This document shows positions 1 through 43,139 of a stretch of 43,139 bases of DNA, in pieces. The position numbers were made by a program, and so were the translations under genes. The stretch is from the NCBI RefSeq assembly GCF_004762035.2, contig NZ_SIJK02000042.1, forward strand, positions 1 through 43,139, given 5' to 3'. Below the pieces are notes generated by a model. It was not told the DNA's origin. It was given only the letters and a program-made list of their open reading frames with translations, and searched no databases. This DNA comes from Candidatus Chloroploca mongolica (GTDB lineage Bacteria > Chloroflexota > Chloroflexia > Chloroflexales > Chloroflexaceae). How positions within the stretch are numbered: position 1 is the first letter of the stretch; the number at the start of each line of letters is the position of its first letter.

Positions 1-49
1 TAGGCACGCCGCCAGCGTTCGTCCTGAGCCAGGATCAAACTCTGCGTTG
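1..49 (-). rRNA. rrs: 16S ribosomal RNA, 5' end only (cut by window edge)
   Basis: The reverse complement contains the universal 16S 5' sequence AGAGTTTGATCCTGGCTCAG followed by the conserved ACGAACGCTGGCGGCGTGCC stretch. Transcription runs off the left edge of the window, so only about 49 bases of the gene are present. The exact mature 5' end is estimated by comparison with the E. coli 16S start. The contig probably stops here because rRNA operons are repeated. Confidence 0.95.
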
Positions 50-303
50 AATGGTAAAGCACTGACCAATTGGTCAGGCCCACTCCATTGAATTAAACGT
101 GGACTTGCTGTATTTGCTACTGTGATCTGGTTGTGAAGGTGCCTGCTGAAAACAGACTGGGAAAACAAAACCAGGAAGCCTCAGAATGCTCTGAGTTCCT
201 GGCGACGTCTCTGACCAATACATCAGCGCGGTTCGCTCGGTTGTTGTCTCCACTTGTCCTGGTCTGCATTGCCTTTCGGCAAGCGAGGCCTTGTTCGTTT
301 CAG
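50..303 (-). other. 16S rRNA leader region with two hairpins
   Basis: This is the gene-free stretch between the rRNA promoter and the 16S start. Two clear hairpins are visible. At 171-202 the arms CCAGGAA and CTCAGA pair with TCTGAG and TTCCTGG. At 269-282 the minus strand reads TTGCC-GAAA-GGCAA, a GNRA tetraloop. There is also a GACCAATTGGTC palindrome near 63-74. Such structures are expected in pre-rRNA leaders (processing and antitermination), but I found no convincing boxA. No open reading frame is credible here. Confidence 0.6.
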
Positions 304-310
304 CCCTGAC

Positions 311-339
311 AGTATATCACCGTGGCAAGAAGTTGTCAA
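311..339 (-). promoter_or_regulatory. rRNA operon promoter (sigma-70 type)
   Basis: On the minus strand a perfect -35 TTGACA (339-334) is followed after exactly 17 bases by TATACT (316-311), five of six matches to the -10 consensus. Transcription would start near 303 and run into the 16S gene. A near-consensus promoter fits a ribosomal operon. Confidence 0.8.
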
Positions 340-368
340 GTATGTATTTTAGAGCTTTGTGAGCGGGA

Positions 369-400
369 TTGACGTACGATATTAATAGATGTGCTACAAT
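369..400 (+). promoter_or_regulatory. Promoter of the ROK-family gene (extended -10)
   Basis: The plus strand carries TGCTACAAT at 392-400, an extended -10 element (TGN-TACAAT). TTGACG at 369-374 lies 20 bases upstream, longer than ideal, so the extended -10 probably does most of the work. The predicted start point near 407 lies downstream of an in-frame ATG at 389 and upstream of the ATG at 443, which helps choose the start codon. Confidence 0.5.
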
Positions 401-442
401 GCAGATGCGTTCAGCTTGGGAGTGCAAGAAAGGAGTCGCCGC

Positions 443-1411
443 ATGGCTACGTTAGAGACGTTGATCCGAGACCGTCTGGCCCATAACCATTGGGGTATCC
501 TTGGTAATCAGGGATATGTGCTCGGGGTCGATCTCGGTAGCTATGGGCTCCGAGTGGCCCTAGCCAACCTGCAACACCATACCTTCCATACTATGTCCAG
601 CGAAGAGGTCAATGAGTCACCTGATGAGGTCGTTGAACGGGTCATTGCAATGGCACGTGCGTTACTGAACGCCCATGAGGTCTCCCCTGATCATCTTGTT
701 CGGGTTGGGGTAGGTTTTGGCGGCCCGGTGGATTTGCGTTTTGGTACGGTTCGACTGGCTCCACGGCAACCCGGCTGGGAAAATTACCCCCTACAGGAAC
801 GCTTTGAACAGGCCTTTGACGCCGTGACCGTGATTGATAATGATGCGAATGTGATTGCCCTTGGTGAAGCAACCTTCGGCGTTGGGGCCGGATGTCAACA
901 TCTTGTCTATCTTCATCTAAGTAGTGGTGTCGGGGGTGGGTTGGTGCTGAATGGCCGCCTGTACCATGGGGCAACGTCGACGGCAGGCGAAATCGGCCAC
1001 GCTGTGGTTGGGCGAGGATGGGACGGTACCGGTCGCCCCGAAACACTCGAAGAACTGGTGTCGATTACTGGCCTCTTGCAGCGCGCGAGACGCTATGGCC
1101 TCGAAACTGATAACCTTGACCAGATCTTTGGAGAGAGTACGATCGGCCGTCGTGTGGTACAAGAGACAGTCGATCTGATCGCTGTGCGCTGTGCACAAAC
1201 GGTGGCACTGATTGATCCTGAGATGATCGTGCTTGGGGGTGTCGTTGTTCGCATTGGTGGCGAGGATTTTGTGCAAGCTATTGCAGAGAAGGTGAACACC
1301 TTCATCGCTCCACAATTTGCACGCCCCTTGCCGGTCGTGGCCTCAGTACTGGGGCCTGAAAGCGTCACCGTCGGTGCCATTGCCAATGCCCTTGATAGCC
1401 TCTCTGATTAA
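443..1411 (+). CDS. ROK-family sugar kinase/regulator-like protein
   Basis: This 322-residue protein has the ROK (repressor, ORF, kinase) fold. An N-terminal phosphate-binding strand GVDLGSYGLRVAL, a GVGFGGPVD segment, the catalytic IDNDANV loop, a glycine-rich HLSSGVGGGLVLNG segment and GEIGH are all visible. There is no N-terminal winged helix, so it looks like the kinase type rather than an XylR-type repressor. The usual zinc-binding motif CxCGxxGC after GEIGH is replaced by GRGWDGTGRPETLEE, with no cysteines, so the family metal site is lost and the substrate is uncertain. I chose the ATG at 443 because AAAGGAG precedes it; an upstream in-frame ATG at 389 lies before the likely transcription start. 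Confidence 0.85.
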   Translation: MATLETLIRDRLAHNHWGILGNQGYVLGVDLGSYGLRVALANLQHHTFHTMSSEEVNESPDEVVERVIAMARALLNAHEVSPDHLVRVGVGFGGPVDLRFGTVRLAPRQPGWENYPLQERFEQAFDAVTVIDNDANVIALGEATFGVGAGCQHLVYLHLSSGVGGGLVLNGRLYHGATSTAGEIGHAVVGRGWDGTGRPETLEELVSITGLLQRARRYGLETDNLDQIFGESTIGRRVVQETVDLIAVRCAQTVALIDPEMIVLGGVVVRIGGEDFVQAIAEKVNTFIAPQFARPLPVVASVLGPESVTVGAIANALDSLSD

Positions 1412-1413
1412 AG

Positions 1414-1442
1414 TTGCAGGGCCATGATGCGCATGGTATAAT
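1414..1442 (+). promoter_or_regulatory. Promoter of the 1537-4722 gene group
   Basis: TTGCAG at 1414-1419 and a perfect TATAAT at 1437-1442 are separated by 17 bases, just after the ROK stop codon. Transcription should begin near 1449, giving a leader of about 90 bases that contains the hairpin at 1495-1520. Confidence 0.7.
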
Positions 1443-1494
1443 TGCGGATTGGTGACTGTTACGCCAAAAATACCGGGATCATGAATCACACTGG

Positions 1495-1520
1495 GCCCTG
1501 CTCGCTCCGATGAGCAGGGC
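1495..1520 (+). promoter_or_regulatory. Leader hairpin before the micro-gene
   Basis: GCCCTGCTC (1495-1503) and GAGCAGGGC (1512-1520) form a perfect 9-bp stem with an 8-base loop. No run of T follows, so it is not a classical terminator. It ends eight bases before the GGAG ribosome site at 1528-1531, so it could affect translation of the micro-gene or stabilise the transcript. Confidence 0.5.
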
Positions 1521-1536
1521 TTAACATGGAGCAGGC

Positions 1537-1686
1537 ATGGATGCAAAAATGATTACCTTTGGCGATACCGCGATGGAGAAACTCCTGCAGTGGTTGCGCT
1601 CGGTAGGTGAACCAAAAGATATAGATGATCTTTTGCGGCAGTATCTCGAAATCCTGAGCAGCTTGGTGATGGAGGAGAACGAATGA
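1537..1686 (+). CDS. Small protein, 49 aa, coupled to the next gene
   Basis: An ATG at 1537, with GGAG five bases upstream, opens a 49-codon frame beginning MDAKMITFGDTAMEKLLQWL. Its TGA (1684-1686) overlaps the ATG of the following gene (1683) in the ATGA arrangement typical of translational coupling. The protein is mostly predicted helix, acidic at the end (MEENE), with no signal peptide, membrane segment or recognisable motif. Its own promoter, ribosome site and coupling make it a credible gene. I do not recognise the family; a partner subunit for the downstream 708-residue protein is an inference. Confidence 0.65.
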   Translation: MDAKMITFGDTAMEKLLQWLRSVGEPKDIDDLLRQYLEILSSLVMEENE

Positions 1687-3809
1687 CCGGCGCACCACCA
1701 ATGGGCACCGTTGAGCAGCACGATCTGGCTAATGAGATCTATCAACTGTTGATCGCCCAGGGGACGTTGTTTGCCCTGCATGCACCGATCCGACAGACCC
1801 TGACCAATCTCACGGAGTTCCTTGCTCTACGCCATCAGTATGACCACGAAACTCTGGCAGTAGCCATTGAGACGGCACTTGAGGCCGATCCACGCTTTAC
1901 CCGTGAGGAAGTTGCTGGTGAGGTGCGTTTTGTGACCTCACGCCACGGGGCGTATATGCCTCGTCAGGACATTGATACCCATTCCTTTCGTCAGCGCCTG
2001 CACGAGCCTGAACATCCGCTGCCAGTTGATGATATTAGCGTCGTTGTTTCAACGTCACGCCCGGCGATTACTTCGGTTGAGCCGGTCTATATCTCTGATT
2101 ACTGGCAGGTTCAGGTTGGCATCGCGCCAGTTGAAGATGGGGGCGATGAAGACGAAGCAGAGACCGGGCAGTTTGTGGCGCCCATTCATGAATCAGTTGC
2201 ATCGATCGACCTTGTGAGTTCACCAGTCGTTCCCTTCGATGAGGGGCTGCCAACAGCCAATGTTGTCACGCTCGCTGAAACGGAACCAGCCATCACCGCC
2301 CAGGCCACAGGGCAACAAGAGGCAGTTGAAACTGAGGTGCTGCGCCCTGACATGCCTCAGACGGTTGTTGAACCAGTTGAGGGAGAGACGATCACGCACG
2401 CACCGGTCACACCGGTCGCACCGGTTGCACCGGTCGCACCAGTCCCGTCAGTGCAAATGCCGCCAGCAGGACGACAAACCATCGATCGTTCAACGATCTT
2501 TACGCTGCCTGATGGCACGATGATCGATCTGCGTCAACCGAGTGCGGCCTTGTTGGCTGAGCATGGGAGCGCGATGGCGCAGCTGTTGGCTGATAAGATC
2601 GAGCAGGACCCCCTCCGCCGCATCGTCAGTTTTGGACGCTACTATTTCCCTGAAGCCAATGTCGTTAATCTGGGGAAGAACGACCTGCGCAAGATCCGTG
2701 AGTATATGCTTGAACGGAATGAGCCCTTGCTTGATGCCGAGTTGATCAACGACGTGTTTTATCATAATGCACGTCAGGCTGATTACGAAGGGCTGCGCTT
2801 TTCGATCAATTACCGGTTGCATCGCGAAAAAGACTTCGAATTTGTTGGCGTCGAGGGTGCTAACCTCTGGTCAACCCGAGGCTTACCCGTGATTGGCGGC
2901 AAACGGATCAAGGCTGCTGAGATGGGACAGATTACCTCGTATCTCGTCGAAGGCTTTGACGATAGTCGCGACAGCATCGATGAAGGAACGGCAACTGAAG
3001 TGACCAGTGTCACGCATCAGTTGACCTTCTTTGAGTGGGAGTATGGGATTATTCCGCTTGATGCAGCCCTGGCAGCATTATTGCCTGGCCCAGTCTTGAG
3101 TGATCAACGCAGTGCCGTGCTTCGCTTTGACTCCCCTCAGCGCTATAGCCAGGTTCTGGTTGAGGTGCGTTATCCCACAGGCAACCGCGGTGGCTGGCTA
3201 CAGGGTCTCGAAGAGTTCTTCCACGAACATCTCGTGCCCAGTGCGCGGGTAACTTTGACGCGCACCGATGAACCGGGGATCTTTACCCTGACCTATGAGG
3301 AAGGCAGTGAGAGTGATGAGCGAATTCTGACCTTCGATGAGAAGAAGAATAAGCTCGGCTTCAACAATGTGACGTTCTATTGCGCGATTGATGAGGAACT
3401 CTTGCCTAGCCAGAGTCGCCTCGGTCGCTTGAATCGTCTCAAGGCTTTCCCTATGGGTGAGCGCCGCAAGGCCGAAATGATCCTGGAACATGTTGCCGAG
3501 GTGATTGGTGAACAGGTGGGGAGCCGCGCTGAACCACAGTATGCCATTACGCTTGACGATTTCTTTGTGGCTTACAATGTGCTACGCCCCGCTTCAAAAA
3601 GGCTCCTCCGCTCGCTCCTCGAGCATAGCCCCGGGTTTGTCGCCGATGAGACAAGGCCCGATCTCTTTACCTATGTCCCGATGACCGGGACGGATGTTGA
3701 AGCGAATGAGGATGAGGATGACGAGCAGCGCGAACCAGAGGTCAGTCGCGCTGATGTACCGCCAACCCGCCGCCGCTATGGTGGGCGGTATGATGAAGAT
3801 GATGAGTAG
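1683..3809 (+). CDS. Large unknown protein with winged-helix-like segments and a Pro/Val linker
   Basis: A soluble, acidic 708-residue protein of a family I do not recognise. Residues 1-85 are helical and end in a strand-rich tail (EVRFVTSRHGAY). About residues 100-256 are low complexity, ending in a VAPVAPVAP-type repeat (about 238-256). Residues about 335-400 (beginning IREYMLERNEPLLDAEL, ending FEFVGVEGANLWSTRG) resemble a HARE-type winged helix, as found in the delta subunit of Firmicute RNA polymerase. About residues 620-666 (ITLDDFFVAYNVL to LFTYVPM) look similar. These readings rest on pattern only. The C terminus is basic then acidic (RRRYGGRYDEDDE). It is coupled to the 49-residue gene upstream and overlaps the HEAT-repeat gene downstream. 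Confidence 0.75.
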   Translation: MTGAPPMGTVEQHDLANEIYQLLIAQGTLFALHAPIRQTLTNLTEFLALRHQYDHETLAVAIETALEADPRFTREEVAGEVRFVTSRHGAYMPRQDIDTHSFRQRLHEPEHPLPVDDISVVVSTSRPAITSVEPVYISDYWQVQVGIAPVEDGGDEDEAETGQFVAPIHESVASIDLVSSPVVPFDEGLPTANVVTLAETEPAITAQATGQQEAVETEVLRPDMPQTVVEPVEGETITHAPVTPVAPVAPVAPVPSVQMPPAGRQTIDRSTIFTLPDGTMIDLRQPSAALLAEHGSAMAQLLADKIEQDPLRRIVSFGRYYFPEANVVNLGKNDLRKIREYMLERNEPLLDAELINDVFYHNARQADYEGLRFSINYRLHREKDFEFVGVEGANLWSTRGLPVIGGKRIKAAEMGQITSYLVEGFDDSRDSIDEGTATEVTSVTHQLTFFEWEYGIIPLDAALAALLPGPVLSDQRSAVLRFDSPQRYSQVLVEVRYPTGNRGGWLQGLEEFFHEHLVPSARVTLTRTDEPGIFTLTYEEGSESDERILTFDEKKNKLGFNNVTFYCAIDEELLPSQSRLGRLNRLKAFPMGERRKAEMILEHVAEVIGEQVGSRAEPQYAITLDDFFVAYNVLRPASKRLLRSLLEHSPGFVADETRPDLFTYVPMTGTDVEANEDEDDEQREPEVSRADVPPTRRRYGGRYDEDDE

Positions 3810-4722
3810 TTCGTCAACTCTTGAGCTTCAATTGAGTCATCTGGGCGATCAAGATCGCCCCCTCGCATATGCAGAACTCAAGTCGCTGGCAGAGCTTGAT
3901 GCCGCAGGGTTCAAGCTCTTCCAAGCGACTTGGCCGACGTTCCCTGCCGAACGCCGGATCGCGATTCTCCGTGCCCTGAACGAACTCGGCGAAGATAATC
4001 TTGACCTCGATTTTCGTCCGATTATGCGTGAATGCCTGCATGATAGCGAGGCTGATGTCCGTGCGACAGCGATTGTCGGGCTGTGGGAAGATGAGTATGA
4101 AACAACAATGGATCAGCTCATTATGCTCATGACCGATGATCGCACAGGGGTTGTACGCGCAACGGCAGCCATCGCCTTGGCCCGTTTTGCCTATCAGGCT
4201 GAAGTTGGGGAGCTTGAGCCAGCCGTGGGTCAACGATTGTTGTCAGCGTTGCTCAACGTCACGATTGATCCAGAACAACCCCTAGAGGTTCGGCGCCGTG
4301 CCATTGAAGGCCTCGGGTATTTTGCTGAATCAAAAGAGGCGCAGGCCGCGATTGGACGCGCCTATGCCCACACCGAACTGGCAATGCGTGAGAGTGCGGT
4401 GCTCGCGATGGGTCGTTCGATGAGGCCAACGTGGCTTCCCTATATCGAGCGTGAATTACAGAGTCCTTCGCCAGCCCTGCGTTATGAGGCGGCACGCGCC
4501 GTCGGTGAGTGTGCAGAGGATGGGCGCCCACTTTTGCCAGCACTCTTGCCCCTGGTTGAGGATGACGATACCGAGATTGCCCTGATGGCAATCTGGGCAC
4601 TTGGTCAGGTTGGTGGGCCAGGAGCCAAGCGTGTGCTTGAACGACTCGTACGTTCGCGTGATGCGGCCCGTCGCGAAGCAGCGACGGATGCGCTCGATGA
4701 GTTGAGTCTCGATGAATTGTAG
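3790..4722 (+). CDS. HEAT-repeat protein
   Basis: About 310 residues made of tandem alpha-helical HEAT repeats. The units ending IVGLWED, RATAAIALARFA, RRAIEGLGYFAES, RESAVLAMGRS, RYEAARAVGECAEDG and ALMAIWALGQVGG recur at roughly 30-40 residue intervals. Such proteins are protein-binding scaffolds; no catalytic motif or signal peptide is present. The frame overlaps the end of the preceding gene. Several in-frame ATGs (3778, 3790, 3793, 3799, 3802) are clustered and the start is uncertain; GATGAAG just upstream favours 3799 or 3802 as well. The overlap implies the two proteins are made together and may form a complex. Confidence 0.8.
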   Translation: MMKMMSSSSTLELQLSHLGDQDRPLAYAELKSLAELDAAGFKLFQATWPTFPAERRIAILRALNELGEDNLDLDFRPIMRECLHDSEADVRATAIVGLWEDEYETTMDQLIMLMTDDRTGVVRATAAIALARFAYQAEVGELEPAVGQRLLSALLNVTIDPEQPLEVRRRAIEGLGYFAESKEAQAAIGRAYAHTELAMRESAVLAMGRSMRPTWLPYIERELQSPSPALRYEAARAVGECAEDGRPLLPALLPLVEDDDTEIALMAIWALGQVGGPGAKRVLERLVRSRDAARREAATDALDELSLDEL

Positions 4723-4755
4723 CAAGCACTCGGTTGACCACACAACGGAAGAGAC

Positions 4756-5565
4756 ATGCCCCTCCACTATACGAGCCTGAAGCAACTGACGCAAGCCTAT
4801 CGCCATCTGGTGCTTTCACCACACCTTGATGATGCGGCGCTATCGTGCGGGAGCATGCTCGCTGGCTTTGCTGCCCGCAAACAGCCAGCCCTGGTCGTCA
4901 ATATTTGTAGTGGAAGCCCACCCCCAACAACCCGCTGGAGCCGTTTTGCCGAGGCGCTGCATAAACAGTGGGCGTTGCCTGCGGCTGAGGCGATGCAGCT
5001 GCGTTTGCAGGAAGATAAGGCAGCGCTCGAGATACTCGGCGTAGATAGTTATCAGCTTGATCTGCTTGATGCGATCTATCGGGTACCTCACGCCTATGTT
5101 GATGATGCAACCCTCTTTGGCACGATTGCCCAAGACGATCCGCTTGGGGGTGAGGTACGGCCACATATCGAGAAGCTGATCGAACGCTTCCCTGATGCCA
5201 CCGTCTATGCCCCTCTCGCCGTGGGTAATCATGTTGATCATCAGGCTGTCTATCGCGTGGCCTCCGAGTTGGCGCGTAACGGGGTGAGCGTTGCGTTCTA
5301 TGAGGATGTGCCATATGTGGCAAAACCAGGTGCCTTTGAAGCACGGATGGCGGTTCTGGGCGGAATAGAGGCATTTACTCCGATCCTAATGCCAGTTGAT
5401 GCGGTGACCCTGGCGCGCAAGCTTGATGCGATCAAGGCGTATCATAGCCAGATCGCAACAGTTTTTGGCGATCTCGCGGCAATGATAGCCACGGTGACGC
5501 ATTATACAGCCTCGCTTGCTGGTGAAGAGAGCAGTGGCGCCGAACGGCTCTGGGTACGACGATGA
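4756..5565 (+). CDS. PIG-L/LmbE-family deacetylase
   Basis: A 269-residue zinc-dependent N-deacetylase-like protein. Near the N terminus the metal and catalytic motif SPHLDDAALSCG matches the family PHxDD signature, and GNHVDHQAV around residue 158 supplies the second histidine group. Members remove acetyl groups from GlcNAc-type sugars attached to lipids, inositol or other carriers; the substrate here cannot be told. Its stop codon overlaps the start of the FemAB-like gene (ATGA), so the two are coupled and may both act on cell-envelope or glycoconjugate building. Confidence 0.85.
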   Translation: MPLHYTSLKQLTQAYRHLVLSPHLDDAALSCGSMLAGFAARKQPALVVNICSGSPPPTTRWSRFAEALHKQWALPAAEAMQLRLQEDKAALEILGVDSYQLDLLDAIYRVPHAYVDDATLFGTIAQDDPLGGEVRPHIEKLIERFPDATVYAPLAVGNHVDHQAVYRVASELARNGVSVAFYEDVPYVAKPGAFEARMAVLGGIEAFTPILMPVDAVTLARKLDAIKAYHSQIATVFGDLAAMIATVTHYTASLAGEESSGAERLWVRR

Positions 5566-6653
5566 TAACGCCAACCCTGCGTACACCAGGCCCTCAGCAA
5601 CGCCAGGGCCTGGCGTTGTTTGAACCAGAACCTTCGGTGTGGGACGCTTTTGTCAAGCAGCATCCCCAGGGAAGCCTGCTGCAGCAACACAACTGGGGAC
5701 AACTGAAGGCTTCGTTCGGTTGGCGCATGCAACGCCTTGCTGTTGTAGGTGCAGATGGCGGCTTGAAAGCCGGCGCGTTGGTGTTGTTCCGTTCGCGCTA
5801 TGGCTTGAGCATTGGCTATACGCCACGCGGCCCGCTCTGGTCAGGCGAATCAGCGATCGATCACCTGCTGCTCAAAGGTCTCGAACGGGTCGCCCGGCGG
5901 GCACGTGCCGTCTTTTTACGGCTCGAACCAAATCTCACCGAGCATGATCCTGCTGCGGCGCAATGGCATACATGGTTTTTGCGCCAGGGCTTGCAACCAG
6001 TGTCAACCATTCAGCCACGTAGTTCGCTTCATGTTGCCCTGACTTGTAGCGAAGAGGCGCTGCGGGCTGCCTGCTCGAAGGGGCATCGGGCCGATATACG
6101 CCGGGCGCAGCGCAATGGGGTGGAAGTACGCATTGGTGATGAAGCTGACCTGATCTCCTTTTTTGCCCTCATGCAGGCGACGGGTACACGGGCACATTTC
6201 AGCGTGCATAGTGCTGACTACTATAGTACCGCCTGGCAACTCTTTCAACCTGATGCCTTGCTGCTCGTGGCCAAGGTTGACGGTGAGCCAGTTGCCGCAC
6301 AGATGGTCTTTGCCGATGCCAGGGCCGGATATTATCTCTACAGCGGAGCCAACGGTGTTGGGATGAAGAGTGGGGCCAATCATCTGCTCACCTGGCATGC
6401 GTTGAACTGGGCGCGTACACGCGGATGTGAGTACTATGATCTCTGGGGTATTCCAGACGCATTCGGTCAAATGATCAATGCGCCTGACGAGATAAGCCGG
6501 GTGGCGCTCGAAGAGGAGGCCCAGGCTGATCCATTGATCGGTGTCTACCGCTTCAAAAAAGGGTTTGGGGGGCGCATTGTGCGCTATCTTCCCGCCTATG
6601 ATCGCATCTTGCTCCCCCCGCTTTACCGTGTGGTGCGCCAACGGATCGACTGA
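5562..6653 (+). CDS. FemAB-like aminoacyl/peptidyl transferase (GNAT fold)
   Basis: A 363-residue protein with the paired GNAT folds of the FemAB/FemX group. Recognisable pieces are GSLLQQHNWGQLKASFGW near the N terminus, the SIGYTPRGPLW segment, the RADIRRAQRNGVEVRI stretch typical of the second domain, and GEPVAAQMVFADARAGYYLYSGA near residue 245. Family members add amino acids to lipid II from aminoacyl-tRNA or act on exopolysaccharide precursors. Translation is coupled to the PIG-L gene by a four-base overlap. The exact acceptor is unknown. Confidence 0.85.
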   Translation: MITPTLRTPGPQQRQGLALFEPEPSVWDAFVKQHPQGSLLQQHNWGQLKASFGWRMQRLAVVGADGGLKAGALVLFRSRYGLSIGYTPRGPLWSGESAIDHLLLKGLERVARRARAVFLRLEPNLTEHDPAAAQWHTWFLRQGLQPVSTIQPRSSLHVALTCSEEALRAACSKGHRADIRRAQRNGVEVRIGDEADLISFFALMQATGTRAHFSVHSADYYSTAWQLFQPDALLLVAKVDGEPVAAQMVFADARAGYYLYSGANGVGMKSGANHLLTWHALNWARTRGCEYYDLWGIPDAFGQMINAPDEISRVALEEEAQADPLIGVYRFKKGFGGRIVRYLPAYDRILLPPLYRVVRQRID

Positions 6654-6661
6654 AGACGATC

Positions 6662-7483
6662 CTACCCTGCAACGATCGCACTGGGAGCCTCATCGCCGTG
6701 GGGAGTGCGTTCATCACTCTGGAGCGCGTATTCGCGTGCCCAGAGTTGAATGCCTTCCCATTCGCGCAAGGCCGCCTCGTGAACGATGTCAGGGCGCCAT
6801 CGTTCTAGAATGTACGGCTGATCGACCGCAGGTGGGTGGTAACTCACCACTGGGATAACGGTAGCCGTATCGCCTTTGCCCCATTCGGTCTCTTCGCCCG
6901 GACCAAGGGGGAGCGCAATTTCATGGAACGTAACCGCTTCGGCATGGGTGGTGCGGTCAATCAGATGATCGGCGAGTTCGCACACCCGACCATGATCGAG
7001 CAGCGCTTTCAATAATTCGTCGGTCATCCGCGAACGCACCGAAAATTGCACCAGACGGAGATAGCCGACCTTGACGAGCGGGCGGAGAAAGCCTCGCACC
7101 GCTAGTTTGCTGCGTTCACCATTGGCCCACCGCAACCCAATACCTGAAGATGCTGTCTCACGTGCATTGCCCCCCGCAAGACTGCCCGCCACCGTTGTGG
7201 CAACTGGCCCACTGGTAATGGGATAAAGCTCGATGCTCTCACCGAAATCCCAGTGCTTGATCACCTCGGCCCCTCCGGGACGCTGGTGCTTGATCTCGCA
7301 CTGGCTAATGCCCGCGTCGCGCAGCGCTTCATCAAGGGCCGCGTCGCGCCCGGCTTCGATGTGAAAACCAATATACGGGCTGAAGCGACCGCTCCCGATG
7401 GTACGCCGAGCAACACTTTTGCCGTTGGCATACTGAAGGGTGGCTGCGTCGTGGATCGTCCGCACTTTGTTACGCCCGATCAT
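6662..7483 (-). CDS. Uncharacterised protein, 273 aa
   Basis: No recognised family. The start is taken at the ATG at 7483 because GAGAGGA lies upstream; an earlier in-frame ATG at 7525 lacks a ribosome site. The sequence is soluble, with blocks such as TIGSGRFSPYIGFHIEAGRD, ISQCEIKHQRPGGAEVIKHW and RSKLAVRGFLRPLVKVGYLR that look conserved rather than random, and no membrane segment or signal peptide. It is convergent with the FemAB-like gene (8-base gap) and has its own near-consensus promoter. The RPGG and arginine-rich blocks could suit nucleic acid binding, but that is a guess. Confidence 0.7.
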   Translation of the reverse strand: MIGRNKVRTIHDAATLQYANGKSVARRTIGSGRFSPYIGFHIEAGRDAALDEALRDAGISQCEIKHQRPGGAEVIKHWDFGESIELYPITSGPVATTVAGSLAGGNARETASSGIGLRWANGERSKLAVRGFLRPLVKVGYLRLVQFSVRSRMTDELLKALLDHGRVCELADHLIDRTTHAEAVTFHEIALPLGPGEETEWGKGDTATVIPVVSYHPPAVDQPYILERWRPDIVHEAALREWEGIQLWAREYALQSDERTPHGDEAPSAIVAG

Positions 7484-7554
7484 GTCCTGGTTCCTCTCGT
7501 GATCATTGCAATACACTGAAAGCATTGAAAAGCATTGTCCGCTCCTTATTTTTC

Positions 7555-7582
7555 ATTGTAGCACAAAAGTTCTTTTTGTCAA
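7555..7582 (-). promoter_or_regulatory. Promoter of the 273-aa unknown gene
   Basis: Minus strand TTGACA (7582-7577) and TACAAT (7560-7555) with a 16-base spacer give a strong sigma-70 promoter. The start point is near 7548, about 65 bases upstream of the ATG. Confidence 0.7.
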
Positions 7583-7585
7583 GAA

Positions 7586-7615
7586 CTGGCACAGAGGCAA
7601 GACCTGTGTCACAAT
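7586..7615 (+). promoter_or_regulatory. Possible promoter of the photolyase gene
   Basis: CTGGCA (7586-7591) and CACAAT (7610-7615) lie 18 bases apart. The start point would fall at about the ATG at 7622, and no Shine-Dalgarno sequence precedes that ATG, so the mRNA may be leaderless. The boxes are weak matches. Confidence 0.3.
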
Positions 7616-7621
7616 AGATCT

Positions 7622-9121
7622 ATGCATCCAATTATTCACTGGTTTCGGCGCGATTTGCGCCTTGCCGACAATGCCGCGCTGACGGCAGCAGCCAAGGCGA
7701 GTGACGGGGCTGTCGTGCCAGTCTATATCTTTGATGAAACGATCATCCACAGCCGCTTTGCCAGTCCGGGGCGTACGGCCTGGTTGCTCGCGAATCTGCA
7801 GCAACTCGAGGCCGATCTGCGTACATGTGGGGTGCCCCTTGTGGTGGCTCGCGGCAATCCAGTTGAGGTGCTGCCAGCCCTGGCGCGGGCAACCGGCGCT
7901 CGTGGGGTCTACTGGAACCGCGATTATACGCCCTATGCGGTACGGCGTGATGCTGCGCTGAAAACACAGCTGCGTGAGGCAGGGTTCGAGGCTGAGAGTT
8001 TCAAGGACGCGGTCATCTTTGAGTTTCACGAAGTCCTGACGAAAGAAGGCCGTCCCTACACTGTCTATACGCCGTATGCCCGACGCTGGCGGCAACTACT
8101 CGCTGAACAACCAGTACACACTATTGCCAGACCAGCCCTGATTCCCTATGTATGCCCACCAGAACTGGCGACTATGAGCGCAGTTTTGCCGGTTGCACCT
8201 GGGGGATCAGCAATACCCACCCTCGCTCAATTTGGGATGCAATTGCCGTATCCGCTGCCGGATGCTGGCGAACACTCCGCCAACACATGCCTGGCTCGTT
8301 TCGTCTCCCTGCACCGTGACGCGCCCATTGCAGCATATGCTGAGCAACGCAATCTGCCCGGGGTGCATGGAACCTCGCGCCTCTCGCCGTATCTCCGGCT
8401 CGGCATCATTTCGCCACGTCAATTGCTGACGGCAGCACGGACGCTACGCGAACATCCTGACGGTAGCAACGCACTCACTGGCATCGAGACCTGGCTTGGA
8501 GAACTGATCTGGCGCGATTTTTATGTGCAGGTGCTCTATCATCATCCGTATGTCCTGCGCGGGGCTTTTCGTCAGGCCTACGATGCCCTGGCTTGGGCGA
8601 ATGATCCAGCCCATTTCGAGGCCTGGCAAACCGGACAGACGGGCTACCCAATTGTTGACGCGGCGATGCGCCAGTTGCGGCAGGAGGGTTGGATGCATAA
8701 CCGGGCGCGGATGATTGTAGCTTCGTTTTTAACTAAAGATTTGCTGGTTGATTGGCGTTGGGGTGAACGTCACTTTATGCACTGGCTCCTTGATGGCGAT
8801 CCAGCGGCGAACAATGGTGGCTGGCAGTGGGCGGCAGGTACCGGCACTGACGCGCAGCCCTTTTTTCGGATCTTTAATCCAGTCAGCCAGGGGCAAAAAT
8901 TCGACCCCGAAGGCATCTATGTACGGCGCTATCTCCCCGAACTTCGCAATGTCCCCAATACATTCATCCACGAACCCCACCGGATGGCATCAGCCGACCA
9001 GATTCGGGCCGATCTCCAGATCGGACGGGACTATCCGCAACCGATCGTTGAGCATAAAGTCCAGCGCGAACGAGCGCTCGCACTGTACGCTACCGTACGC
9101 AAGGCTCAGCCCGAAGCATGA
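7622..9121 (+). CDS. phrB: Deoxyribodipyrimidine photolyase (cryptochrome/photolyase family)
   Basis: A 499-residue class I-type photolyase that uses light to split pyrimidine dimers. The N-terminal antenna-binding alpha/beta domain begins with HWFRRDLRLADNAAL. The C-terminal FAD-binding helical domain holds ETWLGELIWRDFY, GYPIVDAAMRQLRQEGWMHNRARM and DWRWGERHFMHWLLDGDPAANNGGWQW, the standard signature near residues 340-410. Length is normal. DNA repair by light makes sense in a phototroph exposed to sunlight. Its 3' end overlaps the convergent GH13 gene by 16 bases. No ribosome site is seen before the ATG. Confidence 0.95.
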   Translation: MHPIIHWFRRDLRLADNAALTAAAKASDGAVVPVYIFDETIIHSRFASPGRTAWLLANLQQLEADLRTCGVPLVVARGNPVEVLPALARATGARGVYWNRDYTPYAVRRDAALKTQLREAGFEAESFKDAVIFEFHEVLTKEGRPYTVYTPYARRWRQLLAEQPVHTIARPALIPYVCPPELATMSAVLPVAPGGSAIPTLAQFGMQLPYPLPDAGEHSANTCLARFVSLHRDAPIAAYAEQRNLPGVHGTSRLSPYLRLGIISPRQLLTAARTLREHPDGSNALTGIETWLGELIWRDFYVQVLYHHPYVLRGAFRQAYDALAWANDPAHFEAWQTGQTGYPIVDAAMRQLRQEGWMHNRARMIVASFLTKDLLVDWRWGERHFMHWLLDGDPAANNGGWQWAAGTGTDAQPFFRIFNPVSQGQKFDPEGIYVRRYLPELRNVPNTFIHEPHRMASADQIRADLQIGRDYPQPIVEHKVQRERALALYATVRKAQPEA

Positions 9122-10815
9122 GGCGCGCATGGATCAAGTTCAGCAATCAGAATTTCATAGGGAACAAGCGTCACGCTGGGAAGAGGCAACTGCGGCTCAC
9201 TGCGCGAACCACTGGAAAAGAGCAACCGTGCCTCAGGACGGTTGCAGGCGAGGGTGAGTTCCTGGACATGTGCGGAAAAGTTGAGCAAAACCAGACAGAG
9301 TTGGCCCGATGATGCGTCATGACGCAGAAAAGCAAGGTAGTGCTCGCTATGCGAGTGCAAGACGCGATAATCACCGGCAAGAAGGGCGGGTGTTCTTCGG
9401 CGCAACGCGAGGATCTGCCGATAGAAACTCAGCGTTGATTGAGGATCGTTTGTTTGATCTTCAACGGTAATCCCCTGCAAATAATTGGGATGCACGGGTA
9501 ACCAGGTCGCCGATGAAGCCTGACTGAAACCGGCATGACGCGAGCGATCCCACTGCATTGGGGTACGGCAGCGGTCACGGGTACGGGCCAGGACGTGCTG
9601 GAGCGCCTCGGCATGCCCAACGTCAGCCTGTTCGGTCAAAAGACGGTACTGGTGCAGAGCGATCGTATCACGCACGTCACTGAGGGTGCTCAGTTGCAGA
9701 TCGATCATGCCCAACTCTTCGCCATAGTAGAGAAACGGCGTACCCCTGAGGGTCAAGAGCAGCGCCAGATGGACGCGGGCCAACGCATCATTGTGCAAGC
9801 CATCGCCATAACGGTGCCACATCCGCGAGACATCGTGATTGCCAAGGGTATTGCACGGCCATGCCCCAGACGGAAGATCGGTGAGGCGCAGGGCTTGATT
9901 GTCACGAATATGGGCCGGGGTCAACGCATGCGTCTGCATCAGAGGAAAATTGAAGACGAGATGCAACTCGTTATCACCATCACCGTGAAACGTGACATTC
10001 TCATCTTCACCAACCAGCACGCGCTCGCCGGGATAGGTATCAACCAGCGTGCGCAATTCCTGCATCAGTTCGTGGAGGCCAGCCTGATGGATCTGGAACT
10101 GCAAGATCTGGCGAATTTCCTCGCCTGAAAGAACCCCGATATCAATGATTGGTTCGCGGGTAAGGGGAAACTGGTGATCGAGCAGATCAGGATGTTCAAA
10201 AATGGTACCAATAGCATCAAGGCGAAACCCATCAACCCCCAGGTCAAGCCAGAAACGCACGACGTGCCACATCGCCGCTTTGACATCTGGATTACGCCAG
10301 TTGAGATCGGGCTGTTCTTTCAAAAACGCATGATAATAGTATTGACCAGTCGCTTCATCATAGGTCCAGGCTGAACCACCAAAGATCGACACCCAGTTAT
10401 TCGGCGGGCCATCGGGAGAGCCATCACGCCAGACATACCAGTCCCGTTGCGGATGCGTGCGGCTTGAACGCGAGGCTTGAAACCAGGGATGCTGATCAGA
10501 AGTATGGTTCAGTACCAGATCGATGATCACCCGTAGACCACGGTCATGCGCTGCCGTCAGAAAACGGCGAAAATCATCGAGCGAGCCATATTCGGGTGCT
10601 ACGTCAGTATAGTTCGCAATATCATAGCCACAATCGCGAAAGGGCGAAGGATAGTGCGGCGAGAGCCAGAGCGCATCAACCCCCAGTTCGACCAAGTGGT
10701 CAAGACGAGCAAGCATGCCAGGAAAATCGCCAATGCCGTCACCATTGCCATCGGCAAAACTCCGTGGGTAGATCTGATAAAAGACCGCCTGTTGCCACCA
10801 CTTGAGAGTCTTCAT
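9106..10815 (-). CDS. Alpha-glucosidase, GH13 family
   Basis: A 569-residue cytosolic glycoside hydrolase of family 13, oligo-1,6-glucosidase/alpha-glucosidase type. The protein opens with [25 protein letters not shown]. The four conserved regions are visible: [21 protein letters not shown] (nucleophile Asp), LVGEDE (acid/base Glu) and LGNHDVSR (transition-state Asp). There is no signal peptide. Its ATG overlaps the galT stop by four bases, so it is the last gene of the minus-strand group that begins with the acyl-CoA-binding protein. Trehalose or sucrose as substrate cannot be excluded. Confidence 0.92.
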
Positions 10816-11828
10816 AGGGCGCGCAGCCGTGCGGCCGCCTCCTCAGGGGTCAAATCACGTTGAGGTTCGCCAAGCATTTCGTAACCGACCATAAATTTAC
10901 GAATCGTTGCCGAACGCAAGAGCGGCGGATAGAAGTGGGCATGCAGATGGCATTCGGGGTATGGGTCGCCATCAGTCGGGCGCTGATGAAACCCCATCGA
11001 ATAGGGAAAGGTCACCTGGAAAAGGCGATCATAGCGTTGATTGAGGTGCTGCAACATCCAGGCCAGGCCGTCACGCTCTTCTGCCGAGAGATCGGTCAGC
11101 GCCCCGCAGTGACGCCGCGGCAAGACCAGTGTCTCGAACGGCCACATCGCCCAGAAGGGCACAAGCGCCACAAAATAGTCGTTGGCACAGACAATGCGTT
11201 CTTGCTGTTGAAGTTCCAGCGCCAGATAATCACAGAGCAGGCACGAGTTATGGGCCGTCAGATACGCCCGCTGCTGCGCCAACTCTTTCAACGCCTCATT
11301 CGGCAGATGCTCGGTTCCCCAGAGTTGTCCGTGGGGATGGGGATTACTGGCCCCCATCATGGCCCCGCGATTTTCAAAAATCTGCACATGGCGCACCCAA
11401 TCAATGGCACTCAGTTCTTCATACTGCGCCGCCCAGGCATCAACAATCGCCCGGATCGCCGTGAGATCCATCTCGCCAACGGTCAGATCGTGGCGCGGTG
11501 AAAAGCAGATCACCCGACAGATGCCACGCTCGTGCTGTGCCGTCAACAACGGATCGACGGGTTCACTCAGATCCTCAGGGGGATCTGGGCGCAACGCACT
11601 GTAATCATTTTGAAAGACAAAGGTTGTCGTATAGTGAGGATTCTGCTCGCCGTTCGCCCGCCGATTGCCAGGGCAGAGGTAGCAGTCGGGGTCATGGGAG
11701 CGTTGCGGAGGCGCGGCAACTGGTTCGATCTGGCCGAGCCAGGGGCGGGCCGTACGATGGGGCGAAACAACCACCCATTCGCCCGTAAGACGATTGAGAC
11801 GGCGGTGCGATCCTTTGATCGAGGCCAT
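10812..11828 (-). CDS. galT: Galactose-1-phosphate uridylyltransferase
   Basis: A 338-residue HIT-superfamily enzyme that exchanges UMP between UDP-glucose and galactose-1-phosphate (Leloir pathway). The active-site [11 protein letters not shown] motif carries the uridylylated histidine. Metal-binding CYLCPGN (CxxC) and [10 protein letters not shown] are also present. GGAGCAAGC precedes the ATG. It lies 16 bases after the membrane-protein gene and overlaps the GH13 gene, so the three are probably co-transcribed. No galK or galE is in the window. Confidence 0.93.
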
Positions 11829-11844
11829 GCTTGCTCCTTTTCCA

Positions 11845-13965
11845 TTAGGGGCGGCTCGCCGGACGCAGGGACGGGTTCAGCAAAACAATGCTCAAGGCAC
11901 GCTGGCTACGTGAGTCAGCCTCAACCGTTGTTGGTGCCGTTAAAAAGACGTGTTGTTCGCCGGGTGGTAAGAGGAGATGCAAGGTCACACGCTGTTCGCG
12001 CGGTTGGGCAGGAATAGTGTACGAGATTGCTGGCGTATCCGCAAGCCTCAGTTGCAGGTCACGAGGTTCAGCGTAACTCGCCATCGTCAAGTCAAGTTCA
12101 ACCGGCTGCACCATGGGCAACGGATTGATCAGGCGCAGGCTTGCTTCACCCTCCATCCAGCGCCAGGCGCGTCCCGGCTCACGTTCCTGGGGATACCAGC
12201 CTTCACCATAGAGGCCAAAAGGCTGACGAGGGCCGTCGGGCAAGGTGTAGATCGAGAGCAGATCATCATGGTACGTCGGGGCAAGCTCGGGCAGATAGGT
12301 CGCCAAAAGCGCACGCACACCGGGGCGAAGATCGGGGCGGACAAGATCCCAGCGAACCACCACGCTCTTGACGTCATAGGCCTGGAAGATCGCGAGCGCC
12401 TCACCCGGATCACCAAAGAGCCGGGCGTCGTCCGGTTGCATATACCAGAACTGCCGTATCAGCGGAATCTGCTCGACCAGGGGCACCAGGGGCATCCGGG
12501 CCAGATAGCCACCGAGAATGGGCCGTTCGTGGCTCATCTGCACCTGTTGAGGGACAACGCGTTTGAAACTTGCCGGTGGCACATCCATCACCGCCCCCGG
12601 CAAAGCATTTAGTTGGGCATAAGCCGGGTGGGTTACAGGCTCAAGCCGCGGCCAGAATGGCGGGGCATATTCCAGGGTGAGCAAGCCAACCACAACCACC
12701 AGCAACGGCACCTGCATCCGTGGGGCAAGCCGACTCAAGAGCCAGCGCAGACCATAGACCGCCAGGATCGCCAGGAAGAGGGTAATCAGTGCGGTAAAGA
12801 GGAGGGGACGGCGCCCGAGGGCGGCCCCGGGGAGCGCCTCGATCAGCAAATACGGCAAGGGCAGGTTGAGCCGCCAGGGGCCAGCCTGAAGGACTGGGCC
12901 CAGGGTCAACAAGAGGAAGAACCCGGCCAGGGCACCCCAGCGCCAGGTTTCACGCCAGGCCATCACCAGACCAAGGAACGCCAGCGACAAGACAAGATAA
13001 CCCAGCGCCACATTCCAATCGCCGGTCAGGGGATGCCAGACCGAACCGCGTTGCCAGGCGAATGCACCCCAGAGCGGATGGAGGTAGCTGGGCAGAAAAA
13101 AATCGAGCAGATTCGCCGAACGATTGAGCACCTCATCAGGATTGGGGGTCAGGTATGCACCCTGAGGAGACGCAAACACGGGAGCAAGCAAAGGTACGAG
13201 CAAGAGCAGTGCCGTTACACCAACGAGCAGCAGACCGATCAGCCGCTGGAACCACTGCGCATACGTCGCCCGCAGCGGCCACCAGAGCAACACCGCAAAG
13301 AGGCTATAGAGACCTGCTGCGAGCGCATAATAGAGACTGGTATAGGTTGTTAGAGCCAACAAGGCTCCAGCCAGCAAGGCACGGGGATATGAGGGTACCT
13401 GAAGAAACTGGAGCAACGCGAGCACATAGAAAGCAAGCCACTGGAGGGTCAACAACTCGAGTTGCCCATCCCAGAGGCGGGTCAGATGAAAGGGAGAAAA
13501 CGCAAAGATCGCCCCGCCGATCAAAGCGAGGCGGACATCACCCACCAGATGAAAGATGAGCAGATAGGCAGCGAGGCCCGAGAGGACAAAAGCCAGGACC
13601 ACCGCCAGATTATAGCCTGCGATCGATCCCCAGAGCAGTGTCGCTGGAGCAACCAGCAACCCATTGCTCAGATTAAGCGGCTGCAGATGGAGGGCCACTC
13701 CTCCGGGATGGTAGAGCAGCGTCGTAAAAAACGGATCGAGCCCATTGCGCAGAGCATGGGCGACCCACCAGAGATGCCAGACATTTTGCCAGCCATCAAC
13801 GGCAGCAATTGCCCCACCAGGAATCGCCCTCCCAAAGGCAGGCAAAAAGGGGCTTAGCATCACGAGCGTGAGCGCGAGATAGAGCAAACCGGCCAGCACC
13901 AGACGTAACCGGCGCTTTGACGGTTGAGGACGCACTGGCCGGTCACGGACGAACAGACTGGACAT
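11845..13965 (-). CDS. Large multi-spanning membrane protein, GT-C glycosyltransferase-like
   Basis: A 706-residue protein with a short basic N terminus ([13 protein letters not shown]) and roughly ten or more hydrophobic helices over residues 25-420, then a soluble C-terminal domain rich in beta strands. The loop after the first helix ([20 protein letters not shown]) and the following LYHPGG and [12 protein letters not shown] blocks resemble lipid-sugar-dependent GT-C enzymes that are common in Chloroflexi, but I cannot name a subfamily. It starts three bases after the acyl-CoA-binding protein stop and leads into galT. The context suggests envelope glycan or glycolipid assembly; the substrate is unknown. 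Confidence 0.75.
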
Positions 13966-13968
13966 GCG

Positions 13969-14235
13969 CTACTTGACAGCAGACTTCAGTTGGTCAACCA
14001 GCGCAATATAATCGTTCATAGCCTGCTCATTGGAGGTGCCCTTCAATTTCGCCCACGAGTCATACTTCATTCGCCCCTGCATATCAAGAATTCCCGGGCG
14101 AGAACCGGTTACGTCACCAAGCGTCCCCTGCTTGTAGAGCGCATACAACTTCAGCAATGCATCATTATCGGGGCGCTTTGGCAACTGCTGTACTTGCTGG
14201 GCTGCCTGCTCAAAGCGAGCCTTGAGATCACTCAT
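13969..14235 (-). CDS. Acyl-CoA-binding protein (ACBP)
   Basis: An 88-residue four-helix protein that matches ACBP along its whole length. Typical pieces are LYALYKQGTLGDV, the RPGILDMQGRMKYDSWAKLKG segment (acyl-CoA contacts: Tyr, Lys, Trp) and AMNDYIALVDQL. ACBPs bind long-chain acyl-CoA with high affinity in the cytosol. The start at 14235 is fixed by AAGGAGG just upstream; a longer in-frame start at 14343 has no ribosome site. It is the first gene of a four-gene group. ACBP is mainly eukaryotic and patchy in bacteria, so its presence hints at an old transfer. Confidence 0.92.
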   Translation of the reverse strand: MSDLKARFEQAAQQVQQLPKRPDNDALLKLYALYKQGTLGDVTGSRPGILDMQGRMKYDSWAKLKGTSNEQAMNDYIALVDQLKSAVK

Positions 14236-14290
14236 CGTATCCTCCTTGATACACTCTCTACCGCACAACACGTAGAGTCGAACAGGACTG

Positions 14291-14324
14291 ATCGTACCAT
14301 TGGTAGCGCGTCTGTGCAAGTCAA
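14291..14324 (-). promoter_or_regulatory. Possible promoter of the ACBP-membrane protein-galT-GH13 group
   Basis: The minus strand reads TGGTACGAT (14299-14291), an extended -10. TTGACT (14324-14319) lies 22 bases upstream, too far for a standard pair. The start point would be near 14284. Confidence 0.35.
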
Positions 14325-14390
14325 AACGCAACGAGGAAGCCATTCATCGCTATAATAGTGGAGGACGTTGCCTCTGGCTGAAATCCGGGG

Positions 14391-14465
14391 GTCTGCGGCC
14401 CCCAAGAAGATCGCTTGTGCTGGTGCAAACGGCCAGCTTCGCTGGCCGTTTGCACCAGCACAAGC
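14391..14465. repeat. Composite hairpin element, copy 1 (25-bp perfect stem)
   Basis: Arms at 14413-14437 and 14441-14465 are perfectly complementary over 25 bp around a TTC loop, with apex GGCCAGC-TTC-GCTGGCC. Immediately left is a GC-rich module (14391-14412, GTCTGCGGCCCCCAAG...) that recurs beside copy 2. The preceding GGGGG and following CCCCC can also pair. No T-run follows the large stem. It lies between a TATAAT at 14351-14356 and the gene at 14515. The remaining gene-free bases here (14236-14514) show nothing else convincing. Confidence 0.9.
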
Positions 14466-14514
14466 ATAGATTTTAATGAATATGTCAACGAAGTTTTGAG
14501 AAAGTTAGACAGGT

Positions 14515-15873
14515 ATGACAGCTCAGAGAACAATTCCAGGCATGATTCTGCTCATCGTCGTTATGCTGATAAGCCTGTACGTCCAACCATCCCGCGTCTA
14601 CAGTGACGTCGCAGAAGCGCCCGGCCTGATTGACCGCGAACTCATTGGAATGGTCGTACGCGATCCCTGGTACGACTTTAACGCCAATCCGATTTTTCCC
14701 AACGAGGTCGATTCTGTTGCCCAGGATCGTATGGGACAGGAACTGGCCGCTGCGGGGGTACGCTGGGTACGCCTCGAATTCATTATTGACGAACAGGTAG
14801 GGAGTGTTGAAGAGAATCTGGCCCGGTACGACTATTTCCTTACCCAGGTAGCCCCACGCTACAATCTCAAGGTACTAGGCTTGCTCGGGTTTGCCCTGGT
14901 GATCAATGTCGATCCGCGCCACCCCGAGTATGGCCTGGTTGTCGCGGGGAGCATTGATGCCAATTATGGCGGAGGCGTCAATGGCTACATGCGCACCTGG
15001 CTTGATCGGGCGCTCACGATTGCGACGCGTTACGAAGGACAGATTCATGCGTACCAGATCCTCAACGAACAAAATCGGCTGCCTGTCTCGCCAGGGCAAT
15101 TTGGCGGTGGTGAGGGGCTCGATCCGGTACTGATAGGGCGGCTGCACACCAAATTCTACCGTTGCTTCAAACGCAACGAATGCGCCTTCACCTCACTTGA
15201 TCCGGCCTGGCGTGAAGGCCTTGACATCGTTTCCGGCGGCTTGCATCCTCGTGGCAGCGAACGGCTCTTGCCCAGCAATCGCATCCAGATCGACGCTAAG
15301 CCTATCAGCGACATCGCCTATCTCCTCGAACTCTTTGCCACCGAACCGTTTCGCGACTATTTTCTTGCCAACGGGCGGTATCCGCTTGATGGACTAGGGT
15401 ACCATCCCTATCCAGTCGAAATCGTCACCACCCTGGCCACCATTGAAAGTGATGTGGCCCGCATGAACCAGCGGCTGAACGAGGTACGCACAGCCCTCAC
15501 CAATGGCGCAAGCCCAGCAGGTGCCAGCGTGCCCTTCTGGATCACCGAGGTGGGCTACAATGTCGCCTACAGTCGCCAGACCATCGCAGGCCAGAGTCTC
15601 TTCCTCCGAACGGTCTTTCTGCAACTGGCTCAGCGCGATGATCTGGCCCGCATCTTCTGGTTCAAATACGAAGATTTCCCGCCAGCCGAGGGGCCCAATG
15701 CCCAGCAATGGGGTATCGTGCATATCCCATTCACCGAGGATAGCCGTTGTCCCGGAGGGGCATGTTACCTCCCTGGCGGGGAACCAGCCTACCGACGGCC
15801 ATCCTTCTGGGCCTTGCGTGAATTAGCGGGGCTTCCCGTATATCGAACCTATCTGCCGTTACTACGGCGGTAA
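14515..15873 (+). CDS. Secreted clan GH-A glycoside hydrolase-like protein
   Basis: A 452-residue exported protein. A hydrophobic segment at residues 9-23 (GMILLIVVMLISLYV) serves as signal peptide or anchor. The rest reads as a TIM-barrel glycosidase of clan A: RWVRLEF on an early strand, YQILNEQN near residue 184 (the Asn-Glu acid/base pair) and PFWITEVGYN near residue 344 (nucleophile Glu). No exact family (GH5, GH39 or similar) can be set. The start has only a weak ribosome site (AGACAGGT). Flanking composite hairpins isolate it from its neighbours on both sides. Confidence 0.8.
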   Translation: MTAQRTIPGMILLIVVMLISLYVQPSRVYSDVAEAPGLIDRELIGMVVRDPWYDFNANPIFPNEVDSVAQDRMGQELAAAGVRWVRLEFIIDEQVGSVEENLARYDYFLTQVAPRYNLKVLGLLGFALVINVDPRHPEYGLVVAGSIDANYGGGVNGYMRTWLDRALTIATRYEGQIHAYQILNEQNRLPVSPGQFGGGEGLDPVLIGRLHTKFYRCFKRNECAFTSLDPAWREGLDIVSGGLHPRGSERLLPSNRIQIDAKPISDIAYLLELFATEPFRDYFLANGRYPLDGLGYHPYPVEIVTTLATIESDVARMNQRLNEVRTALTNGASPAGASVPFWITEVGYNVAYSRQTIAGQSLFLRTVFLQLAQRDDLARIFWFKYEDFPPAEGPNAQQWGIVHIPFTEDSRCPGGACYLPGGEPAYRRPSFWALRELAGLPVYRTYLPLLRR

Positions 15874-15906
15874 AAGCCGAGGGCATGCGGCGCGCAAAAA
15901 GCTTAA

Positions 15907-16007
15907 CTGCGCTGGTCGAACAAGCGAGCAAGGCTCGCTTATTCGACCAGCGCAGAGCAGGGTTGAGGGCGTCAGCCCTAAAGATCCGCAGCCCCCAGGA
16001 GATTGCC
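15907..16007. repeat. Composite hairpin element, copy 2 (23-bp stem plus module)
   Basis: Arms 15907-15929 and 15933-15955 pair over 23 bp with one mismatch around an AAG loop (apex GCGAGC-AAG-GCTCGC). Next comes GAGGGCGTCAGCCCT (15965-15979), a short hairpin with a GTCA loop, then GATCCGCAGCCCCCAGGAG (from 15983), which aligns with the module of copy 1. It directly follows the glycosidase-like gene. Confidence 0.85.
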
Positions 16008-16037
16008 CTGGCATGCGAACAGGTGAAGAGGTATAAT
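16008..16037 (+). promoter_or_regulatory. Promoter of the 143-aa gene
   Basis: CTGGCA (16008-16013) and a perfect TATAAT (16032-16037) are 18 bases apart. The start point near 16044 lies after the in-frame ATG at 16042 and supports the ATG at 16111. Confidence 0.5.
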
Positions 16038-16110
16038 CACTATGATCACCAATGGCAAGCCACATGTGCATCAGCATCATGCTCGTGTATGCCTGGAAAG
16101 TAATGTATGT

Positions 16111-16542
16111 ATGGACACCACCATTGCCGATCAGCTTGCCCATCGGCTAAGCCAAGAACATGCCCTCATTTGTCAGCGTGTTGCGACACGTATGCTGGAT
16201 AGGTTTCCAGAACTAAAACGGTCGCTGCGCCTCGAAGAGAACTACTCGCCTATCGAGCGACTCTCGGAGGTCGCTGTTGAACGGTTAAATGAACTGGTGC
16301 GTTCCGTCTTGCTCTTTGATCTCCCCTCGCTGGCCGATAATGAACTCGAGTGGGCCTCGGGGGTTTTGCCACGTCGTGGCGTTACCTTTGAACATCAAGA
16401 TGCGATGGTACGCTGGTTCTTCGAAGAAGTGCGCCAACTCCCACTTAGCGAAGCCGAACAGGCGATCATCATCACAACCGAGCAACATTTTTTGCGTGCG
16501 CTCTATCACGCCTACGGCAAGGAGCTACAGGAACAAACCTGA
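16111..16542 (+). CDS. Small all-helical protein, possible RsbRD_N-like domain
   Basis: A 143-residue soluble protein (MDTTIADQLAHRLSQEHALI...) predicted almost entirely helical. The order of helices (QEHALICQRVATRMLDRFPEL, then VAVERLNELVRSVLLFD, then FEHQDAMVRWFFEEVRQL) is reminiscent of the RsbRD N-terminal regulatory domain, but the match is weak. There are no enzymatic motifs. A longer frame begins at 16042, but the promoter makes that start unlikely. It stands alone between two hairpin elements. Confidence 0.65.
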   Translation: MDTTIADQLAHRLSQEHALICQRVATRMLDRFPELKRSLRLEENYSPIERLSEVAVERLNELVRSVLLFDLPSLADNELEWASGVLPRRGVTFEHQDAMVRWFFEEVRQLPLSEAEQAIIITTEQHFLRALYHAYGKELQEQT

Positions 16543-16566
16543 AGCCGTATCGCGCAGAACATGATC

Positions 16567-16615
16567 GGCTGTACGCACCAGAGGCCAGCTTTGCTGGCCT
16601 CTGGTGCGTACAGCC
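16567..16615. terminator. Long hairpin, copy 3, between convergent genes
   Basis: Arms 16567-16589 and 16593-16615 are perfectly complementary over 23 bp with a TTT loop and apex GGCCAGC-TTT-GCTGGCC. It sits between the ends of the 143-residue gene (plus) and auracyanin (minus), so it could end both transcripts, although no T-run follows on either side. It belongs to the same family as the elements at 14413 and 34820. Confidence 0.75.
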
Positions 16616-16639
16616 AAGTCGGATTATCGTTCCCCAAGC

Positions 16640-17137
16640 CTACTGGACGATCAACGTCCCCTGCATGATTGGGTAATGTCCAGGAACCGTACAGATATAG
16701 AGATATGTACCAGGCGAAGGGGCAGTGAAGGTGACCGAACCCGACTCACGACCATTGAGCACGCCCGTATGAGCAATGATCTTTGAACGATCGGCGGGCA
16801 AATACTCGCCCTGCAAGCCAGCCAAAATCCCAGCCTCGGCAATCGGACGCGAGACATCTTCACCGCCATCAACGAGTACCCAGTTGTGCTGTTGCGCAAT
16901 AGAGGTATTTTGGAAGTTGAGCGTCACCACTTGACCTGCTTCGACGGTAAGCGTGGTTTTATCAAAGGCGAGCATTTCACCATCAGAAGCAAGATCAATC
17001 GTCACACCATCACCTGCCGTACCCGTACGCCCACCGCCACTGCCCTCAGTAGAACTTTCACGCCCACCACAGGCCGCCAGCAAAAGGGCCAACCCCAGCA
17101 CCAAGACAACGCTCAGAGAGCGCACCAAGCTCTTCAT
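16640..17137 (-). CDS. Auracyanin-A-like blue-copper lipoprotein
   Basis: A 165-residue lipoprotein. Residues 1-23 form a signal peptide ending in the lipobox LAAC. A Gly/Ser-rich linker leads to a cupredoxin domain. Copper ligands are visible: His in QQHNWVLVDGG and the Cys, His and Met of YICTVPGHYPIMQG. The QHNWVLV...SGSVTFTAP.PGTYLYICTVPGHY pattern is that of auracyanins, the membrane-bound electron carriers between the alternative complex III and the reaction centre in Chloroflexales. AGAAGG precedes the ATG. It starts 20 bases after efp and has no promoter of its own visible. This gene is the best evidence for a phototrophic host. Confidence 0.93.
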   Translation of the reverse strand: MKSLVRSLSVVLVLGLALLLAACGGRESSTEGSGGGRTGTAGDGVTIDLASDGEMLAFDKTTLTVEAGQVVTLNFQNTSIAQQHNWVLVDGGEDVSRPIAEAGILAGLQGEYLPADRSKIIAHTGVLNGRESGSVTFTAPSPGTYLYICTVPGHYPIMQGTLIVQ

Positions 17138-17157
17138 CGTGAACCTTCTTCTAGATC

Positions 17158-17727
17158 CTAGACCCGCTCAATATACTCACCACTCCGGGTATCAATCTTC
17201 AAGCGATCGCCCTCATTGACAAACCCAGGCACCTGGATCACCGCCCCCGTCTCGAGCGTAGCCGCCTTGGTCACATTGGTTGCCGTATCACCGCGCACCG
17301 CAGTCGTCGTCTCGACGACTTCCAGTGCGACAAAGATCGGCAACTCAACGCCCAGCAAGACCTCACGGTCGGCATCATAGACGAGATCAGCATTATCGTT
17401 CTCTTTGAGGAAACGAGCCGCATCACCCATCATAGCTTCCGTAACAGGGATCTGATCGAAGGTACTGTTATCCATAAAAATCAAACTTTCGCCCTCGCGA
17501 TAGAGATACTGCATGGGCCGACGTTCAATCCGCACAATATCAATATCAGCCCCGGCGCGCAAGCGATCTTCCATCACCTTGCCATTATTAAGATTCTTCA
17601 GCTTGACACGCACAAAGGCACGCCAGTTGCCTGGCGCGACATGCTGAAATTCCACCACCTGAAAGAGGTCATTGTTGTAACGAATGACCATACCATTGCG
17701 CAAATCAGTTGTTGTTCCAGCCGCCAT
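17158..17727 (-). CDS. efp: Translation elongation factor P
   Basis: A 189-residue, full-length EF-P with the three expected beta-barrel domains (DLRNGMVIRYNNDLFQVVEF, the central MQYLYREGESLIFMDN and the C-terminal GAVIQVPGFVNEGDRLKIDTRSGEYIERV). EF-P binds the ribosome E site and relieves stalling at polyproline. The loop that normally carries the modified Lys or Arg reads HVAPGNWRAFVRV here, with Asn at the usual modified position. AAAAGGAG precedes the ATG. Auracyanin follows 20 bases downstream. Confidence 0.95.
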   Translation of the reverse strand: MAAGTTTDLRNGMVIRYNNDLFQVVEFQHVAPGNWRAFVRVKLKNLNNGKVMEDRLRAGADIDIVRIERRPMQYLYREGESLIFMDNSTFDQIPVTEAMMGDAARFLKENDNADLVYDADREVLLGVELPIFVALEVVETTTAVRGDTATNVTKAATLETGAVIQVPGFVNEGDRLKIDTRSGEYIERV

Positions 17728-17774
17728 CAGAAACTACTCCTTTTAAGGATATGAAGCTCTTTTTCAATAGTACC

Positions 17775-17803
17775 ACTATAGCCGGGGTCTGCGTTCTCGG
17801 CAA
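17775..17803 (-). promoter_or_regulatory. Promoter of efp-auracyanin
   Basis: Minus strand TTGCCG (17803-17798), 17-base spacer, TATAGT (17780-17775). The start point is near 17768, about 40 bases before the efp ATG. A TTGCCG -35 also appears at the bactofilin promoter. Confidence 0.65.
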
Positions 17804-17816
17804 GTTTTGGGTGAGG

Positions 17817-18533
17817 CTAGTAGAGCGACCCCACGACTTCGACGCCATTTTGCGCCAGATGGTGCAAAAAGAGCAGATGGTGCAAGTCACCATCATGCGC
17901 CATAATGCCGAGTTCATGCGCCACCTCTACGGGGGTATCAAAGGTATCGACCGTGGCGGCAGCCACCAAGACGCGACGCTGACGATTCAAGGCATTCGCT
18001 TCTAAACGCAAATGCATTGCGGCACTGTAGATACAGAGATCGGTGCAATCGCCCACGATAATGAAGGTTTCCAACGCGGGACGCTGGTCGAGCCACGCTT
18101 GAAATGTCGTGCCCAGGTGCGAACTGAGCGAATTTTTGGCAATGACCGTCATTTCATCGGCAAAAGGAAGCGCAGCGAGCTCGACGATCGTCTGGCTCTC
18201 TGCGGTGCCAGCGATGCAATGCGGCGGGTAGGCCGCAAACTCGGGAGCCTGCGGATCGTGGGTGTCCTGGGTCAAGACAAGGTTGCGCACCCCAAGCGCA
18301 TGCACACGCTGCATCAAGGCCGCCACTGGTTCGCTCAAGGCGGCGACCCGCGGCCCACTCAACGGGCCTGCTTTGCAAAAGCCGTTGATCATATCAACCG
18401 AAAGAACCATCACTCGCTCGGGCTGTGTCCCGATCACCTCGGCCAACGCAACTGTCGGTAAGGTCGCATACCACTGCTCGAGATAGCGGAGAAATTGGGC
18501 CGACCGTTCCGTCAAATGGGTCATTGTTGGCAT
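17817..18533 (-). CDS. Isochorismatase-fold cysteine hydrolase (nicotinamidase-like)
   Basis: A 238-residue hydrolase. The catalytic triad of the family is in place: Asp in LSVDMINGF, Lys in VIAKNSLSS and Cys in GDCTDLCIYSAA. TQDTHDPQAPEFAAYPPHCIAGT matches the metal-binding loop of nicotinamidases. It probably deamidates a small amide such as nicotinamide, though other amidohydrolase activities are possible. AAGGAGA precedes the ATG at 18533; an upstream in-frame ATG at 18566 has no such site. An operator overlaps its promoter. Confidence 0.85.
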   Translation of the reverse strand: MPTMTHLTERSAQFLRYLEQWYATLPTVALAEVIGTQPERVMVLSVDMINGFCKAGPLSGPRVAALSEPVAALMQRVHALGVRNLVLTQDTHDPQAPEFAAYPPHCIAGTAESQTIVELAALPFADEMTVIAKNSLSSHLGTTFQAWLDQRPALETFIIVGDCTDLCIYSAAMHLRLEANALNRQRRVLVAAATVDTFDTPVEVAHELGIMAHDGDLHHLLFLHHLAQNGVEVVGSLY

Positions 18534-18574
18534 CGTATCTTCTCCTTGAGGCTGGGCAAACCTCATGTAATTGA

Positions 18575-18597
18575 ATTAGTGTAAATACGACACTAAT
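18575..18597. promoter_or_regulatory. Operator: inverted repeat over the hydrolase promoter
   Basis: ATTAGTGT (18575-18582) and ACACTAAT (18590-18597) form a perfect 8-bp inverted repeat with a 7-base spacer. The right half overlaps the -10 box of the minus-strand promoter and the left half covers its start point, the standard place for a repressor. The factor is unknown. Confidence 0.7.
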
Positions 18598-18623
18598 ATA
18601 CCAGGAGAGGCGAGCTTTGTCAA
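18595..18623 (-). promoter_or_regulatory. Promoter of the isochorismatase-fold hydrolase
   Basis: Minus strand TTGACA (18623-18618), exactly 17 bases, then TATATT (18600-18595). Strong match; overlapped by the inverted repeat at 18575-18597. Confidence 0.75.
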
Positions 18624-18630
18624 GTGAATA

Positions 18631-18639
18631 TGGTATACT
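18631..18639 (+). promoter_or_regulatory. Extended -10 promoter of the aminotransferase gene
   Basis: TGGTATACT at 18631-18639 is an extended -10. Initiation near 18646 would be only about four bases before the ATG at 18650, giving a nearly leaderless mRNA. No good -35 is seen at standard spacing. Confidence 0.4.
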
Positions 18640-18649
18640 GGGAAGCACT

Positions 18650-19813
18650 ATGATCAGCAATGCAACGATAATCGCAACCGAACAGCAGCACACATCGGGG
18701 CTCTATCCCAAGCGTGGCGTAGCACTGATACGTGGCGAAGGGGCGCGGCTTTATGATGCGGATGGCCGGGTCTACATTGATTGTGTTGGCGGGCAAGGGG
18801 CGGCCAATCTGGGCCATTGCCATCCGGCGGTAGTCGCTGCGATCCAGGCTCAGGCAGCAACCCTGATGAGTTGTCCCGAGATCTTTTACAACGACCAGCG
18901 CGCTGCGTACTTGCAGGCACTCGCGGGTGTGCTGCCCTTTCCGGCACGGATCTTCCTCTGCAATTCAGGGGCCGAAGCGATCGAGGCAGGCCTCAAGTTT
19001 GCCCGCCTTCTGAGCGGTCGCCACGAGGTGGTCGCGACGATGCGAGGGTTCCATGGGCGTACGATGGGTGCGCTCAGTGCAACCTGGGAACCAAAGTATC
19101 GCGAGCCTTTTGCGCCGCTCGTGCCTGGCTTTGCCCACGTGCCCTATGGCGATGCCGAAGCCCTGGACAACCGGGTCAATGCGTCTACCGCAGCGGTCTT
19201 GCTTGAGCCAGTCCAGGGAGAGGGGGGGGTGCGCCCCGCCCCGGCAGGCTATCTTGAGGCAGCGCGTACGATCTGTGATCGTCACGGGGCCTTGTTACTG
19301 ATTGATGAAGTGCAGACAGGCTTTGGCCGAACTGGGCGGCTCTTTGCGCTTGAACATAGTGGGGTTGTGCCCGACATCCTGTTGCTCGCCAAAAGCATTG
19401 CGGCAGGGTTGCCGATGGGGGCCGTCGCCATCCACGAACGCCACGGGAGTCTGCCGGGCGGGGCGCATGGCACCACCTTTGGGGGCAATCCGCTGCTCTG
19501 TGCTGCGGCCCACGCAGCCCTGCAGGCCTACCACGATGAAGACCTGCCGCGCCAGGCAGCCGAGAAAGGGGCATGGTTGCTTGATCGGCTGACTGCTTTG
19601 CACTTACCGCCGGTCCGTGAAATCCGGGGCCTTGGCTTGCTGGTTGGACTTGAATTGAAAACCCGGGTGCAACCCTACCTCCAGGCACTCCTTGATCAGG
19701 GTGTGCTCGCCTTGCCCGCAGGCCCCAATGTACTGCGCCTGTTACCCCCTCTGGTCATTGGTTACGACGACCTCGAACAGGTCATCGCAGCGCTACAGAC
19801 GGTGCTATCATAG
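18650..19813 (+). CDS. Class III aminotransferase, ArgD/LysJ type
   Basis: A 387-residue PLP enzyme. It has EQQHTSGLYPKRGVALIRGEG at the N terminus, CNSGAEAIEAGLKFAR for phosphate binding, MRGFHGRTMGALSATW, LLIDEVQTGFGRTG (PLP Asp) and LLLAKSIAAGLPMG with the Schiff-base lysine near residue 246. This pattern is that of acetylornithine aminotransferase or the LysW-aminoadipate-semialdehyde aminotransferase of lysine synthesis; the two cannot be separated here. An in-frame TTG at 18617 overlaps the divergent promoter, so the ATG is preferred. The exopolyphosphatase gene follows 14 bases later. Confidence 0.88.
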   Translation: MISNATIIATEQQHTSGLYPKRGVALIRGEGARLYDADGRVYIDCVGGQGAANLGHCHPAVVAAIQAQAATLMSCPEIFYNDQRAAYLQALAGVLPFPARIFLCNSGAEAIEAGLKFARLLSGRHEVVATMRGFHGRTMGALSATWEPKYREPFAPLVPGFAHVPYGDAEALDNRVNASTAAVLLEPVQGEGGVRPAPAGYLEAARTICDRHGALLLIDEVQTGFGRTGRLFALEHSGVVPDILLLAKSIAAGLPMGAVAIHERHGSLPGGAHGTTFGGNPLLCAAAHAALQAYHDEDLPRQAAEKGAWLLDRLTALHLPPVREIRGLGLLVGLELKTRVQPYLQALLDQGVLALPAGPNVLRLLPPLVIGYDDLEQVIAALQTVLS

Positions 19814-19827
19814 AAATCGGATCGCAG

Positions 19828-21333
19828 ATGCAAAAGATCGGCATTATTGATCTTGGATCGAACACGACCCGTCTCATTGTGATGGCCTATGAGCTAGAAC
19901 GATGCTTTCGCCTGGTTGACGAAGTGAGCGAAGTCGTCCGCCTTGCCGAAGGTGTCGGCGCCACGGGCAGGCTTCAACCAAAACCTATTCGGCGGGCCGT
20001 GGTTGCCCTCAGCATGTTTGAAACCCTCTGCCGCCGCACGGGGGTGGATCAGGTCATTGCCGTGGGTACCAGCGCCATCCGGGAAGCCGCGAATCAGCAC
20101 GAGTTCTGGGATGCGCTGAGGGCTGAAACAACGCTTGACTTACGCATCATCAGCGCCCAGGAAGAAGCGTTTTACGGCTTTGTCGGCACGGCCAATGCGC
20201 TCGGCTTGCGCAATGGCTTCACATTTGACACTGGTGGCGGCTCGACTCAAGTTGTGGCCGTGCGCAATGGGCAACCAACCGAGACCTATTCGGTACAGGC
20301 TGGCGTAGTGCGGTTTACCGAGCGTTATGTCACCAGTGATCCGATCAGCAAACGCGATCTGCGCAACCTCCGCCAGGCTGCGCAAGAATCATTCGCAGGC
20401 CTGACATGGTTGCAAGCTCACCCCAATTATCGCCTGGCTGGGATGGGGGGAACTATTCGTACCCTGGCCCGGATTGACCAGAAACAGCGACAGTACCCAC
20501 TTGACCGGGTTCATGGATATCAGTTGAGTCGCGAAGCGCTGAGCAACATCATTGAAGTCTTAAGTCGCTCGAATCGGCGCGAACGCGAGCAGATTCCGGG
20601 GCTCAAAACCGATCGCACTGATGTCACCCTGGCCGGAGCGATCATCATTGAACAACTGATGATGTGTGGACGCTTTGAGAGCCTGACGGTCAGCGGTCAG
20701 GGCGTGCGCGAGGGGCTTTTCTATGCCCATTTCCTGCAGGGCATTGAACCGCCACTGCTCAATAATCCCCGAACTTTTAGCATCAAAAACCTGGCCCGCC
20801 TGAGCAACTATGAAGAGGCCCACTGCGACAAGGTTGGTTCGCTGAGCCAGAGTCTCTTTGATCAACTCGCCCCATTGCACAGCTACGGGGCCTGGGAACG
20901 TGAATTACTTGGATATGCCGCGATCATTCATGACATCGGCGTAGCCGTTGGCTATTACGACCATCACAAACACAGCGAATATCTAGTGTATAACGGAACC
21001 TTGCTTGGCTTCACCCATCGCGAGATTGCCATTCTTGGGGCGCTGGTGCGCAACCATCGCAAAGGTCAGGCTGATCTCTCGCCGTATGCCCAAATTTTCG
21101 CAGCCGATGATAGTCAGCGCATTGCCCGGCTGAGTTCGCTGTTACGCATTGCCGAGTATCTGGAACGCAGCAAAAGCCAGGTCGTCCGAGCGGTGCGCGT
21201 TGAACTGGGCGAAAGCATCCGTATCGTGGTTGAAGCTGATGGCGATGCCTCGGTTGGCATCTGGGATGCCAACCGGCGCACCGGCCTCTTTCGCAAAGCG
21301 TTCGAACGCGACGTTGAGATTGTGCAGGGCTGA
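19828..21333 (+). CDS. ppx: Exopolyphosphatase / Ppx-GppA family
   Basis: A 501-residue phosphatase. The N-terminal actin-like ASKHA fold shows GIIDLGSNTTRLIV, AVGTSAIREAAN, the FTFDTGGGSTQVV phosphate loop and RLAGMGGTIRTLA. The C-terminal half has an HD-type domain (IIHDIGVAVGYYDHHKHSEYLVYN). It removes terminal phosphates from polyphosphate or converts pppGpp to ppGpp. It is co-transcribed with the aminotransferase (14-base gap). Confidence 0.93.
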   Translation: MQKIGIIDLGSNTTRLIVMAYELERCFRLVDEVSEVVRLAEGVGATGRLQPKPIRRAVVALSMFETLCRRTGVDQVIAVGTSAIREAANQHEFWDALRAETTLDLRIISAQEEAFYGFVGTANALGLRNGFTFDTGGGSTQVVAVRNGQPTETYSVQAGVVRFTERYVTSDPISKRDLRNLRQAAQESFAGLTWLQAHPNYRLAGMGGTIRTLARIDQKQRQYPLDRVHGYQLSREALSNIIEVLSRSNRREREQIPGLKTDRTDVTLAGAIIIEQLMMCGRFESLTVSGQGVREGLFYAHFLQGIEPPLLNNPRTFSIKNLARLSNYEEAHCDKVGSLSQSLFDQLAPLHSYGAWERELLGYAAIIHDIGVAVGYYDHHKHSEYLVYNGTLLGFTHREIAILGALVRNHRKGQADLSPYAQIFAADDSQRIARLSSLLRIAEYLERSKSQVVRAVRVELGESIRIVVEADGDASVGIWDANRRTGLFRKAFERDVEIVQG

Positions 21334-21335
21334 TG

Positions 21336-21385
21336 TTGTGACCTCAGGGCCTGTGCTATAATGCACAGGATGGCACACACTGTGC
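21336..21385 (+). promoter_or_regulatory. nrdR promoter embedded in palindromes
   Basis: TTGTGA (21336-21341) and TATAAT (21357-21362) lie 15 bases apart and TGC precedes the -10, giving an extended -10. The -10 is flanked symmetrically by CCTGTGC (21350-21356) and GCACAGG (21363-21369). A second pair, GCACA (21373-21377) and TGTGC (21381-21385), follows. Four TGTGC half-sites in 35 bases suggest an operator. Confidence 0.6.
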
Positions 21386-21401
21386 GGTTTATGGATAGCC
21401 T

Positions 21402-21857
21402 ATGCGCTGCCCTTCATGCTCGTATGCTGAAACTGAAGTTCTGGACACGCGTAAGCTGAATGACGGTGAGATGACACGTCGTCGGCGCAAATGTCGCGCC
21501 TGTGGGCGACGTTTCACGACCTATGAACGGGTCGAGACGGTCAGTTTGACGATAGTCAAAAAAGACGGCAAACGTGAACCGTACGACCGCGAAAAGATGA
21601 TGCGGGGGATACGCACCGCCTGTTATCGTCGCCCGATTGCCGTAACCCGGATGGAACAACTTGTCAACGATGTGGAAAATGCGATCATGGCGATTGACGA
21701 CCAGGAGATCAGCAGTACTGCTATCGGTGACGAGGTGATGCGCCGCCTTCGTGAACTCGATGATGTAGCCTATATCCGTTTCGCTTCGGTCTATCGCTCG
21801 TTTGCCGATATTGGCAAACTCCGTGAAGCCGTTGATGAACTCTTAGAGAATTCATAA
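21402..21857 (+). CDS. nrdR: Transcriptional repressor NrdR
   Basis: A 151-residue regulator of ribonucleotide reductase genes. The N-terminal zinc ribbon (CPSC...CRACGRRF) and the following ATP-cone domain ([21 protein letters not shown]...) are complete. NrdR senses ATP/dATP and binds tandem NrdR boxes. No nrd genes occur in this window. It begins a run continuing into fabG and accC. Confidence 0.97.
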
Positions 21858-21875
21858 TGTTGGGAGCAATGTCGG

Positions 21876-22790
21876 ATGAGTGTTGATACAAGGCCCGAGC
21901 AGCGCGAACAGAGTGCGCCCGAGGCAAGCACCCCTCGGCTCAGTTGGAGTGAACGCGTTGTCGGCTCGTTCAAACGTGTCGAGTGGCAGCAAACCCTCCT
22001 GATTGCCCTGATGATGGCAATCGGCTGGTGTGCGCTCTTCCTCGGAAGCAGTATCTTGCAGATTCTTGCGGGGATTGTGCCGGTAATGGCGGGCCTCTAC
22101 CTTGGTCGTCGGGTTAAAGGTGACTGGTTGACGCATGGTCTGGTGCTGGGTGTGGCCGGATTTTTCTTTGGTCTGGTTGTTGTTTTGATCTACGGTGGGC
22201 TCGGCGAAGCAGGCTTTGTTGAATTGCCAGCCTTGCAAATTAATCCTGAGGGTGAACCCACGCAGGTCACGATGCAAGAGTTGCTCTTTTTCTATGCCAC
22301 CTTCTCGGTCTTTGCCCTGATCCCGTTTCCGGCGTTCGGCACCGTCATGTCTGGACGAGCCGAGCAGCGCAATCGGCAGTTGCAGCAAGAGGTTGCCGAG
22401 CGTGGTGGGCGGCTCGAACGACCGGGCGTTGTGCGGACGTTGGAGGATCTGCGCGGGCTCTCGTTGCCCCAACTTGGCTCCTTTGTGCTGAACCTGTATC
22501 GCAAGAAGGGCTTTGAATTTACGGATTATCGGTTTACCGATAAAGACAAACACCTCGATCTCGACATGGTGTATGAAGGTGAGGCGTATATCTTACGTTT
22601 GACCGTTGCCGACAAAGTCCGCCCCGGTACGCTGGAGAGTCTGATCCAGGATATGCGCCGACGCTCGATCAACAAAGGCCTGGTGCTCACATCGACCGAA
22701 TTCACGCCCGATGCGATGAAGAGCGGGCGTGATCGCAAAAATATCATCTTGATTGATGGGCAAACCCTCTTTGATATCTCGGAGAGTTAA
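21876..22790 (+). CDS. Membrane protein with degenerate Mrr-like nuclease domain
   Basis: A 304-residue protein. Three or four hydrophobic helices occupy residues about 40-155. The C-terminal part (about 190-304) reads as a restriction-endonuclease-like Mrr domain: SFVLNLYRKKGFEF, HLDLDMVYEGE, INKGLVLTSTEFTPDAMKSG and NIILIDGQTLFDI. The usual catalytic (Q/E)xK strand is ILRLTVAD here, so the lysine is missing and nuclease activity is doubtful. A binding or regulatory role at the membrane is an inference. It lies 18 bases after nrdR and 5 before fabG. Confidence 0.75.
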   Translation: MSVDTRPEQREQSAPEASTPRLSWSERVVGSFKRVEWQQTLLIALMMAIGWCALFLGSSILQILAGIVPVMAGLYLGRRVKGDWLTHGLVLGVAGFFFGLVVVLIYGGLGEAGFVELPALQINPEGEPTQVTMQELLFFYATFSVFALIPFPAFGTVMSGRAEQRNRQLQQEVAERGGRLERPGVVRTLEDLRGLSLPQLGSFVLNLYRKKGFEFTDYRFTDKDKHLDLDMVYEGEAYILRLTVADKVRPGTLESLIQDMRRRSINKGLVLTSTEFTPDAMKSGRDRKNIILIDGQTLFDISES

Positions 22791-22795
22791 CGCGG

Positions 22796-23551
22796 ATGAA
22801 GGTAGACCTGACAGGACGAGTTGCCCTGGTGACTGGCGCAGGCCGTGGCATCGGGCGGGCGATTGCGCTTGAACTGGCCGAAGCAGGGGCAACAGTCGTG
22901 GTAAACTATCGTGAGAGTGCCGTTGGAGCCGCCGAGGTTGTGGAGACTATTACGGCCAGCGGTGGGAAAGCCATGGCGCTTCAGGCCGATGTGAGTGAGA
23001 GCGACGGTGTTGAGGCGATGGTCAAGACGGTGCTTGTGACCTATGAACGGCTCGACATTCTCGTCAACAACGCGGGAATCACACGTGATGGCCTGCTCTT
23101 GCGGATGAAGAATGAGGACTTTGACCAGGTCATCGCCACCAACCTGCGCAGCGTGTTTGTCTGTACACGCGCCGTGTTGCGCCAGATGAGCAAGCAGCGC
23201 AGCGGGCGAATTATCAACCTCGCCTCGGTCATCGGGTTAATAGGCAATGCCGGCCAGGCGAACTACAGTGCCGCAAAAGCGGGTATCATTGGCTTTACCA
23301 AAGCAACAGCCCGTGAAATGGCTGGGCGCAACGTGACGGTCAATGCGGTTGCACCAGGTTTTATCGAAACTGAGATGACCAATGTCTTGAATGACGAAAC
23401 GCGCACAGCGATTCTCGAGACAATTCCCCTCGGGCGTTTTGGTCAGGCCCGTGAGGTAGCACAACTCGTCTGTTTTTTGGCTTCTGATGCGGCAGCCTAT
23501 CTGACCGGGCAAACAATAACGATTGATGGCGGCATGGTGATGCATTCCTAG
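22796..23551 (+). CDS. fabG: 3-oxoacyl-ACP reductase
   Basis: A 251-residue short-chain dehydrogenase that reduces 3-oxoacyl-ACP with NADPH in fatty-acid elongation. TGAGRGIG is the cofactor loop, NNAG follows, and the catalytic Ser, Tyr and Lys occur as INLASVIG and YSAAKAG. The C-terminal ITIDGGMVM matches FabG. It is followed by accC after 21 bases and shares a strand and run with acpP. Confidence 0.93.
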   Translation: MKVDLTGRVALVTGAGRGIGRAIALELAEAGATVVVNYRESAVGAAEVVETITASGGKAMALQADVSESDGVEAMVKTVLVTYERLDILVNNAGITRDGLLLRMKNEDFDQVIATNLRSVFVCTRAVLRQMSKQRSGRIINLASVIGLIGNAGQANYSAAKAGIIGFTKATAREMAGRNVTVNAVAPGFIETEMTNVLNDETRTAILETIPLGRFGQAREVAQLVCFLASDAAAYLTGQTITIDGGMVMHS

Positions 23552-23572
23552 CTTGTCAGAAATGGCGGAACA

Positions 23573-24946
23573 ATGCTTAACAAAGTGCTGGTAGCAAACA
23601 GGGGCGAGATCGCAGTTCGGATTATACGGGCATGCCAGGAACTGGGCATCAAGAGCGTCGCGGCCTTTAGTGAGGCTGATCGCGACTCGCTGGCCGTACG
23701 TATGGCCGACGAGGCGGTTTGTATCGGGCCACCGCCTCCTGCACGTTCGTATCTTAATCCACCGGCCCTGATCAGTGCGGCCCTGATCACCGGGTGCGAT
23801 GCGGTGCATCCCGGCTACGGCTTCCTCTCGGAGAACCCCTATTTTGCCGAGATGTGTGCCGACTGCAACCTCGAATTTATCGGGCCGACCGCCGAGACAA
23901 TGCGGCTGATGGGAGATAAGTCGATTGGACGCCAGACAATGCGCACAGCCGGCGTCCCCACCGTACCTGGCTCGGAGGGAGAACTCAAGAGTATCGAAGA
24001 AGCGGTTGAGCTTGCCCGTCAGATTGGCTATCCGGTACTGCTCAAACCATCGGCTGGTGGCGGTGGACGAGGCATGCGCGTTGCCAATGACGAGAGCGAC
24101 CTCGTTCGTGCGTTTCCCACAGCACGTGCTGAAGCTGAAGCGGCCTTTGGTCGCGGCGATCTGTTGCTCGAGAAGTTTCTGACCAAAGTGCGCCACGTCG
24201 AGATCCAGGTGCTTGCAGATAAGCACGGCCACGCGATTCATCTCGGTGAACGCGATTGTTCAGCCCAGCGCCGCCACCAGAAGATTCTCGAAGAAGCGCC
24301 TTCACCAATTGTGAGCCCCGAAGTACGTGAGCGGATGGGCCGCGATGCGCTGAGCGGCATCACCTCGATCGGGTATGTCAATGCAGGTACCCTGGAATTT
24401 CTGATGGATCAAGAGGGCAATTACTATTTTATCGAGATGAATACCCGCATCCAGGTCGAGCATCCGGTGACGGAACAGGTCACTGGGGTCGATCTCGTAC
24501 GCTGGCAGTTGATGATTGCCGCAGGCGAACGCTTGACGCTCCAACAGAAAGATATTACAATAGCTCGGCATGCGGTGGAATGTCGCATCAACGCCGAAGA
24601 TCCTGAGCGCGACTTTTTGCCAGCTGGCGGTGAAATCGAGTTTTATCTGCCGCCTGGCGGTCCTGGTGTGCGTGTCGATTCGCATCTTTATGCGGGTTAT
24701 ACGCCTCCAGGCAACTACGACTCGTTGCTCGCCAAGATTATCACCTTTGGCGAGACCCGTGACGATGCGCTCAATCGTATGCGGCGAGCCTTGCACGAGT
24801 GTGTTATTACGGGGATCAAGACAACGATACCGTTCCAACTGGTCTTGATTGATGATCCGGAATTTCGGGCGGCCCGCCATCATACTGGCTACGTCGCAGA
24901 TCTGTTGCGCCAGTGGAAAGAAGAACGCGCAGCAGCGCTGGTGTGA
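23573..24946 (+). CDS. accC: Acetyl-CoA carboxylase, biotin carboxylase subunit
   Basis: A 457-residue ATP-grasp enzyme that carboxylates the biotin of AccB. VLVANRGEIAVRIIRACQEL opens the protein; KPSAGGGGRGMR is the ATP loop, and IEMNTRIQVEHPVTE and RIQVEHPVTEQVTG carry the catalytic residues. The length matches a stand-alone AccC. Its partner accB is not in the window. Confidence 0.96.
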   Translation: MLNKVLVANRGEIAVRIIRACQELGIKSVAAFSEADRDSLAVRMADEAVCIGPPPPARSYLNPPALISAALITGCDAVHPGYGFLSENPYFAEMCADCNLEFIGPTAETMRLMGDKSIGRQTMRTAGVPTVPGSEGELKSIEEAVELARQIGYPVLLKPSAGGGGRGMRVANDESDLVRAFPTARAEAEAAFGRGDLLLEKFLTKVRHVEIQVLADKHGHAIHLGERDCSAQRRHQKILEEAPSPIVSPEVRERMGRDALSGITSIGYVNAGTLEFLMDQEGNYYFIEMNTRIQVEHPVTEQVTGVDLVRWQLMIAAGERLTLQQKDITIARHAVECRINAEDPERDFLPAGGEIEFYLPPGGPGVRVDSHLYAGYTPPGNYDSLLAKIITFGETRDDALNRMRRALHECVITGIKTTIPFQLVLIDDPEFRAARHHTGYVADLLRQWKEERAAALV

Positions 24947-25057
24947 TTGTGACCTGTTGCTTAACAACTGTCACCAGTCTCTGTGACCGTACATGGTTGC
25001 ATCAACTGGCAGGTCTACGCCCGATGGTACGTCTGTCCCTGATCGGGGAGGTTCCCT

Positions 25058-25489
25058 GTGGGTAGTCTACGTCATCGCGTGCGGGTTGCCACGCTCCAGA
25101 TCCTTTTTGAGGTTGATGCGACGGATCATGCACTCGATGTGGTTTATGAGCGTCGTCGTGAAGAGGATCACGTAACCGGTGATGGGGTGGAGTTTCTGCA
25201 TCGTCTGGTTTTTGGTGTCTGGGAACATCGCTCGTATCTTGATCGCATTATTGAAGAGGCGGCCCCCAACTGGCCCTTGCTCCAGATGCCAGGTGTTGAT
25301 AAAGCGATTTTACGAATCGCACTGTTTGAACTTCTGCTCGATGAGGTTGAGCAGACCCCTGTAAAAGCAGTGATCAACGAAGCGGTTGAACTTGCCAAAC
25401 AGTTTGGAAGCGATAATTCGAGTCGTTTTGTGAATGGGGTTCTTGGAACTGTGGTCAACCGCTATCGGTCAGAACCTGACGAATTGTAG
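25058..25489 (+). CDS. nusB: Transcription antitermination factor NusB
   Basis: A 143-residue all-helical RNA-binding protein, partner of NusE/S10 in rRNA antitermination. It begins with [16 protein letters not shown] and ends with [29 protein letters not shown], the most conserved NusB block. The start is a GTG, set by GGGGAGG seven bases upstream. acpP begins 16 bases after the stop. Confidence 0.93.
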
Positions 25490-25505
25490 AAAGGGTGACA
25501 TATCT

Positions 25506-25757
25506 ATGGCTTCGCCTGAAGTTGAGGACCGTCTGAAGAAGATTATCGCTGAGCAGTTGGGGGTGGACGAGAGCAAGATCGTTCCCAGTGCTTCGTTTGC
25601 GAAAGATCTGAATGCCGACTCGTTGGATCTTGTTGAACTGATTATGTCAATCGAAGAAGAGTTCGGGGTTGAGATTAGTGATGCCGAGGCCGAGAAGATC
25701 CTGACCGTTGAAGACGCGCTCATGTATCTTGATGCGCATGCGACTGCGAGTGAATAA
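25506..25757 (+). CDS. acpP: Acyl carrier protein
   Basis: An 83-residue acidic carrier protein. The phosphopantetheine serine lies in [12 protein letters not shown], near residue 39. [11 protein letters not shown]-like N terminus and [23 protein letters not shown] match housekeeping ACP. The ATG at 25506 follows GAAAGGGTG; a longer in-frame frame from 25434 overlaps nusB and is rejected. A strong terminator follows. Confidence 0.96.
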
Positions 25758-25817
25758 CGCTTTGTAGGAAAACTATTCCATCATTACAATCCACTTTTAC
25801 GCTGTTGAGCCATGTTC

Positions 25818-25852
25818 AAGCTCTGGCCTGTATGACAGGCCAGAGCTTTTTT
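25818..25852 (+). terminator. Rho-independent terminator after acpP
   Basis: AAGCTCTGGCCTGT (25818-25831) and ACAGGCCAGAGCTT (25835-25848) form a perfect 14-bp stem with an ATG loop, followed by a T-run to 25852. It closes the fabG-acpP run and sits before the convergent cupin gene. Confidence 0.93.
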
Positions 25853-25930
25853 ACAAGCTAATCGTACGCTGGCCCCAGGTCAGGGCCGATTGGTTCCAGT
25901 CAAACTGAATGAGCCTGTCCTGATGGCGCT

Positions 25931-26263
25931 TTAATCACCATCAGCCGCCAGATACTCTGCTCGTGGTGGAACAAACGTATCAATAACCAGAGCATCTTCC
26001 AGGGCCCAGACGGCATGGGGTGTGTTGCCAGGCACGGCAACCGCTTCACCGGGTCCAGCTTCGGTGATAGTATCACCGGCCTGGAAACGTAACCGCCCGC
26101 GTACGACATAGCTAATCTGCTCTTGTGGGTGCTGATGTACCGGGACAGTACTCCCTACTTCGAGCGCAACCTCCATCAGATATGCCTGATCGGTCGCAAG
26201 CAGACGATGACGCCGTACACCAGGAAAGACTTCCAACCAGTTTGCACTCGGTCCTTTCATCAT
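25931..26263 (-). CDS. Small single-domain cupin protein
   Basis: A 110-residue protein with both cupin motifs: VPVHQHPQEQISYVVRGRLRF (metal-binding HxH and Glu) and PGEAVAVPGNTPHAV (final His). Such proteins bind a metal and may be dioxygenases, isomerases or sensors; nothing more specific is visible. The start at 26263 is preferred because GGAG precedes it; an in-frame ATG at 26278 has none. Confidence 0.85.
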   Translation of the reverse strand: MMKGPSANWLEVFPGVRRHRLLATDQAYLMEVALEVGSTVPVHQHPQEQISYVVRGRLRFQAGDTITEAGPGEAVAVPGNTPHAVWALEDALVIDTFVPPRAEYLAADGD

Positions 26264-26328
26264 TGGTTCATACTCCATCTACACTTGCACCTACACCGTA
26301 TACCATGGACCGTTGAGGATGGCGCATA

Positions 26329-26395
26329 GTCGTCCTGAGTGAAGCAATGGGTCATAGCGGTGGAAACCAGCCGAGATGCTCCGCTCAGCATGACC
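26329..26395. repeat. Degenerate dispersed inverted repeat
   Basis: GTCGTCCTGAGTGAAGC (from 26329) and GAGATGCTCCGCTCAGCATGAC (to 26394) are imperfect inverted copies. The sequence type (TCATCCTGAGCGAAGC... with GCTCAGGATGAC) is a familiar intergenic palindrome in several phyla, including Chloroflexi. Nothing else is visible in the gene-free 26264-26505 except the promoter at 26428. Confidence 0.5.
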
Positions 26396-26427
26396 ATACA
26401 GTACCTTCAAGCGTCATTGGTATTATA

Positions 26428-26455
26428 TTGGGCCTGCACAACCCACATGTATGAT
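26428..26455 (+). promoter_or_regulatory. Possible promoter of the lactonase gene
   Basis: TTGGGC (26428-26433), 16 bases, TATGAT (26450-26455). The start point near 26462 leaves a 44-base leader. Confidence 0.4.
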
Positions 26456-26505
26456 AACACGGTCGCAACACCTTCAGGGGTGGTACCCCGCTAAGGAGTA
26501 CAAGA

Positions 26506-27567
26506 ATGGCATCAGAACAGGTCTTGTTGCTCGCAGGTAGCTATGCTGCAGCTGATCAGCCCGGGATCTATCTCTTCGCACTTACCAGCGCAACAGGAGA
26601 ACTGACCCCACTGGGAGCGTGTGCCGGGGTGACAAATCCCTCGTTTCTCGCCTTACACCCTGAGGGCGACCTTGTGCTGGCAACAAGTGAGACCGGGGCA
26701 GGCGATGGCAACCCGGGAGGGGTGACAACCCTGCGGCTTGATCGGGCCACACAGACCCTGACGATCCTCGGATGGCAACGCTCGGGGGGCGATTGGCCGT
26801 GCCATATCACGCTGGATCCGCGTGGGACATGGGCGGTTGTTGCCAACTATGGAGGGGGCAGCCTTGGCCTCTTGCCCATCACCGCCGAAGGCGTCCTGGG
26901 GCCGCTGCGTGATGTAGCGCAACACGAGGGGCGCAGTGTTGATCCTGAGCGGCAACAACATCCGCATCCACATGCCAGCACCGTGAGTGCGGATGGACGT
27001 TTTGTCATTGCGACTGATCTCGGGATCGATCAGCTACGGATCTATACACTTGACACAACGCACGGATGCCTCACACCGCACAACCATACACTAGCCCGTC
27101 GCGGAGCTGGCCCACGGCACCTTTGCTGGCACCCGAACGGGCGCGTCCTCTATGTCGCGAATGAACTGGACAATACCATTGCCGTCTACGGGTATGATCC
27201 AGGCAGAGGCACCCTGGTTGAGCGCCAGATTATCAGCACGCTTTCGGTCAAGACAGGCGCAAACCGGGTTGCGGATCTTCACCTCGACAAGCAAGCCTCG
27301 CGACTGTATGTTTCAAACCGGGGCGACAACACCATTGCCATCTTTACGGTCGAACGTGACGGTAGTTTGCAGCTAGCCACAGTCAAGCCATGCGGCGGCA
27401 ACTGGCCCCGCAACTTCACGCTAAGCCCAGACGGCAACTTTCTCATCGTTGCCAACCAGTACAGCGGCGAGCTTGTGGTGCTACCAGTACGAGAGCATGA
27501 CGAAGCTCTCGGAGAGCCGATTGCGCGGGCCAAGGTACCCCAGGTAGCGTGCGTAATCGTAGCTTAG
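26506..27567 (+). CDS. Lactonase with seven-bladed beta-propeller (Pgl/YbhE-like)
   Basis: A 353-residue protein of the lactonase family that includes 6-phosphogluconolactonase YbhE. Repeats of the type GELTPLGACAGVTNPSFLALHPEG, WAVVANYGGGSLGLLPI, HPHASTVSADGRFVIATDLG, RHLCWHPNGRVLYVANELDNTIAVY and NWPRNFTLSPDGNFLIVANQYSGELVV mark the blades. AAGGAG precedes the ATG. A role in the oxidative pentose-phosphate pathway is likely but not proven. The 3' end overlaps the convergent FtsB-like gene by four bases. Confidence 0.88.
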   Translation: MASEQVLLLAGSYAAADQPGIYLFALTSATGELTPLGACAGVTNPSFLALHPEGDLVLATSETGAGDGNPGGVTTLRLDRATQTLTILGWQRSGGDWPCHITLDPRGTWAVVANYGGGSLGLLPITAEGVLGPLRDVAQHEGRSVDPERQQHPHPHASTVSADGRFVIATDLGIDQLRIYTLDTTHGCLTPHNHTLARRGAGPRHLCWHPNGRVLYVANELDNTIAVYGYDPGRGTLVERQIISTLSVKTGANRVADLHLDKQASRLYVSNRGDNTIAIFTVERDGSLQLATVKPCGGNWPRNFTLSPDGNFLIVANQYSGELVVLPVREHDEALGEPIARAKVPQVACVIVA

Positions 27568-28073
27568 GATGCCGCCGGGAAGAAAGCCTCCCACCACAGG
27601 CGCCAGTTTTCACGACGCACCGTTTCTGAGAGGACAGAAGGTTCAGGTGCTTCTGAGACTGGATCATCGGCAGGCACAGGGGTAACAAGGCGCGGTAAAA
27701 TGACCGTATCTTGGGGATAGGCATAGCTCAGGTGATCGCGGGCGGCTCGCTCCACATACACATCAGACTCAGTAAACGCAACGGCTCCTTCGAGCCGTGC
27801 GTTTTCGACATGGATCAGCTGAAGCTCAGCCTCACTTTCGATGCGCTGTGCTTCAAGGCGCCCACTCTGCATCACCTGACCGACAAAATTGACGATGAGC
27901 AAGGCAATGAAGGTCATCATCACCAGTGCGAGGCCAACCGTGAGCGCACTTTTGCCACTCAGGTGCAACATGCCAAGCATCGAGTCAGCGCGTAGGCGGA
28001 AGCCTGTCGCTTGGCGTCGTACGCGCGGACGGGCAAAGAGGCGCCGACGCGCATGCTGTAACCGTCGCTTCAT
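27564..28073 (-). CDS. FtsB/DivIC-like septum formation initiator protein
   Basis: A 169-residue bitopic membrane protein. The N terminus is very basic (MKRRLQHARRRLFARPRVRRQ), then one membrane helix (SALTVGLALVMMTFIALLIVNF), a coiled coil (ESEAELQLIHVENARLEGAV) and the FtsB-like VERAARDHLSYAYPQDTVIL block. Such proteins link FtsQ and FtsL at the division site. AGGACG precedes the ATG. It begins 7 bases after the bactofilin stop, so the two shape and division genes are co-transcribed. Confidence 0.8.
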   Translation of the reverse strand: MKRRLQHARRRLFARPRVRRQATGFRLRADSMLGMLHLSGKSALTVGLALVMMTFIALLIVNFVGQVMQSGRLEAQRIESEAELQLIHVENARLEGAVAFTESDVYVERAARDHLSYAYPQDTVILPRLVTPVPADDPVSEAPEPSVLSETVRRENWRLWWEAFFPAAS

Positions 28074-28080
28074 CCACGTC

Positions 28081-28494
28081 CTATGTTTCGCTTGGGCGCG
28101 GCGCTTCGAGCATCAATGGCTCATCAATATTGCTGACCATCGAACTCTGCCCACGGAAGAGACCGCCGGGTTCAATATGCAACGCACCTGCAGTAATATC
28201 ACCCCAGACTTTACCCGTTGGTGAGATCTCGAGTTGCTCGATCACCGTAATTTCGCCCTTAACGGCACCTGAGACGTGAACGTTTTGCGCTTTAATCATC
28301 GCCACAACCCGCCCGGTCTCACCAACGATCAAGTTACCCAGGATCTCGACATCACCCTCAACCGAGCCATCGATACGCACATTGCCATCAGAGGTAAGCG
28401 TACCCTGAAAACGGGTATTGGCACCGATAATGGTTTCGGGCTTACTATTCATTGTTGACGGCGTCGACTGATTTTTTTTCGAACTGCCAAACAT
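28081..28494 (-). CDS. Bactofilin
   Basis: A 137-residue cytoskeletal protein (DUF583 family). The central right-handed beta-helix is visible from TIIGANTRFQGTLTSDGNVRIDGSVEGDVEILGNLIVGETG through VKGEITVIEQLEISPTGKVWGDITAG. It polymerises without nucleotide at the membrane. The start at 28494 (MFGSSKKNQ) follows AGGAGG; the upstream in-frame ATG is not needed. A promoter lies about 107 bases upstream. Confidence 0.92.
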   Translation of the reverse strand: MFGSSKKNQSTPSTMNSKPETIIGANTRFQGTLTSDGNVRIDGSVEGDVEILGNLIVGETGRVVAMIKAQNVHVSGAVKGEITVIEQLEISPTGKVWGDITAGALHIEPGGLFRGQSSMVSNIDEPLMLEAPRPSET

Positions 28495-28607
28495 AATAGA
28501 CGGAACCTCCTCGCTGGTGCTACATACACTCGTCACCTATGCTTCGGGGATACGATCAGCACTGAGGGCAATGAGGATTTGCAGATCAATGGTATGCAGC
28601 GTGATCC

Positions 28608-28636
28608 ATTATAATCTACCTGGCTTTAACCGGCAA
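28608..28636 (-). promoter_or_regulatory. Promoter of bactofilin-FtsB-like genes
   Basis: Minus strand TTGCCG (28636-28631), 17-base spacer, perfect TATAAT (28613-28608). It leaves a leader of about 107 bases. Confidence 0.75.
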
Positions 28637-28660
28637 CTCAATTACGTCTGATGCATCGCC

Positions 28661-29290
28661 CTATGGGGCAAGACGAACGATCTGCCAACCCTGAGCCATG
28701 CGTTGATAGAGGATCCGGTCGTGCAAGCGACTCGGACGGCCTTGCCAAAATTCCAACTGATCGGGGGTGACTCGATAGCCACCCCAGAAGGAAGGGCGTG
28801 GCGGATCTTGGGTGTGGAATTGTTGAGCCACCGCATTGAAACGGGCATCAAGTTCAGCGCGATCAGCGACTACCTGGCTCTGGGGTGAAGCCCAGGCCCC
28901 GAGGCGCGCAGCAAGGGGCCGTTCGGCGAAATAAGCATCTGATTCAGCAGCGTCAAGACGGGTGACCGTGCCTTCGATCCGAATTTGGCGCTCGAGGTCA
29001 GTCCAGTAAAAGATGAGTGCGGCCAGACCGGAAGCATCGAGGGCCTGTGCTTTACGACTGGCATAATTGGTAAAAAAGGTAAAACCAGCCTGATCAAAGC
29101 TTTTCATCAAGACAATGCGCGCCGAGGGGCGACCATCACGATCAACCGTCGCCAACGTCATCGCATTTGGTTCACGGAGACCTGAGGCAATGGCATCATC
29201 GAACCAGCGTTGGAACTGCATGATTGGATCAGCCGCAACTTCATGTTCGGCTAACCCACGCAGGGTATACTCTTTACGTAGCTCTTGCAT
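28661..29290 (-). CDS. pdxH: Pyridoxamine 5'-phosphate oxidase
   Basis: A 209-residue FMN enzyme that makes pyridoxal 5'-phosphate, the cofactor of HemL and the aminotransferases here. It begins [23 protein letters not shown] and shows [42 protein letters not shown] and [22 protein letters not shown] with the C-terminal [10 protein letters not shown]. All are standard PdxH blocks. No ribosome site is obvious. Confidence 0.96.
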
Positions 29291-29310
29291 CGGTAAAAAC
29301 CCGTGGTTAT

Positions 29311-29333
29311 GAGATTTCTGGGGCCGCAGACGC
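29311..29333 (-). repeat. Partial GC-rich module related to the composite elements
   Basis: The minus strand reads GTCTGCGGCCCCAGAAATC, close to the module of element copy 1 at 14391 (GTCTGCGGCCCCCAAGAAG). No long hairpin is attached here. Confidence 0.4.
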
Positions 29334-29366
29334 TCTGCGTATTACGGTCGGGGCTGCCCCTTCCAT

Positions 29367-29395
29367 AGTATACCCCAGGATAATCCGAGTTGCAG
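29367..29395 (-). promoter_or_regulatory. Possible pdxH promoter
   Basis: Minus strand CTGCAA (29395-29390), 17 bases, TATACT (29372-29367). Its -35 bases are the same six used in reverse by the plus-strand promoter at 29390-29418. Confidence 0.45.
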
Positions 29396-29418
29396 AGGGC
29401 GCGTGGCTGCCGTACAAT
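29390..29418 (+). promoter_or_regulatory. Promoter of the GT4 gene
   Basis: TTGCAG (29390-29395), 17-base spacer, TACAAT (29413-29418). Start near 29425, leader about 43 bases. Confidence 0.6.
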
Positions 29419-29467
29419 GGCGCGGCGCTATGCGAGCGCTCTATAGTAGGAATCGTGATAGCCTGTT

Positions 29468-30682
29468 ATGCTGCAGACCATTCTTATGCTTGCCTCGACG
29501 AGTTTCTTCTCAGATTATGGCAACCATGTGCGCATCTGGGAAGAGGTACGGGCCATTCAACGCCGCGGCCATCGGGTAATCCTGGCAACCTATCATAACG
29601 GCGATAATATGCCCGGGCTTGATATTCGACGTTCGTGGGATGTGCCCTGGATCAAACGCGCCGTGGTCGGTTCTTCGCGCCACAAACTCTATCTTGATGT
29701 TGGTCTGGCCTGGCGCGCACTGCGGGTGGCTTTCCAAGAGCGTCCGACCATTATTCACGCCCATACACACGAGGCTGCCGCGCTTGGCTTGCCCCTGCAG
29801 CGGCTGTTGAAGGTTCCGCTGATCCTCGATTATCAGGGGAGCATGACCAGTGAGATGCTCGATCACGGCTTTTTACGGAAGACGAGCCCCCTCTATCTGC
29901 CACTCGTACGGCTCGAACGACTGCTTGATCAACAGGCTGATGCCGTCCTGACCTCCACCCATAATGCGGCTGAACTGTTGCGGCGCGATGGGAGCCTGAC
30001 CGACGACCGGTTGCATGCCGTTCCTGATGGGGTTGACACCGAGCGATTTCGCCCCTACGATCATTCGTCGGCCTGGGCTGCTCAACGGCATGAGTTACGG
30101 CAACAACTGGGCATTCCCGACGGGCGACGGATTGTGGTCTATATTGGACTGCTTGCCCCCTATCAAGGAACGAACGTCTTGATTGATGCCGCACGCCTCC
30201 TCGTTGCCCGTCGTCCCGATGTTCATTTTTTGATTATGGGCCATCCTGATCCGCAGAGTTACCGTCGTTACGCGGCGAGTCTGGGCATCGAGCACCACGT
30301 CACCTTGCCTGGACGGATTATCTACCGTGATCTGCACAGCTACCTGGCCCTTGGTGAGCTTGCCGTGGCACCCAAGATGAGTCTGACCGAAGGCAATGGC
30401 AAGATCGCAAACTATATGGCAATGGGCCTGCCAACCGTTGCATTTGAGACACCGGTCGCTCGCGAAATCCTGGCCGACACAGGCATCTATGCGCGCCACG
30501 GCAGCGCCGAAGATCTGGGGGTCAAGCTTGAACGATTGCTTGATGAGCCAGAGCTTGCTGCCAGGCTTGGCCAGGCGGCCCGTGAACGTGCCGTGGCGGC
30601 ATTGTCCTGGGATCGCGCCGCCCAGCAGATCGAAGCAATCTACGCCAAGGTGCAAGCGTCGCGCACAACGAAACTGGTATAA
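29468..30682 (+). CDS. Glycosyltransferase family 4 protein
   Basis: A 404-residue GT-B fold glycosyltransferase. The N-terminal acceptor domain has ASTSFFSDYGNHVRIWEEVRAIQRRGHRV; the middle has TSTHNAAELLRR...AVPDGVDTERFRP. The C-terminal donor domain shows VVYIGLLAPYQGTNVLIDA, LIMGHPDP and the E-x7-E region KMSLTEGNGKIANYMAMGLPTVAFE. It transfers a sugar from a nucleotide donor, likely to an envelope glycan or lipid. The acceptor is unknown. Confidence 0.88.
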   Translation: MLQTILMLASTSFFSDYGNHVRIWEEVRAIQRRGHRVILATYHNGDNMPGLDIRRSWDVPWIKRAVVGSSRHKLYLDVGLAWRALRVAFQERPTIIHAHTHEAAALGLPLQRLLKVPLILDYQGSMTSEMLDHGFLRKTSPLYLPLVRLERLLDQQADAVLTSTHNAAELLRRDGSLTDDRLHAVPDGVDTERFRPYDHSSAWAAQRHELRQQLGIPDGRRIVVYIGLLAPYQGTNVLIDAARLLVARRPDVHFLIMGHPDPQSYRRYAASLGIEHHVTLPGRIIYRDLHSYLALGELAVAPKMSLTEGNGKIANYMAMGLPTVAFETPVAREILADTGIYARHGSAEDLGVKLERLLDEPELAARLGQAARERAVAALSWDRAAQQIEAIYAKVQASRTTKLV

Positions 30683-30683
30683 T
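30675..30683 (+). promoter_or_regulatory. Extended -10 before the TaqI-like domain gene
   Basis: TGGTATAAT (30675-30683) overlaps the stop codon of the GT4 gene. Initiation near 30690 gives a leader of about 100 bases that contains the inverted repeat at 30701-30766. Confidence 0.45.
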
Positions 30684-30700
30684 AGAATCATCCCAACGGG

Positions 30701-30766
30701 TTTGTAAAAGTGTTTGTGTGCTTGCTTACGGCTACGCTGCGCGCAACCACACAGCACCTTTACAAA
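30701..30766. repeat. Imperfect inverted repeat, degenerate hairpin-family member
   Basis: TTTGTAAAAGTGTTTGTGTG (30701-30720) pairs imperfectly with the sequence ending TTTACAAA at 30766. The interior holds GCTACGCTG, the same nine bases found at the apex of the perfect hairpin at 32335-32377. Confidence 0.5.
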
Positions 30767-30792
30767 TGCTTTAAGAAGGCGATAGATCTGTT

Positions 30793-31680
30793 ATGCATGA
30801 TAAAACGTTACGTCACACGCCTGGCATAGAGCGCTTGTATCATGGGCTTGAGCCAGCGCTCGCAGCAAGCCTCAGTATCGACCGGGCCACACGGGATCGT
30901 CTGGTTATCTTTGATCCAGCGTCGGCACCGCTGCTGCGGCCTCTGATACGCGCTGAAGCGGTGTTGCCGTGGCGGGTTCGAGCAGAACAGCGCTGGATCA
31001 TCGCGATTCCAGCGTCACAGGCCACAACGATACACCAGTACACGGCGCTGGCGCGTCATCTGGATAGCCTGACGCCGCCACGAGAAGAGGCAGGCGCGGC
31101 GCCCCCCTGGTGGATTCTTCCTGATGAGGCCGTACGTCCAGTTGCGGCACCACGCATTCTTGTGCATGAGGATAAGGCAACCGTTGCCTGGGATGACACG
31201 ACGGCCCTGATCGCCGGGCCGACCCAGATCATCGCGGATGCCGACCCCTTCTGGCTGGCATGGATCGGATCGGCAACCGGGCAGGCTGCGCTGCGCAAGG
31301 GAATCTCGCTGGCAGCATTGCAGATTCCCGAGGTACCAGGGCCAACCCAGGGCAACCTTGCGGGTCTCGCCCTTGAAGCAGCACATCTCGCCTCACAGAT
31401 TGATGAATTAGAAGAGGCCGTCTTGCGGCGCATCCTGGCCGACTTTGGCCCACCGGGGCGACAACCAGGCCCGCGTTTGCTTCGCTGGTGGCTGCTCGAT
31501 TTTGAGCACTTGCACGAGGCGGTGCTTGATGAATTGAGAAATGACATCCCCGAGCGCTACCGGCCTACGTGGGAACAGATCCATCATGACCAGCGGACAA
31601 CGCACGAAAAGGCGAGCGCACGCCTTGGCACGATCATTGAGGCCATCAATACCCAGGTAGCTGCGCTAGTCGAGAGCTAA
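30793..31680 (+). CDS. Orphan TaqI-like specificity-domain protein
   Basis: A 295-residue soluble protein without methyltransferase or nuclease motifs. LLRPLIRAEAVLPWRVRAEQRWIIAIP followed by TALARHLDSLTPPREE and, later, PRILVHEDKATVAWDDTTALIAGPTQII, FWLAWIGSATGQAAL resemble the target-recognition (TaqI C-terminal) domain of type IIG restriction-modification enzymes. In that family the domain is normally fused behind an N6-adenine methyltransferase; none is in this window. It may be a remnant or a DNA-binding protein reused for something else. The ribosome site is weak (AGAAGG at long spacing). Confidence 0.6.
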   Translation: MHDKTLRHTPGIERLYHGLEPALAASLSIDRATRDRLVIFDPASAPLLRPLIRAEAVLPWRVRAEQRWIIAIPASQATTIHQYTALARHLDSLTPPREEAGAAPPWWILPDEAVRPVAAPRILVHEDKATVAWDDTTALIAGPTQIIADADPFWLAWIGSATGQAALRKGISLAALQIPEVPGPTQGNLAGLALEAAHLASQIDELEEAVLRRILADFGPPGRQPGPRLLRWWLLDFEHLHEAVLDELRNDIPERYRPTWEQIHHDQRTTHEKASARLGTIIEAINTQVAALVES

Positions 31681-31698
31681 GCGCCATACCTTGCAAAT

Positions 31699-31741
31699 AA
31701 AACCTTTTTTTGACGCAAAGGCGCAAAGGCGCAAAGGTTTT
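31699..31741. repeat. CGCAAAGG tandem repeat flanked by inverted AAAACCTTT
   Basis: Three exact CGCAAAGG units lie at 31714-31737. AAAACCTTT (31699-31707) and AAAGGTTTT (31733-31741) flank or overlap them as inverted repeats. This dispersed motif is known from many bacterial genomes. Confidence 0.75.
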
Positions 31742-31796
31742 CGTGTAGGTGCGCTAACCCTGAGATGAATTGCGCAAAGACCAGATCCCGTAGCTA

Positions 31797-31805
31797 TGCT
31801 ATCAT
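31797..31805 (+). promoter_or_regulatory. Extended -10 promoter of the Rrf2-family gene
   Basis: TGCTATCAT at 31797-31805 with initiation near 31812, a 35-base leader. The nearest -35-like TTGCGC (31770) is too far for standard spacing. Confidence 0.4.
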
Positions 31806-31846
31806 AGAAAGAGCTACACGGAAAAATCGAGCCAAGAAGTGAGACA

Positions 31847-32287
31847 ATGCGTATTTCAAGCAAGGGTGATTATGGCCTGCGGGCACTCTTTGATCTGGCC
31901 CAGCAATATGGCAAAGGTCTTGTGCAGAGCGAAGAAATTGCCACCCGTCAGGGGATTCCGGTCAACTATTTGAATCAGTTACTGATCACGATGCGACGCG
32001 CCGGCTTGATCGAAAGCCTCCGCGGGCCACAGGGCGGCCATATGCTCGCACGTGCCCCTGAGACGATCAATCTCTTTGAGATCCTGACCGCGCTTGAAGG
32101 CCCACTGTTGCCTGATGAACCAACACGTGAGGATCTGGCGCCTACTATGCCTGAGGATCACGAAGTAGTGAGTGAAGTGTGGGTCGATCTACGCACGCGT
32201 ATGGAACGGATGCTCCGCGAAACGACGCTTGATGATCTCTGTCAGCGCAAGCGCCAGCGCACGGGCAATGTTATGTATTATATTTAG
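31847..32287 (+). CDS. Rrf2-family transcriptional regulator
   Basis: A 146-residue winged-helix regulator. The protein begins MRISSKGDYGLRALFDLAQQYG; QSEEIATRQGIPVNYLNQLLITMRRAGLIESLRGPQGGHMLAR is the DNA-binding domain and wing. IscR and NsrR ligate an iron-sulfur cluster through three cysteines after the wing; here that region has none, the only cysteine being near residue 134 (DDLCQRK). So it is a CymR/thiol or apo-type member rather than an Fe-S sensor. A hairpin terminator follows. The divergent or neighbouring hem genes are possible targets, which is inference. Confidence 0.9.
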   Translation: MRISSKGDYGLRALFDLAQQYGKGLVQSEEIATRQGIPVNYLNQLLITMRRAGLIESLRGPQGGHMLARAPETINLFEILTALEGPLLPDEPTREDLAPTMPEDHEVVSEVWVDLRTRMERMLRETTLDDLCQRKRQRTGNVMYYI

Positions 32288-32334
32288 CCTCCGGCTGGGG
32301 TTTTGGGGGCATAGCTCTGCCCAAGGAGTCTTTT

Positions 32335-32377
32335 GTGCCGTAAAAAAAGCCAGCTACGCTGGCTTTTTTTACGGCAC
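32335..32377. terminator. Long hairpin, copy 4: bidirectional terminator
   Basis: Arms 32335-32354 and 32358-32377 are perfectly complementary over 20 bp around TAC. The apex is GCCAGC-TAC-GCTGGC, and the stem contains seven A then seven T, so each strand shows a GC-rich hairpin plus T-run. It lies between the converging rrf2 gene and hemL. A second short hairpin (GCAGGC-GGAG-GCCTGC, 32392-32407) follows, as in the other composite elements. Confidence 0.85.
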
Positions 32378-32415
32378 AGAGCGAGGGCTTGGCAGGCGGA
32401 GGCCTGCGGTGCAAC

Positions 32416-33732
32416 CTAACCCTTCAAGACCTCGCGGGCGGCGTCGAGTGTACGTGCGACATCTTCGTCGGTGTGGGCGGCGCTGATGAAGCCCGCTTCG
32501 AATTGCGAGGGGGCCAGGTAGACACCGCGTTCGCACATTGCCCAAAAGAAACTGGCGTAACGGGCCGGATCGACCATCTGCTTGGCGTCGGCGTATGAAC
32601 GCACGTGAAGGCCGGGTTCTTTGAGGAAGTAGAAACCAAACATGGTGCCGACCTGGCCGACTTGCAAGGGAACGTCCAGTTCTTCACCGATCTTCCGCAT
32701 ACCGTCGGCGAGCGCCCGCGCCCGCTCCTCGGCCTGCGCAAAGGGGCTTGCCTGTTCATCACCGTGGGTGCCAAACGCGGTCTGCAACGTCGCCAGGCCC
32801 GCCGCCATCGCTAGCGGGTTGCCCGAGAGGGTGCCAGCCTGATACATCGGGCCAGCCGGCGCAACCTGCTGCATGATTTCGCGCCGCCCGGCATAGGCGC
32901 CGACCGGCAAGCCGCCCCCAATCACTTTGCCGAGACAGGTGAGATCCGGTTTCAGGCCCCAAAGGCCCTGGGCACCACCGGGGGCCACCCGGAAACCGGT
33001 CATTACTTCATCGAGGATCAGCAAGGCACCGTAGCTGTGGGCGAGTTCAATCAACCCTTCGAGGTAGCCCGGTTCGGGAAGGACAAAGCCCATGTTCGCC
33101 GCAATCGGCTCGACGATGATGGCGGCGATCGCGTTGCCCTGTTCGCGGAAGATCGCGGTGGCCGCCTCGAGATCGTTGTATTCGGCGGTCAGCGTGTTCG
33201 CCGCGGCGCCTGCGGTGACGCCAGGGCTATCAGGGAGGCCCAGCGTTACGACGCCTGAGCCAGCCTGAACGAGCAGCATATCGGCATGGCCATGATAGCA
33301 TCCGGTAAACTTGAGGAGCTTTTCGCGCCCGGTATAGGCGCGCGCCAGCCGCAAGGCGCTCATCGTCGCCTCGGTGCCCGAATTGACGAAGCGTACCTGC
33401 TCGATCCCTGGCATGAGCTTGATGACCTCTTCGGCAAGCTCGGTCTCCTGCTTGGTCGGGGCACCAAAACTTGTGCCGTGCGCCGCCTGCATGGCAATCG
33501 CTTTGACAACAACCGGGTGGGCATGGCCCAGCAAGAGCGGCCCCCACGAGAGTACATAGTCGAGGTAGCGATTACCATCAACATCGGTGAGCCATGGGCC
33601 CGCGCCGCTGGCAAAGAAGATCGGGGTGCCACCAACCCCGCGAAAGGCGCGTACGGGCGAATTGACTCCACCAGGAATCACCTGCTGCGCGGCGGCAAAG
33701 AGCTCTTGCGAGCGCGTGTAGCGTTCAGACAT
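32416..33732 (-). CDS. hemL: Glutamate-1-semialdehyde 2,1-aminomutase
   Basis: A 438-residue PLP enzyme that rearranges glutamate semialdehyde to 5-aminolevulinate. [22 protein letters not shown] opens it; [37 protein letters not shown] and [17 protein letters not shown] with the catalytic lysine follow. It starts two bases after hemE and ends the minus-strand hem run, next to the bidirectional terminator. Confidence 0.97.
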
Positions 33733-33734
33733 GA

Positions 33735-34775
33735 TCAGGCTTCTCCCGCATAACGATAGTTCTGCACAAACTCAACGAGGCGTGCGACGTGCTCTTCGGG
33801 GGTCTCGGTGATGATACCGTGACCAACATTGAAGATGTGGCCTGGACGGCCGGCGGCCTGATCGAGGATCGCTTTGGCTCGTCGCTCGATTTCAGGCCAG
33901 GGGGCATGCAGCGTCGTCGGGTCGAGATTGCCCTGGACGGCAACATCGTAGCCATACTGCGCCCATCCGTCGGCGAGCCTGATGCGCCAGTCAAGCCCAA
34001 GCACATCGGCCCCGGTCGCCCGCAGGAGGGGCAGCATGCCATTCATATCGGTGCCAAAATAGACGATCGGCACGCCGGTCGCTGCACGGGTTTCAGCGAC
34101 GGCCCGTTGCACATAGGGCAGCACATACTCGGCAAAATCGTCGGGGCTCAACGCGCCTGCCCACGAGTCAAAGATCTGCACCACATCGGCCCCAGCCCGA
34201 ACCTGCGCAATCAGATAGGCCACCACAAGATCGGTCAACTTCGTCATCAGCGTCTGCCACGAGGCCGGGTCGCGATACATCATAATCTTGGTACGCCGAT
34301 ACTCACGGCTGCCACCGCCCTCAATCGCATAGCTCGCCAGCGTAAAGGGGGCGCCACTGAAGCCAAAGAGCGCCGTTGTTTCGGGAAGCGCCGCCCGGAC
34401 GATCCGCAACGCTTCGAGGGTATACCCAGAAGCCGCCTCGGGCTCGTACGGTCGCAGCGCCGCAATATCAGCCGGTACCCGAATAGGATTATGGATAACG
34501 GGGCCTTCACCCTTCTCAAAAGTCAACTGCAAGCCCAACCCCTCGAGGGGGGGGAGAATATCGGCAAAAATAATTGAGGCGTCCATGCCAAACGCCTCGA
34601 TCGGCTGCAACGTCACCTCAGCAGCCACATCGGGTTGCTTGACCATCTGGAGAAAACCGTGGCGCTCGCGCACCGCCCGATAGACCGACATATAGCGTCC
34701 GGCTTGGCGCATCAGCCAGATTGGAGTGCGTTCGACCGGCTCACGCCGACACGCACGAATGAGTAGCCTGGTCAT
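33735..34775 (-). CDS. hemE: Uroporphyrinogen decarboxylase
   Basis: A 346-residue cytosolic enzyme that makes coproporphyrinogen III. The active-site [11 protein letters not shown] motif and the catalytic Asp in [14 protein letters not shown] are present, with [19 protein letters not shown] and the C-terminal [32 protein letters not shown] precedes the ATG. A 25-bp hairpin separates it from hemB upstream. Confidence 0.97.
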
Positions 34776-34794
34776 GTGGTGTCCTTTATTTTTT

Positions 34795-34872
34795 GAGGGC
34801 TGACGCCCTCAAAACCTATGCTTTCACTGGCGAAAACAGCCAGCGAAGCTGGCTGTTTTCGCCAGTGAAAGC
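34795..34872. repeat. Composite hairpin element, copy 5 (between hemB and hemE)
   Basis: Arms 34820-34844 and 34848-34872 pair perfectly over 25 bp around GAA; apex GCCAGC-GAA-GCTGGC. A second hairpin GAGGGC-TGAC-GCCCTC lies at 34795-34810, the reverse of the GAGGGC-GTCA-GCCCT module of copy 2. On the transcribed (minus) strand the big hairpin comes first, then the small one, then a T-poor run into hemE. Confidence 0.9.
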
Positions 34873-34884
34873 AAAAACGAAAGA

Positions 34885-35904
34885 TTAGCCCCCGGCGCGG
34901 AGCCATCCTACGGCATCTTTTGCCCAGTAGGTGATGATCATATCGGCCCCGGCCCGTGTGATCGAGGTGAGGCTTTCCATAGCGACGCGGCGTTCGTCAA
35001 TCCAGCCACGCTCGGCAGCGGCTTTGACCATGCTGTATTCGCCGCTCACCTGGTAGGCGGCCAGCGGTAGATCAAAGTTGGCACGGACTTTGCTGATAAT
35101 ATCGAGGTAGGCGAGGGCCGGTTTAACCATGAGCATATCGGCCCCTTCCTCGACATCAAGGCGCACTTCGCGCAGCGCCTCGCGGGCATTGCCCGGATCC
35201 ATCTGGTACTGGCTGCGATCGCCAAAGCCGGGAGGGCTCTCGGCGGCGTCACGGAAGGGACCGTAGAAGCCCGAGGCATATTTGGCGGCGTAGCTCATGA
35301 TCGCTGTATTGATCAGGCCAGCCCCGTCGAGTGCCGTACGGATCGTGTGGATCATGCCGTCGATCATGCCCGAGGGGGCGATGACATCAGCCCCAGCCTG
35401 CGCATGAACGACCGACGCCTTTGCGAGAAGCTCAAGCGTTGCATCGTTCAGCAGATAGCCTTCACTCTCGTGCTCGTCATACCCAGGGACGCCCGGCTGG
35501 TTGATGAGGCCGCAATGGCCGTGGTCGGTATACTCGCAGCAGCACATATCCGAAATCACGATCAGCTGCGGCACGGCCTGCTTGATCGCATAAGCCGCCT
35601 GCGGAACAATGCCCTCGGGATCAAAATTCTCGCTGCCACATGCATCTTTGTGGTTTGGAATGCCAAAGAGCAAAACTGCTGGCAAGCCAAGTTCCGCAAG
35701 CGCCTCGGCTTCACGGACGGCCCGATCAACCGACAGTTGCGCGTGCCCGGGCATTGAACCAATCGGGCGACTCACGCCTGTCCCATGGCGAATAAAGAGT
35801 GGCGCGATCAACTGATCAACCCGGACAGTCGTCTCACGCACCATCCGGCGCAGGGCATCTGTCCGCCGTAAGCGGCGCGGGCGAATGTGGGGATATCCAG
35901 CCAT
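34885..35904 (-). CDS. hemB: Porphobilinogen synthase (5-aminolevulinate dehydratase)
   Basis: A 339-residue TIM-barrel enzyme that condenses two 5-aminolevulinates. [18 protein letters not shown] opens it; the zinc triad appears as [14 protein letters not shown]. Catalytic lysines lie in [16 protein letters not shown] and [23 protein letters not shown] precedes the ATG. The gene sits between two hairpin elements within the hem run. Confidence 0.97.
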
Positions 35905-35929
35905 GCGGTGAACCTTTCTTGAGGTACTG

Positions 35930-35976
35930 TTCGCTAGTCGAACAAATCAGCTACGCGGGCTTGTTCGACTAGCGAA
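35930..35976. repeat. Hairpin element, copy 6, overlapping the hemD end
   Basis: Arms 35930-35951 and 35955-35976 pair over 22 bp with three mismatches near a TAC loop. On the minus strand the outer arm encodes the last residues of HemD (...FR) and its TAG stop, so the element has been absorbed into the gene's end. It lies between hemD and hemB. Confidence 0.8.
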
Positions 35977-36766
35977 ACACCCGGCTTTTTATGTCAAGCA
36001 GCGCTGTAATCAAACCCTCTTCGGTATATGGGTCAGCGACGGCGGCGGGGGTGAGGGTCAGTTCGCGGCAGACATCGGCGGTCGCCGGGCCAATGCAGAT
36101 AATCGTCGTATGGCGAGCGGCGTCAAGCCCGTTGGTGCCGATCTGTTGGACAAAATAGCGTGCCGTCGAGCCACTGGTGAAAAGGATGACGTCAAGTTGA
36201 CCTGCTTCAAGCAACCCAGCCAATTCGTCGCCACCAGGAGCCGGGATAGTGCGATAGGCAATCACCCGGTCAACAATAGCGCCGGCGGCCCGAAGACGTT
36301 CTTCGAGCACCGGGCGCGACAGATCAGCGTTGGGCAAGAGAACGTGGAGGCCAGCAAGTTCCCCTATCACCCCGGCCAGTTCTTCCCCAAGAAAGCGCTC
36401 GGGCATAGCCGCCGGGGTCACCCCCAAGAAGCGCTGACACGCTTCAGCCGTTGCTGGGCCAACGGCCCCGATCTGCAACAGTGGCTGCGCACGCAATTGA
36501 ACCACCTGATCACCGAGGCCAGAGGCAACAGCCTCCACCGTGGTCACACTGGTCAAGAGCAGCCAGTGATAGGCCCCTGCCACCAACCGGGTCAGCGCAT
36601 CGGCGAGCAGCGCGGGCTCGGCGGGAGGGCCATAGGCTATCGTTGGACGCACCACTGGGATGGCTCCCAGATTATGCAGACGCTGAACAAGACCGTCCGA
36701 GCGTTCTGCCGCCCGCGTCACCAGCACACGCACCCCGTCCAGAGGCATCGGTTGTGCAACGCTCAT
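35969..36766 (-). CDS. hemD: Uroporphyrinogen-III synthase
   Basis: A 265-residue two-domain enzyme that closes hydroxymethylbilane with inversion of ring D. It is a fast-evolving family, recognised here by VRVLVTRAAERSDGLVQRLHNLGAIPVVRPTIAY at the N terminus and FTSGSTARYFVQQIG and IICIGPATADVCRELTLTPAAVADPYTEEGLITAL at the C terminus. AAGGGACG precedes the ATG. Its last codons lie inside hairpin copy 6. Confidence 0.92.
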   Translation of the reverse strand: MSVAQPMPLDGVRVLVTRAAERSDGLVQRLHNLGAIPVVRPTIAYGPPAEPALLADALTRLVAGAYHWLLLTSVTTVEAVASGLGDQVVQLRAQPLLQIGAVGPATAEACQRFLGVTPAAMPERFLGEELAGVIGELAGLHVLLPNADLSRPVLEERLRAAGAIVDRVIAYRTIPAPGGDELAGLLEAGQLDVILFTSGSTARYFVQQIGTNGLDAARHTTIICIGPATADVCRELTLTPAAVADPYTEEGLITALLDIKSRVFR

Positions 36767-36787
36767 CGTTGACGTCCCTTCTTCCGG

Positions 36788-37771
36788 TTAGCTACCGACG
36801 ACCTGCTGCAAAATTGCCGCCGCCCCCTGTGCCAGCAAATCATCGGCCAGCGCCAGGCCGAGGGCTTCAGCCTTATCAGGCGACCCATAGCATACGCCTT
36901 GCACAACGGTGGTGCCATCAACCGAACCAACGAGACCACGCAGATACAACGTGCCATCTGCCTCGCGTTCGGCATAGGCAGCCATCGGCACCTGACAACC
37001 GCCCTCGAGGCGACGCAAGAAGGCGCGTTCAGCCAGCGCCGTCGCCCGGGTGACAGCATGATCAAGGGGCGCGAGCAGATCGAGGGTGACGTGATCATCG
37101 GCGCGGCACTCGATGGCGAGCGTACCCTGGGCCACCGCTGGCAGCATCATCTCGGCGGGGATCGGGTAGGCGACAAACGCCACCCCATCGCTCTCGAGCG
37201 AACCATCGGGTTCGAGCAGACCGAGACGGGCCAGGCCTGCTGCCGCGAGGATCAACGCATCATACTGACCCTCGGCCAATTTGCGCAGGCGCGTATCAAC
37301 ATTGCCCCGCACATCACGCAGATCCAGATCGGGCCGGATCGCCCGCAACTGGCAGGCCCGCCGCAGCGAACTCGTACCGACCACCGCGCCCCGCGCCAAC
37401 CCGAGCACCCCATCAAGCGAGCTCTGCCCCCGGTCAGGCACCACCAGCACATCAAGTGGCGACACCCGCTCGGGGAAAGCAGCAAGGGTCAACCCATCAG
37501 GAATCAGAGAAGGCAGATCTTTGCAACTATGGACACAGAGATCCACCTCGTGATCGAGTAATGCCTGCTCCAGTTCTTTTACAAAGAGACCCTTATCGCC
37601 AACTGCCGAGAGGGCCACATCGAGCACCCGATCGCCTTTGGTTGAAATCACCTTCAACTCGATCACCAGACCCGGGTGCAACATCCGAAGCGTTGCCGCC
37701 ATCATCTCTGACTGCGCCAGAGCGAGCCGTGAACCACGTGTACCAAGAATAAGCGGACGTTCCATACGCAT
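36788..37771 (-). CDS. hemC: Hydroxymethylbilane synthase (porphobilinogen deaminase)
   Basis: A 327-residue enzyme joining four porphobilinogens. LILGTRGSRLALAQSE, VHSCKDLPS (catalytic Asp loop), TSSLRRACQLRAIRPDLDLRDVRGNVDTRLRKL and the dipyrromethane cofactor cysteine in LEGGCQVPMAAYA are present. Start choice among two close in-frame ATGs is uncertain by two codons. It is tightly spaced with hemA (20 bases) and hemD (21 bases). Confidence 0.97.
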   Translation of the reverse strand: MRMERPLILGTRGSRLALAQSEMMAATLRMLHPGLVIELKVISTKGDRVLDVALSAVGDKGLFVKELEQALLDHEVDLCVHSCKDLPSLIPDGLTLAAFPERVSPLDVLVVPDRGQSSLDGVLGLARGAVVGTSSLRRACQLRAIRPDLDLRDVRGNVDTRLRKLAEGQYDALILAAAGLARLGLLEPDGSLESDGVAFVAYPIPAEMMLPAVAQGTLAIECRADDHVTLDLLAPLDHAVTRATALAERAFLRRLEGGCQVPMAAYAEREADGTLYLRGLVGSVDGTTVVQGVCYGSPDKAEALGLALADDLLAQGAAAILQQVVGS

Positions 37772-37791
37772 TCTGTCCTTGCCAGACGGTC

Positions 37792-39108
37792 TTACATCGT
37801 CTCAAGATTAAAGAGTTCCGTCACCATTGCCGCATAACGCTGCCCATCACCGTGAGCCGCAGCATCACGAAGGCAACGGGTAGGTGGATGCAACAACTTG
37901 TTGACCAAGCTGCGCGTAAGGCCCTCAATCACGGTGCGTTGCTCGGGCGAGAGATCGCGCAGGCGACGCAAGGCCCGATCAAGCTCGGCATTGCGCACCG
38001 TCTCGGCCCGTTCGCGCAGGCGCGTCAAGGCTGGCACCGCATCCTGCGTTTGACACCAGGCTTGAAACGCCGCCACCTCGGCGGTTGCAATCGCCTCGGC
38101 AGTACTGACAGCCCCGGCCCGATGGCCCAGCGTCGCCCGTACCACCTCTTGCAGATCATCAACCGTGCAGAGATGGACACCCGGCACAGTGGCGACATCA
38201 CCGGCAATATCACGTGGGACAGCCAGGTCAATCAGGAGCATGCAGGGCTGTTCGCGTGGGCCCGACACACCAACGGCGCGCGCCTGCGCCTTGGTCGTCA
38301 TCGCATTCGCAACGTGCTCACGATGGATGATAGGCACAGGTGCGGCGGTCGAACTGATCACGATATCAGCCATCGACAATGCCTCGGGAAGATCGTCGAA
38401 CCCCATCGCCATCGCGTTGTACTGCCGGGCCAGTTGCTGCGCACGCGCCGACGTACGGTTCACGATGATGAGCGAGTCGGCCCCATTCGCGAGCAGATTC
38501 TGGGCAGCCAATTCACTCACCTCACCGCCACCGACAAGCAAGATCCGACATCCGGCCAGATTGCCCAGACGATGTCGTGCGAGTTCAACCCCCGCCTGCG
38601 ACACACTGGCCGCCCCCTGCCCGAGTGCCGTCTCGCTGCGGACACGCTTGCCAGACGTCAACGCATGCTGGAAGAGCCGGTGCAGAATCGGCCCAATGCT
38701 CCCCGCTGACTGTGCGGCTTCAAACGCCGTTCGTACCTGACCCTGGATCTGCGCCTCACCCAGCACGAGTGAACGCAACCCAGACGCCGTCGCACAGAGG
38801 TGGCGCGCAACACTTTCGCCACTAAAAAAGAAGAGCGCCTGGGCAAACTGATCTTCCTCTAGACCGTGAAAATCAGCCAGGAAACGCACGAGACTCTGCG
38901 CTGTCGTTGCGCCATGTGTGACGCCATAGATCTCAACCCGATTACAAGTCGAGAGTATCACCGCCTCAGAGAGCAGTGCGGGGCAATCATCGTGAGCGGT
39001 TGTCAGTTGCATCAGTGCCGCCGGAATGTCCGTCGTGCTGAAAGCCAGCCGTTCGCGAATCTCCACCGGTGCCGTTGTGTGATCGAGCCCAGCAAGGAGA
39101 AGCTTCAT
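37792..39108 (-). CDS. hemA: Glutamyl-tRNA reductase
   Basis: A 438-residue NADPH enzyme, first committed step of the C5 pathway. [20 protein letters not shown] opens it; the catalytic cysteine lies in [51 protein letters not shown] (NADPH loop) and the C-terminal dimerisation helices follow. As the entry point to heme and bacteriochlorophyll it is the likely control point; a direct repeat lies just upstream. Confidence 0.97.
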
Positions 39109-39136
39109 ACCTGAGATCCTCAGTATTCCTTAATAC

Positions 39137-39155
39137 ATCTAGGCAAATCTAGGCA
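39137..39155. promoter_or_regulatory. Direct repeat upstream of hemA
   Basis: ATCTAGGCA occurs at 39137-39145 and again at 39147-39155, a 10-base period that puts both on one face of the helix. It lies 29-47 bases before the hemA ATG. No standard promoter boxes are clear. The rest of 39109-39232 holds imperfect palindromes (ATCAC-TCCCTT-GTGAT; GAGAAGC...GCTTCTC). Confidence 0.45.
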
Positions 39156-39232
39156 CGCGAGAAGCACACGACGGCCCTGAGAGCCGATCACTCCCTTGTG
39201 ATCCGTTCGCTTCTCGATGTGCGTATACAGGC

Positions 39233-39538
39233 TTATCCGTCGGCCATCGCGAGCGCTGGCTCCTGCATCACAACACATCCAGCGGCAAAACCAGGAGCAT
39301 CGACCCGCGCCAGGATGCCGATACAGACGACAAAACCAGCCGCTGAGAGGAGAAAGACCGAGCCATAGGCAAGATGGGGCACGCGGGTGATCAGATTAGC
39401 AAGGTCAAAGACAATGCCACCGAGCGCTATTCCAATCCAGACCGCTGAAGTGAGCATATCGGCAAAGGCCGACCCGATGTGAAACGAGCCAATCTTGAAC
39501 GTCCGCAGCACATTCAGCTTTTCGGCATTGGGATCCAT
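39233..39538 (-). pseudogene. PucC-family transporter remnant with internal deletion
   Basis: An open 101-codon frame. Residues 1-34 (KLNVLRTFKIGSFHIGSAFAD...AVW) read as the extreme N terminus of a PucC/BCH-family transporter. Residues 35-85 (IGIALGGIVFDL...HLAYGSVFLL...ILARVDAPGF) read as the extreme C terminus, matching the GVGNVMAGAVRDV...VTVFTLEALML...LLQRIDVSAF end of the intact neighbour. About ten transmembrane helices are missing between them, and the frame is kept. Either a pseudogene from in-frame deletion or a new short membrane protein of two or three helices. It stands between the intact pucC-like gene and hemA. Confidence 0.65.
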
Positions 39539-39621
39539 GCCTTCCTCCAGACCTTAGACACCAATCAAATCAACCAATCAACCGACCTTGGCGTCTCTAC
39601 GTTACCAAGCAACGCCTCTCC

Positions 39622-40920
39622 TCACGCATCACCGGCCACCGCAATCAGCGTCGTAATCTTCTGCTGTTCCCCGCGGAAAGCCGATACATCAATCCGCTGG
39701 AGCAACACCAGCGCCGCACAGAGCATCAACGCCTCCAGCGTAAAGACAGTGACATACGCACCAACCGGACTACCGAGCGTGACACTCATTACATCACGTA
39801 CAGCCCCGGCCATCACATTACCGACGCCGCGTGCAGCAGCATCGGCCATGCCCCAGGCACCAATAAAGAGACCAACATTCGCGGGGGTAGTCATATCGAG
39901 CATCAAGGCCAGGTTGGTCGTCGTTGCAATGCCCGTTCCCAGGCCAAGCACAACGATACCAAGAATGAAGAGAGGTTGCATATGCAATAGACCACTTGAC
40001 GCGATCAGGATAAAGCCACAGGCTGCCACAGCTGCCCCGATCGTTGCCGCCGTCTTTTTGGCCAGAAAGCGACTCAACAAGAGCCCCTGCAGCAACAGGG
40101 AGAAGAGCGTCGCGCTTCCCCAGATCGCCGTAAGTTGCGTCGTTTCACGGACGCTCATACCAAACGCCTGCGCCCCAAACGGCTCAAGCAAGACATCCTG
40201 GCCAAGAATGGCGGCGAGCAACAGCATCAGATAGACAAAAAAGACCTGGGCTTGGGGATTGCTCACCACCGCGCCGACCGCTTCGCGCACACTATGCCGC
40301 GCCTGCTCACCAAGCACCGCATTGCGTGGTTCGAGGCCAATCAAGCCAATAGCACTCAACACAAACGCCACCAGGCCACATCCCATAAAGACGCGAACCA
40401 GCGCCTCAGAGCTATAGTTTTCCAGCGCTCGTCCGGTGATAGTCGCCGTAAAAATGACAGCGGTGATCATCATAAACCACATGACCGCAATCGTACGCGA
40501 GCGATCGTTTTCGCCAGACATATCACTAGCGAGGGAAAGGTATGAGACCACCGAAAGGTTATAGCCTAACCCCCAGAGCGCAAAGGCAAGAACCGAAAAG
40601 GCCAGACCCGGCCAGAAGGTTGCATCCATCGTTAGCGCGGCAATCGGGGTCAGCACCGAGCCGGTAATGCAGAGCAACAGGCCCAACGCGATGTAGGGCG
40701 TGCGCCGATAGCCAAAAAGAGGATGGTGATCAGAATATTGGCCGAGAAAGGGCTGCAACGGCGACATTAGGTTGGGCAAAACAATCAGGCCCGCCACCAG
40801 AGTCGCCATCAACTGCATCTCGTGGATCATAATCCGGTTAAGAATGCCGGTAATCGGCACAAGACAGACAGCTACAGCCACATGAAGCAACCCCAGGCGA
40901 AAGTTCGTTACGATGTTCAT
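39622..40920 (-). CDS. PucC-family (BCH) membrane transporter
   Basis: A 432-residue, twelve-helix major-facilitator-like protein. PucC/LhaA/BchG-associated proteins act in assembling bacteriochlorophyll-binding complexes. Visible family pieces are NRIMIHEMQLMATLVAGLIVLPNLMSPLQPFLGQYSD, LFGYRRTPYIALGLLLC and the C-terminal GVGNVMAGAVRDV. It lies between hemY and the pucC remnant, consistent with pigment metabolism. Function in handling bacteriochlorophyll or its precursors is inferred from the family. Confidence 0.9.
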   Translation of the reverse strand: MNIVTNFRLGLLHVAVAVCLVPITGILNRIMIHEMQLMATLVAGLIVLPNLMSPLQPFLGQYSDHHPLFGYRRTPYIALGLLLCITGSVLTPIAALTMDATFWPGLAFSVLAFALWGLGYNLSVVSYLSLASDMSGENDRSRTIAVMWFMMITAVIFTATITGRALENYSSEALVRVFMGCGLVAFVLSAIGLIGLEPRNAVLGEQARHSVREAVGAVVSNPQAQVFFVYLMLLLAAILGQDVLLEPFGAQAFGMSVRETTQLTAIWGSATLFSLLLQGLLLSRFLAKKTAATIGAAVAACGFILIASSGLLHMQPLFILGIVVLGLGTGIATTTNLALMLDMTTPANVGLFIGAWGMADAAARGVGNVMAGAVRDVMSVTLGSPVGAYVTVFTLEALMLCAALVLLQRIDVSAFRGEQQKITTLIAVAGDA

Positions 40921-40981
40921 ACGCTTCTCCCTGCGATCCTTATCCTTGTCTCATCGTAGGCCATACGTGACCCTTCAGTAC

Positions 40982-42394
40982 TTATTTCTCTACCGCCACC
41001 TGGGCAGGCTGCGCGTGCAGCGCTGCGGCGACCCGTTCGCCCATCGTGGCCCCGTTCTTCCAGCATTTCGGCACGCCAACCCCACCCCGGTAATTGCCCA
41101 CAAAGAAGAGTCCTGGCAGGCGTTGCTCGGTCGCTTCGAGGGCAGCAATGCGCTCGGTGTGCCCAAAGGTATACTGCGGCAACGCGTGCGGCCAACGTGC
41201 GACGTTGCTCATCTCGGGGAGACCAGTGATGCCCAGCACGTCGGCATTCTCGGCGGCAATCGTCTTGACCAGACTAGCATCGTCCAGTTCAGTCAGATCA
41301 GGCCGCAACGAGCCACCAACCAGCGTCGTCGTCAAGACCTTACCCTCAGGGGCGCGTCCACGGAAGAGCGTGGAGGACCAGAGGATGCCGAGGAAGTTGC
41401 GCTGCTCACATGAAGGAGCCAGGACACCAAAGCCATCGAGCGGGTGAGCGACCTGATCACGCCGATAGCCAAGATGCACCACATTGACAGGGGCATACGG
41501 AATTTCACGCAACGCCGTCGCCGCCGAGTTTGCAATAGCGTCAATCAGGTCGGCGGCAACAAATGCCGACGTTGCGAGCACCACCGCCCGCGCCACAACC
41601 GGCTCGGTACGCCCATTGCGCTCGACCACCAGCCGCCAGTTTGCGCCTTCCTGGAAGAGATCAGTTGCCCTGGCTGAAGACCAGACCCGGTTTGGCCCAA
41701 GCGTCCGCGCAATCGCCTTCGGCCAATCGGCGATCCCGCCGGGGAACCCAAAGAGCACACTGCGCATCTTTGGGCCTTTGGGGGTACCCTTGGCTGGTCG
41801 CTGGCGCCCTTTCAGCATGCCACGCACAATGCTGCCACCACGCTGCTCGGCCTCCCAAAGGGAAGGAAAGGCTGCCTTGACCGACATTTTGCGCGGATCA
41901 CCCGAGTAGACGCCCGAAACAAACGGATCAATCAGGCGTTCGGTCGGTTCAGGACCAAGCCGACGGGTAAAGAAATCAGCGACACTCTCGTCGGGCGCAC
42001 CACTTCGCGAGACAAACGGCTCGCGAACAAAACGCAACTTGGCCGCCGTCGAGAGCAACGGGGTCTTGATGAGAGCGGGGGGCGAGGAGGGGATGATAGC
42101 CGGCTTGCCGTCAAGCAGAATATAGCGCTTGGTGCCACTGCGATCAGCCGCGATCAACGAATCGAGCAACCCCAGATCAGCAAACTCGGCCCACAGACGG
42201 GCATCTTTGGTGGTTACCGTATTGGGGCCACAATCGAGCACATAGCCATCACGGGTCGTCATGCTCTGCATCGAGCCGCCAACCTCAGCGTGCGCTTCAA
42301 TGACCAGCACCTCAAAGCCGCGCTTATAGAGCGTATACGCTGCACTCAAACCACTAATTCCACCGCCAACAATGACCGCATCATAGGTATGCAT
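40982..42394 (-). CDS. hemY: Oxygen-dependent protoporphyrinogen oxidase
   Basis: A 470-residue FAD enzyme that aromatises protoporphyrinogen IX (or coproporphyrinogen III) with oxygen. The start MHTYDAVIVGGGISGLSAAYTL at 42394, preceded by GTGGAG, begins with the dinucleotide-binding motif; an in-frame upstream ATG at 42421 is not used. VLVIEAHAEVGGSMQSMTTRDGYVLDCGPNTV and the C-terminal GLFFVGNYRGGVGVPKC (FAD tail) match HemY. An oxygen-requiring step fits a facultatively aerobic phototroph. Confidence 0.93.
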   Translation of the reverse strand: MHTYDAVIVGGGISGLSAAYTLYKRGFEVLVIEAHAEVGGSMQSMTTRDGYVLDCGPNTVTTKDARLWAEFADLGLLDSLIAADRSGTKRYILLDGKPAIIPSSPPALIKTPLLSTAAKLRFVREPFVSRSGAPDESVADFFTRRLGPEPTERLIDPFVSGVYSGDPRKMSVKAAFPSLWEAEQRGGSIVRGMLKGRQRPAKGTPKGPKMRSVLFGFPGGIADWPKAIARTLGPNRVWSSARATDLFQEGANWRLVVERNGRTEPVVARAVVLATSAFVAADLIDAIANSAATALREIPYAPVNVVHLGYRRDQVAHPLDGFGVLAPSCEQRNFLGILWSSTLFRGRAPEGKVLTTTLVGGSLRPDLTELDDASLVKTIAAENADVLGITGLPEMSNVARWPHALPQYTFGHTERIAALEATEQRLPGLFFVGNYRGGVGVPKCWKNGATMGERVAAALHAQPAQVAVEK

Positions 42395-42408
42395 CTTGCT
42401 ACTCCACC

Positions 42409-43122
42409 CTAAGATCCACATTCATCTTCATCCGCCCCGGCATGGGTACGATGGTCTTGCGCCATTTCAGGGGCAAGCAGATCGCGCAAGCCATCGCCCA
42501 GCAGATTGAACCCCATCACACTGGCCGTAATCGCCATCCCCGGAAAGAAGGCCACCCACCAGGCCCGATCCATGCTATCCCGACCGGAGGCCAATAACGC
42601 ACCCCATTCGGAGGTTGGTGGTTGCGCTCCGAGACCGATAAAGCTCAGCGCGCCTCCCGCCAGAATGACCGTCCCCAGGCGCAGGGTAATAAGCACAACC
42701 AGTGGCGAGGTAAGATTGGGCAAGATATGGCGCAGCAAAATACGCCCATCACCAAGCCCCATCGTACGAGCCGCCTCGACATAGAGCATCTCGCGCGTCG
42801 AGAGGGTACCGTTTCGCACCATACGATAGTACCCAGGGATACCAACAAGCCCCAGTGCAATCACGGTCGTCTGCAACGAGGGCCCGAGCAGGGCCACAAA
42901 GACAATCGCCAGCAGCAGGCCCGGCAAAGCCAACCAGGCATCCATGATCCGCGAGAGGATCTGATCAAGCGTGCCACGATAGTAACCAGCCAGCAAACCA
43001 AGGATGATCCCCGAAAACGAACCGATCATCACCGCCGGCACGGCCATCTGCAAGGCTGTGCGCGCACCATAGACAACCCGACTAAAACGCTTGGTGTGAG
43101 ATAGACAAACGAAAGGTGTCGA
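42409..43122 (-). CDS. Dipeptide/oligopeptide ABC transporter permease (DppC type), 5' end broken
   Basis: The inner-membrane permease subunit of a peptide uptake system. About 238 residues remain: VVYGARTALQMAVPAVMIG, GLLAGYYRGTLDQILSRIMDAWLALPGLLLAIVFVALLG, the ATPase-contact EAA motif ARTMGLGDGRILLRHILPNLTSPLVVL and a normal C terminus. Upstream the frame changes: instead of the usual GTDxxGRDVxSR it reads VCLSHTKRFSR and meets a TAG at 43125-43123. Either an insertion or rearrangement has cut the gene or the assembly fails here. hemY follows 14 bases downstream. Confidence 0.8.
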   Translation of the reverse strand, partial: STPFVCLSHTKRFSRVVYGARTALQMAVPAVMIGSFSGIILGLLAGYYRGTLDQILSRIMDAWLALPGLLLAIVFVALLGPSLQTTVIALGLVGIPGYYRMVRNGTLSTREMLYVEAARTMGLGDGRILLRHILPNLTSPLVVLITLRLGTVILAGGALSFIGLGAQPPTSEWGALLASGRDSMDRAWWVAFFPGMAITASVMGFNLLGDGLRDLLAPEMAQDHRTHAGADEDECGS

Positions 43123-43139
43123 CTATCATGGATGAAATA

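Follow-up and report, generated by a model that had tools for sequence, protein, structure and literature searches.

How paired changes arise in a hairpin stem without broken intermediates is a long-standing question. Template switching was earlier proposed as a source of such changes from reconstructed rRNA and microRNA histories, and the cited sections of Monttinen and Loytynoja 2022 (PMC8794818) give as its footprints compensatory changes of several bases, lengthened stems and loops inverted in full, rating a compensatory change together with a loop inversion as the strongest possible support. In the rRNA data presented there, loop inversions alone were enriched (69), and the combination was very rare, with 6 cases and no enrichment over simulation. 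A similar process, quasipalindrome correction in E. coli, perfects an imperfect inverted repeat by nascent-strand copying; the cited part of the literature describes it from reporter mutations (PMC7202029), whereas the hairpins presented here suggest it from species divergence and at many natural sites.

Other comparable systems are known, as described in the cited passages of each paper. Bidirectional intrinsic (Rho-independent) terminators (TransTermHP, PMC1852404) lie 3' of stop codons, are enriched between tail-to-tail genes and carry A- and T-tracts able to pair; the hairpins studied here share the placement and have A-rich and T-rich stretches that seem able to pair likewise; unlike in those terminators, pairing extends 10-20 bp past the tracts, the T-tract is often weak, and the near-perfect stems change pairwise between species. 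A survey covering 118,019 genomes (PMC13155455) reports that perfect inverted repeats are enriched 3' of genes, with spacers varying more than arms near terminators, reduced arm polymorphism at terminators and a bacterial preference for a 4-bp spacer; paired changes and loop inversion are left untreated in the passages cited here. Our hairpins differ in that most loops are of 3 nt and in that the divergence of the arms is similar to that of the flanks. REP sequences of the GTAG/CGTC super-families (PMC3733652) are likewise short, multi-copy extragenic palindromes found 3' of genes; in contrast to them, over half of the present stems have no common consensus (one repeat, described below, excepted), and none of three Y1 gene matches has a CCAGC hairpin of score at least 9 in the flanking DNA retrieved. 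Finally, the mitochondrial palindromes of Nematomorpha (PMC6649704) are perfect inverted repeats with coding arms, but they reach 284 bp and lie within genes, while those presented here are mostly of 15-30 bp and located at gene ends. No earlier description of the hairpins was found among the open-access titles and abstract openings listed, and the strings 'hairpin', 'palindrom' and 'terminator' are absent from the main text of the B7-9/Kir15-3F genome paper.

Hairpins in the window and at orthologous sites

The window, that is, the whole stretch of DNA analysed, comprises 43,139 nt of Candidatus Chloroploca mongolica (contig NZ_SIJK02000042.1), which belongs to a group of filamentous phototrophs. 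It contains the following features.

14413-14465, no strand assigned: hairpin with 25-bp perfect arms, loop TTC and CCAGC apex, in the gap between the divergent ORFs 13969-14343 (minus) and 14515-15873 (plus)
14387-14474, plus strand: dispersed repeat with hairpin 14413 as its core
15907-15955, plus strand: hairpin with 23-bp arms, one mismatch, apex GCGAGC and loop AAG, 3' of the stop codon of ORF 14515-15873
16567-16615, no strand assigned: hairpin with 23-bp perfect arms, loop TTT and CCAGC apex, in the gap between the convergent ORFs 16042-16542 (plus) and 16640-17137 (minus)
25818-25848, no strand assigned: hairpin with 14-bp perfect arms and loop ATG, a seventh, missed by the initial annotation
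32334-32378, no strand assigned: hairpin with 21-bp perfect arms, loop TAC and CCAGC apex, then T7, in the gap between the convergent Rrf2 and class-III aminotransferase (hemL-like) genes
34819-34873, minus strand: hairpin with 26-bp perfect arms, loop GAA and CCAGC apex, 3' of hemB (34885-35904, minus) and before hemE (33735-34775, minus)
35930-35976, minus strand: hairpin with a 16-bp perfect outer stem and an imperfect apex, one arm overlapping the 3' end of hemD (35969-36766, minus)

The initial annotation had listed six hairpins with 20-25 bp arms and a 3-base loop. Five of these stand, one with a single mismatch, while the element at 35930-35976, owing to its imperfect apex (15 nt between the 16-bp arms), is weaker than the other five. 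The CCAGC-N3-GCTGG apex assigned to four of them, with loops TTC, TTT, TAC and GAA, was confirmed, and all four, rather than three as had been stated, are fully paired. RNA folding of the six gave energies from -27.2 to -52.1 kcal/mol (z from -7.2 to -13.0), and an Rfam search of the whole window returned 0 matches at the gathering threshold.

The hairpins were compared with the corresponding sites in the congeners C. asiatica and Khr17. The Khr17 counterpart of hairpin 14413 has an inverted loop and one paired change, and C. asiatica lacks this hairpin at the orthologous site; the repeat that contains it has whole or partial matches at no fewer than 27 places in two congeners (at least 16 in G001 and at least 11 in G002, among the 40 of 390 and 40 of 424 candidates scored), one of those in G002 being the orthologous site. 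Hairpin 15907 has perfect arms and one paired change in C. asiatica, and other sequence takes its place in Khr17. At 16567, C. asiatica has the loop AAA, hence inverted, with the outer part of one arm unpaired, and Khr17 the loop AAT. Hairpin 32334 shows an inverted loop and one paired change in C. asiatica; at this site Khr17 carries a different hairpin, one arm of which is homologous to sequence unpaired in the other two genomes, the stop-codon position included. This case is unrooted and may instead reflect loss in those two. Hairpin 34819 is identical in Khr17, and a deletion has removed its apex in C. asiatica; in the latter, the counterpart of 35930 differs at paired positions and has the opposite orientation relative to its flanks. 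The stem of hairpin 25818 is identical in both congeners.

Abundance, apex and placement

The apex pattern, for which the initial annotation had proposed a genome search, proved to be present genome-wide, with 258 CCAGC-N3-GCTGG apices in the window's genome against 25 occurrences of the reversed control pattern. In 0.70 Mb, about 11% of this genome, 110 hairpins reach an arm score of at least 15. When a 144-kb contig was simulated five times with a second-order Markov model, 0 hairpins with an arm score of at least 12 appeared, compared to 25 in the real contig; together with the reversed-pattern control, these simulations led us to reject a chance origin. As density controls outside the genus, 76 hemB neighbourhoods from mixed taxa including other Chloroflexales yielded 13 hairpins in 740 kb, and one 50-kb stretch of E. 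coli had 0 with a score of at least 15; small samples of relatives made up a third control. Apex counts should not be taken as hairpin counts, as illustrated by genome G005, in which 213 CCAGC apices were found and yet only 5 hairpins of score at least 14 in 80 kb.

The apex consensus, GCCAGC-N3-GCTGGC, provides the GC-rich stem and short loop that intrinsic terminators need. Below the apex, the stems were initially said to have nothing in common, an idea that we reject: of the 52 stems with a CCAGC apex in these 0.70 Mb, 13 constitute the largest loose family, with hairpins 14413 and 34819 among its members, although 28 are singletons at 75% identity. Moreover, positions 9-11 of the right arm, counted from the loop, are rich in T (0.53-0.56 T and 0.09-0.12 A in 68 hairpins). 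When 44 unlinked CCAGC hairpins from a single genome are set side by side, pairing holds in 98.2% of the cells and the covariation score is 0.834, versus 0.168 after shuffling, a result that is partly circular because the rows were selected for pairing; our conclusions rest on the orthologue comparison, in which pairing selected the query only.

By using greedy longest ORFs, not annotation, as gene calls, the 110 hairpins were assigned to convergent gaps (36 in 82), tandem gaps (42 in 186) and divergent gaps (11 in 89), with 21 inside or overlapping ORFs. The corresponding densities are 30.4, 16.2 and 6.1 hairpins per 10 kb (convergent versus divergent, p 3e-7), and the median distance from the nearest upstream stop is 18 nt, 63 of 78 hairpins lying within 40 nt. 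Considering this enrichment 3' of stop codons and in convergent gaps, most of the hairpins are probably bidirectional intrinsic terminators, as far as termination can be read from sequence and position. The 11 of 89 intergenic hairpins located between divergent genes count against this reading. A T-run of at least 4 is present in only 20 of 68 hairpins, and a consensus terminator scan of 13001-18000, which requires the T-run 3' of the stem and not within it, detected 10 sites against 4.7 expected, leaving 15907 and 16567 unflagged and flagging only part of 14413, on the minus strand. With respect to the possibility, raised initially, of ordinary terminators with random apices, placement and T-richness are indeed terminator-like, but the apex is non-random. 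The absence of Rho as the reason for so many terminators was rejected, since two Rho-model matches exceeded the cut-off.

Paired stem changes and inverted loops

The three Chloroploca genomes (the window's, C. asiatica and Khr17) share branches, and the counts given here are therefore not independent events. Among 271 query-target cases, 188 could be anchored, of which 121 had homologous stems, for a total of 2752 pairs: 138 of these had changed on both sides and were still paired, 14 had changed on both sides otherwise and 229 on one side only. The alignment of orthologous intergenic regions, as suggested by the initial annotation, thus uncovered compensatory changes, with 152 both-arm changes against the 36.5 expected under arm independence. 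Only one arm was recognisable in 3 of 188 cases, or in 17 of 174 under another cut, these being mostly borderline; as a control, an arm read in reverse cleared the 0.5 cut in 8/188 and the 0.6 cut in 3/174. Neither arm was recognisable in 64 of the 188 comparisons, indicating that whole hairpins are also commonly gained, lost or replaced; another hairpin was present at the site in 28 of 57 directed comparisons of this kind.

From position 3 onward, the paired changes comprise 95 transversions and 41 transitions, and therefore do not arise mainly via G-U. One-sided changes show a different spectrum (112 transitions and 78 transversions; p 3e-7). According to our own expectation, rather than a published criterion, copied point mutations should keep the ordinary transition share, which the paired changes do not. 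Comparisons with a single paired change include 20 of the A:T-C:G type, 8 transitions and 6 others; when this A:T-C:G class was polarised by majority in 25 triples, 12 changes were directed towards C:G and 6 towards A:T. A MutY model gave two genome matches, both under the cut-off. MutY-type repair of A-G mismatches in extruded hairpins could explain an A:T to C:G excess, a suggestion for which the counts are too few to make a claim. Overall, the divergence of aligned hairpins (0.109) is on a par with that of the 30 bp flanking them (0.099).

Loops of three bases were compared in 100 cases: 36 were the same, 25 reverse-complemented, 36 otherwise changed and 3 gapped. Inversion hence accounts for 25 of 97 ungapped loops and for 25 of 61 changed ones, the chance level for the latter being taken as 1 in 63, and 13 of the 25 are accompanied by paired stem changes; the inverted loops derive from 21 query hairpins, some being one site viewed from two genomes. 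This frequency favours template switching, as RNA-level selection predicts no such inversions. By comparison with the rRNA cases in the cited sections of PMC8794818, these data come from one genus and from terminator-like loci, and their spectrum is transversion-rich. In addition, there are two cases in which an arm matches coding or single-copy flanking sequence. One is the Khr17 hairpin at the 32334 site; the other is the hemD-hemB hairpin of Viridilinea, whose left arm consists of the last hemD codons, with the stop codon overlapping the loop. The coding arm reads GTAGAC versus GTTGCA, and the non-coding arm matches each change.

Proposed template switching and rival explanations

The inverted loops, the paired changes and the Viridilinea hemD arm support fold-back templating acting on mostly terminator-like hairpins, and not a new mobile element. 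We consider terminators subject to DNA template switching between their arms as the joint best explanation, with a probability of about 0.6, both termination and switching at replication being deduced from sequence comparison. Pairing maintained by RNA-level selection alone, through ordinary compensatory mutations in terminators or 3'-end stabilisers, appears rather unlikely. It agrees with the strong 3'-end placement, with sites that retain a hairpin despite a differing stem, and with the mismatches at pairs one to three from the loop in tandem-gene hairpins (G-U 12, A-C 6); some selection for the presence of a hairpin at these sites is very likely. However, it gives neither reverse-complemented loops nor an excess of transversions, which do not follow the G-U route, and hairpins diverging like their flanks speak against it, as do the transcription-oriented mismatches beyond the apex in tandem-gene hairpins (A-C 8, G-U 2, a small and non-independent set pooled from three genomes). 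Ectopic gene conversion, by which stems would be replaced from other same-apex hairpins in the genome, would account for paired changes that resemble random replacement (70% transversions) and for the other hairpins found where neither arm was recognised. It is nonetheless unlikely, given that slightly more than half of the stems lack a relative at 75% identity within the 11% of the genome covered, although donors may lie elsewhere, that single-paired-change comparisons show the same transversion excess, and that conversion itself leaves loop inversion unexplained.

A REP/MITE-like family, mobilised by a transposase and with stems that would have diverged once inserted, is suggested by the dispersed repeat around 14413, by the loose stem family, by hairpins C44:23584 and C44:92467, which are cleanly missing from one or both congeners, and by three Y1-transposase matches over the cut-off. 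We hold it to be quite improbable, as the majority of the sampled stems are singletons and paired divergence would need copying or selection anyway. No CCAGC hairpin of score at least 9 was found in the flanks of about 3.2-3.4 kb around the three Y1 matches, and a transposase-linked element was consequently rejected as the main account; one of these flanks contains a 24-bp hairpin with another apex. The initial proposal of an undescribed element is, in the mobile sense, unsupported for most copies, though 14413 and some others belong to dispersed repeats. Very improbable is an assembly artefact, in which short-read assembly misorients the loops of inverted repeats. When an arm is as long as the k-mer, loop orientation becomes ambiguous in assembly. 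C. asiatica is an Illumina/SPAdes assembly according to the cited part of its description, but the 150-bp reads exceed the length of the compared hairpins (PMC6180586). Inversions are not rarer among changed loops at arm scores of 15-18 (9/16) than at 19-22 (4/18) or at least 23 (6/16), and about half co-occur with paired stem changes; read length and the lack of an arm-length trend thus weaken this explanation.

Between the two origins initially envisaged for divergent but paired stems, selection or copying in which one arm is rewritten after its partner, copying is favoured by the inverted loops, the paired and mostly transversional changes and the two arm-flank matches, mostly on terminator-like hairpins. 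Under terminators with template switching, an apex made of a short, GC-rich stem and a loop of three bases would be flanked by mutually pairing A-rich and T-rich tracts, pairing extending another 10-20 bp past them, and the long stems would stay near-perfect less via stepwise selection than via a DNA process. Replication or repair would switch template at the hairpin, either by fold-back or between strands, so that one arm templates the other; the between-strand route would also flip the loop. Arms would thereby be rewritten pairwise, loops inverted and a new arm occasionally taken from neighbouring DNA. Paired transversions and flipped loops are frequent at many natural hairpins of these close species, so that population or mutation-accumulation data could allow a direct measurement of the process. 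Where bacterial 3'-end hairpins covary, DNA copying may be the cause, and covariation alone is no proof of RNA selection. More tentatively, these could be self-renewing terminators family-wide, in which the apex, differing by lineage (CCAGC for Chloroploca and GGCGGC for some of its relatives), primes fold-back DNA synthesis that builds and continually rewrites the arms, using in part the 3' ends of upstream genes, with a mutagenic step favouring the A:T to C:G type.

Relative to one-sided changes, paired ones rise from 1:29 at an arm score of 8 to 51:38 at 19-22, in favour of copying; with 36:59 at 23 or more, the trend with arm length is non-monotonic, and the short stems may be chance hairpins.

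Structure, abundance and setting of the hairpins

A 3-nt loop and arms of 21-26 bp characterise five of the six hairpins in the window, four being perfectly paired and one carrying a single mismatch. This is close to the 20-25 bp arms and three-base loop that the initial annotation had ascribed to all six, a description which fails for 35930-35976, where a perfect outer stem of 16 bp bears a badly paired apex.

Setting of the window hairpins, named by start position
14413: between divergent ORFs; member of a dispersed repeat
15907: after or spanning a stop codon
16567: in a gap between convergent genes
32334: in a gap between convergent genes
34819: after or spanning a stop codon
35930: after or spanning a stop codon; overlaps the end of hemD

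The dispersed repeat (14387-14474), built around a hairpin and reaching about 87 bp, occurs at many places in both congeners, C. asiatica and Khr17, and a further one, at 31686-31761, likewise has many matches in them.

The apex CCAGCN3GCTGG was searched in the whole genome and in its relatives, and 258, 234 and 226 copies were counted in C. mongolica, C. asiatica and Khr17, respectively, against 25-28 of the reversed pattern GGTCGN3CGACC. The first 443 kb sampled held 83 hairpins with an arm score of at least 12, and one contig contained 25 such hairpins, compared to none in any of five Markov simulations of that contig. Among 97 hairpins with a 3-nt loop and a score of at least 15 (0.70 Mb of the C. 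mongolica genome), 52 had a CCAGC or near-CCAGC apex. The consensus reads GCCAGC-N3-GCTGGC, followed by a T-rich stretch and then by further pairing; as the two arms pair with each other, each strand carries such a T-rich stretch. Specifically, 28 of these 52 stems are singletons, while 13, including window hairpins 14413 and 34819, belong to a loose family resembling GCGTATGCTGGCGAAAACGGCCAGC. Therefore, the earlier suggestion that stems share no sequence below the apex was right in that most differ, but wrong in that nothing is common.

With gene positions taken from greedy ORF calls, the 82 convergent gaps held 36 of the C. mongolica hairpins, the 186 tandem gaps 42 and the 89 divergent gaps 11, with 21 more inside or overlapping ORFs and a median distance of 18 nt from the upstream stop codon. 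Terminators are placed in this way, although a minority of the hairpins must be of another kind. Neither 15907 nor 16567 was flagged when 13001-18000 was scanned with a terminator consensus; the scan looks for a T-run after the stem, which here lies inside the arm. In hairpins between tandem genes, mismatches were of mixed type: those at the apex comprised 12 G-U and six A-C, and those beyond it two G-U and eight A-C.

Stem and loop evolution within Chloroploca

Each hairpin scoring at least 16 was anchored in the congeners by its flanks, which succeeded in 188 of 271 query-target cases. Both arms were homologous in 121 of these (mean flank identity 93.6%), neither was recognised in 64, and one only in 3. 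The homologous stems comprised 2752 pairs, of which 2371 showed no change; both bases differed in 138 that nevertheless kept their pairing and in 14 others, against 36.5 both-side changes expected if the arms were independent. One-sided changes affected 229 pairs (171 breaking, 56 restoring, 2 other). Only the query had been selected for pairing, a bias towards breaking changes that works against the result obtained. Three-base loops were identical in 36 cases, reverse-complemented in 25 (13 accompanied by paired stem changes), otherwise changed in 36 and gapped in 3.

Changes by arm score (score: paired to one-sided stem changes; inverted/changed loops; poorly aligned rows left out)
8: 1:29; 0/10; 1
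9-10: 2:13; 3/8; 1
11-14: 9:52; 4/17; 4
15-18: 17:36; 9/16; 12
19-22: 51:38; 4/18; 16
>=23: 36:59; 6/16; 7

Orthologous stems with at most one one-sided change (position on C. mongolica contig: differing pairs in C. asiatica and Khr17)
C11:69034: 2 and 3
C44:20631: 4 and 9 (homology uncertain at 9)
C11:47828: 9 (homology uncertain) and 1

At the 32334 site, C. asiatica carries the same hairpin with its loop inverted and one paired change, and Khr17 a different hairpin, whose outer arm is homologous to the end of an Rrf2-like gene, stop-codon position included. The corresponding sequence is present yet unpaired in the other two species, which lack the partner arm; the tree being unrooted, loss of the Khr17-type hairpin in these species is possible. 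In the hemD-hemB hairpin of Viridilinea the left arm lies within the hemD reading frame (...VDGGT-stop, ...VAGGT-stop), and at three positions where V. mediisalina and V. halotolerans differ in this coding arm, the non-coding arm has changed to match.

In C. asiatica (locus L044) the apex of 34819-34873 is deleted, leaving a 13-bp hairpin at 6032-6064, apparently through a deletion between GCCAG direct repeats, and a 55-bp unit beside the 32334 hairpin forms at least four tandem copies (8523-8739). A repeat that contains GGGCACCCGCAAGGGGTGCCC units, starts with GGGCGATTGCATC and ends in GATGCAATCGCCC lies near 83426 of C. mongolica contig C11 and near 82501 of Khr17 block C136 (joined block, offset 120000); two of the three species seem to have a hairpin arm split by it. 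At another locus (L035, 19293-19492), a short repeat, in places tandem, has dozens of matches in both congeners.

Origin of the paired changes

Transversions make up 95 of the 136 paired changes at position 3 or beyond, the full spectrum being 41 transitions, 71 changes of A:T-C:G type and 24 others, compared to 334, 196 and 134 in the flanks. Plain copying of point mutations does not explain this spectrum. Selection on terminators accounts for where hairpins persist, but neither for the inverted loops nor for the transversion excess; we thus favour the reading of the hairpins as putative terminators whose arms would be maintained and rewritten by template switching. Loop inversion and simultaneous two-arm change are described as template-switching footprints in PMC8794818. 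Bidirectional terminators, quasipalindrome correction and template-switch hairpins are each already known; none of the papers that the literature searches listed describes them combined at such density and together with frequent loop inversion. Across the three Chloroploca genomes, the abundant A:T-C:G type transversions among paired changes show a weak excess towards C:G.

Occurrence outside Chloroploca

Hairpins scoring at least 14 numbered 9 in 18 kb around hemB of two Viridilinea and, in further genomes, 23 in 100 kb (G032, some built of simple repeats), 6 in 60 kb (G036), 5 in 80 kb (G005), 2 in 44 kb (G028), 1 in 40 kb (G037) and 1 in 24 kb (G044); none was found in 60 kb of G029 with G033. 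The CCAGC apex exceeded its reversed control in some relatives beyond the genus, for example in G005 (213:22), G032 (188:39) and G037 (132:17). In addition, a second apex, TGGCGGCN3GCCGCCA, was present in 29 of 61 genomes, with 237 and 345 copies in the two genomes of genus g12, 249, 86, 33, 35 and 4 in the five of g5, and 18-21 in Chloroploca, against 0-1 of its reversed control in these three groups. Which apex is preferred thus differs from one lineage to another, and even among the genomes of g5. In G017 the reversed control GGTCGN3CGACC is itself common (165, versus 30 CCAGCN3GCTGG), and is perhaps another apex type.
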